Source: an uncultured Bacteroidota bacterium (GTDB taxonomy: Bacteria > Bacteroidota > Bacteroidia > Bacteroidales > 4484-276). From it: a stretch of DNA of 53,274 nucleotides. Below the pieces are notes generated by a model. It had not been told where the DNA came from. It searched no databases and saw nothing but the letters and a program-made list of their open reading frames with translations. The number at the start of each line of letters is the position of its first letter. The first letter of the stretch is position 1. Where the stretch lies: NCBI GenBank assembly GCA_903944895.1, contig CAJATL010000097.1, positions 1-53,274 of the forward strand, written 5' to 3'. The position numbers and the translations under genes are program-made. Shown here in pieces: positions 1 to 53,274 of this stretch.

Positions 1-37
1 ATGCGTATTAATTACGTAACAAAATGAAATGAAAAAA

Positions 38-64
38 ACCTACAACATTGATTGTCATAGGTTT
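38..64. other. Short hairpin at left edge
   Basis: AACCTACAA and TTGT..TAGGTT can pair around a short loop. It could be the tail of a terminator or REP-like element belonging to a gene left of the window. No gene is visible between the left edge and the M6 protease stop. Confidence 0.3.
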
Positions 65-166
65 ACGCTAGAAAAACATACTTTCCTTACGTATTGTTAT
101 TCCCGTGAAAAGGCGTGTTGTTTAAAAAAATCAAAAACGGGTAAAAGGATCATTCTTTGAAAATAA

Positions 167-209
167 AAAACCCGGCTGATAATCCGAAATCGATCATCAG
201 CCGGGTTTT
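167..209 (-). terminator. Rho-independent terminator of the M6 protease gene
   Basis: A perfect 14-bp stem (AAAACCCGGCTGAT / ATCAGCCGGGTTTT) with a 15-nt loop lies 17 bp past the stop of the minus-strand protease gene. Read on the minus strand it ends in a run of T, so it fits an intrinsic terminator. Its symmetric A/T flanks would let it act in both directions. Confidence 0.85.
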
Positions 210-226
210 ACATGATGAAAAAGTTG

Positions 227-3145
227 CTATTCCAGGATTAGTTTTTTCATTTCGGAAACCTGTTTCCCTGTTATCCTTACAAAATAAATTCCTTTGGATT
301 GGTCGGATAAGTCGATCATCAGGTCACTTTTTGAAGCGTTTGCATGAAACTGCCTGATCAACTGGCCCTGTGCGTTGTAGATTTCAAGATTGCAGCTTTC
401 GCCCGGATTTTCTATCGACACCGTAAAAATTCCTTTACCAGGATTTGGGAAAAGACTAAACAAGGATTTTTCTTTTACAGCCTGGTTTTCGATACCCACT
501 GAGGCTACCATCTTAAGATCGTCGATAAATAGATTGTTACCGGTAATCCTCACCGATTCGAACATGATTTTGACGTTTGAATTTCCTGAGAATTCAGAAA
601 TATCCAGGGTGTAGCAACTGCTCAAAGAATTCTCTCCACACCAATCATCGGGCATGGCTGGAAAAAAACTGGCATTTAAAGGTTCGCGGGTAGCAAAGTT
701 GCCGGTTCCGTCTTCAGCAACAGTTAAAATCCGAAACCAGGTATTGCCACAATCGGTCGATATTTTCACAATAAGTGAATCGGAATATTGGAGATTGGTT
801 TGCGAATAAGAATGTTTAAACGAAAAATAATAGTCGCCCAGGAGCCACATATTCAGCGGTGGGCTGATCAGGCGGTCGCGCTGGCCGAAACTGAAATAAT
901 TAAAAAGGTTAATGCCTGCTGCCCTGGTACCGGCTCCGCTACCACCCACATCAAAAATTTGCCAGGTAGTTTTATTATCCGGGTTTTCTACTGTCCAGCC
1001 AAGGGAGGATAAACCTGTGCTTTCAAACGATTCGGCATAATCCGTCGAATAAATTCCTCCGGCAAAAATCCAATTAGGCTTAAAAAGTTGTGAAACACCA
1101 TTGTTGTTGGTCACCGATAGTTTTACCGAATAAGGCGGATATGGAGTGCTAAAAATTACCTGTGGATTTTGCGAGTTTGCTGATGTCCCGTTAACAAATT
1201 CAAATCCTGATTCTGGAGTAATCTCCCAATTCCAGGCGGTAGGACAAATCTCCGAAAGGTCAGTAAAAGTAACTACTTCGCCCAAACATACTATCGAATC
1301 GCTAATTGTAAAATTTGCCACCGGCAAAGCCGATGTACTTACAGTTATCAAATTTTGATAAACCCTGGTATCATTTCCCCAGGCATTTGTCACCTTCAAC
1401 GAAACAGGATATGAACCTTCGTTTTGGTACACAATTTCCTGCGGGTTCTGATCGGTTGAGGTCGAAGGATTGCCTCCGGTAAAGGTCCATTCCCAGCTAT
1501 CAACATCACAAACCGACAAATCGTTAAAACTGATGCTGCATCCTTCGGTGATCAATGTTGCCGAGGCGCTGAGATCTGCAACTGGTTCTTTTTCGATGGT
1601 AACATCAAAACTTATGGTTTCACCAATCATCCCGACATTTGAAATGTCCAATCCACCTGGCAAACCATTTGAAAGAAAACACATCGGGTTGCTGTTGTCA
1701 TTAAACACGGTGCGGCCATAATCTTCAGCAAAAACGGCCTCATTAAGGCTTCCGTCAACTTCAAGTGTGCCATTAGGGCGATAAATGTAAACTTCGTCAG
1801 GAGGGCCCTGGGCATTTCCTTCGCCATCCTGCAAAGTATTGATTTTATAAATCAACAAACCCGAACCAGGTATCATACCCTCAAAAGTTCCTTCTTTTTT
1901 GCGGTATTCAAAAATGAAAAAATCAGTGGTTGAGTTGGGTGACGCAATTTTAAAACAGTTGTTTCCTTCCAAAGCTAATGGATGCAGGGTGTAGGTGCCA
2001 CAATCGGTAATTTCGGGAATCTCATCAATCCAGCCACCATAGCGGAATTTCATATATGCCCCCATTAATTGAGGAGGATTATGGTTCGAACACATCACAT
2101 CCCAGGTACCAACAGCATCAACTGGAGTGCTGTTATAGTGATAAAGGTCAGGAGCGCCGAGTGAATGGAACATTTCGTGGCATAAAACGCCGTTGCCGTT
2201 CGTCAAAAGATGCGAGGTCAACTGGAAATTATAATCCCAGACCCGTTTTCCGTTAATATAAACCTCTTCGTTGTAAAGCGCCCAGCGATGCGGCCAAAGC
2301 AGTGTTGCCCATGCTGTGGTTCCTCCTTTGATAATAAAAACCATATTATCCACGTAGCCATCATTATTGTAGTCAATAACGAGGTTTTCGGGTACTTCGG
2401 ATTCGATAAATACAACAGCACGTTTTAACAGCGCATGTTCTCTTTCGCCCGCCTCACCTTCCTGGTAGCCATTTGGATTTGTAACCGAATTATATGGCAT
2501 AAAATAGCTTCTCGGGTAGATATCCTGGTAAGAAATTACTGTTTCTTCAGGTGGAACCGGGTAAAAGAGGGAGGGTATCGACAGTTTGTCGTACGATGCA
2601 AACCTGAAATAATTGAGCATCGAACTATAGCCGGCCGTGGTGTTGTTAAACATATTGCTATAGGTTGTCGTATCTTCGGTAAATTCATTCTGGTCGCTAA
2701 AGCGGATGTAAACCACCAGGTTGTTCAGGGTTCCGATGTTTTCTCTGTTTTTTGGCGAATTAAATCCCGAAATTTCTGGTGCTGCCGGCATTTGATTTTT
2801 CAAAAACTCACTTCTGATAGCTTGCATTGCTTCGGCAGGAATGTTAATCCCGGGAAGCAGACCGGCCAGAGCAGGATCATTTTTTCCGGCAATCAACGCG
2901 GTTGGCACAAGTTTTACATCAACCAAAGTTGCGTAGGTGTAAAAGCCACTATTTGGATCCTGGATTATTGTAAAACCATTGGCATCGTGAAGCCAGTTGT
3001 AAAATTCATCGCCGGTGGCGAAGCATTCCAAAATGGTGCCATCAGGCTGGGTAAGTGTTTGAGGGATATTGTTGAGCCATGCAGCATGAAGCGAGAGGCT
3101 AACGGTGGCCAGAAAAATGAACAACAAAAGTTTTAGTTTTTGCAT
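227..3145 (-). CDS. Secreted M6-family metalloprotease with PKD domains and T9SS sorting domain
   Basis: A 972-aa secreted zinc protease of the M6 (immune inhibitor A-like) type. Residues 1-22 are a signal peptide. The zinc-binding motif is HEMFHSLGAPD at 323-333, where H323, E324 and H327 match HExxH and the downstream G and D are typical of M6. A Ca-loop-like DYNNDGYVDN lies at 258-267. Two PKD-like domains follow (about 550-635 and 640-730), then a MAM/jelly-roll-like domain (about 733-895). A type A T9SS C-terminal domain fills about 897-972 (FPNPGKG ... KGIYFVRITG), so the product is probably exported by T9SS and anchored or released at the surface. It is transcribed divergently from the beta-helix gene and has its own terminator. 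Substrate is unknown; family assignment is firm. Confidence 0.9.
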   Translation of the reverse strand: MQKLKLLLFIFLATVSLSLHAAWLNNIPQTLTQPDGTILECFATGDEFYNWLHDANGFTIIQDPNSGFYTYATLVDVKLVPTALIAGKNDPALAGLLPGINIPAEAMQAIRSEFLKNQMPAAPEISGFNSPKNRENIGTLNNLVVYIRFSDQNEFTEDTTTYSNMFNNTTAGYSSMLNYFRFASYDKLSIPSLFYPVPPEETVISYQDIYPRSYFMPYNSVTNPNGYQEGEAGEREHALLKRAVVFIESEVPENLVIDYNNDGYVDNMVFIIKGGTTAWATLLWPHRWALYNEEVYINGKRVWDYNFQLTSHLLTNGNGVLCHEMFHSLGAPDLYHYNSTPVDAVGTWDVMCSNHNPPQLMGAYMKFRYGGWIDEIPEITDCGTYTLHPLALEGNNCFKIASPNSTTDFFIFEYRKKEGTFEGMIPGSGLLIYKINTLQDGEGNAQGPPDEVYIYRPNGTLEVDGSLNEAVFAEDYGRTVFNDNSNPMCFLSNGLPGGLDISNVGMIGETISFDVTIEKEPVADLSASATLITEGCSISFNDLSVCDVDSWEWTFTGGNPSTSTDQNPQEIVYQNEGSYPVSLKVTNAWGNDTRVYQNLITVSTSALPVANFTISDSIVCLGEVVTFTDLSEICPTAWNWEITPESGFEFVNGTSANSQNPQVIFSTPYPPYSVKLSVTNNNGVSQLFKPNWIFAGGIYSTDYAESFESTGLSSLGWTVENPDNKTTWQIFDVGGSGAGTRAAGINLFNYFSFGQRDRLISPPLNMWLLGDYYFSFKHSYSQTNLQYSDSLIVKISTDCGNTWFRILTVAEDGTGNFATREPLNASFFPAMPDDWCGENSLSSCYTLDISEFSGNSNVKIMFESVRITGNNLFIDDLKMVASVGIENQAVKEKSLFSLFPNPGKGIFTVSIENPGESCNLEIYNAQGQLIRQFHANASKSDLMIDLSDQSKGIYFVRITGKQVSEMKKLILE

Positions 3146-3186
3146 GAGTTTACTTTTTTTGTGTTTAGCGTAATAAAATAATGGCT

Positions 3187-3219
3187 CAAAAATAATGTAA
3201 AAAGTAAAATGATAACAAC
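3187..3219 (-). promoter_or_regulatory. Candidate promoter of the M6 protease gene
   Basis: On the minus strand, TATTTTTG (3194-3187) matches the Bacteroidota -7 box TAnnTTTG and lies 42 nt upstream of the ATG. A TTG (3219-3217) sits 22 nt upstream of it, slightly further than the usual spacing. Confidence 0.4.
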
Positions 3220-3385
3220 TTAAAATTGACAGCAGGTCGTTTTAAGTCCAGGCATTTGGTTATTCAACTCAAACCTTAAGCAGGTTTTGATTTAGTAGAA
3301 CAATAAAATCTCAATGGTTAAACATTTTTATAATATTTAACATAAATTTTCCTTTTGATTAACAAACAATATTCTTTCTAAGTTA

Positions 3386-3393
3386 TATCTTTG
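3386..3393 (+). promoter_or_regulatory. Candidate -7 box for the beta-helix/cohesin operon
   Basis: TATCTTTG matches TAnnTTTG. It would give a leader of about 85 nt before the ATG at 3485. I could not find a well-spaced -33 element. The rest of the 339-bp divergent spacer (3146-3484) is AT-rich and holds no gene that I can see. Confidence 0.35.
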
Positions 3394-3484
3394 AAACTTA
3401 TTAACAAAACGGGGTTTCCCAAAATTATGATTGCTTTATGAATAATTGTAATTTGTTGTTTAATCAAATTAAATACATCCTATT

Positions 3485-6400
3485 ATGAAAAAAAATTTTA
3501 CATTAATTATCCTGCTATTCATTTCAGGAATCGCATTCAGTCAAACCAATGTATCAGGTACAATTTCGGCAAATACCACATGGAATATTGCCGGCAGCCC
3601 TTACATTGTAACCGGCGATATTACGGTAAATAACGGTGTTACATTGACGGTTGATGCCAATGTTCAGGTCAAATTTAACAGCGCCAGAAGAATGACCGTT
3701 CTCGGCGCGTTAAATGCAACAAGTGCTACATTTACTTCCAACCAGGCAGTGCCAGCTCCAAACGACTGGCTTTACATTCAAGTTGGAAATACCACGTATT
3801 CTGGATCTGCTTCACTTACCGGCTGTTTTATGCGGTATGCCCAACAATTCTACATTTATAATGGCACTGCAACGCTTACAAATACAAACCTGGAGTATTT
3901 TGCCTACTACGGGGTTAATAATTACGGTACACTTAACATGACCGGTGGGGTGATTGATATGGCTGGTTATAACACATCTTATGGCCAGGGTATTTATGCC
4001 AATACCGGATGCGTGAGTACTTTAAACAACATGAGCATAATTCACGGAAAATATGGAATTTATCTTGCTACCGGCGCTCAGGTTGGCCTTACAAGCTGCA
4101 TCCTTACTTTAAATCAGTGGCCTGTTTATTATAATGGAGCTGCAATACTTACAATAAGTGGTGCATGCGACTTTACCGGCAATACCGTTAATGCATTTTA
4201 TATAGGTCATTCCACGCACACCGGAACCTGGACTTTACCAACGGCTGCAGTCCCGTATTATTTTTATTACAATTACAGTGTTCCAAATGGTTCTACGCTT
4301 AATATCGGTTCACAGTGCATTTTAAAATTCCGTATTGGAGTTGGCCTCGAAATACGCGGCACGCTTAATGCTAATGCAGGTGTCGGACAGAACATTTTCT
4401 TTACCTCTGAGCGGGATGATAACTGGGGTGGCGACACCAACAACGATGGTACCAACACAGCACCGGCAGTAAGCAACTGGAATGGTGTGAAGTTTTTGAA
4501 CGAAAGTAACGATGCCAGCATTATGCGCAGATGTAAACTGAGGTATGCAGGAAGTGGCAATATTGGTGGTTTAACCATGTATGATGCCAGCCCGACTATT
4601 GATTTGTGTGAATTTCAGCAAAACTATTTCGGGGCTGATTTCCAGTTTAGCTCTGCTCCAATATTTACAAATAACACAGTTGGTTCCAGTTCGGTAACGC
4701 CAATTGTAATGTCATTTGAGGCAAATCCAGTGTTTACCGACAATATCCTTTCATTTATGGATAATCAATATGACGCAATAGGTTTGCGTGGTGGAACGCT
4801 AACTCAGAATGCCCACCTGATAAAGCGTAATTTTACCACTGTAAACAACATTACTTATGTTATGCTTGCAGAAATTACCGTTCCGGTTGGCCTTACGCTC
4901 ACCATTGATCCGGGAATTGTAATAAAATCAGCTTCACAAACCTACCGGCTCATTATACAGGGGAAATTAGTTGCCGATGCAACATCAGGAGAATGGATAA
5001 CATTTACTTCGACAAAAGACGATAATTTTGGAAATCCAGGCGACACCAATAAAGATGGCACAATTACCACACCAGCCATAGGTGATATGGGTGCCATAAT
5101 TTTTGCAAATGGTTACGACCCGACTTCCATCATGGATTACACAAGAATGAAATATGCTCAGGCATGGAATTATTTCTATTCTAATGGCGGAACAAATCAC
5201 TATATTTATCAAAGTGCGATTGCCATAATCAGTGCGGTTGCCCCTGCACCTGCAGGTCCTACAATTTCCAATTGCGAATTCAGAGATATGAATTATGGGA
5301 TTTGCTGCTACCAGGCATCTAATCCAACCATTTCTAATAATGCCATGATAAATATTTCCGGGACTCCATTTGCCATTTCTGCCTCAGCTAATCCCACTTT
5401 TATTGGAAATACATTTACAAATGTCACCATGCGGGCTTTGGGTTTAATCGGAAATAATGTTGTGGTAAACGGTAGCATCATTAAAAGAGATGTAGCTGGA
5501 TACACCAACATTACCTATGTTTTGCTTGAAGATTTAACCGTGACAAATCTAACCTATCTTACCGTAAATCCGGGCGTTATTATTAAAATGAATGGCAAAG
5601 CAATCTATGTTGACGGTGGCCTGAAATTTAATGGAACAACATCAGAACACGTTGTTTTGACTTCTCTAAATGACGATAATATCGGTAATCCTTTAGATAC
5701 AAACGGCGACGGGAATGCAACAACACCTGCCAGAGGTAACTGGCAATTCGTTCAGTACAGAGACAATACTGATGATGTGTTTTCGACAGTAAACTATACC
5801 GATATGAAATATGGTGGTTATTACAACACAGGAGTATTCAAAACGCTGAATGCCTCGCCCACCATGAATTCCTGCTTGATTGATCAATCAAACTATGGGT
5901 TGTGGATTGATGGAAATTCAGCGCCTTTGTTTAATACTGTTGCCATCCAAAATTGTTACTACGACCCGATTGCAATGTCGTTAACTTCAAATCCGACTTT
6001 TACAAACATTTCATTCAGCGCCAATGGCAGTAATGGTATCAAAATCATTGAAGGAACACTTTCGACTGATGCGACATTGATCAAACGAAGCGTTGCCGGT
6101 TACAGCAATATTCCATACATCGTAAGTGATCTGAATATTGCCTCAGGTGCTACATTAACACTTGAACCAGGCATCATATTCAAATTCAGTATTTTCCCAT
6201 ACCGTCTTTTTGTGTATGGCGGATTGAATGCGACCGGGACATCTTCGGAAAAAATTTATTTCACCTCAATTAAAGATGATGCCGTAGGAGGAGATACAAA
6301 CAACGACGGAAACGCTTCTACACCCACAAACAGTGATTGGATTGGAATACTTTTCTATCCTGAGTCAATTGATGCAAATAACAAATTGATTTATTGCGAT

Positions 6401-8869
6401 ATCCGATACACGGGTGGTGGTTCCTATGCACCATTTGGTACTGACAGTTATTACGGTTCGGTAAGAATCAAAGATGCCTTTGTTATAATTTCCAACTCAG
6501 TCTTCCGCCAATCAAATTCATCATCATTAGGAATTTATGGCTCTGCTAATCCGGTGATTACCGATTGTCAGTTCGAAAACTCTTCGTGGGAACCGATTTA
6601 CATGGCTATGTTTTCAAATCCTACATTTTTTGGTGCCAATACACTCGCCAATGTTGGAAAGATTGGGCTTGGAATTTACCCTGAAACCTATTCACAGTCG
6701 GCAATCGTTCCACAACGTAATTTTGCCGGATACACTAATATTTCATACATTTTCCATGGAGCAATCATTAATTCAGGAACAACAATTACCATTCCTGAAG
6801 GCACAGTTTTTAAAGCTACATCCACAGATGGCTTAGTAGTTAATGGAAAGCTCACGATATCAGGAACAGTTGGAAACCCGGTAGTTTTCACCGATTATCG
6901 TGACGATGCTTATGGTAATCCTCCCGATACCCAGGCAAACGGAAGTGCTTCCACTCCTTCAACTGCCGGACCATACCTCCAGTATAACGATGTTAGCGAT
7001 GATGCAAGCACCATTAATTATGCAATTTTGCGCTACACCACCGATGCGGTAAGATTATTCAGTGCTTCTCCATCAATTACAAACAACACTTTTTATAAAC
7101 TGGATTATGGTATCACTAATTCCGGGGTTTGTGCGCCTGTGGTAAATAATAATACTTTCGACAACCTTTTCTTTTCACCATTAGCAATTTCGCTGGTTTC
7201 ATATCCCTCATCAACAACCGGAAATGTTATCTCAGGAACGACTTTTAAATGCATCCGTGTAAACGATGAAACATTAACACAGGACGTAACTTTACCAAAA
7301 AGATCTTTTGGTGGTGTTGTTAATATTCCTTATTTTTTTGGAACCTATACCATTGGCACCGGAGTTACTTTAACACTTTCGCCGGGGGTTGTCTGTAAAT
7401 TTAAGAATTATGGCAGGTTGACCGTGAATAATGGGCTTATTGCCGAAGGGCTTAATTCAAATGACGGCAACATCGTGTTTACAAGTATTACCGACGATTT
7501 CCACGGTGGTGATTCAAATTCTGATGGAACGGCCACTCCCAGTAATTCCCAAACCTGGTACGGTTTACTCATCAACGATGTTGCCCTCGATCCACAAACC
7601 AGGTTTGCAAATTGTATTTTCAGACAAGCAAGTTACTCCAACGAACCTGCGATTAAAACCATTAATGCAAGCCCATCTATACTGCATTGTTCGTTTAATA
7701 CCTGCTACCAGGGTGTTCAGGCTACCGGCTCATCTAACCCGGTAATAAACTATTGCGATTTCTTGAATATTACCGATTTGGCCGTAAACAATGTAAATAA
7801 ATCGTTTACCATCAATGCCGAAAACTGCTGGTGGGGAAGCAATACCGGGCCAACACATACCGGAAACCCAGGTGGTACTGGCGAACCGGTTACAAATTCT
7901 GTTGATTATCTGCCTTTCGGGACAACCGGAGCAATTAATCCTTTGATGGGAGATGTTAGTTTGAACGGAATTATCCAGGCTTATGATGCTTCGCTTGTTT
8001 TACAGCACTCCGTTTCGTTGATTACACTAAATCCGCAGCAGCAGATTGTGGCTGATGTTAGCGGTGTTGCAGGCATTTCACCTTTGGATGCTTCGCTCAT
8101 CCTGCAATATGTGGTTGGTATTCTCAATTATTTCCCCGCCGAACTGCTCAGTCCCTTTCCAGGTTTTACCTCGGAAGCCACACTTTCGCTTGGAAACGAA
8201 ACGGTGATGCCAGGCCAGGAATTTGATCTTCCTGTTAATATCAGCAATGTGTCGGATATTTATGGTCTTCAGATGACAATTCATTACGACACACAAATCC
8301 TCGATGCCATAGAGGTGAACGGACTTGTTCCCGATATGAATATTACCGTGAATAATGACAGGGAAAATGGTGTGATCAAAATTGCATTTGCAGGAATTGA
8401 GCCTTTAAACTCGGATTTAACCATTGCAAATATTCATTTTAAAGCTATTGAAAATGCTACCGTTGGAACCATTTCGCCGGTTGAAGCTAAATATTTCATG
8501 GCCAACGAATCCGACCTTTCCAATAATGTATCGAACGGAAGCGTAACGGTTAATGGTTTAGAAACCGGAATTAATGACCATTCAGCGCTGAATTCAAAAG
8601 CCCTTGTGTGTTATCCAAATCCTGTGAAGGATCAGTTAAACATTAGTTTTACAGTAATTCAGGAAGGCGATTTTGTTACTATTTCAGCTTTTGATATGCT
8701 TGGACAAAATGTGGCTCAAATTGTTAATCAAAATCTTGCTGCTGATACCTACACGATTTCATGGAACCTCAACGATTTCAGCGGATCAAATATGCCCAAC
8801 GGTATTTACTTTATCAAAATGACATCTGGAAACAAAACAGAAGTGCAAAAAATTCAAATTGTCAGATAA
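3485..8869 (+). CDS. Giant secreted beta-helix protein with dockerin-like, cohesin-like and T9SS domains
   Basis: A 1794-aa exported protein; residues 1-20 are a signal peptide. The bulk (about 30-1480) is a right-handed beta-helix rich in N/T/G with short strand repeats. It contains six larger repeats of the form LTLxPGxxxKF ... FTSxxDDxxGGDTNNDG, whose DTNxDG loops look Ca-binding. Next come a dockerin-like pair of helix-loop-helix units at about 1489-1550 (GDVSLNGIIQAYDASLVLQ and ADVSGVAGISPLDASLILQ; position 5 of the second loop is V, so it may bind Ca weakly), a cohesin-like beta-sandwich at about 1565-1690, and a type A T9SS C-terminal domain at 1703-1794 (YPNPVKD ... NGIYFIKM). It precedes the three-cohesin protein by 46 bp, so they are probably one operon. 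Adhesin, glycan-binding or lyase roles are all possible; no catalytic residues could be assigned. Confidence 0.85.
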   Translation: MKKNFTLIILLFISGIAFSQTNVSGTISANTTWNIAGSPYIVTGDITVNNGVTLTVDANVQVKFNSARRMTVLGALNATSATFTSNQAVPAPNDWLYIQVGNTTYSGSASLTGCFMRYAQQFYIYNGTATLTNTNLEYFAYYGVNNYGTLNMTGGVIDMAGYNTSYGQGIYANTGCVSTLNNMSIIHGKYGIYLATGAQVGLTSCILTLNQWPVYYNGAAILTISGACDFTGNTVNAFYIGHSTHTGTWTLPTAAVPYYFYYNYSVPNGSTLNIGSQCILKFRIGVGLEIRGTLNANAGVGQNIFFTSERDDNWGGDTNNDGTNTAPAVSNWNGVKFLNESNDASIMRRCKLRYAGSGNIGGLTMYDASPTIDLCEFQQNYFGADFQFSSAPIFTNNTVGSSSVTPIVMSFEANPVFTDNILSFMDNQYDAIGLRGGTLTQNAHLIKRNFTTVNNITYVMLAEITVPVGLTLTIDPGIVIKSASQTYRLIIQGKLVADATSGEWITFTSTKDDNFGNPGDTNKDGTITTPAIGDMGAIIFANGYDPTSIMDYTRMKYAQAWNYFYSNGGTNHYIYQSAIAIISAVAPAPAGPTISNCEFRDMNYGICCYQASNPTISNNAMINISGTPFAISASANPTFIGNTFTNVTMRALGLIGNNVVVNGSIIKRDVAGYTNITYVLLEDLTVTNLTYLTVNPGVIIKMNGKAIYVDGGLKFNGTTSEHVVLTSLNDDNIGNPLDTNGDGNATTPARGNWQFVQYRDNTDDVFSTVNYTDMKYGGYYNTGVFKTLNASPTMNSCLIDQSNYGLWIDGNSAPLFNTVAIQNCYYDPIAMSLTSNPTFTNISFSANGSNGIKIIEGTLSTDATLIKRSVAGYSNIPYIVSDLNIASGATLTLEPGIIFKFSIFPYRLFVYGGLNATGTSSEKIYFTSIKDDAVGGDTNNDGNASTPTNSDWIGILFYPESIDANNKLIYCDIRYTGGGSYAPFGTDSYYGSVRIKDAFVIISNSVFRQSNSSSLGIYGSANPVITDCQFENSSWEPIYMAMFSNPTFFGANTLANVGKIGLGIYPETYSQSAIVPQRNFAGYTNISYIFHGAIINSGTTITIPEGTVFKATSTDGLVVNGKLTISGTVGNPVVFTDYRDDAYGNPPDTQANGSASTPSTAGPYLQYNDVSDDASTINYAILRYTTDAVRLFSASPSITNNTFYKLDYGITNSGVCAPVVNNNTFDNLFFSPLAISLVSYPSSTTGNVISGTTFKCIRVNDETLTQDVTLPKRSFGGVVNIPYFFGTYTIGTGVTLTLSPGVVCKFKNYGRLTVNNGLIAEGLNSNDGNIVFTSITDDFHGGDSNSDGTATPSNSQTWYGLLINDVALDPQTRFANCIFRQASYSNEPAIKTINASPSILHCSFNTCYQGVQATGSSNPVINYCDFLNITDLAVNNVNKSFTINAENCWWGSNTGPTHTGNPGGTGEPVTNSVDYLPFGTTGAINPLMGDVSLNGIIQAYDASLVLQHSVSLITLNPQQQIVADVSGVAGISPLDASLILQYVVGILNYFPAELLSPFPGFTSEATLSLGNETVMPGQEFDLPVNISNVSDIYGLQMTIHYDTQILDAIEVNGLVPDMNITVNNDRENGVIKIAFAGIEPLNSDLTIANIHFKAIENATVGTISPVEAKYFMANESDLSNNVSNGSVTVNGLETGINDHSALNSKALVCYPNPVKDQLNISFTVIQEGDFVTISAFDMLGQNVAQIVNQNLAADTYTISWNLNDFSGSNMPNGIYFIKMTSGNKTEVQKIQIVR

Positions 8870-8915
8870 AGTCACCATCAGGAATTAATTTCAGATAAAC
8901 TAAAAATTGACAATT

Positions 8916-11108
8916 ATGAAAAAAATAATATTTCCGGTACTACTGATCTTTCTGCTGCTGTCGGCCTTTAGGGGCATGGCACAGCCGATTCAGCTCCGAA
9001 TTCCGGCGCTTACATCAACTGTTGGAAACGCTGTTGATGTGCCTGTTTATGTTGATAATTCGGTAACAGGTTTAAATGTTTTTGCCTATCAGCTTAAAAT
9101 AACATACAACAGCAATTACATCAATTATACTTCCATCGAAATTGTCGGAACCATGGTACAAAGCTGGGGAAGCCCGATGGTAAACAGCACAACTCCAGGA
9201 ACGCTTATACTTGCCGGAGCAGGAACTTCACCACTCATCGGAACGGGTGTGTTGTTTTACATTCGCTTCCAGTGCATTTCGGCAGGGACATCTTCGCTCA
9301 ATTTTAACGGCGGCGCAGCAAGCAATTTTTTTAATGAAGGCACGCCGGTAATGACTTTTGTAAATGGCAGCCTGGTTGTTAACGCGCTTCCTACCATCAC
9401 CGTTTCGCCAAATACGGCACTGCTTTCGGTTGGAGAAACACAGCAGTTTACAGTAAGCGGCGGCACTGCGCCTTACACCTGGGGAATAACCAATCCTGCT
9501 GTGGCATCAATCAGCACATCCGGGTTACTTACAGCTACTGCGGCAGGCTTTACGCAGGTTTCAGCTACTGATAATAACGGAATTACTGATCTGACTAACG
9601 GTGATATCGAAATCAGGGCTATGAAACTGACGTTTCCAACAACAAGTGCTTTACAGGGAACCATTGTCGAAATTCCGGTGAATGTAACAAACCTCTCTGG
9701 TCTGGGCTGTGTTTCGGGGAATTTTACAGTTACCTTTAACCAGAATATTCTTACGGCAACAGGTTATAATACAACCGGTACTTTGTTGAGCGGTTACCCG
9801 AATATTACAATCAACAACGCTATTGGTGGAACCGTGCAAATTGCTTTTGCAGGGACGATCCCGTTAAGCGGAAGTGGCATATTAATTAACCTGCAGTTTC
9901 AGGTTTCATCGGTAAATACCGGAACTTCAGCGTTGAACTTTACATCGGCACAATTTAATGAAACCATGCTTGCAAAGACTGTAAACGGAAGTTTTTCGAC
10001 CATCAACCTGCCTGCCATCACCATTTCGCCAAATACTTTTACAATGGTTGCCGGTGAAACCAAACAATTTACGGCAAGCGGGGGTACGGCTCCTTATTCC
10101 TGGAAATCTTCCGATAATTTGCTTGCAACAGTAAATGCCACCGGATTGTTAACGGCAAACCGTGGTGGAATTGTAATGCTAACTGCCACCGACAATAACG
10201 GTGCATCGGGTACTGGCGGAAACATAACTATCTACGACACTTATGTTTCAGTACTTTCATCAGGAGTTGTGCCCGGTTCTGTTATTGATTTGCCAATAGC
10301 AATGTCAAGCTTACCTGCCGGTAAATCGGTGTATTCAGTTGAAGGAACCATCAGTTATAAATCACCCGAACTCGCTGCCCTCGACATTATAAGCACCGGC
10401 ACGATGACTTCAGGCTGGACATTTTCGAAAAATGTTTCAGGCAACAAAATAACTTTTGCAGGCGCCGGTACGACAAATTTCAGCGGACCAGGAACAATGT
10501 TTTACATCAGGTTTCAAACCACCGCAAATTTAACCCTGGGTGAAGTGGCTTACGTGAATATTGACAATATACTTTTAAACGAGGGCGATCCTTCGGCGCG
10601 CATTCAAAATGGCGCTATCACAGGAAGCTCACCTGCAACCGAGTCGTTAACTTTATCTGCTGGCTGGTCTGGAATTTCAGCGTATCTTTCCCCTTCAGAT
10701 CCAAACATTGTTAACATGTTTGCACCTGTTCAGTCTAATTTGTTGATGCTTTATAATTCGACTACTACCTATTCGCCGCCGTTGGGAATTTTACCAGTAA
10801 ATCCCTGGAACGCTTCCTCGGGTTATTTTATTAAAATGAGTGCACCTCAAACATTCGTCGTTTCGGGAATACAAAATACCAACAAAACGCTCAACTTGTC
10901 TGCCGGATGGAATCTGATACCCGTAATAAGCAGCACACCGGTGAATTGTGCGGGTTTATTGTCAGGAGTTAATTTCGTTATCATTAAGGAAGCTGTCGGT
11001 ATAAAAATGTACTGGCCTGCAAGTGCCATTCAAACACTTACAACATTGCAGCCTGGTAACTCTTACCTGATTTATATGAACAGCGCCGGGAATATCGTAT
11101 TTCCTTAG
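8916..11108 (+). CDS. Secreted protein with three cohesin-like domains, two Ig-like (Big_2) domains and a C-terminal GWSGIS module
   Basis: A 730-aa product from the ATG at 8916 (an in-frame TTG at 8907 is less likely because the signal peptide MKKIIFPVLLIFLLLSAFRG starts at the ATG). The order is: cohesin-like 1 (about 24-157), Big_2-like (158-235, TITVSPNTALLSVGETQQF), cohesin-like 2 (236-365), Big_2-like (366-440, same motif), cohesin-like 3 (441-572). The C-terminal module at 583-730 is shared with three other proteins in the window. Each cohesin-like unit has the VDVPVYVxN...F.YQLKITY...AGAGT pattern of cohesins. No T9SS domain is present, yet the protein is exported. Downstream of the dockerin-bearing protein and probably co-transcribed, it looks like a small scaffoldin. 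Whether its cohesins bind that dockerin is inference. Confidence 0.8.
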   Translation: MKKIIFPVLLIFLLLSAFRGMAQPIQLRIPALTSTVGNAVDVPVYVDNSVTGLNVFAYQLKITYNSNYINYTSIEIVGTMVQSWGSPMVNSTTPGTLILAGAGTSPLIGTGVLFYIRFQCISAGTSSLNFNGGAASNFFNEGTPVMTFVNGSLVVNALPTITVSPNTALLSVGETQQFTVSGGTAPYTWGITNPAVASISTSGLLTATAAGFTQVSATDNNGITDLTNGDIEIRAMKLTFPTTSALQGTIVEIPVNVTNLSGLGCVSGNFTVTFNQNILTATGYNTTGTLLSGYPNITINNAIGGTVQIAFAGTIPLSGSGILINLQFQVSSVNTGTSALNFTSAQFNETMLAKTVNGSFSTINLPAITISPNTFTMVAGETKQFTASGGTAPYSWKSSDNLLATVNATGLLTANRGGIVMLTATDNNGASGTGGNITIYDTYVSVLSSGVVPGSVIDLPIAMSSLPAGKSVYSVEGTISYKSPELAALDIISTGTMTSGWTFSKNVSGNKITFAGAGTTNFSGPGTMFYIRFQTTANLTLGEVAYVNIDNILLNEGDPSARIQNGAITGSSPATESLTLSAGWSGISAYLSPSDPNIVNMFAPVQSNLLMLYNSTTTYSPPLGILPVNPWNASSGYFIKMSAPQTFVVSGIQNTNKTLNLSAGWNLIPVISSTPVNCAGLLSGVNFVIIKEAVGIKMYWPASAIQTLTTLQPGNSYLIYMNSAGNIVFP

Positions 11109-11140
11109 TAATCGATCTAAAAGGGAAAACAAATCATACT

Positions 11141-11186
11141 AAACCTGCTTCTGAATCACATTTGGTGCTTTGGAAGCAGGTTTTTA
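11141..11186 (+). terminator. Rho-independent terminator after the cohesin gene
   Basis: AAACCTGCTTC (11141-11151) pairs with GAAGCAGGTTT (11173-11183) and is followed by T residues, 33 bp past the stop codon. It ends the beta-helix/cohesin operon. Confidence 0.8.
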
Positions 11187-12201
11187 CGTATTGAAAAGTA
11201 TCTTCAATAATTGTATTCCTTTTCTCTTGCACGGTAATTATTCCAGAAATCAATAAAAAAAACTTCAAGCTTCAAGCTTCTTTTTCACTACCGGCTCAGT
11301 AGAATTATTCAAAAACCCTGATCCTCTTGATTTCCTTCGTCACTCAGACTTCGATGTGAACATAGTTGAGCGCCGGCTGACCAAACTGAATAATAATCAG
11401 ACAGCATCGATTTTTTCAGGATATCCAAAGGAGAAAAGAAATCACCAGTAACACAAACAGCGGTTAAGCTCATCATTCTATCCAAAACTGCTCATTTTTT
11501 TAATTCGATGTATTTGGATTTTTGGAGCAGCAAGTTTTCGCTGAAATGGAAATTTTGGAGGTGGCTTTTACCTTTTTATTCATCACAAGGTCTTAAATGA
11601 TCTCCAAAGCCAGTGTATACACTTAATGGCTCCAGCCTTGAGTAGTGCGTGTTTTGACAGGGTTTTGCCGAAGAATTACTTAAAACTTAAATTACTACTC
11701 ATCCAGGCTGATTTTTTTAAAACAACCACGAATTGAAGAATTGTAAATTTTTAGAAAATAATTTGCAAACTATTCATTATTAATGTTTAAAAAACCTAAT
11801 GATGAATGTTTGATGTAATGAGCTTTGGTATTTGATGAAATTTTGATGATACAAAAAATTAGGAAAAGCATTACACGTAACTATAATTTAGCAGAGCATT
11901 TTTGAAAAAATCTGAAGTTTAAGGTTTAAAAATTTCTGGTTTTGGATAAGGGTTGCCGAAATGCTGAAATCGGAGAATAATTTAGAATTCCGGAGATGTT
12001 GATGAGAAACGGCTGCTTTATTTTAGTATTGTATTGCTCTGGATTTTTTTTAAAAATGTAAACAGTTGATAATATGTCTGACCGGTTTTGGAATTTCAGT
12101 CCTGGCTCAGAAAATAAAATGGCATCGGATTTTTAACAGTATTTCTACAAAACAAAAACTACAACAAGCAAGCTTGCAAAAAAATGAAGGGATTTTTAAT
12201 C
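11187..12201. other. AT-rich 1-kb intergenic region
   Basis: There is no credible gene on either strand between the cohesin terminator and the GH81 start. One plus-strand stretch (about 11250-11450) stays open for about 60 codons but has no start codon and a stop just upstream. A short direct repeat of CTTCAAG occurs near 11265. The region must carry the promoter of the GH81 operon, but no clear TAnnTTTG box stands out. Confidence 0.5.
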
Positions 12202-15200
12202 ATGAAAAAACTAACTGTATTATTTTTAATTATGCTCTTCTTTGCATGCGTGCAGGAGGGTTTTAGCCAATTTGTACCAGTCGGGAGTGGAAGTTACACC
12301 ACCGTTTTTCCGGGTGTTGATGAGATGGGCAGGAATTCTTTTCCTTCCGGAACTCCGTTTTTAAGTGGTAATGCTTTGGGAAAACCCGTCCCTACCAGCG
12401 ACTGGTGGTCGGCATTGATGAAGAATGGCCAGGCATCCAACCTTTTTAATTATCCTTTTACGATGAAAACTCTCAACCAGGGTTTACTCGTAACATATAT
12501 TCCGTTTGGTGTGATTGACGATATTCAGCCTGTTATTGTTGGAGTTAGCGGACTGTCGGCAAGTAATACCACTATTTCCGACTTTTCGGATTGGACGGTA
12601 ACGATGGCCTGGAACAATGGAGCGCATCATTTCGATGCAACCTCGGGTATTGGGATGCCCTTTTTATATTTTACCAAAAACACCGGCGATGTGGCTCAGG
12701 TAACCGTCAATCAAGGTACGGTCACTGTTTCAGGTGAAATGCTGATTCTGACAAACATCAGAAACGGAGCCGACTTCGCTGTTTATGCTCCGGTGGGAAG
12801 CACCTGGACGCAGAACGGATCAGTTTATACTTCCACCCTGAACGGCAAAAATTACTGGTCGCTTGGCTTTATCCCGCTCACGGCTTCAAATGTAACAACC
12901 GTAGCCAACGAATACAAAAAATACGCCTACGTTTTTCCGGTAAAAACCACTGCCAATTATAGCTATGATGAGAGTACTTCGGTAATGCGGACAGATTTTA
13001 ATGTTGAAACCGTTGTAAAAGAAGGCAGCGAAACAAACATGCTTCTCGGCCTGCTTCCGCACCAGTGGGCGCATCTCGCCGACGATTCGCCGGTTCCTGA
13101 TAAATATAGTTACGCCATGATTCGCGGTGAAATGAAAACCATGGCCGGGAATAGTTTTAGTGTCGAAAATACCTTTCACGGAATTTTGCCGACAATGCCT
13201 TATGTCGATTTTTATAGCAGCGACTTTTTGCCTGATGCTTTAACCGAAAAAATCGAAAATTTACAAAACAGCACTTTGGCAACCTGGACAGATTCTTACA
13301 ACGAAGGCCAGGTAATTAACCAACTGATGCAAACAGCACGCATTGCCGATTTGATGGGAAATACCACCGCCCTTAACCTGATGCTGACTACCATAAAAAC
13401 CCGTCTCGAAGACTGGTTTAAAGCAGAACCGGAAGAAGTTGCCTTTATCTTTTTCTATAATTCAACCTGGTCAGCAATGATTGGTTATCCTGCCGGTTAT
13501 GGTCAGGATGGTGGTTTGAACGACCATCATTTCCATTGGGGATATTTTATTCAGGCCTGTGCGTTTATCGAACAATACGAACCAGGCTGGGCTGACGACT
13601 GGGGCGGAATGGTGAATTTGCTCGTTCGTGATGCCGCTGGCAGCGATCGCAACGACCCGATGTTCCCGTATCTGCGAAACTTCAGCCCATACCACGGACA
13701 CAGTTGGGCCGATGGCTTTGCCAATAATCCGCAGGGAAACAACCAGGAATCGAGTTCCGAAAGCATGGTTTTCAATGCCTCGCTCATTCAATGGGGCGAA
13801 GCAACCGGAAATACTGCTATCCGCGACCTGGGTATCTATCTTTACACCACCGAGCAAACCGGAATCGAAGAATATTACATGGACACCCAGCACCGGAATT
13901 TCCCGCCATCACAGCAATATGCGCTGGTTTCGCGCGTGTGGGGAAATTCATTTGACAATGGAACATTTTGGACGGCTGATATAGCCGCTTCTTACGGCAT
14001 CGAACTTTATCCCATCCAGGGTGGCTCTATTTATCTTGGGCTTGACACCGTTTATGTTGATTTGCTCTGGAATGAAATGGCACAGAATACCGGAATTATG
14101 AGCAACCAGGTAAATCCGAACCTGTGGCACGACATTTATTGGGAATACCTGGCCTTTATCAATCCGGCGCAGGCCATCGAAATGTATAATTCCTTCCCGA
14201 ACCGTGAAATAAAATTTGGGATTTCAGATGCCCAAACCTACCATTGGCTTCATGCCATGAATGCGCTTGGAAAAGTGAATGCAGGCATTACCGCCGATAA
14301 TCCGTGTGCTGTAGCATTTATTAAAAACGGGCAGGTCAACTATGTGGCTCAGAATTATTCGGATTCACCGGTCACAGTGACTTTTTCGACAGGTTTTCAA
14401 TTGCAGGTACCAGCCCGTAAAATGGTAACCAGCATGGATTGCGCATTTACAGGTATTGTAACCTCTTCATTTCCGAAATCCTATGTTGGCGGAAGCGTGA
14501 AGTTAGATGCAGCTATTTCGGGCGGAACACCAACCAAAGTTGAATTTATGGATGGAGCTACTTCGCTCGGAACACTTACTGCCGCTCCTTTTACAATGAA
14601 TGCGACGAATCTGCAGTTGGGCATCCATCATTTTTATGCCAAAATTTATGATCAGGAAAAATTCAGTATTACAAATACTGCGCAGGTTCAGGTTGGTGAC
14701 CAATTGCCTTACACCGGAACTGTGTTTGCAATTCCCGGAATTATTGAACCTGGAAAATATGATATTTTTGAAGGTGGCAAAGGTCAAAACATTGCCTATT
14801 TAGATGTTACCACGGGCAACTCAGGCGATTTCAGAATGAGCGAATCCGTTGATGCTTCATTAAATGCCACCGAAGGCGCAACAGTTGGCTGGATTTCGTC
14901 GGGCGAATGGTTGGAATTTACGGTGAATGTTGCACAACCCGGCCTGTATTCTCTTGCTTTTCGCTATGCTTCTGGCAATACTGCCGGTGGAGGGCCATTT
15001 CATCTCGAATTGGACGGCCAGATTATTTCGGATAATATTGCTGTTCCTACAACTAATAACTGGAATACCTGGGCAACAAAAACAGTGACCGGAATTCCAC
15101 TCACCGATGGTGAACATATTTTAAGAGTAGCTTTTTCGGCAGGCGAGTTTAATCTCGGTAAGATGACTTTTACCCGTACTGGCAATCTGAATTTTAGTTA

Positions 15201-16329
15201 TCCCACGGCAAATGCAGGCACCAACATCATGGTGGTTTTACCGCAAACTTCAGCAACGCTGGATGGTTCGGCCAGTATTGAATCCGGCGGAAATTCATTA
15301 ACCTATCTCTGGACGCAAAACTATGGCCCATCGGTGGTGCAAATTGCAGATCCAACCGCAATCCAGCCATTTATTGGCGATCTTGCCGAAGGAATGTACA
15401 GTTTTAAACTTACCGTAAAAAATCCCGAATTGCGCTCCGACGATGATGATGTTTTGGTTCTGGTAACTCCCTTTCAAAATGCGCCGCCAACGATTGCCAT
15501 CACCGCTCCATACAATAATTCGACATATACCCTGGGAGATCCTGTGACGATTTCGGCCAATGCCAGCGATTTTGACGGCACTATTCAAAAAGTAGATTTT
15601 TATGAAGGCAATAATTTTATAAGTACAGTTACTACAGCACCTTACACCACGCAGTGGAATCCGAATGTAGGAAGTTACCAGCTTTCGGCAAAAGCAACCG
15701 ATAATGATGGTGCCGAAACCACCTCGCAAATAATTAATGTTGTTATTGCTCCGCTGATGATGTGCAGCGAAACATCAAATGAAGCAACGCAAGGCACATT
15801 TACGGAGGGCTACATTTGTACCTACGAAACTGTTGGTACCAGCGTAATCATCACTTTTGAGCTGCTCGACGACAAAACCGGCGTAATTGCCTACTTATGG
15901 AAGCAAAATCCTTTTACCGAAGTTCAAATGACCAGTGTTGGCAATAATATCTTTGAGTACACCCTTACCGGTCAAACCATTGGTGTAACGCTGAGCTATG
16001 CCTGCAAATTTGCTTTTCCGGGTGGCATGGCCGTTACAAAATATATCTCGTACGAAGTCGGCGACAATTGTGTTCATATTGGAATCGAAGATCCTTCGGT
16101 ATCGCCGCTTATCTTATTCCCAAACCCCGTAATAAACGAATTAAATATCAGCAATATCAGCAAAGGCGCCACCATTTCGGTTTACGATTTAAACGGGAAG
16201 CTGCTGCTCACTAAAACTGCGCTTTCGGTAACCGAAAAAATGGATGTAAGTCCCCTGAATAAAGGGATTTATTTAATTAAAGTGATCGACGAAAAAACCA
16301 TCAGGACTATTAAAATGATTAAACAATAA
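12202..16329 (+). CDS. Secreted GH81 endo-beta-1,3-glucanase with Ig-like domains, CBM6 and T9SS domain
   Basis: A 1375-aa protein from the ATG at 12202 (an in-frame ATG 18 nt upstream only adds six residues before the signal peptide MKKLTVLFLIMLFFACVQ). The GH81 catalytic region is about 30-750. DGGLNDHHFHWGYF begins at D436, with the likely acid D441, and QESSSE holds E516 and E520, matching the GH81 catalytic signature. It then carries an Ig-like domain (750-840), a CBM6-like domain (about 841-985, GWISSGEWLEFTV ... HILRVAF), a PKD-like domain (1000-1088), another Ig-like domain (1095-1184) and a Cys-containing beta-sandwich (1186-1290). A type A T9SS domain fills 1299-1375. It should hydrolyse internal beta-1,3-glucan linkages (laminarin, curdlan, callose) outside the cell. 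The next gene starts 27 bp downstream, so it heads an operon with the giant binding proteins. Confidence 0.92.
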   Translation: MKKLTVLFLIMLFFACVQEGFSQFVPVGSGSYTTVFPGVDEMGRNSFPSGTPFLSGNALGKPVPTSDWWSALMKNGQASNLFNYPFTMKTLNQGLLVTYIPFGVIDDIQPVIVGVSGLSASNTTISDFSDWTVTMAWNNGAHHFDATSGIGMPFLYFTKNTGDVAQVTVNQGTVTVSGEMLILTNIRNGADFAVYAPVGSTWTQNGSVYTSTLNGKNYWSLGFIPLTASNVTTVANEYKKYAYVFPVKTTANYSYDESTSVMRTDFNVETVVKEGSETNMLLGLLPHQWAHLADDSPVPDKYSYAMIRGEMKTMAGNSFSVENTFHGILPTMPYVDFYSSDFLPDALTEKIENLQNSTLATWTDSYNEGQVINQLMQTARIADLMGNTTALNLMLTTIKTRLEDWFKAEPEEVAFIFFYNSTWSAMIGYPAGYGQDGGLNDHHFHWGYFIQACAFIEQYEPGWADDWGGMVNLLVRDAAGSDRNDPMFPYLRNFSPYHGHSWADGFANNPQGNNQESSSESMVFNASLIQWGEATGNTAIRDLGIYLYTTEQTGIEEYYMDTQHRNFPPSQQYALVSRVWGNSFDNGTFWTADIAASYGIELYPIQGGSIYLGLDTVYVDLLWNEMAQNTGIMSNQVNPNLWHDIYWEYLAFINPAQAIEMYNSFPNREIKFGISDAQTYHWLHAMNALGKVNAGITADNPCAVAFIKNGQVNYVAQNYSDSPVTVTFSTGFQLQVPARKMVTSMDCAFTGIVTSSFPKSYVGGSVKLDAAISGGTPTKVEFMDGATSLGTLTAAPFTMNATNLQLGIHHFYAKIYDQEKFSITNTAQVQVGDQLPYTGTVFAIPGIIEPGKYDIFEGGKGQNIAYLDVTTGNSGDFRMSESVDASLNATEGATVGWISSGEWLEFTVNVAQPGLYSLAFRYASGNTAGGGPFHLELDGQIISDNIAVPTTNNWNTWATKTVTGIPLTDGEHILRVAFSAGEFNLGKMTFTRTGNLNFSYPTANAGTNIMVVLPQTSATLDGSASIESGGNSLTYLWTQNYGPSVVQIADPTAIQPFIGDLAEGMYSFKLTVKNPELRSDDDDVLVLVTPFQNAPPTIAITAPYNNSTYTLGDPVTISANASDFDGTIQKVDFYEGNNFISTVTTAPYTTQWNPNVGSYQLSAKATDNDGAETTSQIINVVIAPLMMCSETSNEATQGTFTEGYICTYETVGTSVIITFELLDDKTGVIAYLWKQNPFTEVQMTSVGNNIFEYTLTGQTIGVTLSYACKFAFPGGMAVTKYISYEVGDNCVHIGIEDPSVSPLILFPNPVINELNISNISKGATISVYDLNGKLLLTKTALSVTEKMDVSPLNKGIYLIKVIDEKTIRTIKMIKQ

Positions 16330-16356
16330 ATTTAATATTCAATAAAAATTAACGTT

Positions 16357-19300
16357 ATGAAAAATTATTTACTCGTTTTTATGATGCTATTCGCGCTCAA
16401 TATTTTTGCGCAAAGCACACACACAATTGACTTTGAGCCAGGAGGAACCGGCACTGACTGGGTTTGGGTGGTTGCTAACAACGCCAGCAATCCTCCGCTT
16501 GAATTTGTTACCAATCCTAACAATACCGGCATCAATATAAGTGCGAAGGCAGCAAAATTTACCGCTAAGGTAGGAGGAGCCACATACGCAATGTGTTGGA
16601 CCGATGGAGATGGCGAGTTTACCTTTAATGCAGCAAACTCAACGGTAAAAATTATGGTCTATAAATCGCGTACAAGCGATGTCGGCATAAAATTCGAAGG
16701 CAGTAGCCCGGCTGTTGAATTAAAGGTTGCCAATACGTTAATCAACCAATGGCAGGAATTAACCTTCAATTTTACGGCTTCTATCGGAAACAAATACTCA
16801 AGGCTGGTCATTATGCCCGACTTTGCTGCCAGGACTGCAGATCAAATTGTTTACTTCGACAACATTAAGGTTCCTGATGGAGTGGTAACCGGTCCATTGC
16901 CTGAACCCACAACAGTTCCGCCGATCCCTTCCCACGCTCAGGTGGATGTAATTTCTGTTTACGGTGAGGCTTACACCAATCTGTCAGGAACAGATTTTAC
17001 CCCAAATTGGGGACAAACAACATCAGTTACTGTTGATTACATGGCTGCCGGAAACAAAACACTAAGGTACCAAAACCTGAACTATCAGGGCACACAATAC
17101 TCAAATCAGAATGTTTCGGGTTATGAATATTTGCATGTTGATTTCTGGACACCTAATTCGACAGCGCTAAAGTTTTTCCTCATCAGCCCGGGTGCCGAAA
17201 CTTTCTATACACTTCCAATTACCACCAACCAATGGGTAAGTGTGGATATCCCATTGACCCATTTTGTTCCACCGGTGAATCTTGCCAATGTTTTCCAGTT
17301 TAAAGTTGATGGAAACGGAACAGTGTATTTCGACAACTTGTATTTCTGGAAAAGCCCATCCGCACCTGGCTTTGATGCTACATTGAGCGATCTCAAGGTT
17401 GATGGAGTGACCATTGATGGATTTTCGCCATTAATACAGGAATACACGATGGAGTTGCCCGAAGGAACTACTCAGGTGCCTGTTCTTACCGCAACTACCA
17501 ATGACCCCCAAGCGACCCACATTGTTAATAATGTTGCATCCTTACCAGGAACCTCCGAAGTTGTGGTAACCTCAGCCAACGGCAGTGTCGTAAAAACATA
17601 TTTAGTCGAATTTACAGTTGCCGGGCCGGTAACCGGATCGGAATACTGTGAAACAGAAGTATATCATTTTGGAAATCCTTTGGAGGTAGCTTCGGCAATT
17701 TTTCTTACCATTACAAATTCAGGTGCCAACTCAATGCTTGTCGAAATCGAATCGGCTAATGATGATCCCGTGGATCTTTTAATCATAACCGGTGGCAGCG
17801 GAGCAACAATTTCAGGCGAAAACACCATAATTCCCGGCAAAATCAGCCGGACGTTAAACTGGGCTTCCAATCCTCCTGTTGATGTTATCCTTAATGTTTT
17901 GTGGAGCAAAGTCTCCTTTGGAGGCAACTGGATGCTGATTGAAGGCCAAATCACGGTACCTTTTGAGGCAAGCTGTGGCGCCATCGAACCAAAACCTTAC
18001 CTGGCGCTTGATATACAGGATGACTTCGAAAATAGCGGCTGGGGAAACATCTCCAACTGGAAATTCCAGGATGCTGCTACACTTGCTAATCTGGTAATTA
18101 CCACTGATCCGGTAATTACCACAAATCACGTGGCCGATTACGACCGCTCGGGAACTTTCGATTATACCAACGCCCAGTTTACACTCAATCACCGCATGGA
18201 TCTCACCTCACGCAATAGGTTTGAAATGAGGGTGTATTTCCCTTCCAGCAACGATTACACGGGAACACTCACCCCGACAGCCGCAATCAAACTGCAAAAT
18301 AGCCTGCTTGGCGCTAATGCATGGACAACCCAGACTGTAAAGTCTAAAACGATTACCCAGTTTGACCAGTGGGTAACCCTTGAATTCGATTTTACCACCC
18401 AAGCCGATAGCGTTAATTATGACCAGATCGTGGTACAACTTGGAGGCGAAAATCATTTTACACCGGCACAGTTCTATTTTGATATGTTCAGGTTGTTGCC
18501 TGCTACTACTTTTGTTGTAGCTGATTTCACTGCCACTCCGCGTTCTGGTTATGCGCCCTTAACTGTTCAGTTTAGCGACTATTCAACCGGTACTCCAACA
18601 AGTTGGAAATGGGATTTTAATAATGATGGCATAATTGATTCACAAGTGCAAAATCCTACCTACACCTACCAAACACCGGGTGTGTATTCGGTTAAATTAA
18701 AGGCAGAAACCCTTTTCAAGACAAATGAAATTACAAAATCGAATTATATCACCGTTTCAGAACTGGTGCTGCCCAATTATACTTACACCAATTTTGATGA
18801 CCAGATTAATGTTGAATTTTCGGGATTGCCTAATAATCCTGAAACAGTTGTCAATCCTGATGCTTCGGGGATTAATACAAGCGCAAATGTTGGAAAATGG
18901 GTAAGATCAGCGGGACTTGATTCGCATATTTTTACGGTTCTTGATTCAAAAATTGATTTCACCGGCGGGCAGGTTTTCCACCTGAAACTACATTCCCCGG
19001 TAATTGGTAACGTTTTGTTCAAGCTCGAAGATAACCTCAATGTGGCTTTGCCGGTCGAACGTTCGGTCGCAATTACAAAGTTAAATCAGTGGGAAAATCT
19101 GGTATTTAATTTTGCAGGAACGGGTTCTGGTTTATATGATAAAATTACCATTTTTATTGATTTTGGTTCGGCCAATGACAATACTTTCTATTTTGACGAT
19201 TTGCTGGGACCTATTTTGGAAGTCCCTGTTGTTGAAAAGCCTTACCTCGCTTTAGATGTACAGGATAATTTTGAAAACGATGGATACGCCACCATTTCCG

Positions 19301-21120
19301 AATGGTATTTTCAGGATCCGGGAATTGTGCCGCTACCTGTGGTTGTTGATCCGCTCAATCCAACAAATCATGTTGCCGGTTATAATCGGTCAGGAAGCTT
19401 TGAATGGACAAACGCACAGTTTATTCTCGATCACCGCATGGATTTGACCAACAGAAATAAATTCGGGATGAAAGTTTTCTTTCCATCTTCAAATAATTAC
19501 ACCGGTGCATTAACAAAAACTGCAGCAATAAAGCTTCAAAACAGCTTGCTTGGCGGAGCCGCTTATCAAACTCAGGCCGAAATACTTGTAACCGTGACCC
19601 AGTTAGACCAGTGGTTAAATCTTATCTTCGATTTTAGTGCGCCTGAGATTACTTCACGCACCGATTTCGACCAGGTTGTCATTCAGTTCGGTGGAGAAGG
19701 ACATCTTGTGCCTGCTCAGTTTTATTTTGACGACCTCGAACTTAAGGATGTTACTGCAGGTGGTAATCTGAGTTTTTATCCCACCAACGGAGCAACCGGA
19801 ATTGATGTCTTGATAAACCCGGCATTGAATTTTAACCTACCTGTTACTTTGGCTAACGGAAATGAAATTTTAAACAGTGATATAGCAAGCATTGTTACCT
19901 TTAAGGAAACCAATGAGGGTGGTGCCAGCGTGCCTTTTTCCGGAACGATAAATGCTACCAAAACGATGATTACACTTATTCCCGATGCTGATCTTAATTA
20001 TGAGGCGGTTTATTTTGTGTCTCTAAATAATGATGTGATCCGCTACCTTGATGCTGACCTGATTGCCGGGCAAAGTATAACCTTTACAACAGCGATTGAA
20101 CCAAAACCTTACCTGGCAATTGATGTACGCGATAATTTTGAAAATGACGGCTGGGGAACAATTGAAAACTGGAAATTTCAGGATAGCCCCAGTCTTATAG
20201 ACCTAACCATCACCACCGTTCCTGGAAATCCTTCAAACCATGTTGCCGGTTATAATCGGTCAGGAAGCTTTGAATGGACAAACGCACAGTTTATCCTCGA
20301 TCACCGCATGGATTTGACCAGCAGAAATAAATTCAGGATGAAAGTTTTCTTTCCATCATCAAATAATTATACCGGTGGATTAACAAAAACTGCAGCAATA
20401 AAACTTCAAAACAGCCTGCTTGGCGGATTAGCCTATACAACCCAGGCCGAAATACTTGTAACCGTTACCCAGCTTGACCAGTGGGTAAATCTTACCTTCG
20501 ATTTTAGTGCACCGGAGATTACTTCGCGCACCGATTTCGACCAGGTTGTCGTCCAGTTCGGTGGAGAAGGTCATCTTGTGCCGGCTCAGTTTTATTTTGA
20601 CGACCTCAGGTTGTTTGGAATTGAGGAAGTAATACAGCAGTCAGTTCAATTGACAGGTGGCTGGAGCGGCCTTTCAGGTTATGTTGTCCCTGAAAATGCA
20701 AACCTCGACGACATGCTTGCATCTCTGGAAAATCTGGTGATTTTGTACAATTATGATGGAATTTATATGCCGTCACAGGGAACAAACACGCTTGTCAACT
20801 GGAATCCTGCTCAGGGTTACATTGTCAAACTCACAGCCAACGATGAACTGGTTATCGAGGGTTTTGAAACAGCAAGTCCTGCAATAACGCTGGCGCCCGG
20901 CTGGTCGGTTGTGCCGGTAATAAGCTCCTGTAACGTTGATGCAGCAAGCCTGCTTGGAGAATACGAACAGATTGTAATGGTGAAAGAAGTTGCCGGCAGT
21001 GGCGTTTACTGGCCCGAAAATGCAATCAATTCGCTTGTAAACCTTGTTCCCGGAAAAGCTTATTTTTTCCTGACCAATGCGGCGGTATCATTCACCTATC
21101 CGGCTTGCGGGGCTAAATAA
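16357..21120 (+). CDS. Giant secreted multi-module glycan-binding-like protein (paralogue 1) with C-terminal GWSGIS module
   Basis: A 1587-aa exported protein without a recognisable catalytic domain; signal peptide 1-19. Modules in order: A jelly-roll (20-175, ends YFDNIKVPDG), B jelly-roll (191-333, NWGQ ... FQFKVDGNGTVYFDN), C cadherin-like beta-sandwich (340-422, DATLSDLKVDG), D (427-541, SEYCETEVYHFG ... FEASC), E1 (546-714, KPYLALDIQDDFENSGWG), PKD (720-801), F jelly-roll (808-952), E2 (962-1130), SbsA-type Ig (1139-1246), E3 (1250-1419), and the two-half GWSG module (1435-1587). The DFENxGWG ... GQFYFDDLEL pattern of E is typical of carbohydrate-binding beta-sandwiches. E2 and E3 are nearly identical at DNA level. 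There is no T9SS domain. It lies between GH81 and a second paralogue (27 and 52 bp gaps), so it probably binds beta-glucan at the cell surface; this is inferred from context. Confidence 0.75.
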   Translation: MKNYLLVFMMLFALNIFAQSTHTIDFEPGGTGTDWVWVVANNASNPPLEFVTNPNNTGINISAKAAKFTAKVGGATYAMCWTDGDGEFTFNAANSTVKIMVYKSRTSDVGIKFEGSSPAVELKVANTLINQWQELTFNFTASIGNKYSRLVIMPDFAARTADQIVYFDNIKVPDGVVTGPLPEPTTVPPIPSHAQVDVISVYGEAYTNLSGTDFTPNWGQTTSVTVDYMAAGNKTLRYQNLNYQGTQYSNQNVSGYEYLHVDFWTPNSTALKFFLISPGAETFYTLPITTNQWVSVDIPLTHFVPPVNLANVFQFKVDGNGTVYFDNLYFWKSPSAPGFDATLSDLKVDGVTIDGFSPLIQEYTMELPEGTTQVPVLTATTNDPQATHIVNNVASLPGTSEVVVTSANGSVVKTYLVEFTVAGPVTGSEYCETEVYHFGNPLEVASAIFLTITNSGANSMLVEIESANDDPVDLLIITGGSGATISGENTIIPGKISRTLNWASNPPVDVILNVLWSKVSFGGNWMLIEGQITVPFEASCGAIEPKPYLALDIQDDFENSGWGNISNWKFQDAATLANLVITTDPVITTNHVADYDRSGTFDYTNAQFTLNHRMDLTSRNRFEMRVYFPSSNDYTGTLTPTAAIKLQNSLLGANAWTTQTVKSKTITQFDQWVTLEFDFTTQADSVNYDQIVVQLGGENHFTPAQFYFDMFRLLPATTFVVADFTATPRSGYAPLTVQFSDYSTGTPTSWKWDFNNDGIIDSQVQNPTYTYQTPGVYSVKLKAETLFKTNEITKSNYITVSELVLPNYTYTNFDDQINVEFSGLPNNPETVVNPDASGINTSANVGKWVRSAGLDSHIFTVLDSKIDFTGGQVFHLKLHSPVIGNVLFKLEDNLNVALPVERSVAITKLNQWENLVFNFAGTGSGLYDKITIFIDFGSANDNTFYFDDLLGPILEVPVVEKPYLALDVQDNFENDGYATISEWYFQDPGIVPLPVVVDPLNPTNHVAGYNRSGSFEWTNAQFILDHRMDLTNRNKFGMKVFFPSSNNYTGALTKTAAIKLQNSLLGGAAYQTQAEILVTVTQLDQWLNLIFDFSAPEITSRTDFDQVVIQFGGEGHLVPAQFYFDDLELKDVTAGGNLSFYPTNGATGIDVLINPALNFNLPVTLANGNEILNSDIASIVTFKETNEGGASVPFSGTINATKTMITLIPDADLNYEAVYFVSLNNDVIRYLDADLIAGQSITFTTAIEPKPYLAIDVRDNFENDGWGTIENWKFQDSPSLIDLTITTVPGNPSNHVAGYNRSGSFEWTNAQFILDHRMDLTSRNKFRMKVFFPSSNNYTGGLTKTAAIKLQNSLLGGLAYTTQAEILVTVTQLDQWVNLTFDFSAPEITSRTDFDQVVVQFGGEGHLVPAQFYFDDLRLFGIEEVIQQSVQLTGGWSGLSGYVVPENANLDDMLASLENLVILYNYDGIYMPSQGTNTLVNWNPAQGYIVKLTANDELVIEGFETASPAITLAPGWSVVPVISSCNVDAASLLGEYEQIVMVKEVAGSGVYWPENAINSLVNLVPGKAYFFLTNAAVSFTYPACGAK

Positions 21121-21172
21121 GAAGCTTTTTTTGATAAATTTTAATTAAACGAACTTCTAATAATTATTCAAG

Positions 21173-24100
21173 ATGAAATATTTAATAACAATATTCACCG
21201 TGTTATTGGCCTTTTATGCTTCGGCGCAAAGCACCTTCACGGTCGATTTTGAGCCAGCAGGCACCGGTTCTGAGTGGAATTGGATAGTCACTGAAAATGC
21301 TTCCAATCCGCCACTCGAATTCATTGCAAATCCGAATAGCGGCGGCATTAACACCAGCGCTACCGTTGCCAAATTTACCGCAAAAGCAACCGGCAATCCA
21401 TGGGCGCTATGCTTTACCGACGACAACGGTGAGTTTACCTTTGATGCGACCAACTCAACTATAAAAATCATGGTTTTTAAAACCGTGATCAGCAATGTGG
21501 GCATTAAATTCGAAGGTTTCAGCCCGGCTGTCGAAATTCTGATTCCTAACACACTTATCAATCAATGGGAAGAAATTACATTCAACTTTTCTGCCCAGAT
21601 CGGAAAAACTTACAACAGGCTTGTCGTTATTCCCGACTTTGCTCCCAGGACAGTGGATCATATTATTTATTTCGACAACATCAGGCTTCCCGAAGGCGTG
21701 CCACCAGGTCAATTACCTGAACCCACAACTGCGCCACCGATCCCTTCCCACGCTCAGGCGGATGTAATTTCGATTTACAGCGAAGCTTACACCAATTTGG
21801 CAGGAACAAATTTTAACCCGAATTGGGGACAATCAACAATCGTAACTTTTGATTATCTCGTGGCCGGAAATAACACGCTGAGGTATCAAAACCTGAATTA
21901 CCAGGGAACAGAACTGGTGAATACGGACGTTTCGGAGTATGAATTTATCCATGTTGATTTCTGGACACCCAACTCAACACTGCTGAATTTTTCACTGATC
22001 AGCACGGGTCCACTCGAAAAACCATATTCACTGCCAATAACCGAAGAAACATGGGTAAGCGTTGACATACCATTATCGTATTTCGTTCCGCCGGTGAATC
22101 TTGCGGATGTTTTCCAGTTTAAGGTTGACGGGAACGGTACTGTTTATTTCGACAACTGGTATTTCTGGAAAAGCCCGGCTGGACCGGGAACTGACGCCAC
22201 GTTAAGTGATCTTAAAGTAAATGGAACGACCATTCCAGGGTTTTCACCATCAATACTCAATTACACGATGGAATTGCCCGAAGGTACTACTCAGGTGCCG
22301 GTGGTTACCGCTACTACCAACGATCCCGAGGCGAGCCACATTGTAAACAATGCGCCAACCTTACCAGGAACTACAGAAGTTGTGGTTACCTCAGCAAACG
22401 GCAATGTCGTAAGAACTTATGCTGTTGCTTTTACAGTGGCAGGATCAACACCAGGTTCGGAATACTGCGAAACAGAAGTATTTCATTTTGGTAATCCATT
22501 GGAGGAAGCTTCAGCCATTTATCTCACCATTACAAATTCGGGCGCCACCTCAATGTTTGTCGAAATCGAATCGGCAAATGATGATCCGGTGGATGTATTA
22601 ATTGTAACCGGTGGTAGCGGAGCAACAATTTCGGAAGAAAACTTTAGCGTTCCCGGAAGAATCAGCCGGACCTTAACCTGGGCTTCCAATCCGCCTGCCA
22701 ATGTAACTTTAAATATTTTATGGAGCAAAGTATCATCCCCCGGCAACTGGATGTTGATCGAAGGAGAATTCACTGTGCCCTTTGAGGCAACTTGTGGTGG
22801 TACTACCCAAAAACCCTACCTTGCCATTGATGTGCAGGATAATTTTGAGAATAACGGCTGGGGAACAATCACCAACTGGAACTTCCAGGATCCTGATCTG
22901 CTCCCTTTAAACATCACCACCGATCCGCAAAATGCATCCAACCATGTGGCCGATTACGATCGCTCAGGAAGTTTTGAATGGACAAATGCACAGTTTATCC
23001 TCAATCACCGGATGGATTTGACCGAAAGAAATACTTTCGATTTGAAGGTGTATTTTCCTTCATCAAATAATTATACAGGTTTGTTGCTTCCAAAGGCTGC
23101 AATGAAACTACAGAACAGCCTTCTTGGCCCAAATGCCTGGACTACACAAACCGAAGTTGGGATTACCATTACTCAGTTTGACCAGTGGGTAAATCTGACC
23201 TTCGATTTTGGGGCAGTTGCCGACAGCATGAATTACGACCAGGTTGTTGTTCAGTTTGGTGGTGAAGGACATCTTGTTCCAGGCCAGTTTTATTTTGACG
23301 ACCTCGAACTTAACGATGTTTCAGCCAATGGAACTTTGAGTTTTTATCCCGGCAACGGTGCAACCGGAATTGATGTCTGGGTTAGCCCGACATTGAATTT
23401 TACGGTTCCTGTTACTTTGGCCGATGGCAGTGAAATTATGAATAATGATATTTCATCAATTGTAACGTTCAAGGAAACCAATGCCGGCGGAGCCAATGTG
23501 CCGTTTACCGGAACAATCAATGCGACAAAAACAATGATTACGCTTGATCCCGTTGCTGATCTCAATTATGGACAGGTTTATTATGTAGCCTTAAATAATG
23601 AAGTAATCCGTTACCTTGATGCCGACCTGATCGCTGGGCAAAGCATAACTTTTACAACGGCCATTGCGCCTAAACCTTACCTGGCACTTGATGTACGCGA
23701 TAATTTTGAAAATGACGGCTGGGGAACAATTGATAACTGGAAATTTCAGGATAGTCCCGATCTTGTTGACCTTACCATCACCACCGACCCTGCAAATCCT
23801 TCGAACCATGTTGCCGATTACGACCGTTCGGGAAGTTTTGAATGGACAAATGCCCAGTTTATTCTGGATCACAGGATGGATTTAAATATCCGCAACACTT
23901 TTGATATGAAGGTGTATTTCCCGTCGTCGAACAATTATACCGGTTTGTTGCTTCCAAAAGCTGCTATCAAATTACAAAACAGCCTTCTTGGCCCAAATGC
24001 CTGGACCACACAAACCGAAGTATTGATGACCGTTACCCAGTTTGATCAGTGGGTAAATCTTACCTTCGACTTCAGTGCAATAGCCGACAGCATAAATTAC

Positions 24101-25297
24101 GACCAGATTGTAGTGCAATTTGGTGGTGAAGGACATTTTGTTCCCGGACAGTTCTATTTCGATAATTTCGAGCTGAATGGCTCATCGGCAAACGGGAGCC
24201 TGGCTTTTTATCCGCCAAACGGCGCTACAGGAATTGATGTTTCGGTAAGCCCGACATTAACGTTTACAGTGCCGGTGACATTGGCCAACGGAAGTGCAAT
24301 TTCAAACAGTGATATTGCCAACATTGTAACTTTTAAAAAAACCAATGCAGGTGGCGCCAGTGTTCCTTTTACCGGAACCATCAATGCCGGAAAAACGATC
24401 ATCACCATCAATCCCAATGCTGACCTCGACAATGGAACAGTGTATTATGTGGCTTTGAATGATGAAGTGATCCGCTACCTTGATGCTGACCTGATTCCGG
24501 CGCAAAGCGCTACTTTTACAACCCTGGTATTTGTAAAACCTTACCTGGAATTAAGTGTCCGGGATAATTTCGAAAATAACGGCTGGGGAAACATTGACAA
24601 CTGGTTTTTCCAGGATCCGGATATGATGGAATTGCCTGTTACCACCGACCCGACAAACCCTTCGAACCATGTGGCCGATTATAGCCGTTCGGGAGCTTTT
24701 GAATACACCAATGCCCAGTTTGTGCTAGACCATCGCATGGATTTGACAGTTAGGGACCTTTTCCGCATCAGGGCATATTTCCCATCATCGAACAACTACA
24801 CGGGCGCACTCACCCCAACATTGGCCATAAAACTTCAAAACAGTCTGCTTGGCGGCAATGCCTGGACAACACAAACCGAAATAGTAAAAACTGTATCTGT
24901 TTTTGATCAATGGTTGACCCTTTACTTAGAATTCACAACGGCTGCCGACAGCGTAAATTACGACCAGGTTGTCGTCCAGTTTGGTGGTGAAGGGCATTTA
25001 GTTCCCGGCCAGTTCTATTTTGATGATATTGATTTACTCATTGATGTTATCGGCGTTCCGGAGATAGAGGTTTCACAATTCGAATTATTCCCAAATCCCG
25101 CTCAGGACTTTATTGGGATTAGCAATTTTGGGTTGATAGAAACAATCAGTATTTTCACGATGTCAGGAAGTAAAGTTTTATCCGAAAATCAGCCTGACGG
25201 AAATATCAATATCTCCGATCTCAGACCAGGGATTTATCTGATGGTGATCATGGATCAAAATGGCCGGAATTTTCAACGGAAGTTTATCAAAAAATAA
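21173..25297 (+). CDS. Giant secreted multi-module glycan-binding-like protein (paralogue 2) with T9SS domain
   Basis: A 1374-aa paralogue of the preceding protein; signal peptide 1-19. The same N-terminal order A (20-175), B (189-333), C (340-423), D (429-541) is followed by E1 (547-715), SbsA-type Ig (722-830), E2 (833-1002), SbsA-type Ig (1009-1116), E3 (1122-1290) and a type A T9SS C-terminal domain (1299-1374, FELFPNPAQD ... RPGIYLMVI). It thus swaps the GWSG module of paralogue 1 for a standard T9SS signal, which makes the pair useful for asking what that module does. I see no catalytic motif. Likely role: surface glucan capture alongside GH81, possibly as a scaffold. The MITE-like repeat just downstream separates it from paralogue 3. 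Confidence 0.75.
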   Translation: MKYLITIFTVLLAFYASAQSTFTVDFEPAGTGSEWNWIVTENASNPPLEFIANPNSGGINTSATVAKFTAKATGNPWALCFTDDNGEFTFDATNSTIKIMVFKTVISNVGIKFEGFSPAVEILIPNTLINQWEEITFNFSAQIGKTYNRLVVIPDFAPRTVDHIIYFDNIRLPEGVPPGQLPEPTTAPPIPSHAQADVISIYSEAYTNLAGTNFNPNWGQSTIVTFDYLVAGNNTLRYQNLNYQGTELVNTDVSEYEFIHVDFWTPNSTLLNFSLISTGPLEKPYSLPITEETWVSVDIPLSYFVPPVNLADVFQFKVDGNGTVYFDNWYFWKSPAGPGTDATLSDLKVNGTTIPGFSPSILNYTMELPEGTTQVPVVTATTNDPEASHIVNNAPTLPGTTEVVVTSANGNVVRTYAVAFTVAGSTPGSEYCETEVFHFGNPLEEASAIYLTITNSGATSMFVEIESANDDPVDVLIVTGGSGATISEENFSVPGRISRTLTWASNPPANVTLNILWSKVSSPGNWMLIEGEFTVPFEATCGGTTQKPYLAIDVQDNFENNGWGTITNWNFQDPDLLPLNITTDPQNASNHVADYDRSGSFEWTNAQFILNHRMDLTERNTFDLKVYFPSSNNYTGLLLPKAAMKLQNSLLGPNAWTTQTEVGITITQFDQWVNLTFDFGAVADSMNYDQVVVQFGGEGHLVPGQFYFDDLELNDVSANGTLSFYPGNGATGIDVWVSPTLNFTVPVTLADGSEIMNNDISSIVTFKETNAGGANVPFTGTINATKTMITLDPVADLNYGQVYYVALNNEVIRYLDADLIAGQSITFTTAIAPKPYLALDVRDNFENDGWGTIDNWKFQDSPDLVDLTITTDPANPSNHVADYDRSGSFEWTNAQFILDHRMDLNIRNTFDMKVYFPSSNNYTGLLLPKAAIKLQNSLLGPNAWTTQTEVLMTVTQFDQWVNLTFDFSAIADSINYDQIVVQFGGEGHFVPGQFYFDNFELNGSSANGSLAFYPPNGATGIDVSVSPTLTFTVPVTLANGSAISNSDIANIVTFKKTNAGGASVPFTGTINAGKTIITINPNADLDNGTVYYVALNDEVIRYLDADLIPAQSATFTTLVFVKPYLELSVRDNFENNGWGNIDNWFFQDPDMMELPVTTDPTNPSNHVADYSRSGAFEYTNAQFVLDHRMDLTVRDLFRIRAYFPSSNNYTGALTPTLAIKLQNSLLGGNAWTTQTEIVKTVSVFDQWLTLYLEFTTAADSVNYDQVVVQFGGEGHLVPGQFYFDDIDLLIDVIGVPEIEVSQFELFPNPAQDFIGISNFGLIETISIFTMSGSKVLSENQPDGNINISDLRPGIYLMVIMDQNGRNFQRKFIKK

Positions 25298-25318
25298 CAA
25301 GTTTTTGTTTATGAGAAA

Positions 25319-25469
25319 GAGACTGTCTCAAAATATAATATTAACCGCAGAGTAGCGCAGAGTTATAACGCAGAGAACCGCAAAGAAATTTATTTCAACG
25401 TGTTGTCTCTGCGGCCCTTTGCGTCTTTCTTTGTGTCCTTTGCGTTTTTATAACATTTAAGACAGCCTC
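25319..25469. repeat. MITE-like intergenic element with imperfect inverted ends
   Basis: Ends GAGACTGTCTCAAA (left) and TTTAAGACAGCCTC (right) form an inverted repeat with two mismatches. Inside, the left arm has repeated CGCAGAG/CGCAAAG words and the right arm has their complements (CTCTGCGG, CTTTGCGTCTTTC, CCTTTGCG), so the whole ~150 bp can fold on itself. It encodes nothing visible and fits a non-autonomous mobile or REP-like repeat. Confidence 0.6.
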
Positions 25470-25531
25470 TTTATTCTAATCCAGGCAAATTCGTTTTTAA
25501 ATAAATTTAATACTAACTAAAAATTATCATT

Positions 25532-28500
25532 ATGAAGAATTTATTACTTGCTTTAATGATGCTATTCGCGATCAGTTCGATTGCGCAAAGCACGCACAAC
25601 ATCGATTTTGAGCCGGGAGGAACCGGTGCCGACTGGACGTGGATCATGACCGAAAACGGCAGTAATCCACCTCTTGAGTTTGTTGCCAATCCTAACAATG
25701 GCGGCATCAACACAAGTGCAACAACAGCAAAGTTTATTGCTAAGGTAGGAGGAAATCCCTGGGCTTTATGCTTTACCGATGGAGATGGAGTGTTTACTTT
25801 TGATGCAACCAACGCAGTTGTAAAAATCATGGTTTACAAACCAACCATCAGCAACATAGGCATGAAATTCGAAGGATTTAGCGGCGATTTTCAGATTCTG
25901 GTACCAAACACCTTAATTAACCAATGGGAAGAGATCACATTCGATTTTTCGGCTAAAATCGGAAGCACTTACAGCCTGATTGTAATCATCCCTGATTTTA
26001 CTTTCGGCGGCAGACCAACGGATAATGTGCTTTATTTCGATAATCTTCAGGTTCCCGACGGTTTTACCGTACCTCCTTTGGCCGAACCAACAACAGTTCC
26101 GCCTGTTCCGGCACACTCTGCCGAAAATGTGCTTTCCGTTTATACCGAAGTTTACATCAATATCCCGGGAACCAATTTCACTCCTAACTGGGGACAATCA
26201 ACGGGAGTAACCGTTAATTATAACGCAGCCGGAAACAATACGCTCAAATATGCAAACCTGAACTATCAGGGAACACAATACACAAATCAGAATGTTTCTG
26301 GATATGAGTACATCCATGTGGACTTTTGGACGCCAAATTCAACGCTGTTGAGATTTTTCGTAATCAGCCCTGGTGCCGAAACTTTCTATACACTTCCAAT
26401 TACCCCCAACGAATGGGTCAGTGTGGACATACCTTTAACTCACTATGTTCCGCCGGTAAATCTTGCCGATGTTTTCCAATTTAAAGTCGATGGAAACGGA
26501 ACTGTATATTTCGACAATTTATATTTCTGGAAAAATCCTACTGCTGTCGGAACTGACGCATCATTGAGCGATCTTAAGGTGGATGGAACTACCGTTCCCG
26601 GATTTTTGCCAACCATATTGAGTTATTCAGTCGAATTGCCTATAGGTACAGTAACCGTGCCTGTGGTTACGGCAACTACCAATGATCCCGAAGCTGAGTA
26701 TATGGTAAATGATGCAGCAGCTTTGCCTGGAACTACCGAAGTTGTGGTTACCGCGGCCGATGGAACTACCATTAAAACCTATTCGATCGAGTTTACCGTG
26801 GCTGGCGTGGCTCCAGGATCGGAATATTGCGAAAAATTGGTTTATCATTTTGGCATTGAAGCTGAAGTGCAATCGGCTATTTATTTAACCATCAAAAATT
26901 TTGATGCCCTCTCGATGATTGTCGAAATCGAATCAGCAACTGCTGATCCGGTGGATTTGTTAATCATTAACAACGGCAGCGGAGCAGCAATTTCAGGTGA
27001 AAACACATCAGTTCTAGGAAAAATCAGCAAGATATTATCCTGGCCTTCTAACCCTCCGGAAAATGTAACATTGAATGTTTTGTGGAGTAAAGCATCGTTC
27101 GGTGGAAATTGGATGTTAATTGAAGGCGAATTCACCGTGCCTTTTGAAGCAGGTTGCGAGCCTGCAGGTCCGGCTCCGGTTACTTTCAGGGTTGATATGA
27201 ATGAATTTGCCGGCACGTTCACCAATGTTTATGTCAGCGGATCTTTCAATGGCTGGTCGGGTGGTGCCAATCAACTGCTCGATCCGGAAACGGATGGCGT
27301 TTATGAAGCTGAACTTTTGTTGGAAAACGGAAGTTATGAATACAAATTCACCCTCGATGGCTGGGCCGTTCAGGAAGAGTTTCTGGGAGGCGAGCCTTGC
27401 GTTATTACAGTGGATGGATACCACAACAGAGCCCTCACCGTAACCGGAGCAACCTCGCTGCCATTGGTTTGCTGGAACAGTTGCTATGCATGTGGCGAAG
27501 CACCAGTGCCAAAAGATGTAACCTTCCAGGTTGACCTTTCACAATTCGGTGGAACTTTTTCAAAAGTTTATGTCAGTGGCAGCTTCAATAACTGGTGCGG
27601 CAACTGCAATGAGCTTACCGATCCGGAATTGGACGGAGTTTACAACGCCACTCTTTCAATGATGGATGGCCAGTACGAATATAAATTTACCATGGATGGC
27701 TGGGCAATTCAGGAAGAATTTGTACCTGGCGAACCCTGTACTTCAACCATCGGTGGCTACACCAACCGCACTTTATTGGTTGATCAGACAATTATTCTAC
27801 CTGTTGTTTGCTGGAATCTTTGCGATGGTTGCCCAACTTATCAAAAAGGTTGGAGCGGCATTTCGAGCAATCTTATCCTGGATGCCAAAATGAGTATGGA
27901 AGAAGTTTTTGCACCTGTATTGGATGACATGGTAATTTTGCTTGGATTAAACGGAATGTTCTGGCCCGAACATGGTATCAACACGCTTGGCGAATGGGAT
28001 ACTTACCAGGGATATAAAGTAAAATTTGAGAAAGGCGTTATTTTTGAATTTACTGGCAGCGAACCAACCGACAGAACGGTTTCAGTTAATCCTGGTATTG
28101 TTTATGTCCCGGTTTTAAGCCAGGAGCCTGTAGCTGTTGCAGATGTAGTTATGCCTTTGGGCGACGATATTTTATTTATGTTTGATATCGCCAGTGGTGA
28201 GATTTACTGGCCACAGGGTGGATTGGTACCCGGTGTTGGCGGAGCTTTGGAAATGCTTTATCCTGGATTTGCTTACCTTACCAGGGTAATAAATCCTACC
28301 GTTTTTGATTTTGGCAGTACACCACCGAAATCCGGTTATTCCTCAAGGACTTCTTATCAAAATATCGAAGTTCCGGCATGGAATGAAGTTTCACCAACCG
28401 GCTCACAGCATATTATTTCATTGGCAACTGCAACCCTTACTACAGGTGATGTTGTTGGTGCTTTTAATGCTGATGGAATTTGTGTTGGAAAAGCAGCTTT

Positions 28501-28972
28501 TAACGGCAGCGAAAATATGATTCCCCTCGTCGTTTTTGGTGATGATGCAACAACCAAAAATAACGATGGCATGGCTTCCGGCGAAGAAATGTCGTTCAGG
28601 ATTTATCGCGCTGGCCAGGAAATTGCTGTTACGGCAGTTTATGATCATTCAGTTGCAAATTACGATGGTTTTTATACCCAAAACGGCTTATCGATAATTC
28701 GTGAACTGAAAGCAGGAACAACCGGAATCATCAGTCAGCAAAGGGCAACTTTCAGCATATTCCCTAACCCGGGAAATGGTCAGATTTTCATTAACCTAAC
28801 TAAAGATGGCATTTATAATGTTTCAGTTTCCAGCTCACAGGGACAGCAGGTTTTCTTGACAACAATCAGCGGCTCGCAGCATCTCGATTTAAGCGCACTC
28901 TCGAAAGGTGTGTATTTTATCAGGGTATCCGATGCATCTTCAGTAGCTGTCGAAAAGATGGTGATCAGATAA
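25532..28972 (+). CDS. Secreted multi-module glycan-binding-like protein (paralogue 3) with two CBM48/CBM20-like domains and T9SS domain
   Basis: A 1146-aa third paralogue; signal peptide 1-19. N-terminal modules A (20-178), B (193-333), C (340-423) and D (428-542) match paralogues 1 and 2. In place of the E modules it has two tandem E-set domains (548-656 and 660-766) with VYVSGSFNGW/NNW and DGxYEYKFTxDGW, resembling the glycogen/starch-binding CBM48/CBM20 class; both have extra cysteines near NRxLxVxxxxxLPxVCWN. A GWSG module (773-about 925) follows, with its second half degenerate (the GW is lost). Next are a domain of the GDVVGAFNADGICVG type (about 930-1060) and a type A T9SS domain (1072-1146, FSIFPNPGNG ... 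KGVYFIRVS). This is the only protein here with both the GWSG module and a T9SS signal. No catalytic domain is seen. Confidence 0.75.
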   Translation: MKNLLLALMMLFAISSIAQSTHNIDFEPGGTGADWTWIMTENGSNPPLEFVANPNNGGINTSATTAKFIAKVGGNPWALCFTDGDGVFTFDATNAVVKIMVYKPTISNIGMKFEGFSGDFQILVPNTLINQWEEITFDFSAKIGSTYSLIVIIPDFTFGGRPTDNVLYFDNLQVPDGFTVPPLAEPTTVPPVPAHSAENVLSVYTEVYINIPGTNFTPNWGQSTGVTVNYNAAGNNTLKYANLNYQGTQYTNQNVSGYEYIHVDFWTPNSTLLRFFVISPGAETFYTLPITPNEWVSVDIPLTHYVPPVNLADVFQFKVDGNGTVYFDNLYFWKNPTAVGTDASLSDLKVDGTTVPGFLPTILSYSVELPIGTVTVPVVTATTNDPEAEYMVNDAAALPGTTEVVVTAADGTTIKTYSIEFTVAGVAPGSEYCEKLVYHFGIEAEVQSAIYLTIKNFDALSMIVEIESATADPVDLLIINNGSGAAISGENTSVLGKISKILSWPSNPPENVTLNVLWSKASFGGNWMLIEGEFTVPFEAGCEPAGPAPVTFRVDMNEFAGTFTNVYVSGSFNGWSGGANQLLDPETDGVYEAELLLENGSYEYKFTLDGWAVQEEFLGGEPCVITVDGYHNRALTVTGATSLPLVCWNSCYACGEAPVPKDVTFQVDLSQFGGTFSKVYVSGSFNNWCGNCNELTDPELDGVYNATLSMMDGQYEYKFTMDGWAIQEEFVPGEPCTSTIGGYTNRTLLVDQTIILPVVCWNLCDGCPTYQKGWSGISSNLILDAKMSMEEVFAPVLDDMVILLGLNGMFWPEHGINTLGEWDTYQGYKVKFEKGVIFEFTGSEPTDRTVSVNPGIVYVPVLSQEPVAVADVVMPLGDDILFMFDIASGEIYWPQGGLVPGVGGALEMLYPGFAYLTRVINPTVFDFGSTPPKSGYSSRTSYQNIEVPAWNEVSPTGSQHIISLATATLTTGDVVGAFNADGICVGKAAFNGSENMIPLVVFGDDATTKNNDGMASGEEMSFRIYRAGQEIAVTAVYDHSVANYDGFYTQNGLSIIRELKAGTTGIISQQRATFSIFPNPGNGQIFINLTKDGIYNVSVSSSQGQQVFLTTISGSQHLDLSALSKGVYFIRVSDASSVAVEKMVIR

Positions 28973-29003
28973 ATAAGTGACTTGTAGTTTTTTTCATAAC
29001 GTA

Positions 29004-29031
29004 AAAGGCAGGTTTAACCACCTGCTTTTTT
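29004..29031 (+). terminator. Rho-independent terminator after paralogue 3
   Basis: GCAGGT (29008-29013) pairs with ACCTGC (29020-29025), followed by TTTTTTG, 32 bp past the stop codon. It separates the giant binding proteins from the GH16 gene. Confidence 0.75.
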
Positions 29032-29111
29032 GTTTTTATTTGGACGAACAGGAAGTGCCACGCTGGAATACAAATCTTAATACGAATCGGAAATACACAC
29101 TTGATAATTGT

Positions 29112-29119
29112 TAATTTTG
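29112..29119 (+). promoter_or_regulatory. Candidate -7 box for the GH16 gene
   Basis: TAATTTTG matches TAnnTTTG and lies 17 nt before the ATG at 29137, with AAAGGAAA between them as a possible ribosome binding site. It overlaps the alternative TTG start at 29101, which argues for the ATG. No good -33 element is seen. Confidence 0.35.
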
Positions 29120-29136
29120 AAAAAAAGGAAATTGTA

Positions 29137-31005
29137 ATGAAAAATTTTAGGATGATGGATTTGAAGTTGAAAAAGATAAGTTTGATGTGGATGTTTCTAA
29201 TGTTTGGGTATTTTCTTCATGCCCAGTCCATCGAAATTACTTATTGTCCCGACTATGGCGAAAATGCGCTCTTGCAAGGCAGGGCTTACGTGGTAAATCC
29301 CGCTGAATATGGCGTGGTTTGTTACGTTTTTGTCCAGGAAGGCGGAGGCTGGTGGGGGCCAAAGCCTTCGTTTACTAATCCCGTCACGCCGCTCCAGACT
29401 GATGGTTCATTTTCGGTTCAGTTTATCAGCGGTGGGTACGACGAATTTGGTACACGGATTTTTGTTTATCTGAAGCATAATTCCTGGCCGGCAGCACCGC
29501 AGGTTTCGGGAGGCGAGTTGCCTCAATATCTTCTCGACCTGCCATACGACGTGATAGCTCGTCCTCATGGCACCCGGAAATTTTCCTGGCCCAATCAGGA
29601 ATATTCCTGGACTGTTAAAGAATCGCTCGACGGAATAGCGATGGGCCCCGGCGATAACCTTTTCTCGGCAGCCCAGGAAAATATCTGGATTGATCCGCAG
29701 GGACAACTGCATCTCAAAATCACCAAAACGAACGGCTTGTATTATTCCTCCGAAATTATTGCCGACACAGCTTTTGGTTATGGCAAATATTCGTTTGTTT
29801 ACAACAGTAACCCCAACATTCTTGACCCAAAAAGCGTTTTTGGCTTTTTCACCTGGGACGATGTCAGCCCATATTCTTCCGACAGGGAGGCCTGGTACCG
29901 GGAAATTGATTTTGAGTTTTCGCGATGGGGAAATGCCGGCGACCCAACAAATGCACAATTCGTGATTCAGCCCTGGGAGCCTGCCGGAAACCTGATGAGG
30001 TACAACACAGGAACCGCTCCGGGAACTATTCACTCCTTTGCCTGGTACAAAGATTCGGTAGTTTTTGAGAGCCGGAAAGCAGATTCTTCACTCATCAAAA
30101 AATGGATTTACACAGGTGCCTATTTGCCAGCCCCCGGCGAAGAAAATATGCGGATAAACCTGTGGCTGAATAACAAACCACCGGTTCACCTGGATGAAAT
30201 AATTCTGGGTGATTATAAATTTCAACACCATCTTAAACCTCCTGTACTTTCGGCTTCTGATGGAACTAAAGATGAATTTATCCAGCTTAACTGGAATGGC
30301 CAGGCCTGGTATTTTTACAGGATATTCCGTTCGGCAACAGCCGACTTTTCAGCCGCTGTCGTCTTAAATGACGGATGGTTCCAGGGCAGTACTTTTCAGG
30401 ATATGACAGCCGAAACCGGCAAGCGATATTCTTACTGGATCAGGTGCGCTGATAATGCTGATGGTTCTAATGTCACAGGTTACATTTCAGATATTTCGAT
30501 GCCTGATGCAGGATTTATCAGCGAAAAGCAAATGACCAGTCACAATCAGGGCTGGAGCGGAATTTCCAGTTTTATCGATCCGCTGCAACATGATCCGGAT
30601 TCGCTTTTTCAACCAATCATCGGGGAGTTGATCACTTTACAAAATTCCGAAGGTGCTTATTTTCCGGCAACCGGAGTAAATACACTTGGTTTGTGGGATT
30701 CAAAAGAAGGATACATCATCAAACTAAGTCAGCAGTTGGAAATTACTTTTTCAGGATTGCCAGTCTCCGAAAAAACGCTGATGCTCGAACAAGGCTGGAA
30801 TCTTATCCCGGTATTGTCGGGATGTTCGGTGCCGATTGGTGAACTCTTTTCAGGCACAGGGGTGGTGATGGTTAAAGAAGTTGCAGGATGGCGGCTCTGG
30901 TGGCCCGAAATGGGCGTATTCACGTTGTCACAACTCCAATCCGGAAAAGCATATTTTGTATTGATGAATGATGTTGCCGGAATCACCTTTCCGGAATGTG
31001 AGTGA
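29137..31005 (+). CDS. Secreted GH16-type glycoside hydrolase with C-terminal GWSGIS module
   Basis: A 622-aa protein from the ATG at 29137. The N-terminus (to about 30, MWMFLMFGYFLHAQ) is a signal peptide. A beta-sandwich with a GGWWGPKPSFTNP motif (about 31-135) precedes the GH16-like catalytic domain (about 135-375). The active-site strand is EIDFEFSRWG with E256 (nucleophile), D258 and E260 (acid/base). This is the unbulged ExDxE form, unlike the ExDxxE of typical laminarinases, so the substrate cannot be assumed to be beta-1,3-glucan. A fibronectin III-like domain (about 375-455) and the GWSG module (472-622) complete it. There is no T9SS domain. Context beside GH81 suggests glucan or mixed-linkage glucan breakdown. 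Confidence 0.8.
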   Translation: MKNFRMMDLKLKKISLMWMFLMFGYFLHAQSIEITYCPDYGENALLQGRAYVVNPAEYGVVCYVFVQEGGGWWGPKPSFTNPVTPLQTDGSFSVQFISGGYDEFGTRIFVYLKHNSWPAAPQVSGGELPQYLLDLPYDVIARPHGTRKFSWPNQEYSWTVKESLDGIAMGPGDNLFSAAQENIWIDPQGQLHLKITKTNGLYYSSEIIADTAFGYGKYSFVYNSNPNILDPKSVFGFFTWDDVSPYSSDREAWYREIDFEFSRWGNAGDPTNAQFVIQPWEPAGNLMRYNTGTAPGTIHSFAWYKDSVVFESRKADSSLIKKWIYTGAYLPAPGEENMRINLWLNNKPPVHLDEIILGDYKFQHHLKPPVLSASDGTKDEFIQLNWNGQAWYFYRIFRSATADFSAAVVLNDGWFQGSTFQDMTAETGKRYSYWIRCADNADGSNVTGYISDISMPDAGFISEKQMTSHNQGWSGISSFIDPLQHDPDSLFQPIIGELITLQNSEGAYFPATGVNTLGLWDSKEGYIIKLSQQLEITFSGLPVSEKTLMLEQGWNLIPVLSGCSVPIGELFSGTGVVMVKEVAGWRLWWPEMGVFTLSQLQSGKAYFVLMNDVAGITFPECE

Positions 31006-31102
31006 GCAGTTGTTTTTCGAAAAATGACCTGAATTACTTACATTTCCTGCCATTACCCGTGATTCCAGGCATTCGTTGCGTTATATATTCCTCAATTTTA
31101 GA

Positions 31103-31110
31103 TACTTTTG
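31103..31110 (+). promoter_or_regulatory. Candidate -7 box for the WbuC-like gene
   Basis: TACTTTTG is a perfect TAnnTTTG match, 22 nt before the ATG at 31133. A TTG (31076-31078) lies 24 nt upstream. Its position excludes the longer reading-frame start at 31076. Confidence 0.45.
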
Positions 31111-31132
31111 CCCGGAATTTTTTACGCTGAAA

Positions 31133-31609
31133 ATGATAAAAATTGATGATAATTTTTTAGACGAAACATCTGCTAAAGCTAAGGTTTCACCGCGGTTGAG
31201 GATGAATTATAATTTTCATCCAACCCACGAAGATCCTTTGCACCGGATGCTTAACGCGATGGAACCCGGAACTTACATCCATCCGCACAAGCACGAAAAT
31301 CCTGATAAGTTCGAGATTTTCCTTGCTTTGCGAGGGAGGTTTGCTGTTTTTATCTTTGATGAAAACGGAAACATTACCGACTATGCAATTCTTGATGCCA
31401 GTGAAGGTAAATACGGAGTCGAAATCCCTGAAAGGGCTTATCACATGCTGGTTTCACTCGAATCGGGGTCGGTTGCTTACGAAATAAAGGAAGGCCCCTG
31501 GACGCTGTTAACCTCTAAAAACTTTGCCCCCTGGGCGCCAGCCGAAGGTGATCCCGGAGCAAAAGAGTATCTGGAAAACCTGTTAAAAAAAGTAGGAATT
31601 CAGGCGTAA
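31133..31609 (+). CDS. WbuC-family cupin-fold metalloprotein
   Basis: A 158-aa cytoplasmic protein with the cupin pattern THEDPLHRMLNAMEPGTYIHPHKHENPDKFEIFLALRG, where the HPHKH cluster and a downstream glutamate should bind a metal. This is characteristic of WbuC proteins, which often lie in O-antigen or polysaccharide loci; their reaction is not settled. The start at 31133 (MIKIDDNFLD) was chosen because family members begin near here and a promoter box sits inside the upstream extension. The next gene is hisS, 132 bp away across a repeat-rich spacer. Confidence 0.75.
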   Translation: MIKIDDNFLDETSAKAKVSPRLRMNYNFHPTHEDPLHRMLNAMEPGTYIHPHKHENPDKFEIFLALRGRFAVFIFDENGNITDYAILDASEGKYGVEIPERAYHMLVSLESGSVAYEIKEGPWTLLTSKNFAPWAPAEGDPGAKEYLENLLKKVGIQA

Positions 31610-31617
31610 GGCAAAAT

Positions 31618-31741
31618 CACAAAACTCAAATCACAAATCACAAATCACAAAGGTTATGCGCTCTGCGCTAAGCGCTAAGCGACTTTCACAAATCACAATC
31701 TTCAATCATAAATCATAAATCTTCAATCATAAATCAATAAA
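31618..31741. repeat. Low-complexity tandem-word spacer
   Basis: The spacer before hisS consists of runs of TCACAAA and of ATCATAAATCTTCA words around a GCGCTCTGCGCTAAGCGCTAAGCG block (about 31659-31682). A near copy of that block occurs at about 42199-42220 upstream of the second permease. There is no unique spacer pattern, so it is not a CRISPR array. Confidence 0.6.
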
Positions 31742-33112
31742 ATGGCAGTCCAAAAACCAACAATACCGAGCGGAACAAGGGATTTTTCACCTGAAGAAAT
31801 GGTGAAACGAAACTATATTTTCGATACCATTAAAAAAGTATTTCAGCTATATGGCTATCTCCCCATCGAGACTCCGGCTATGGAAAACCTTTCGACTTTG
31901 CTCGGAAAATATGGCGAAGAAGGCGATAAGCTGCTTTTTAAAGTTTTGAATTCAGGCGATTTTTTAAGCAATGTCAAAACCGATGATTTCGGGAATAAAG
32001 AATCAAACAAAGTCGCGCTTCAGATTTCTGAAAAAGGCCTGCGTTACGACCTCACCGTGCCTTTTGCACGTTACGTGGTGATGCACCGCAACGATATTAA
32101 TTTCCCGTTCAAGCGCTACCAGATTCAGCCTGTCTGGCGTGCCGACCGTCCGCAGCGAGGGCGATACCGCGAATTTTACCAGTGCGATGTTGACGTGATT
32201 GGCAGCGATGCCCTGCTCAACGAAGTGGAGTTGATCCAGATGATTGACGACATTTTTTCGAGGCTGCATGTTGCCGTCGAAATTAAACTCAACAACCGTA
32301 AAATCCTAGCCGGCATCGCCGAAATGGTGGGCGAAGACGATAAAATGATGGACATCACCGTCGCCATTGATAAGCTGGATAAAATTGGCCTCGAAAAAGT
32401 TAACAGCGAATTGCTCGATAAAGGTGTTTCTGAAGCTGCTATCGAAAAACTGCAGCCCATCCTTACCATGAAAGGAACACAGCAGGAAAAACTTATGCTG
32501 CTCCGGGAATTGCTGCAAACCTCCGAAACCGGGATGAAGGGCATCGAAGAAACCCTTTACATCATGAACAAAGTTGCCGAACTTGGCGTGGAGTCGATGG
32601 TTGAGCTGGACCTCACGCTTGCCCGTGGCCTCAATTATTACACCGGTGCCATTATCGAGGTAAAGGCCGCCGATGTTAAGATTGGCAGCATTTGCGGTGG
32701 CGGGCGTTACGACAACCTCACCGGTATTTTCGGCATGGACGGCACTTCGGGTGTGGGCATTTCGTTTGGTGCCGACCGCATTTACGATGTGTTGAATGAA
32801 CTTGATCTTTTTCCTGAAAATAAAGAGCTTTCCACGATGGTCTTCTTTGTGAATTTTGGTGAAGAAGAAGAAAAATATACGCTCCGTGTTCTCCAAAAAG
32901 TCAGGAAAGCCGGCATTAATGCAGAATTATTCCCTACAGCCGACAAAATGAAAAAGCAGATGAATTATGCCGATAAGAAAAACATTCCGTTTGTGGTGAT
33001 CATTGGCCAGGATGAAATCGAAAAAGATGTACTCTCGGTAAAAAACATGAAAACCGGCGAACAGGAAGAAATGCGGCTAACCGATTTCATTATGAAGGTT
33101 AAGGCTTTTTAG
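31742..33112 (+). CDS. hisS: Histidine-tRNA ligase
   Basis: A 456-aa class II aminoacyl-tRNA synthetase that charges tRNA-His. Motif 2 is in [28 protein letters not shown], preceded by the substrate loop [11 protein letters not shown]. The histidine-specific signatures [10 protein letters not shown] and GGGRYDNL are followed by motif 3 ([13 protein letters not shown]). The C-terminal anticodon-binding domain (about 365-456) is complete. Length and motif order are normal for the family. It seems to be a single-gene unit. Confidence 0.97.
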
Positions 33113-33201
33113 AAGGCGATTGTTGTATCTGACGAAAGGTTGTAACAAGTAGGAGTTTTTAAAAGGAAGAAGTCATGATTTTAAAGATCATCACCACAAC
33201 G

Positions 33202-33242
33202 GTTTACAACTTTCCCGGCGTTTATTTTTGTAGTTGTAAAAC
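33202..33242 (+). promoter_or_regulatory. Promoter bracketed by an inverted repeat (candidate HigA operator)
   Basis: TATTTTTG (33223-33230) is a perfect TAnnTTTG box, 31 nt before the RNA ligase ATG. It is flanked by GTTTACAAC (33202-33210) and GTTGTAAAAC (33233-33242), an inverted repeat with a one-base insertion. A further GTTGTAAC half-site lies at 33139-33146. HigA-type antitoxins normally repress their own operons through inverted repeats around the promoter, so this is a plausible autoregulatory operator. Confidence 0.5.
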
Positions 33243-33261
33243 TTAAAAATAATTTGACAAA

Positions 33262-34023
33262 ATGATAAAAGATTTAATTTCAAAGTTCGGTAAAGAGAAA
33301 ATAAACACATTAACAAAGTATCCATCAATACTTACGCTTCATCAATTAGGTGAAAAGGGGCGCTTAAAAAATGAATTTACCACGCAAATTCAAGGCGAAA
33401 AAATGTATGCAACTGAAAAAATTGATGGTACAAATACAAGAATTATTTGCTTTGGTTCTGAATATTTAATTGGGGCAAGAGAATTTATATTACATCACTC
33501 TCACGACTTGTATTTTGACAATGCACAAGGAATTGTTGATGGCTTAAAAGCATTAAATGTCAAAATCCCACAAACAGATAAATTTACAGTAATTTACGGT
33601 GAATTTTTTGGTGGTAAAACTACTGCAAATGCCAAGTGGTATGGTCAGGATAAAAATGGTTTTCGTGTTTTTGATATTGCCGTTTACGATGATTTGTCAA
33701 TACTTGATTTGTCACAACATGAAATTTCAAAATGGCGTGAAAGCGAAACTGATAATGGAATAATTTATGGTCAAAATTTCATTAGCCGTTCAGAAATGGA
33801 AAATCAGTTTACCGATTTTGAACTTGTCCCATTGGTTGAATTCGATTTAGGTGATATGTCCCATAAAGTAGTTTTAGAGAATTTAAAAAAGTTCATTCCG
33901 ACTACAAAAGTTGCTTTGTCAGAAAATGCTTTAAAAAAGTCGGAAGGTGTTGTTTTGCGAAATGAAAGTCGCTCAAAAATTGTTAAAGTAAGATTTGAGG
34001 ATTATGAAAGAACCCTTCGTTAA
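33262..34023 (+). CDS. RNA ligase (T4 Rnl2-like nucleotidyltransferase)
   Basis: A 253-aa ATP-dependent RNA ligase that would adenylylate itself and then seal RNA ends. The nucleotidyltransferase motifs are all visible: motif I E52-K53-I-D-G-T-N (lysine nucleophile K53), motif III GEFFGG (113-118), motif IIIa FRVFDIAVYD (134-143), motif IV SEGVVLR (227-233) and motif V KVRF (242-245). It is a compact catalytic domain with little C-terminal extension. Its last 20 nt overlap a HigA-like antitoxin gene, implying a two-gene operon. The DNA is visibly more AT-rich than hisS and the thioesterase gene on either side, consistent with horizontal acquisition. It could serve RNA repair, or be the effector of a toxin-antitoxin-like unit. 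Confidence 0.85.
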   Translation: MIKDLISKFGKEKINTLTKYPSILTLHQLGEKGRLKNEFTTQIQGEKMYATEKIDGTNTRIICFGSEYLIGAREFILHHSHDLYFDNAQGIVDGLKALNVKIPQTDKFTVIYGEFFGGKTTANAKWYGQDKNGFRVFDIAVYDDLSILDLSQHEISKWRESETDNGIIYGQNFISRSEMENQFTDFELVPLVEFDLGDMSHKVVLENLKKFIPTTKVALSENALKKSEGVVLRNESRSKIVKVRFEDYERTLR

Positions 34024-34366
34024 AGTATTATTACCAGAAGAATATCAGCAATATCTTGACTGGGCTGATGAAATGTTTGATAAAAATGTAACTCCGGAAT
34101 CACCTGAAGGAATTGAACTCCAGGTTGTGCTTTTGTTAATTAAACAATATGAAGATCAAAATTATCCTATCCCTAAACCTGACCCAATTGATGCTATTAA
34201 AAGTAAGATGGCTGATTTGGGATTAAAGAACCAGTATTTTGTTGGTAAGATTGGTTCAAAAGGATACGTTTCGGCAATTTTAGACAAACGCAAACCGCTT
34301 ACCCTTGAACTTGCCAAGTTGTTTCACAATGAATTAGGAATTCCTGCTGACGTTTTGGTGTCATAA
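34004..34366 (+). CDS. HigA-family antitoxin / HTH regulator
   Basis: A 120-aa protein. The C-terminal half (about 63-118) is an XRE-type helix-turn-helix of the HigA kind: KIGSKGYVSAILDKRKPLTLE followed by AKLFHNELGIPADVL, closely following the IGSKxxVSxxLxGKRxLTLExAKxLxxxxGIxxxxLI pattern. The N-terminal half is a short helical region that may bind a partner. ATG 34004 was chosen over TTG 33995; GAGG sits just upstream. It overlaps the end of the RNA ligase gene by 20 nt, so translation is probably coupled. There is no HigB/RelE-type toxin next to it; its only operon partner is the RNA ligase. It probably represses the inverted repeat at 33202-33242. Confidence 0.8.
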   Translation: MKEPFVKVLLPEEYQQYLDWADEMFDKNVTPESPEGIELQVVLLLIKQYEDQNYPIPKPDPIDAIKSKMADLGLKNQYFVGKIGSKGYVSAILDKRKPLTLELAKLFHNELGIPADVLVS

Positions 34367-34495
34367 AAATTGAGCTTTTTCATCATTGTTTTGTGCCTTA
34401 CAGATTTTTCCTCTGTAAAATGCGTTTTTCAAAATTTATCAACCAAAGGCTAATTTGGGTAATAATTGATCGTATAAATATTTAAAAATCACACC

Positions 34496-35260
34496 ATGGA
34501 ATCCCTCAAAAAAACCTGGAAAGACGAGTATTTTATCCATTGGCAGGAAGCCGATTTCAGAGGCTTTGCCACGATGACGACTATCTGCAACTATTTGCAG
34601 GAAACAGCCTGGCAACATGCCAACCATCATGGTTTTGGCTATGATGATGCCGGACAACTGAATCAGTTTTGGGTAATCCTGCGATGGTTCGTCAGGATGG
34701 ATCGTTACCCCAAATGGCGCGATAAAATATTGGTCGAAACCTGGCCACGCCCGCCAGAAGGCATTTTTGCCTATCGCGATTATGTAATCACCACCCTCGA
34801 AGGCGAGAAAATCGGTGCAGCAAGTTCAACCTGGCTCATCCTGGATGCCAAAACCCGGAGGCCTCAGAAATTAGACCTCGTCAAAAACACGGCACATCTC
34901 ACCACCGATAAAATGGCTCTTGGCGAAAATGCCTCAAAAATCATGGTTCCTCCAGGAATCGAATACCGTGAAACCATCCTTACCAAATATTGCGATATGG
35001 ATTTTAACAACCATGTTAACAACACGCGCTATGTGGAATGGTGTCTCAACCTTTTTGATAACGATTTTCATCGGGCAAACCAGCTTGCTTCATTTCAGGT
35101 AAATTTTATGCACGAATCAAAATCAGGCGAAGAAATTGAGCTGATGATTCACGAAAACCATCCCGAAAGCCACGTTATTCTTGCCAGAAGCAAAACCAGC
35201 GGAAAAGATGTTTTTGCAGCGGAGTTGGGGTGGAAGAAAAACAGAGAAACAGGTGGTTAA
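34496..35260 (+). CDS. Acyl-ACP thioesterase
   Basis: A 254-aa double-hotdog thioesterase of the FatA/FatB family, which releases free fatty acids from acyl-ACP in the cytoplasm. The N-terminal hotdog has FRGFATMTTICNYLQETAWQH. The second hotdog has DMDFNNHVNNTRYVEW, where the N-x-H-x-N-N-x-x-Y-x-x-W signature carries the catalytic Asn/His. Length is normal for bacterial members. It appears to be a single gene; the upstream 130-bp spacer shows no clear promoter box. Confidence 0.9.
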   Translation: MESLKKTWKDEYFIHWQEADFRGFATMTTICNYLQETAWQHANHHGFGYDDAGQLNQFWVILRWFVRMDRYPKWRDKILVETWPRPPEGIFAYRDYVITTLEGEKIGAASSTWLILDAKTRRPQKLDLVKNTAHLTTDKMALGENASKIMVPPGIEYRETILTKYCDMDFNNHVNNTRYVEWCLNLFDNDFHRANQLASFQVNFMHESKSGEEIELMIHENHPESHVILARSKTSGKDVFAAELGWKKNRETGG

Positions 35261-35331
35261 GCTAAGTTTATAAACGAATTTTCCGGCCAGGTCTATCCAT
35301 TTACAAAAATTGGTCACAGTTTTTAAGTTTA

Positions 35332-35364
35332 AAACCTACCAGGTCTTCGAGACCAGTGAGGTTT
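35332..35364. repeat. 33-bp imperfect palindrome, copy 1
   Basis: AAACCTACCAGGTCTTCGAG... through ...AGGTTT folds into a hairpin (GGTCT TCG AGACC core with AAACCT/AGGTTT ends). The same 33-bp architecture recurs at 41667-41699 and 41856-41888. Confidence 0.65.
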
Positions 35365-35388
35365 CAAGACATCAAACCACGTCTCTGA

Positions 35389-35412
35389 GCGGTCCGCCAA
35401 CTGGCGGACCGC
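35389..35412. repeat. Strong GC-rich hairpin between thioesterase and Uma2 genes
   Basis: GCGGTCCGCC and GGCGGACCGC form a perfect 10-bp stem around AACT. There is no T-tract, so it resembles a REP-like element more than an intrinsic terminator, though it may end the thioesterase transcript. Confidence 0.6.
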
Positions 35413-35479
35413 CCGAAACTTTGGACAATTTGTAATTGTAGCTATCTTAATCACACAGCTTCAACAAGAAAAAGATTAC

Positions 35480-35487
35480 TATTTTTG
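35480..35487 (+). promoter_or_regulatory. -7 box of Uma2 gene 1
   Basis: TATTTTTG matches TAnnTTTG, 22 nt before the ATG. The segment AAAGATTACTATTTTTGTAC and all the leader to the ATG are identical upstream of the second Uma2 gene, which supports function. Confidence 0.6.
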
Positions 35488-35509
35488 TACAAACAAAACA
35501 CAACTCAAA

Positions 35510-36100
35510 ATGGACACTTTGAATCTCGATATGAACAAACGCTACACTTACGCCGACTATCTTACCTGGATGGACGATGTGCGGCGTGAACTTCACGATG
35601 GTTTTATAAAACTGATGACTCCGGCACCTTCAAGAAGCCATCAACGAATTTCCATAAAACTCACTCGTATCATTGATGTTTTTCTGGATGGAAAAAAATG
35701 TGAAGTCTATGCTGCACCCACAGACGTTCGGTTCCCTAAAAATAAAAATGCCGAAAATGATAAACAGATTTACACTGTTTTGCAGCCTGATATTTTCGTC
35801 ATTTGCGATTTATCGAAAATGGATGAACGCGGCTGCCTGGGCGCTCCCGATTTCATCATCGAAATTGTATCAGCGAAAAACTCACAACGTGATACAAAGG
35901 AAAAATTTGAGATTTATCAGGAACACGGCGTGCTTGAATATTGGATTATTTACCCCAATGATGAAACCGTGAATGTGTTTGTTTTAGATGAAACCGGAAA
36001 ATTCCAGTTCAAAGGCATATTTTCGGGCGATGATAAAATCCCTGTAAATATTTTTAATGGTGATTTGCTGGTTGATTTGACGGAGGTGTTTACCTCTTAA
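35510..36100 (+). CDS. Uma2-family endonuclease-fold protein (copy 1)
   Basis: A 196-aa protein of the Uma2 family, which has a PD-(D/E)XK restriction-endonuclease fold. The core is visible as LQPDIFVICD ... GCLGAPDFIIEIVSAKNSQRDTKEKFEIYQEHGVLEYWII, with the QPD aspartate and the IEIVS glutamate as likely metal ligands. Biological roles of Uma2 proteins are unclear. Its first ~30 residues, leader and promoter are almost identical to the second copy at 37176, while residues 30-100 differ strongly. It ends 18 bp from the convergent PDDEXK_2 gene. Confidence 0.8.
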   Translation: MDTLNLDMNKRYTYADYLTWMDDVRRELHDGFIKLMTPAPSRSHQRISIKLTRIIDVFLDGKKCEVYAAPTDVRFPKNKNAENDKQIYTVLQPDIFVICDLSKMDERGCLGAPDFIIEIVSAKNSQRDTKEKFEIYQEHGVLEYWIIYPNDETVNVFVLDETGKFQFKGIFSGDDKIPVNIFNGDLLVDLTEVFTS

Positions 36101-36118
36101 TCAATGGTTCGGCAAATG

Positions 36119-37051
36119 CTACAAATCATTTATTTTCTCAGTACTTAACCCGGTTTCTTTAATAATGTCATCGGGGGTTGCGCCAGATTTTTTCATCAGA
36201 TAGGCAAGTTTCAGCGTTATGGCTTCTTTTTGCCTGCGTTCCTCCTCTTCCCTTATTCTGGCTTCTTTCTCATTTTGTTCTACCTCGGCTATTTTTTTCA
36301 GATATTTTTTCTCCTGTTGTTCAAAAATCTGGTCGAGTTGGTTTTCCGCCAACAGATTACGCCGGAAAGTTTCATCCAACAAAGGACCTTGCAGGTATCT
36401 GGCAATATCAAGAAATTCTCTGGGGATTTCCTGCAAATCAATGATGTAGCCATCTTCGGTACACCAGGCCTGATTAAAAAAAACCAGGAATTTTTCCAGC
36501 CTTGTACGCCGCTTTTTGGGTAACCGCCGCACCTGAATGATGTGTGACTGGTGGGTAAGATGTTCGATGAAAAAACTCTTCACTTCAATTTTTTCATTAT
36601 TAACCGAATTCACGATATCCCGGTTTACGGTTACGGCCATGTAAGGCAAATCGTCGAGGTTGTAACCCAAAATGTAAATGGTAATAATCGGGTAAGGTGC
36701 TATAAATTCTGCTTTAGGCTCTTCCACGATATTTTGCAGATCAACGGGTTTTGCCAGATAGGCTGATCCCAGATAATTTCTGAAACGCTGAATATCGGTT
36801 GAAAACTTCGATTTCTGAAGTTCGATCAACACGGTTTTGCGGGTTCCGTCGGCTTCTTTAATTAAAGCTTTAAAGTCGAGACGGAACAAAGTCAGGATAG
36901 TTCTTTCATAAGGAAGAACGGTTTCCTGATGTTCGAGTTTCACTTCTTCAATCTCAACATCAAGAATTACCGAAAGCACCTTTTTGGCTAACTTTTCGTT
37001 TTCCATCAGGTACTTAAAGGCTTTATCGTAAAGTGGGTTGATGATCTTCAT
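36119..37051 (-). CDS. PDDEXK_2 / Rpn-like nuclease-family protein
   Basis: A 310-aa protein of the PD-(D/E)XK transposase-like family (Rpn/PDDEXK_2). The N-terminus INPLYDKAFKYLMENEK is typical; the core LDFKALIKEADG ... VLIELQK supplies the D, E and Q/K active-site residues. Near the C-terminus a charged coiled region (EQQEKKYLKKIAEVEQ) is followed by a short helical end, as in the family. ATG 37051 was chosen because the -7 box (37081-37088) overlaps the longer start at 37081. It is flanked by two Uma2 genes. No terminal inverted repeats were found, so it is probably not an active insertion sequence. Confidence 0.8.
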   Translation of the reverse strand: MKIINPLYDKAFKYLMENEKLAKKVLSVILDVEIEEVKLEHQETVLPYERTILTLFRLDFKALIKEADGTRKTVLIELQKSKFSTDIQRFRNYLGSAYLAKPVDLQNIVEEPKAEFIAPYPIITIYILGYNLDDLPYMAVTVNRDIVNSVNNEKIEVKSFFIEHLTHQSHIIQVRRLPKKRRTRLEKFLVFFNQAWCTEDGYIIDLQEIPREFLDIARYLQGPLLDETFRRNLLAENQLDQIFEQQEKKYLKKIAEVEQNEKEARIREEEERRQKEAITLKLAYLMKKSGATPDDIIKETGLSTEKINDL

Positions 37052-37080
37052 GACATTTTGATTTGAAACGTTTCTCAGCA

Positions 37081-37088
37081 CAAAGGTA
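37081..37088 (-). promoter_or_regulatory. -7 box of the PDDEXK_2 gene
   Basis: TACCTTTG on the minus strand matches TAnnTTTG. It overlaps the first in-frame ATG (37081) and so points to the ATG at 37051. Confidence 0.5.
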
Positions 37089-37145
37089 GTAATAAACCAT
37101 TGAAGATGAATTGACTTAATAACTACCGCTTAAATAAAAGATTAC

Positions 37146-37153
37146 TATTTTTG
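37146..37153 (+). promoter_or_regulatory. -7 box of Uma2 gene 2
   Basis: TATTTTTG, 22 nt before the ATG, in a leader identical to that of Uma2 gene 1. It diverges from the PDDEXK_2 promoter 58 bp away. Confidence 0.6.
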
Positions 37154-37175
37154 TACAAACAAAACACAACTCAAA

Positions 37176-37763
37176 ATGGACACTTTAAATCTCGACATGA
37201 ACAAACGCTACACTTACGCCGACTATCTAACGTGGATGGACGATGTGCGGCGTGAGCTATATGATGGTTTAATTGTTGAGCTTTCAACACCTTGGCGAAA
37301 ACATGCACAGGTTTCATCTCATTTGACAGGAATTCTGGGTAATTATTTGGCTGGAAAAAAACCCCATATCTATCATGCTCCCTTTGATGTGCGTATGTTT
37401 AAAGATGCCAATAAAACCAGTGATGATCAAATCTACACCGTTGTTCAACCTGATTTATCCATCATTACCGACCTTTCAAAATTAGATGACAGAGGCTGCT
37501 TAGGTGCACCAGAATTTATCATCGAAATTGCTACTAAAGAAACTTCAAAACGCGACATAAAAGATAAATTCAATATTTACCAGGAACATGGCGTGCTCGA
37601 ATATTGGATAGTTAGCCCCAACGATGAAAATGTAACCGTGTTTATTTTGGACAAAAACGGGAAATTTCAGTTTGTAGGAATGTATGCCGAAAATGATAAA
37701 ATTCCGGTGAATATTTTTAATGGTGATTTGGAGGTTGATTTGACGGAGGTGTTTGTTGCCTGA
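37176..37763 (+). CDS. Uma2-family endonuclease-fold protein (copy 2)
   Basis: A 195-aa paralogue of the protein at 35510. The Uma2 core is VVQPDLSIITD ... GCLGAPEFIIEIATKETSKRDIKDKF ... EYWIVSPND, so the catalytic pattern is kept (T replaces S after the glutamate). The N-terminal ~30 residues and C-terminal NIFNGDLEVDLTEVF are close to copy 1, with a diverged middle. It converges on the sensor kinase gene (95 bp). Function unknown. Confidence 0.8.
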   Translation: MDTLNLDMNKRYTYADYLTWMDDVRRELYDGLIVELSTPWRKHAQVSSHLTGILGNYLAGKKPHIYHAPFDVRMFKDANKTSDDQIYTVVQPDLSIITDLSKLDDRGCLGAPEFIIEIATKETSKRDIKDKFNIYQEHGVLEYWIVSPNDENVTVFILDKNGKFQFVGMYAENDKIPVNIFNGDLEVDLTEVFVA

Positions 37764-37858
37764 TTGTTTCAATCCATCTCAGTTTTTTTTGGTTATAAAC
37801 AACACCAGCCGAAAATATGTTTAACCGCTCTGTACTGATGGAAGAAGAAATAGAAAAG

Positions 37859-40087
37859 CTACGATTGCCGCATGCGACCTGAATGATAAACCGGCAATGA
37901 AAATGTAAAGGTTGTTCCTTTGTTTTCTTCACTTTCTGCCGAAATGGTGCCACCCATGGTTTCCACGAACTCTTTGAACATTTTCAATCCGAGACCTGTT
38001 CCTATTTCGTTTTCTGTTCCTTTGCGGTTGAAATCGGAATTTATATCGAAAAGCCCGTCAATCTTAGCTTTTGGAATTCCTATTCCGTTGTCGGTTACCG
38101 AAATCCCGATTAATCCATTTTTCTCCACCGAATTTAGAATAATCGTTCCTTTCCGCGGTGTGAATTTTATCGCATTGTTTATCAGATTGATGAAAACAGT
38201 TTGCGTAAGATTTGGATCAGCATAAACCAATTGCTCTGATGAAATCAGATTTTGGATGCTGTGTTCTTTTCTTGAAGCCCGTTGCGATAAAATATCCATT
38301 GCACTTTCGGCAACTTCTCTGGGCCGGAGGATCGCAGGATGATTTTTGATCAATCCACGTTGTGAGCGTGACCAGTCTAACAAATTAACTAGCAGATTAT
38401 AGGTATTTTCGCTGTTTTCGTGAAGGATTTTAATGATGTCGAATTTCTCGGCATCACTCATCGTATCAAAATCATTTTCGAGTACATCCAGGAAGCCAAG
38501 CAGGGCATTAAAAGGGCTTTTCAAATCGTGGGCAATAATCGAAAAAAACTTGTCTTTGGTTTGGTTTAATTCGGTTAATTTTTCCTTCTGAAGCTGGAGG
38601 TGCTGGTTTTTCATTTCAATTTCGGCCTGTTTTTTTTCAATTTCAGTGTTTTTTTTGTGAAGTTCATCAAGCGCGAAATTTAGCTTTCGCTGATTCCGAA
38701 GCAGTAATATCAGGAAAACGAAAAAAGTAATGAGTGCAGCCAGTGAGATAAAAACAATAACGCTTTGTTTTGAGATAACTTCCTGGTTTAATTGGTTTTG
38801 TGTTAGTAAAAATGCGTTTTCCTTGTCCTTTTGAGCCGTCATGTAAATAATGTCCAGTTCAGCGATTCGATTCCTGACCTCCACGTTTGAAATAGTATCA
38901 GTGTAATTTTTGAATAATTGATAATATTTTATGGCCGAAAGGTAATTTTTACTTACCGAATCGGTTTCAAACAGGTTTCGATAAGCATTTTTTACATGCT
39001 CGAATGCATCGATTTTCAATGCCATTTCCAATCCTTGCTGTGAATAAAAATAGGCCGAATCAATATTTCCTAAAGACAGCCACACTGCCCCAAGGTTAAC
39101 AAACAAACCCGATTTTGTAAAATAGTCCTCAAAGGGTGTTTCTATCGACCGGGCTTTTTGAAGATAGAATAATGCCTGCCTGAAATTTTCACATTCAAAT
39201 TCGATGCCACCAAGATTGGTGAAATAGGTCATCAGTTTTATGGGTTGTTCGGATGTTGAAGGCATTTCGATAGCTTTTTTGATATAATATTTTGCCGAAT
39301 CCATATGATGCTTATTCTTCCAGTAATTCACCCCGATATTGTTCAGGATATTACTTTGTTGATCAATGCGTTTTGAAGCGAGGTCATATTGCAGGGCCGC
39401 AAATGAAGCATCCCTGGATTTTTCAAAATTCCCGATACTTTTGTAGGTATTTCCAAGCGAATTGTGAATCAGGGAAAGCGTGACCGTATCATGAATTTTC
39501 GAAAAAAATTCTTTGGCTTTCAGCAGATTTTCGAGGGCCAGGTTGTTGTAGTTAATTTTATTGTAGGTAATTCCCAGGTCAAAATGGATTTTGGCTATTG
39601 TTGCAGAGTCCTTTTCTTCACGGGCTGATTCGAGTGCAATACTTAAATAATACAGCGAACTATCGGTAATACTTAATTGATTAAAAAGTGCTCCAAGGTT
39701 CGAAATTGTCGTATTATACTGGCCTTTGAGATTGTGCGTTTTGGAAAAAACCATGCATTGTCTGTAATAATAAAGCGCGCTGTCGTAGTTGCCGTTAAAC
39801 CAGTGAAAAGTTCCTTTCAGACTTATAAACCGTGCCTGATTTTCGAGGTTCCCAACCTTTTTGACATGAGGTGCAAGTTCGTCAAGCATTTTATGTGCCG
39901 AGTCAATGTCGGTCCACATCATGTAATAGGTAAGCCGGTTCTGTGCCGAGAGTTTGGCGTTGATATCCTGAGAATTCTGAACAACTTTAAGTAAACTGTC
40001 TTTATCAGCCTGAGCGCTACCGGTTAAAGTATAAAAAGTAAACCCAATGATGAGGTAAAAAAATCTATATTTAAAGTCAACAGGCAT
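37859..40087 (-). CDS. TPR-containing membrane sensor histidine kinase
   Basis: A 742-aa protein from the ATG at 40087; the in-frame ATG at 40102 only adds five residues. A signal peptide (to about 26) leads into a periplasmic array of TPR-like repeats (about 35-400, units such as ATIAKIHFDLGITYNKINY). A transmembrane helix (VIVFISLAALITFFVFLILLL, about 435) and a coiled coil follow. HisKA has the H-box IIAHDLKSPFNALLGF with phospho-acceptor H520. HATPase_c shows NLINNAIKFTP (N box), DNGIGIP (G1) and GTGLGLKMFKEF (G2). This architecture is common in Bacteroidota. No response regulator is adjacent, so it is an orphan kinase here. Confidence 0.9.
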   Translation of the reverse strand: MPVDFKYRFFYLIIGFTFYTLTGSAQADKDSLLKVVQNSQDINAKLSAQNRLTYYMMWTDIDSAHKMLDELAPHVKKVGNLENQARFISLKGTFHWFNGNYDSALYYYRQCMVFSKTHNLKGQYNTTISNLGALFNQLSITDSSLYYLSIALESAREEKDSATIAKIHFDLGITYNKINYNNLALENLLKAKEFFSKIHDTVTLSLIHNSLGNTYKSIGNFEKSRDASFAALQYDLASKRIDQQSNILNNIGVNYWKNKHHMDSAKYYIKKAIEMPSTSEQPIKLMTYFTNLGGIEFECENFRQALFYLQKARSIETPFEDYFTKSGLFVNLGAVWLSLGNIDSAYFYSQQGLEMALKIDAFEHVKNAYRNLFETDSVSKNYLSAIKYYQLFKNYTDTISNVEVRNRIAELDIIYMTAQKDKENAFLLTQNQLNQEVISKQSVIVFISLAALITFFVFLILLLRNQRKLNFALDELHKKNTEIEKKQAEIEMKNQHLQLQKEKLTELNQTKDKFFSIIAHDLKSPFNALLGFLDVLENDFDTMSDAEKFDIIKILHENSENTYNLLVNLLDWSRSQRGLIKNHPAILRPREVAESAMDILSQRASRKEHSIQNLISSEQLVYADPNLTQTVFINLINNAIKFTPRKGTIILNSVEKNGLIGISVTDNGIGIPKAKIDGLFDINSDFNRKGTENEIGTGLGLKMFKEFVETMGGTISAESEENKGTTFTFSLPVYHSGRMRQS

Positions 40088-40169
40088 GATGCAACAAATC
40101 AATTTTTGGTAAAAGTATGAAATTTTCGTGCAGATTAGCGAATAATTTGCCTCAACTTACTTTTCAGGA

Positions 40170-40199
40170 TTGGGGATGTAGTTTGCAATATTAGTTTTG
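40170..40199 (+). promoter_or_regulatory. Promoter of the first FtsX-type permease
   Basis: TTG (40170-40172), a 19-nt spacer and TAGTTTTG (40192-40199) fit the Bacteroidota -33/-7 consensus. The leader to the ATG is about 80 nt. Confidence 0.5.
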
Positions 40200-40288
40200 A
40201 GAAAAATGTCAGGGTATCATCATTTTATAGAGTTCGATTCGTTTGATGATATTGATCATCGAAAGTCATTCAATAAATCAGTAATTTT

Positions 40289-41521
40289 ATGTTCCTTATC
40301 GACAAATGGGAGGAAATTTTCAGCACCATCCGCAAGAATAAACTGCGGACTTTCCTGACCGGGTTCAGCGTGGCCTGGGGAATTTTTATGCTGATAATTT
40401 TGCTGGGCTCAGGCAAAGGGCTCGAAAACGGCGTAAGAAGTCAGTTTGAGTCATCGGCAACAAATACACTTTGGGTTTGGGGTGGTCAGACCACAAAAGC
40501 CTACAAAGGCATAAAACCAGGACGTCGCATCGAATTTGAAAACGCCGACTACAACAACTTCAAAAAAAGTCTCCCCGGGATTGGTCAAATCGCAGGCCGA
40601 TCCCAGGTTTGGGGCGATAATAACATTTCCTATAAAAACGAATATGGAAATTTTGAAATCAACACCGTACATCCCGATTATCAGATTATCGAAAAAGTGG
40701 AGATGGTCGAAGGGCGTTTTGTTAACGAGTTCGATGTTCAGAAAGCACTGAAAGTTACTGCCATCAGCACCGCGGTTAAACAGGCTTTATTTAAGGATAG
40801 TCCGGCTTTAGGAGAATACATCAACGTTAAAGGCATTCCGTTTAAAGTTGTTGGCGTTTGGAAAGATGAAAATGGCCGCCAGGATGAACAGCGAATGATT
40901 TACCTGCCCATCACAACCGCTCAAAAAGTTTTTATGGGCCGGGATCGCCTTCAAACCCTTGCTGTTACTGTTGGTTCTAATACAATCGCCGACAGCAAAC
41001 TTATGGAAGAAGAAATCAGAACCAGAATGGCTGCAAAATATGCTTTTGATGTTGAGGATAAACAGGCAATGTATATCTGGAACGGTGTGGAGGAATTCAA
41101 ACGTTTTATGGACTTATTTGCAGCAATCCGGATGTTTATCTGGGTTATTGGCATTGGGACAATCATTGCCGGAATCGTTGGCGTAAGTAACATTATGATG
41201 ATTTCGGTAAAAGAGCGAACCAAAGAAATCGGCATCCGCAAATCGATGGGAGCCACACCTTTATCAATCATCATGCTCATCATGCAGGAAGCGGTGTTCA
41301 TTACCTCCCTTTCGGGATATATCGGACTGGTGTTGGGTGTTGGCTTGCTTGAACTTGTGTCGCCATACGTCAAAACCGAGTTTTTCAGAAATCCGGAAGC
41401 AAATCTTGGCATTGCCATCAGTGCGACCATCCTGCTCATTTTTGCAGGAGCTATCGCAGGTTTTGTACCGGCACGAAGGGCGGCATCAATAAAACCTGTG
41501 GAAGCTTTGAGGGATGAGTAG
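40289..41521 (+). CDS. ABC transporter permease, MacB/FtsX type (1)
   Basis: A 410-aa inner-membrane permease of the mechanotransmission (MacB-like) class. It has an N-terminal helix (LTGFSVAWGIFMLIILLGSG, about 22-42) and a periplasmic MacB_PCD-type domain (about 45-275). Three C-terminal helices (about 282-305, 335-356, 377-400) form the FtsX domain, with VSNIMMISVKERTKEIGIRKSMGA and a terminal PARRAASIKPVEALRDE. Such proteins move no solute across the inner membrane but drive periplasmic or outer-membrane export. No ATPase gene is in this window. A paralogue follows after a 730-bp repeat-rich gap. Confidence 0.9.
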   Translation: MFLIDKWEEIFSTIRKNKLRTFLTGFSVAWGIFMLIILLGSGKGLENGVRSQFESSATNTLWVWGGQTTKAYKGIKPGRRIEFENADYNNFKKSLPGIGQIAGRSQVWGDNNISYKNEYGNFEINTVHPDYQIIEKVEMVEGRFVNEFDVQKALKVTAISTAVKQALFKDSPALGEYINVKGIPFKVVGVWKDENGRQDEQRMIYLPITTAQKVFMGRDRLQTLAVTVGSNTIADSKLMEEEIRTRMAAKYAFDVEDKQAMYIWNGVEEFKRFMDLFAAIRMFIWVIGIGTIIAGIVGVSNIMMISVKERTKEIGIRKSMGATPLSIIMLIMQEAVFITSLSGYIGLVLGVGLLELVSPYVKTEFFRNPEANLGIAISATILLIFAGAIAGFVPARRAASIKPVEALRDE

Positions 41522-41522
41522 A

Positions 41523-41610
41523 GAATGGAAGAATGGAAGAATGGAAGAATGGAAGAATGGAAGAATGGAAGAATGGAAGAGTGGAAGAGTGGAAGAATGG
41601 AAGAATGGAA
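41523..41610. repeat. Octamer minisatellite (GAATGGAA)n
   Basis: About eleven tandem copies of GAATGGAA, with GAGTGGAA variants, begin directly after the permease stop codon. Copy number is likely to vary by slippage. Confidence 0.85.
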
Positions 41611-42040
41611 CCCCGATAGCTATCTGGGCGACAATGGGAAGAAGGGAATGATGGAAGGTTGGAGAGAAACCTACCAGGTTTGAAAAACCTGTGAGGTTTT
41701 CTTGAAGGTGTAAAAGGAAAAATGGAAGTTTGGGAAAATGGAAGAGTGGAAGAGTGGAAGAGTGGGAAAATGGAATGATGGAATAATGGAACCCCGATAG
41801 TTATCGGAGCGACAATGGGAAGAAGGGAAGAAGGGAATGATGGAAGGTTGGAGAGAAACCTACCAGGTTTGGAAAACCTGTGAGGTTTTCTTGAAGGTGT
41901 AAAAGGAAAAATGGAAGTTTGGGAAAATGGAAGAGTGGAAGAGTGGAAAAATGGAATGATGGAATGATGGATTAATGGAACCCAGATAGTTATCTGGGCG
42001 ACAATGGGAAGAAGGGAATAATGGAATGATGGAAGAATTC
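41611..42040. repeat. Tandem direct repeats of ~185 bp (two full units plus a partial third)
   Basis: Units start at about 41611, 41792 and 41981, each with a CC(C/A)GATAG(C/T)TATC palindrome followed by GCGACAATGGGAAGAAGG. Units 1 and 2 then share the 33-bp palindrome (41667-41699 and 41856-41888), a TCTTGAAGGTGTAAAAGG stretch and more GAATGGAA-type words; the third unit breaks off early. Reading frames across it only encode low-complexity peptides. Confidence 0.8.
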
Positions 42041-42088
42041 GACAATGAGGCAATTCGACAATGGAAAAATGGAAGATTTTTTGATTTA

Positions 42089-42223
42089 CCGGCTGACTGC
42101 CAACTGGCCTCTGGCGACTTCCGACTTCCGACTTCTGACTTCTGACTCACTACTTACGCCTTATGCCTTATGCCTCACAACTGGCAACTTCTTTTTGCGC
42201 TCTGCGCCAAGCGCCAAGCGCTT
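42089..42223. repeat. Shared low-complexity word island
   Basis: It contains CCGGCTGACTGCCAACTGGC, tandem CTTCCGA/CTTCTGA heptamers, CTTACGCCTTATGCC and a GCGCTCTGCGCCAAGCGCC block. The first three parts recur in the same order at 51755-51823, and the last recurs at about 31659. No gene is present up to the permease ATG at 42252. Confidence 0.6.
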
Positions 42224-42251
42224 TGCAAATTAAACTTAAACTGGATTAAAA

Positions 42252-43520
42252 ATGTTCGACAGAGACAAATGGCAGGAGATTTTTCAGACCCTGCAAAAAA
42301 ACAGGCTTCGTACTTTTATGACGGCCTTTGGGGTGTTTTGGGGTATTTTTATGCTCATCATCATGCTTGGCTCCGGAAAAGGCCTCGAAAACGGGGTTTC
42401 GCAGGGCATGGGCAACTTTGCCACAAACAGCGTTTTCATCTGGACCCAGCAAACAACCATTCCCTACAAAGGCTTGCCCAGAGGTAGAAACTTCAACTTC
42501 AGAAATGATGATATTGAAGCGCTTATCCAGAATATCCCCGAAATAAAATATTTGTCTCCAAAAATCCAGGGCTGGTCGTCGGGCGATGGAACCAATAATG
42601 TGGTAAGAAAAGATAAAACCGGCGCATTTTCTATTCTTGGCGAATATCCGGTGTGGAACCTCATTGATCCCATGGATATTCCAAAAGGCAGGTTTTTGAA
42701 CGAAATTGATATCGAACAAAAGCGAAAAGTCGCCGTGATTGGCAGCAGGGTTCAGGAGCTGCTTTTCGATAAAGATGAAGATCCGATAGGCCAGTATATC
42801 CGGATAAAGGGTGTTTTTTTCCAGGTGATTGGAACCTTTAAACCCTTAAATACCAACATCAATTTTGGTGGTGAAAAGGAACAAAGTATCTTCATCCCTT
42901 TTACAACTTTACAAAAAACCTACAATTATGGCGATGTGGTCGGGTGGTTTTCGATTACCTCAAAAGAAGGAGTACAATCGGCGGTTGTCGAAGAAAAAGC
43001 GTTGCAAATTCTGGCACGCCGGCATACCGTTTCACCCGACGACAAGGAAGCCTTCGGACATTTTAACCTTCAAAAGGAATTCGACCAGATGAATGGTTTG
43101 TTCGGCGGTATTGCCGGATTAATCTGGATTGTTGGCACCGGTACTTTACTCGCAGGAGTTATTGGCATCAGCAATATTATGCTGGTAATCGTAAAAGAAC
43201 GAACCAAGGACATCGGCGTTCAGCGTGCACTTGGCGCTACTCCGGCAAATATTATGACCCAGATTATCACCGAATCCATCTTCCTGACTTCCTTTGCCGG
43301 TTACTTTGGACTTGTAGCCGGAGTGGGGGTGGTTGAGGCCATAAATTACGCACTCATTAAATTTGGCGCTAACAATGAGATGTTTAAAAACCCGGAAGTA
43401 GATTTTAATATCGCGGTAACTGCATTGATCGTTTTGGTTATTTCGGGTGCTTTTGCCGGACTTATCCCCGCCAGACGCGCTGTCCGCATCCGACCCATTG
43501 ATGCGTTGAGAGATGAATAG
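42252..43520 (+). CDS. ABC transporter permease, MacB/FtsX type (2)
   Basis: A 422-aa paralogue of the permease at 40289. The same layout is seen: N-terminal helix (MTAFGVFWGIFMLIIMLGSG), MacB_PCD-type periplasmic domain, and three C-terminal helices with ISNIMLVIVKERTKDIGVQRALGA and the ending PARRAVRIRPIDALRDE. The two may form a heterodimer with an ATPase encoded elsewhere. The repeat island between them may weaken or modulate co-transcription; no separate promoter was identified. Confidence 0.9.
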   Translation: MFDRDKWQEIFQTLQKNRLRTFMTAFGVFWGIFMLIIMLGSGKGLENGVSQGMGNFATNSVFIWTQQTTIPYKGLPRGRNFNFRNDDIEALIQNIPEIKYLSPKIQGWSSGDGTNNVVRKDKTGAFSILGEYPVWNLIDPMDIPKGRFLNEIDIEQKRKVAVIGSRVQELLFDKDEDPIGQYIRIKGVFFQVIGTFKPLNTNINFGGEKEQSIFIPFTTLQKTYNYGDVVGWFSITSKEGVQSAVVEEKALQILARRHTVSPDDKEAFGHFNLQKEFDQMNGLFGGIAGLIWIVGTGTLLAGVIGISNIMLVIVKERTKDIGVQRALGATPANIMTQIITESIFLTSFAGYFGLVAGVGVVEAINYALIKFGANNEMFKNPEVDFNIAVTALIVLVISGAFAGLIPARRAVRIRPIDALRDE

Positions 43521-43638
43521 GATTGGAAAAGGAGTAACCCGTCGAACTCAGTCAGGCAATGTTTAGCATTTACTTCAGTGTTTAATAATACTTCAGAGAA
43601 AAATTAATATAAAAATGACTATTAACAATTTTCTGATA

Positions 43639-43646
43639 TAAATTTG
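43639..43646 (+). promoter_or_regulatory. -7 box of the 126-aa membrane protein gene
   Basis: TAAATTTG matches TAnnTTTG, 22 nt before the ATG at 43669. This supports the downstream small frame being a real gene. Confidence 0.45.
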
Positions 43647-43668
43647 CCCCCGGATCAAAAGCAGTAAA

Positions 43669-44049
43669 ATGAAAATCAGATTTCTACATCGGTACAAAAA
43701 AGCAATTCCCGGGTTGCTGCTGCTGCTTTTTACCTATTCACTAATTCTCCCTTATTCGTTATTTATCCCGATTTCGAAACAACATGAAATTTTAGCCAAA
43801 GATCAGTTGTACCCGGTTTTGGCAATCTCGCTGGCTAACTCATTTTATATTCAGTCACGGGAAACTAACCTTGTTCAGGTTAATATTCTGGCTTTTGCTG
43901 CTGAAATGGTGTCGTTTTCGTTTCAAAACCAGATTCAGGTGTTGCAGTTAAATCCACCCAAATTCCCTACCCATCCGAATCACACATTTTTTCTCCCGTC
44001 AGCTTTCGGGGTTCCTCTCTATCTCAAAAAGTGTTTATTGCGAATTTAG
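43669..44049 (+). CDS. Unknown 126-aa protein with N-terminal membrane segment
   Basis: I do not recognise this protein. It begins with basic residues (MKIRFLHRYKKAIPG) and one hydrophobic helix (about 15-34, LLLLLFTYSLILPYSLFI), giving a signal anchor or signal peptide. A mixed region and a Pro/His-rich tail (PPKFPTHPNHTFFLP) follow. A well-placed -7 box supports expression. It is followed 266 bp later by a 44-aa membrane peptide in the same direction, so the two may work together. Metal sensing via the His-rich tail is conceivable but only a guess. Confidence 0.5.
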   Translation: MKIRFLHRYKKAIPGLLLLLFTYSLILPYSLFIPISKQHEILAKDQLYPVLAISLANSFYIQSRETNLVQVNILAFAAEMVSFSFQNQIQVLQLNPPKFPTHPNHTFFLPSAFGVPLYLKKCLLRI

Positions 44050-44103
44050 GATGACGCTTACTGGCGTCGAATCACCTCATTTTCATTTTTTCATCAGATT
44101 TTG

Positions 44104-44121
44104 TCCCGATAGCTATCGGGA
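44104..44121. repeat. 18-bp perfect palindrome TCCCGATAGCTATCGGGA
   Basis: A perfect palindrome in the spacer after the 126-aa gene. The same core recurs in frame within sucA (49551-49568) and, imperfectly, in the repeats at 41611, 41792 and 41981. Confidence 0.75.
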
Positions 44122-44315
44122 TCAGATTTCGTACTGCTGCAATTGTCCCGGGGATGATTCACAATTAGATTTTCTGAAACAGAAGTATGCATTGAAAACC
44201 TGAATTGCTGTGTTAAAACGCCGGATTTTAGCGTGTTTAAAAACTGTCAGGAAAGTTATGCCTGTCAGAAATACTATTTTCTTAACTGAATTTTAATACT
44301 AAACAAAATATCAAA

Positions 44316-44450
44316 ATGGAAACAAATCAAAATAATAACGAGCAGAAAAGTAGTTTCAAAACCAATGTTTTGCCTTTTCTTATTATTGCTGGTGTGCTGG
44401 TTGTATCAACGGTAGTACTATATTTTGTAGTGCAGATGATTATAAACTAA
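44316..44450 (+). CDS. 44-aa small membrane protein
   Basis: A short frame ATG...TAA encoding an N/Q/K-rich cytoplasmic start (METNQNNNEQKSSFKTN) and one transmembrane helix (about 18-41, LPFLIIAGVLVVSTVVLYFVV). The sharp polar/hydrophobic division is unusual for random sequence and typical of small membrane proteins. It is preceded by an A-rich leader (AACAAAATATCAAAATG) like other starts in this window. Function unknown. The rest of the spacer to 44732 is AT-rich with a distant inverted repeat (AAAAGAGGC 44508-44516, GCCTCTTTT 44634-44642) and no further gene. Confidence 0.5.
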   Translation: METNQNNNEQKSSFKTNVLPFLIIAGVLVVSTVVLYFVVQMIIN

Positions 44451-44732
44451 GCGGCACAAACCTTTATGCTGCTATGATTTTTGCAGGTAGAGGGAAGAAT
44501 TAATTTCAAAAGAGGCATTCTCAATAAAATATTTTCACGGTTTTATCAACGGTTTTTCTGAAGTAAAAAAAGACGATTATTTCGCTGATTTTGAAAAGGA
44601 AAACAACGATCGAACCTGAGAAATTCTGAGAAGGCCTCTTTTGTCTTTTATCATTCAGTTAATCTCCGAATCAAAAATCCTGACAAAAACGTTCTCAAAC
44701 ATTCGCATTTTTACAGTGGAAAAATCCCGGAT

Positions 44733-45521
44733 TTAATTTTTGTACACCTGTTTCAGGCGCTCTGCTTCAGGCAGTTTATCGGCAGGTATCGGAAATTCAA
44801 AAAATACGATGGTCGAACGGCCGAATGACTGTTCCCAAACCCGAAAAAACAAATAGCTTGTGCCGTTTTTCTCGAATACATCCAATCGTTCGACACTCCG
44901 TTTTCCAAAATTGAGTGGGATCGTTTTACCACAGAAAACGGCGTATTCATAGGTCAGGGTCAGTTCTCCGTGATGAAGATCGTTTACAAAACCGTACTTG
45001 TTGTATTCAACCTTTCTGACGACGAAGTAGGTGATAAATGCAGCAATTAAAGCAACCACAGCTCCCACGCTCAACATCAGGTTTAAGGGTTGGCTGTGAA
45101 GAAACAAAAGCATAAATCCACCTGCACCAATTCCAAAAGCAACAGCATACAGGGATGTTGACCTGTTGATGGCTTCGGGAGTGCATTTTCGCTCTTTAAA
45201 GCGCTCCCATTCCAGGCCTTTTATTTCCCACCTGGCAAGAATATTATCATCTTTAAATTCATCAAGGTTATCGTCCAAAAAGGCTCGTGCGTTCTTTTGC
45301 TCGTTGGAAGAACCAGTGCTTTCGATCTTTTTTAATTGGGTGTACAAAATGATTAATCTGACCCCTCTGTAGGTTAGTAAAATCCCGGGAAGCGTAAAAA
45401 GAAGGAGGATGACGATTTTTGCCACCAGATCAACATCATCCGAAAATGCGGCGCTGATTGATAAAATTGTCCAGAGAGGGCCAAAAATCACATAGAAAAT
45501 GCCTGAGATAATTTTTTTCAT
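44733..45521 (-). CDS. Unknown membrane protein with four predicted helices
   Basis: A 262-aa protein I cannot assign. Two helices lie near the N-terminus (about 5-25 and 32-57, IVILLLFTLPGILLTYRGVRLIIL). A charged cytoplasmic-looking loop (60-120) contains EIKGLEWERFKERKCTPEAI. Two more helices (about 122-142 and 148-168) precede a C-terminal soluble beta-rich domain of about 95 residues (YAVFCGKTIPLNFGKRSVERLDVF...). It lies 46 bp downstream of the odhB stop on the same strand, so it may be read through from the odhAB operon. Confidence 0.65.
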   Translation of the reverse strand: MKKIISGIFYVIFGPLWTILSISAAFSDDVDLVAKIVILLLFTLPGILLTYRGVRLIILYTQLKKIESTGSSNEQKNARAFLDDNLDEFKDDNILARWEIKGLEWERFKERKCTPEAINRSTSLYAVAFGIGAGGFMLLFLHSQPLNLMLSVGAVVALIAAFITYFVVRKVEYNKYGFVNDLHHGELTLTYEYAVFCGKTIPLNFGKRSVERLDVFEKNGTSYLFFRVWEQSFGRSTIVFFEFPIPADKLPEAERLKQVYKN

Positions 45522-45567
45522 TGGATTCGATTTTCGAACTTACCTTTTAATAAAATGAAAAAACTTT

Positions 45568-46848
45568 TTATAATCCAAGCAAAACTTTTACAGGATCATT
45601 TCCACCAAAAAGCATTTTCGACGGACTCTCGAGCATTTCCTTAACTTTTACCAGGAATCCCACCGATTCGCGGCCATCAACAATGCGGTGATCATAAGAA
45701 AGTGCAACGTACATGATGGGATGAATTTCAACTTTCCCGTTAACGGCAATGGGGCGTTCCACAATGTTGTGCATGCCGAGAATTGCGCTCTGTGGCGGGT
45801 TGAGGATAGGCGTGGAAAGCATCGAGCCAAAAACCCCGCCATTGGTGATGGTGAAAGTTCCGCCGGTCATCTCATCGATGGTGAGTTTGCCGTTGCGGGC
45901 TTTTGTTGCGAGATCTCTGATCCGGATTTCGATTTCGGCCAGGCTAAGTGTTTCAGCATTTCTGATCACCGGAACCATCAAACCCTTTGGAGCGCTTACT
46001 GCAATGCCAACATCAGCATAATTGTGAAGCACAATTTCGCTGCCGTCAATTTGCGCATTAACCTGCGGGAAATGCTGCAAAGCTTCGGTTACAGCCTTGG
46101 TAAAAAATGACATGAAACCCAGTGAAATCCCATATTTTTCCTTAAAGGCATCTTTATATTTCTTGCGGATATCGTTGATGGGCGTCATGTTTACCTCGTT
46201 AAAGGTGGTGAGCATGGCGGTTTCGTTTTTTACCGAAACCAGGCGCTCGGCCAGTTTCAGACGCAGCGTTGTCATTTTTTTGCGTTCCAGGTCGCGGGTT
46301 CCTCCCCAGGAAGCAGCTTGCGATGCACCTGCTGAGGTTGCCGGAATATTTTTCTGATCATCCAGAAACTGCACAACGTCCTCTTTTGAAACGCGTAAAC
46401 GCTTGTAAAAACCAAGCAGGTCGCTTTCACTGAGATTATTGGCTTCGAGCAGCTTTTTGGCAAGTGGCGAAATATGAATCCCTGCACTTTTGGCTATTTC
46501 AGGCTTTTCGGTTTTTGGAGGTTCAGCCTTCTTTGCGGGTTCAGGTTTTTTTAACTCTGGTGCCGCAACTTCCGGTTTTGCCGCTTTCCCGACAGGTTTT
46601 GCAACACCTTCAACGCCGGTATCGATGGTAGCCACAACTGAATTAACATCGACAGTTTCGCCCGCAGAAACCAGGATTTTTATCTGGCCTGATTCGGCAG
46701 CGCTGAGACTTAAAGTGGCTTTATCCGAATCGATTTCGGCAACTTCGGTATCTCTCTCCACAAAAGCACCATCTTCGACCAGCCAACTGGCCAACTGAAC
46801 CTGTGTGATCGATTCTCCGGGACTTGGGACTTTAATTTCTATAATCAT
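45568..46848 (-). CDS. odhB: 2-oxoglutarate dehydrogenase E2, dihydrolipoyllysine succinyltransferase
   Basis: A 426-aa E2 subunit of the 2-oxoglutarate dehydrogenase complex (TCA cycle), which transfers succinyl from lipoamide to CoA. The lipoyl domain (1-77) carries the lipoylated lysine in [11 protein letters not shown] (K43). An Ala/Pro/Lys-rich linker (about 80-120) is followed by the E3/E1-binding domain (about 122-165, [19 protein letters not shown]). The catalytic acyltransferase domain ends with [10 protein letters not shown], holding H387 and D391. It starts 13 bp after the E1 stop, so the two are co-transcribed. Confidence 0.96.
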
Positions 46849-46861
46849 AACATTAAATTTT

Positions 46862-49705
46862 CTACTGTAAAGGATTTAAAAAATTTGTTGCAATCACCTT
46901 TTCGGGATTTTCGGCAAAGGATTTCCAGCGGTTGCCGATGCAGATCATCCGGCATTCTTTTTTTACCATCGGGCAATTACATTCTTCAAAAGATTTATCC
47001 ACAATTTTGCGTTGCCTCACTGCGTGAAACTGGATGGAGCCGGTTGCCGGGCTTCCGCTTGACGGACGTGCCACAGCCCTGAGTTTAACATCCGGGAAAT
47101 ATTGCGAAATAAAATACCACGCACCCATATTGATGGGTTCTTCCTGCGACCAGGTGTAATCGGTGGCCAGGCTGTACTTTTTGATGATTTCCTTCAGTTG
47201 TTTCACCGGCAATGGATACAATTGTTCGAGCCGGACGATAGCTGTTGTTTCGAGGTTTTTCTTTTCTTTTTCTTCGAGCAGGTCGTAATATAATTTTCCG
47301 CTACAAAAAACGACCCTTGTGATCTTTTCGGGGTTTGCAGTATCATCGTCAATAACTTCTCTAAACCTGCCTTTTGTGAGTTCATCAATATTTGATACGC
47401 ATCTTGGATGGCGGAGCAGGCTTTTGGGTGTAAAAACAACCAGTGGTTTGCGGAATTCACGGTGCAACTGCCGGCGCAACACATGGTAAAAACTTGCAGG
47501 TGTGGTGCAGTTTACAATTTGCATGTTATTTTCGGCGCAGAGGGTAAGAAACCGCTCGATGCGGGCGCTCGAATGTTCGGGACCCTGGCCTTCGTAACCG
47601 TGTGGAAGCAGCAGCACAAGGTCGTTCATCACGTTCCACTTATCCTCAGCGCTGCTGAGATATTGGTCGATGATGATTTGTGCGCCGTTACCAAAATCAC
47701 CAAACTGGGCCTCCCAGATGGTGAGATCTTTGGGCGTTTCGAGGGCATAGCCGTACTCAAAACCCAAAACGCCATATTCCGAAAGCAGCGAGTTGTAAAC
47801 TTCAAATCTGGCCTGCTTATCGCTGATATTTTGCAACGGGAGATATTTTTCTTCCGATTCGTCAACAGTCAAAACTGCGTGGCGATGCGAAAAAGTTCCG
47901 CGCTCGCAGTCCTGTCCGCTGAGGCGAACAGCAAATCCTTCGTTTAACAGTGTTCCGTAAGCCAGCAATTCGCCCATCGCCCAATCGAGCATGCCTGTGT
48001 CCAAAGCCATCGTACGGCGGTCTTCCTGCAATTTTACAATTTTCCGGTAAAAGTTTTTATCCTTTGGAAGGCTGGTAATTTTATCGGCAATATTGAGCAG
48101 GACATCTTTATTCACACCGGTTTCGGGCGAATAATCAAAATCTTTATCCGAAGCCTTTTTGATGCCATTCCATTGATCATCCAGGAAAAACCTGATGGTT
48201 TTATTTTGGTGATCTTTTGATTCGTCAAGGTTTTTCTCGAGGGTCGAATTTATTTTATCCTCTGTTTCCTTAATATCTTCGGTGCTGATTGTTCCTTCGG
48301 CAAGGAGTCTTTTGGCGTAAATTTCGAAAGGGTCGGGGTGCTTTTCGATGATTTTGTACAGCAAAGGCTGGGTAAAACGTGGCTCATCACCTTCGTTGTG
48401 GCCATATTTGCGATAACAGAGCAGGTCGATAAATACGTCGCGATGGAATTTATCACGAAACTCCATGGCAAATTGTATGGCGTAAACCAGGGCTTCAACA
48501 TCGTCGCCATTTACATGGAAAACCGGCGATTGCACAACTTTGGCAACATCGGTGCAATAAATGCTCGACCGGGCATCGAGATAATTGGTGGTAAATCCAA
48601 CCTGGTTGTTTACCACGATGTGGATGGTGCCACCGGTTTTATAGCCTTTCAACTGCGACATCTGTAAAACTTCGTAAACAACGCCCTGTCCGGCAATGGA
48701 GGCATCGCCATGAATCAAAACCGGCACTACTTTTTTGTAGTTTCCTTCATACTCATTATCAATTTTGGCTCTTGAAATTCCTTGCACAACAGGGCCAACA
48801 GTTTCGAGGTGGGATGGATTTGCCGAAAGCGTCAGTTTAGCCTTTTTGCCCGAAGTGGTAGTACGTTCGCAGGCATAGCCAAGGTGATATTTTACATCGC
48901 CAAGCAGGGTTTCGTCGTCGTAACGGTTGCCGCCAAATTCGGCGAAAATATCACCGAAAGATTTGCGCATCACGTTTGCCAGAACGTTGAGCCTGCCACG
49001 ATGCGGCATTCCGATAACAAATTCTTTTACCCCAAGTTCGACACCTTTTTCCATGATGGCGTCCAGACCAGGAATTAATGCTTCGGCACCTTCGAGCGAA
49101 AAACGCTTCTGGCCGGGAAATCTTTTGTGGATGAATTTCTCGAAATGTACAGCCCGCGACAACTTTTGAAGAATGTAAAGTTTGTCCTCTTTCGAAAATG
49201 GCATCGTGTTTTTGGTGCGTTCCATGCTGGCCCTGAGCCAGGCGGCTACTTCAACATCGCGGATAAACGCAAATTCGGCACCCACACTTTTACAATACGT
49301 TTCGTAGAGATGTGCGATAATATCGCGAAGCGTAACTTCACCGATCCCGATTTCGTTGCCGGCGTGGAATTTTTTATCCAGGCTGGCAGCAGTAAGACCG
49401 AAGTTTTCGATGTCGAGCGTTGGCTTGTATTGGCGGCGTGTGCGGACCGGGTTGGTGAGGGTAAACAAATGGCCGCGCTGGCGATAGCCATTTATCAGGT
49501 TGATAACTTTGAATTCTTCAGAATATCCTTCACGCGAAACCTGCGGTTTGCCCCGATAGCTATCGGGGTGAGTTTGGGCAAATTCGAAGCCATCGAAAAA
49601 CTTTTTCCAGCTTTCGTCAACCGAATCCGGGTTGGATTTGTATTGCCCGAACATCGCTTCGATGGTTGCAGGATCGGCATTGCTTAAGTACGAAAATTTA
49701 TCCAT
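46862..49705 (-). CDS. sucA: 2-oxoglutarate dehydrogenase E1 component
   Basis: A 947-aa thiamine-diphosphate enzyme that decarboxylates 2-oxoglutarate and hands succinyl to E2. The N-terminal E2-binding segment ([19 protein letters not shown]) is present. Family motifs follow: [33 protein letters not shown] (ThDP/Mg site), [21 protein letters not shown] and the C-terminal [15 protein letters not shown]. Start ATG 49705 was preferred over in-frame TTG 49732 because the -7 box overlaps the latter. Oddity: an 18-bp perfect palindrome is embedded in frame (residues 46-52, PDSYRG) in the linker after the N-terminal segment. It is the first gene of the odhAB operon. Confidence 0.96.
49551..49568. 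repeat. 18-bp palindrome CCCCGATAGCTATCGGGG inside sucA
   Basis: A perfect palindrome in the sucA coding sequence, encoding P-D-S-Y-R-G in the flexible linker. It shares a 16-bp core with the intergenic copy at 44104-44121, which suggests insertion of a mobile short palindrome without frame loss. Confidence 0.8.
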
Positions 49706-49729
49706 CGTGTTTGTGCTTGTTTTTGCTGA

Positions 49730-49737
49730 CAAAAATA
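49730..49737 (-). promoter_or_regulatory. -7 box of the sucA-odhB operon
   Basis: TATTTTTG on the minus strand matches TAnnTTTG, 24 nt before the ATG at 49705. It overlaps the alternative TTG start. Confidence 0.5.
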
Positions 49738-49894
49738 GGATTTTTAGGTTTGTGTTTTATAAAAGGTATCACCTTTTCAAAAGGTGCTGTCTTTTCGATC
49801 CCCATGATGTGTTTTCCGATTTTCAGCCCATCAAAAAGTCGCGGAAGTTTTTGGAATGAACAACTTTAAACTGGCTGTTGGGGTAGGCCGTTAG

Positions 49895-50109
49895 TTCTAC
49901 TTTACTAAAATAAACCTTGCAAATAATTTGAACCACAATAGGCACATTAGGGCACATAGTCATAGAAAATAAGCTAACTACCAGTATTGTACAGCTCAAA
50001 TTCTGCTGGTATTTTTACGATTTGAAATGCAAAAATTATGTTGAAAACATTATTTCTACTGTGAACTATGTGCCTATTGTGGTTCATTTTTTATTATGGT
50101 AAAGTAGAA
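49895..50109. repeat. MITE-like element with long inverted arms
   Basis: Ends TTCTACTTTA (49895-49904) and TAAAGTAGAA (50100-50109) are perfect inverted repeats. Deeper in the arms, GAACCACAATAGGCACAT (49930-49947) is exactly complementary to 50069-50086, and more arm sequence matches with gaps. The ~215-bp element has no coding capacity and fits a non-autonomous mobile element. It fills most of the 540-bp divergent-looking gap between sucA and the helicase gene; nothing else is seen there except the palindrome at 50165. Confidence 0.75.
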
Positions 50110-50164
50110 TCAGAAATTTTTTTGGCGTTTTGGCTGCTTTTTGAAACATATATTAACAGAATTT

Positions 50165-50180
50165 GTCGGGTTAACCCGAC
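50165..50180. repeat. 16-bp perfect palindrome GTCGGGTTAACCCGAC
   Basis: A perfect loop-free palindrome 64 bp past the helicase stop. There is no T-tract. It could be a short interspersed palindrome, a protein-binding site or part of a transcript end. Confidence 0.5.
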
Positions 50181-50243
50181 GGATTTAATGCTTTTTATAC
50201 CGGTAACTTTCCTGAAAAGTAATTCAACACATTGATATTCTGT

Positions 50244-51671
50244 TTATCCGAAGAATTTTTCGTTAAAATTTATCAGATAAACCTGTTTGGTGGCTCGTGT
50301 AACGGCAGTGTAAAGCCAGCGCAGAAATTCCTTATCAACTTTGTCGTCTTTTAAAAATGGCTGATCTATAAAAATGGTTTCCCACTGTCCGCCCTGGGTT
50401 TTGTGGCAGGTGAGCGCGTACGCAAATTTTACCTGTAAAGCATTATAAAAAGGATTGTTTTTTACCTTTTCGTTGCGCTGCCTGCGATCGGGAATGTTGT
50501 CATAATCTTTGGAGACCTCCTCAAATAATCGCTGATTGTCGGTAAATGACAAAGCTGCCGATTCGGCCATGATTACGTCGAGCAAAAGTTTTACCTCGAT
50601 TTCGGGCTGATCGGGATAATCAACCAACCTGATGATGGCTTCGGCAAAATGAAAACCGTACCATTCGCTGGTCCGCTTCAATTTCATGATTTCGATAACA
50701 TCGCCATTGGCAATAAAACCGGCTGGCGATTCGGCCGGAAGCCAGAAATAATTGTTTTTCACAACCATCATAAAATCCCCTGCCGAAATCTCCTGTTCGC
50801 GATATAAAATCCGGTGCCGGATTTCGCGATTATAAATGTTTGCCCTTTTATTGGAGCGTGTAATCACGATGCTGTTGTCGCTGCCAAAGCCCGAATGTGC
50901 CGACATGAGGGCATCTTCGAGTTCAGGACCGTTTAAAAGCCGGATATCTTTAAACCCATTCAGTGCAAAAATTGGTAAAAAGTAGTTTTCGCCGAGTATC
51001 TTTTTTCTGATGATGGTCGCATTTGCCAGGATGCCTGAATCCAGGGATTGGCGCATCACCTCGGTTAATTCAAAATTCCTGACCAGAATCCCAAAGTTTG
51101 TGCTCAGATATTTTACCTCCATGGCCGGCGAAACATCCATCCCAACCGGAGGAAGCTGTGCAACATCTCCAATCAGGAGCAACGTGCAATTTTCGCCTGA
51201 ATACACATATTCGATCAGATCGGTGAGTAAATCCGAATCCGAGAAAAACTGCCCGTCAGCAGGCGCTTTTGTACCTTGAATCATCGAGGCTTCATCAATA
51301 ATAAACAGTGTTCGCTTATGATAATTCCGGAGCCGGTTTAAATAAAGTAAACCGTTTGGTGTGACTTTGGGATGATAGATTTTTTTATGAATTGTAAAAG
51401 CCTGTTTGCCCGAATACGACGCCAAAACCTTTGCAGCCCGGCCAGTAGGGGCGAGGAGGACAGTTTCGTAGCCTAATTTTGGAGCGGCTTTAACGAGAGC
51501 GCTTAAAAGCGTTGTTTTCCCGGTTCCGGCATAGCCTTTAAACAGAAATGCCTCTTTGTCACCACGGTTTAAAACAAATTCGGCAAGCGCCAGAATTAAA
51601 ATCCGTTGACCTTCGGTAGGCTCGAAGGGGAAATTTTCGAAAATCATATCTTCAACTTCACGGATTTCCAT
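50244..51671 (-). CDS. RecD-like SF1 DNA helicase (AAA family ATPase)
   Basis: A 475-aa superfamily 1B helicase. Walker A is GYAGTGKTTLL (about 48-58), motif Ia VLLAPTGRAAKVL, and Walker B/motif II TLFIIDEASM (about 125-134). Motif III is LLLIGDVAQLPPVG; a C-terminal UvrD_C_2-type motif is FAYALTCHKTQGGQWETIFID followed by LYTAVTRATKQVYLINF. It would unwind DNA with 5'-3' polarity if it behaves like RecD2/Pif1 relatives. It lacks the long N-terminal region of RecD2, matching the short form common in Bacteroidota. No RecBC partner is adjacent. Confidence 0.9.
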   Translation of the reverse strand: MEIREVEDMIFENFPFEPTEGQRILILALAEFVLNRGDKEAFLFKGYAGTGKTTLLSALVKAAPKLGYETVLLAPTGRAAKVLASYSGKQAFTIHKKIYHPKVTPNGLLYLNRLRNYHKRTLFIIDEASMIQGTKAPADGQFFSDSDLLTDLIEYVYSGENCTLLLIGDVAQLPPVGMDVSPAMEVKYLSTNFGILVRNFELTEVMRQSLDSGILANATIIRKKILGENYFLPIFALNGFKDIRLLNGPELEDALMSAHSGFGSDNSIVITRSNKRANIYNREIRHRILYREQEISAGDFMMVVKNNYFWLPAESPAGFIANGDVIEIMKLKRTSEWYGFHFAEAIIRLVDYPDQPEIEVKLLLDVIMAESAALSFTDNQRLFEEVSKDYDNIPDRRQRNEKVKNNPFYNALQVKFAYALTCHKTQGGQWETIFIDQPFLKDDKVDKEFLRWLYTAVTRATKQVYLINFNEKFFG

Positions 51672-51754
51672 TTTGTTTTAAATCTTAAAATTATTTTGAT
51701 GAATATTTAACCTAAAAAACAGAATCGATTCTGGTCTGCACTATCCAGCTGCCG

Positions 51755-51823
51755 CCGGTTGACTGCCAACTGGCAACTTCCGACTTCCGACTTCCGACTC
51801 CTGACTTACGCCTTACGGTTTAC
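51755..51823. repeat. Shared low-complexity word island, second copy
   Basis: CCGGTTGACTGCCAACTGGC followed by tandem CTTCCGA heptamers and CTTACGCCTTA repeats the island at 42089-42173. It lies between the Omp85-type gene and the helicase gene. Confidence 0.6.
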
Positions 51824-51838
51824 CACTTAGGCCTGATT

Positions 51839-53274
51839 TTAAAAAGGATACCCGATTCCAAAATTCCAGGTAACATCTTTCATCTGGAGGCTGTTCATTT
51901 GCCATCGGTTTCCTTTGTCGCGTGCCGGATCTCTGATAGGTGCTGCTCCGTCGATCCTGAAAATGAAAAACGAAAAGTCAAATCTTACACCAATACCAGC
52001 GTCAATGGCAATTTCGCTGAGAATTTCACCTGCCTGCAATTTCCCTCCCGGATAATTTTCGGAGTTATTCAGGAGCCAGATATTCCCGAAATCGGCAAAC
52101 AGTGCTCCTTTTAAAAAGCTGTAAACCGGAAACCGGTATTCAAGATTGGCCTCGAGGATGATGTCGCCCATTTTTTCGAAATAGGTACTTGACGTATCCT
52201 GAAATGATCCCGGGCCGAGTGAGCGATAGCTCCAACCCCTCATATCGTTGGCACCGCCGCTGTAAAATCCTTTTTCGAAAGGCAAAACCGTCGAATTTCC
52301 GGTGGGTTTCCCCAAACCGAATAAATTCCGGTACACCAAAGTATGTTCCTCATTGAATGCAAAATAATATCTGAAATCGATGTCAGATCTGAGGTATTGT
52401 GAAAATGGGATATTCCAGACGGTGTATTGGCCGTTCTCATTTTTTTTTCCATCAAAAACCGAATTTCCCAGCGCAAGCAAATTCCCGGCGGATTCGAAAT
52501 TCCACCTGAAAAAAGTGAAGTTCTTTACCTTGTTCCGCTCCTGATTATTAAAAAGATAGCTGTACTTGATGGCCATGATAAAATGGTCGGTGTATTGGTT
52601 GGTAAGCCGTGGATCGTTGAGATCGTTGATTTTTTGCATAAAGGCCGAATCCGGGAAAATGGAGACCGAGTTTATTTCGATAGGAGTGAGGCTGTGACTT
52701 ACGAAATCCCGTGATTTCCAGTTGTAGCCAAACGAAATATTGGTAATGTAGCGCTTGTAATCGGGGCGGTTTTGATAGTTTGTTCCGGTTTTTATGGTTG
52801 TCCGTGGTCTCAGAAATTTTGGAATCCTGTCCTGTGAAACGGGCAGCAGGAACTTTGGAAAATCAAGGCTTGCTTCAGCACCGGTTTCAAAGGTGTTAAA
52901 AAACCAGAAGACTTTTCTTTTTTCCTGCCCACCTTCCTGCCATTCGACCCCACCAGTAAGTTTTAAAGTAAGCACCTCGCCACCTCTGAAAATATTCAGG
53001 TTTTGGTACACAAAATTTCCGTTCATCCCCAATTTACTCCCCGAAGTAGTTCCCTCAGTTTCGACCGAAAACGACTGAACAGGTCTGCGTACCATGTCAA
53101 TGCTGCAATCGAGATAGTTTTTTAAAGAGTCGGGTGTGCTGCTTTTATCCGCAACTTCATTGAAGCTGATGCTGGTATAGCCAAATAGTGGCAGGCTGGA
53201 CAACTGTTTGTAGGTATTTTTTTCGCTGGATTGCCGGTAAAGTTCTAAGGGCTCCATCAAAATCGAATTTCTGA
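51839..53274 (-). CDS. Omp85/BamA-TamA-type outer membrane protein, 5' end outside window
   Basis: The C-terminal 478 residues of an outer-membrane beta-barrel of the Omp85 superfamily; the frame stays open to the right edge, so the POTRA-bearing N-terminus is missing. Alternating amphipathic strands run throughout. The motif GFYSGGANDMRGWSYRSLGPG matches the conserved loop L6 region (VRG-like, here MRGW) of Omp85 barrels, and LEYRFPVYSFLKGALFADFGNIW is the typical following strand pair. The protein ends in aromatic F (FGIGYPF), the usual barrel-insertion signal. TamA-like or surface-lipoprotein assembly roles are possible. Confidence 0.85.
   Translation of the reverse strand, partial: RNSILMEPLELYRQSSEKNTYKQLSSLPLFGYTSISFNEVADKSSTPDSLKNYLDCSIDMVRRPVQSFSVETEGTTSGSKLGMNGNFVYQNLNIFRGGEVLTLKLTGGVEWQEGGQEKRKVFWFFNTFETGAEASLDFPKFLLPVSQDRIPKFLRPRTTIKTGTNYQNRPDYKRYITNISFGYNWKSRDFVSHSLTPIEINSVSIFPDSAFMQKINDLNDPRLTNQYTDHFIMAIKYSYLFNNQERNKVKNFTFFRWNFESAGNLLALGNSVFDGKKNENGQYTVWNIPFSQYLRSDIDFRYYFAFNEEHTLVYRNLFGLGKPTGNSTVLPFEKGFYSGGANDMRGWSYRSLGPGSFQDTSSTYFEKMGDIILEANLEYRFPVYSFLKGALFADFGNIWLLNNSENYPGGKLQAGEILSEIAIDAGIGVRFDFSFFIFRIDGAAPIRDPARDKGNRWQMNSLQMKDVTWNFGIGYPF

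Follow-up and report, generated by a model that had tools for sequence, protein, structure and literature searches.

A duplicated C-terminal module in the place of the T9SS tail, a candidate sorting or retention domain of Bacteroidota

Genome annotation identifies T9SS substrates through their C-terminal domains. In a 53,274-nucleotide stretch of DNA from an uncultured Bacteroidota bacterium (the window), three exported proteins end in a recurring module of ~150 residues and carry no such domain, and we asked whether this module could be an alternative to the T9SS tail.

A first-pass annotation had described four homologous modules in the window, each made of two similar halves. Sequence search and profile recovered all four where they had been placed (Table 1), and no further copy was found in the window at E ≤ 1 with the last copy as query. 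Profile comparison confirmed the homology of the two halves (hhalign probability 98.9, E = 1.3e-17, 68 columns, 28% identity). The structure model of copy 4 (pLDDT 96.8) consists of two strand-rich halves with one short helix in each. In P0005, copy 3 is followed by a spacer domain and a T9SS tail, which makes it internal. This position had been described correctly, but its second half, reported as degenerate, is more than that: the match covers profile positions 1-147 (138 bits), and by eye it resembles an FxFDI...IYWPxGGL sub-type of other copies.

Table 1 Features of the window discussed in the text.
Feature	Position	Strand	Basis
P0001, exported, terminal module; three cohesin, two Big_2 stretches	8907..11108	+	Pfam, signal peptide
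Module copy 1, terminal form, ends FP at stop	10662..11105	+	Profile; end at 11108 by sequence search
P0003, exported, terminal module; CBM_4_9, PKD, Big_5	16357..21120	+	Pfam, signal peptide
Module copy 2, terminal form	20659..21117	+	Profile; end at 21108 by sequence search
P0004, paralogue with T9SS tail, without module	21173..25297	+	Pfam, NCBIfam, module search
T9SS type A tail of P0004, residues 1305-1374	25085..25294	+	TIGR04183; junction comparison
P0005, paralogue: module, then spacer, then T9SS tail	25532..28972	+	Pfam, NCBIfam, profile
Module copy 3, internal form	27848..28312	+	End at 28228 by sequence search, 28312 by profile
Spacer domain of P0005 between module and tail	28313..28756	+	Profile from 61 spacers; model
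T9SS type A tail of P0005	28757..28969	+	NCBIfam; fold match
P0006, exported, terminal module	29137..31005	+	Signal peptide; profile match in 29101..31005
Module copy 4, terminal form, ends FPECE	30550..31002	+	Sequence search, profile, structure model
Half-repeat 1 of module copy 4	30550..30774	+	Half-half profile comparison
Half-repeat 2 of module copy 4	30793..31002	+	Half-half profile comparison
Codon of Cys92, first of co-varying pair	30823..30825	+	Co-variation count
Codon of Cys150, penultimate residue of P0006, partner of Cys92	30997..30999	+	Co-variation count

The module lies at the extreme C-terminus of P0001, P0003 and P0006, as claimed: the profile match ends 0, 5 and 3 residues before the protein end, and the T9SS tail models of Pfam and NCBIfam gave no match in these proteins at E ≤ 1. 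The paralogue P0004 had been said to carry a T9SS domain at the same place, and we found no module there and a tail matched by PF18962 (residues 1305-1374) and TIGR04183 (1305-1372). Homology between P0003 and P0004 stops ~10 residues ahead of the module and ~7 ahead of the tail, so that P0003 carries the module where P0004 carries the tail. The model of the P0005 tail fits the T9SS CTD 8glk (Z 12.4, 74 residues, rmsd 1.5). The spacer before it belongs to no Pfam or NCBIfam family and, modelled within a longer construct, is predicted to be beta-rich. P0006 looks GH16-like by eye and has no Pfam match.

With copy 4 as query, the host genome gave 116 matches at E ≤ 1, the last few of them weak; with this number and a best non-self E of 3.4e-50, chance is excluded. 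Of the 93 full copies whose C-terminus is intact, 30 end within 0-11 residues of it and have no T9SS tail, 58 sit 212-242 residues before it and are followed by spacer and T9SS tail, and 5 lie at other positions. The profile matched 118 times in this genome: 66 matches are in tail-bearing proteins and 34 are terminal without a tail, the latter comprising 30 full-length copies and 4 fragments or weak matches. By count, therefore, the module usually co-occurs with T9SS signals, which the first-pass annotation had listed as evidence against its proposal. The mutual exclusivity of tail and module that it envisaged fails in general and holds within certain families, for example among the C25 peptidases examined. 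A simple custom rule, supplemented in one case by eye, found signal peptides in 27 of the 28 terminal-module proteins with a closed N-terminus (26 by rule), and the sole exception is a frameshifted fragment. Residue differences between terminal and internal modules are graded and none is absolute. As to a single origin of the terminal form, the two labels need 23 changes in the module tree (146 columns, 176 rows) versus 48 when shuffled, but only 2 of the changes are forced by starred branches. The terminal form is a genuine class, though the module mostly accompanies a tail. Weak relatives with a GYWVK motif are also present in the host genome.

Many copies share a further feature. Among 195 modules, Cys92 and Cys150 are both present in 110 and both absent in 84, with 1 exception. 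This near-perfect co-variation implies a putative disulfide at the C-terminus, by which many module copies are probably clamped.

Both forms were found well beyond the host. Sixteen named genomes, drawn from the best 80 of 103 loci, hold 93 distinct module ORFs, 57 with a tail, 28 terminal, 6 cut off, 1 other and 1 partial; the two forms occur together in 9 of the 16. Six genomes from other families of the order contributed 42 ORFs (20 with a tail, 18 terminal including one half-module fragment, 3 other, 1 cut off). Across the phylum, 20 copies from 14 genomes, taken from the stronger matches of a 296-genome sample, divide into 14 with a tail, 5 terminal and 1 other. These sets are not independent, as some of the 16 named genomes probably recur among the others. 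In the 296-genome sample, where at most 13 matches were scored per genome and distant repeats of a different type may account for matches of 27-45 bits, all 34 module-positive genomes have SprA (matched by eye). The module was found in 0 of 69 SprA-negative genomes, also matched by eye, a weak test in that 20 of the 69 are listed and 16 of those belong to one family. These counts agree with the suggested limit to T9SS-positive genomes, a restriction that is partly due to the tail-bearing copies.

We then considered the proteins to which the terminal module is attached. Among 29 of them, Peptidase_C25 with Propeptide_C25 was found in 3, M14 in 2 and C10 in 1. The C25 set covers 62 of the 70 matches of five genomes (6 from G009 and 1 each from G007 and G011 are absent), the family's other seven genomes accounting for 88 matches outside it. 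At a tail cut-off of E 0.1, the 55 gingipain-type C25 proteins with intact ends comprise 44 with a tail, 10 with a terminal module, none with both and 1 with neither. The remaining 7 of the 62 have no stop within the stretch, and one of these carries module, spacer and part of a tail. Nine of the 44 tail-only proteins are probably PorU-like; they form a separate clade and lie beside PorV, and 35 remain without them. In the catalytic-domain tree (n = 54), the module label needs 9 changes, 8 of them forced by starred branches, against a shuffled mean of 9.3. Two of the 10 module-bearing proteins pair together and the rest are scattered among tail-bearing relatives. Pairs of tail-bearing and module-bearing relatives share 66-75% identity until a break. 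This break falls between 5 residues inside and 14 residues before the module start in 4 of 7 pairs; in the other 3, homology stops 105-238 residues ahead of the module. The scatter could reflect gene conversion of the catalytic parts instead of at least 8 independent swaps. The module occupies the place of the tail in several families, P0003/P0004 and the C25 peptidases among them.

No known family explained the module. Neither Pfam nor NCBIfam holds a family for it or for the spacer, as judged from the window proteins, 85 modules and 48 long cassettes; scattered hits in 1-3 members, the best to PF06636 (6e-4, in 1 of 85 modules), were taken as chance. TIGR04183 matched 0 of the 85 modules at E ≤ 0.1, and PF18962 is not one of the 25 families, of 29 in all, that were listed for them. 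Solved structures gave no sequence match at E ≤ 1, and a Foldseek search with the module model found nothing in the PDB at E ≤ 0.001 (best E 0.99). The best VIA comparisons (Z 5.1-5.2) place 62-65 residues of half 2 on ppnP-type proteins, within the range of common arrangements. No T9SS CTD is listed among the structural matches to the module model, a result still compatible with that fold. In a viral fold library the best match (E 0.027, probability 0.99) is a phage-labelled 'putative hemin binding protein', and plasmid and phage records held no match to one module copy at E ≤ 0.01. The module's motif strings had no match in the papers searched, and none of the papers listed for alternative or tail-less T9SS signals dealt with such a module.

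A dedicated neighbour gene, such as a carrier or sortase, was sought and rejected: among 66 neighbours there are only three homologous pairs and nothing commoner, and no neighbour family of terminal-module genes occurs at more than 2 loci. An expansion of PorV-like carriers was likewise rejected, with 2 or 3 matches above cut-off in each of 12 genomes. None of the host's 5 PorP-family genes is on a contig with a terminal-module gene, a weak test on short contigs.

How does the module compare with known C-terminal signals? PorV is the carrier of the T9SS type A CTD, which folds as a 7-stranded beta-sandwich (excerpts of PMC10994853). Type A tails (PF18962, TIGR04183) and the module both stand at the C-terminus of exported Bacteroidota proteins with the same kinds of cargo. 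However, the type A models span 72-75 positions, whereas the module is ~150 residues long, has two homologous halves and matches neither model. Type B (TIGR04131, PF13585) is an alternative C-terminal signal with a different carrier, and its cargo genes usually cluster with PorP/SprF carriers (excerpts of PMC10202324). In contrast, terminal-module genes were not seen beside PorP/SprF genes, and TIGR04131 matched neither the terminal proteins of the window at E ≤ 1 nor any of the 85 modules. The host genome has only 6 type B matches, one below cut-off, and none overlaps a module match. For the type C domain of ChiA, ~100 C-terminal residues are needed for efficient reporter secretion (same excerpts). 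Its model, NF033708, is matched by 15 of 48 long cassettes, all tail-bearing, by 0 of 85 modules alone, and not by P0001, P0003 or P0006 at E ≤ 1. GWNLIS/GYWIK-type repeats occur with a similar motif order in many bacterial surface proteins. They resemble the module in their motifs, and no named Pfam or NCBIfam family was found for them. With sorting domains in general the module shares an extreme C-terminal position, signal peptides on its proteins, and exchange with another sorting domain between paralogues.

Because the module stands either before a tail or alone in the tail's stead, it qualifies as a candidate C-terminal sorting domain of a new kind. We give a probability of about one half to the reading that it serves T9SS-positive Bacteroidota as an exchangeable C-terminal domain for sorting or retention, its own role in export being what we infer. 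The original suggestion of an alternative sorting, anchoring or assembly domain stands as regards an undescribed module that replaces the tail on proteins with signal peptides, while sorting by the module itself is the conjectural part. There are two exchangeable cassettes, module-spacer-T9SS tail or a lone module at the C-terminus, and the terminal cassette would do the tail's job. A terminal-module protein would pass the inner membrane by Sec, and at the outer membrane its folded module would be recognised either by a surface partner or by the T9SS translocon together with a still unnamed carrier. Export of proteins with the longer cassette would depend on the tail, and the module would stay on the mature protein once the tail is removed. 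A more specific version, which we regard as tentative and somewhat less probable than not, is a T9SS-linked secretion signal of a further class: a duplicated, often disulfide-clamped domain with no sequence relationship to known CTDs and probably a different fold, which works alone and can be exchanged with the type A tail on enzymes that include gingipain-type peptidases.

Since most copies are accompanied by a tail, the module could simply be a binding or stalk domain of the ordinary kind on surface proteins, for glycans, matrix or a surface partner; loss of the tail would then mean a changed location, in the periplasm or by an unrelated route, and no substitution. Its PKD and carbohydrate-binding companions fit this reading, and so does a third arrangement, in which the module stands ahead of a Fib_succ_major domain (2 of 2 scanned) and is used inside proteins. 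Binding modules usually shuffle, however, whereas 88 of the 93 full host copies keep two fixed C-terminal distances and both arrangements recur phylum-wide. Recurrent C25 peptidases, some with propeptides, are also hard to fit with a periplasmic fate, and we consider this explanation unlikely, at perhaps half the weight of the sorting or retention reading.

Less probable again is an assembly domain, by which terminal-module proteins would be brought to the surface, or docked on it, by tail-bearing module proteins, their modules touching another module or the spacer. It would account for the presence of both forms in the host and in 9 of the 16 other named genomes, and a T9SS tail is present in 13 of 56 immediate neighbours of host terminal-module genes, with a module as well in 5 of these. 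Yet there are no fixed gene pairs, 40 of the 56 neighbours have neither module nor tail, and G210, a distant genome, has a single match at E ≤ 1e-5, a terminal one. That terminal copies are decayed longer cassettes, with spacer and tail lost by mutation, is very improbable and was rejected: a few copies are indeed broken (an in-frame TAG in C59, a split frame in C63), but for none of 30 terminal copies do the next 900 bases, in the three forward frames, hold a trace of spacer or tail, 52 of 57 ends are similar (F, FP or FPxC plus a few residues), and the same arrangement is found in many genera.

The C25 paralogue pairs are matched natural constructs for direct testing of the sorting or retention reading. 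Were the module to act in surface docking instead, it would still be an undescribed domain of very high abundance in these genomes, and its strict placement would need explanation. If sorting is its function, secretome counts for many uncultured Bacteroidales are too low, by ~30 proteins in the host genome, peptidases included, and the translocon must accept a different domain or work with something that accepts one.

We observed that the window, one entire contig (C97) of the 7.17 Mb host genome (424 contigs, 96% complete), holds genes for exported proteins, several of them with T9SS tails. The four modules proposed by the first-pass annotation were all recovered at their positions by a search of the window, which found no further copies there. 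The two halves of the module, said to resemble each other, proved homologous at the profile level (E 1.3e-17). The predicted structure is compact and strand-rich with one short helix per half (pLDDT 96.8, pTM 0.90; high confidence). Its top match in a viral structure library was BFVD A0A8D9C8P8 (E 0.027, probability 0.99), labelled as a protein of an uncultured marine phage. We found no Pfam or NCBIfam model covering the module, and one copy had no match at E<=0.01 in plasmid and phage collections. The GH81 and GH16-like genes lying among the module genes possibly mark a beta-glucan locus.

Modules and neighbouring genes in the window
Positions	Feature	Remarks
3485-8869	Exported beta-helix protein	Cohesin domain content; T9SS tail; dockerin-like repeats (by eye only)
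8907-11108	P0001, exported protein	Three cohesins; terminal module
10662-11105	Module, P0001	Terminal
12184-16329	GH81 glucanase	CBM6; T9SS tail
16357-21120	P0003	Terminal module
20659-21117	Module, P0003	Terminal
21173-25297	P0004	Tail, no module
25532-28972	P0005	Internal module
27848-about 28310	Module, P0005	Internal
28313-28756	Spacer, P0005	Conserved undescribed domain, ~145 residues
29137-31005	P0006	Terminal module; GH16-like (by eye)
30550-31002	Module, P0006	Terminal

We then counted placement for all full-length copies in host proteins with an intact C-terminus (n = 93). In 30 copies the module stops within 0 to 11 residues of the C-terminus; 58 copies lie 212 to 242 residues ahead of it, and five are elsewhere (49, 99, 141, 541 and 766 residues). 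In the internal form, a spacer domain of ~145 residues, alignable as a single unit and without a Pfam or NCBIfam match, comes after the module and before a type A T9SS tail. Por_Secre_tail was present in 30/30 scanned proteins of this class, and TIGR04183 matched all 48 long cassettes (module, spacer and tail). In a third, rarer arrangement the module precedes a Fib_succ_major domain (2/2 scanned); loci L042 and L043 have this order and lack a T9SS tail. The same two peaks appeared in 16 other genomes, nine of which contain both forms. Of 93 module ORFs there (recounted after removal of two duplicates), 57 have the tail and 28 are terminal, while 6 are cut off, 1 is partial and 1 is arranged otherwise. 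Among 42 ORFs in six genomes from other families of the order, 20 have the tail, 18 are terminal, 3 are arranged otherwise and 1 is cut off; 14 genomes across the phylum gave 14 with the tail, 5 terminal and 1 other (n = 20). The proposed replacement of the T9SS signal by the module is therefore right for the terminal class but wrong for the larger one, in which the tail accompanies the module.

The terminal proteins are a genuine class. Spacer or tail remnants were absent within 900 bases downstream of all 30 host terminal copies. Among 28 host terminal-module proteins with a closed N-terminus, a simple rule found a signal peptide in 26 and inspection by eye in one more; the last is a frameshifted fragment. 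The ends are alike: 52 of 57 terminal copies from the host and the 16 other genomes finish with F, FP or FPxC and a few further residues, or with something close to this, and YPAN or YPPN is frequent in terminal copies of other families. Two module copies show assembly errors or decay, one with an in-frame TAG (L052, C59) and one split between frames (L048, C63). The cargo includes gingipain-type C25 peptidases with a propeptide (3/29), two M14 peptidases and one C10 peptidase, families whose known members are often T9SS substrates. RgpB and PorU are named among CTD proteins in a review (PMC10202324).

Terminal and internal modules alike show co-variation of two cysteines (numbered on the P0006 copy), Cys92 where half 2 begins and Cys150 at the extreme end. 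Both are present in 110 of 195 modules and neither in 84, with one exception. On a simple reading they would form a disulfide that fastens the C-terminus; the 84 cysteine-free modules must do without it.

Tail and module are exchanged between close paralogues. P0003 and P0004 share 66% identity over 473 aligned residues, and their alignment stops ~10 residues ahead of the P0003 module and ~7 ahead of the P0004 tail. We surveyed C25 peptidases in five genomes of the host's family, examining 62 of 70 matches: 44 have a tail at the C-terminus, 10 have a terminal module, 1 has neither, and 7 are cut off. No C25 protein with an intact end carries both, and one cut-off protein runs through module and spacer into part of a tail. 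On the catalytic-domain tree the ten module-type proteins do not form one group; two pair together and eight fall among tail-type relatives. The module label needs nine changes, eight forced by starred branches, a number close to that for shuffled labels (mean 9.3). In seven tail/module pairs, identity is 66-75% up to the point where homology stops. In four of them this break falls in the stretch from 14 residues ahead of the module to 5 residues into it; in the other three it comes 105 to 238 residues ahead of the module. There are two readings: repeated exchange of the C-terminal cassette, or gene conversion of catalytic parts among genes whose ends differ. On both, closely similar peptidases exist with either end. 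The same arrays hold tail-type and module-type genes. Pairing by genome of several catalytic domains in arrays with mixed C-termini (L045, L237, L244, L252) suggests that gene conversion has taken place between arrays. Nine of the 44 tail-type proteins, in a clade beside PorV, are probably PorU-like. A tandem C25-family pair adjoins PorV on G000 C335, G002 C66, G007 C28 and G011 C29 (L225, L231, L241, L250). Each pair probably consists of PorU and a paralogue of it, pointing to a possible duplication of the sortase in the host's family.

The module is abundant in the host, with 116 matches to a single copy (E<=1) and 114 to the profile (E<=0.001). All 12 genomes surveyed in the family, host included, contain it (28 to 114 matches each), and all 12 have SprA. 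It was found in 19/119 genomes of the order sample (E<=1e-10; two from the host's family) and 34/296 of the phylum sample (E<=1e-5), where 29 of the 33 positive genomes other than the host have 1 to 4 matches. The best 80 of 103 loci all come from metagenome-assembled genomes. Most bear Bacteroidales or Bacteroidetes as title; the set also includes one Lentimicrobium, two Sphingobacteriia and one Draconibacterium record. In the phylum sample the module goes with T9SS-positive genomes: SprA is present in 34/34 module-positive genomes and the module in 0/69 SprA-negative ones, as matched by eye between lists that named 20 of the 69, 16 of these from one family.

Three kinds of T9SS C-terminal domain, types A, B and C, are described in PMC10202324, and models of all three failed to match the module. 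A recent structural paper (PMC10994853) describes the domains as 7-stranded beta-sandwiches, whereas the predicted module contains helices. They were not among the matches listed in structure searches with the module model, which does not in itself prove a different fold. No description of such a module was found in the literature searched, subscription papers being mostly outside its reach.

The proposed mechanism starts from four observations: signal peptides, the C-terminal placement rule, interchange of module and tail, and association with T9SS-positive genomes. Module proteins would leave through Sec, and the outer membrane would be the site at which the terminal module is recognised, either for export or for retention, a step to which we give even odds. 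That T9SS itself takes the module as a signal is a bolder and somewhat less probable form. The main rival is a surface-binding module, with tail-less proteins staying behind or leaving by other means. Terminal-module proteins might also piggyback on tail-bearing ones; this is less likely, because the only module match (E<=1e-5) in one genome (G210) is terminal. No carrier gene was found adjoining the host's terminal-module genes, in contrast to type B substrates, and this speaks against a type B-like mechanism. In conclusion, the module is a putative C-terminal sorting or retention domain.
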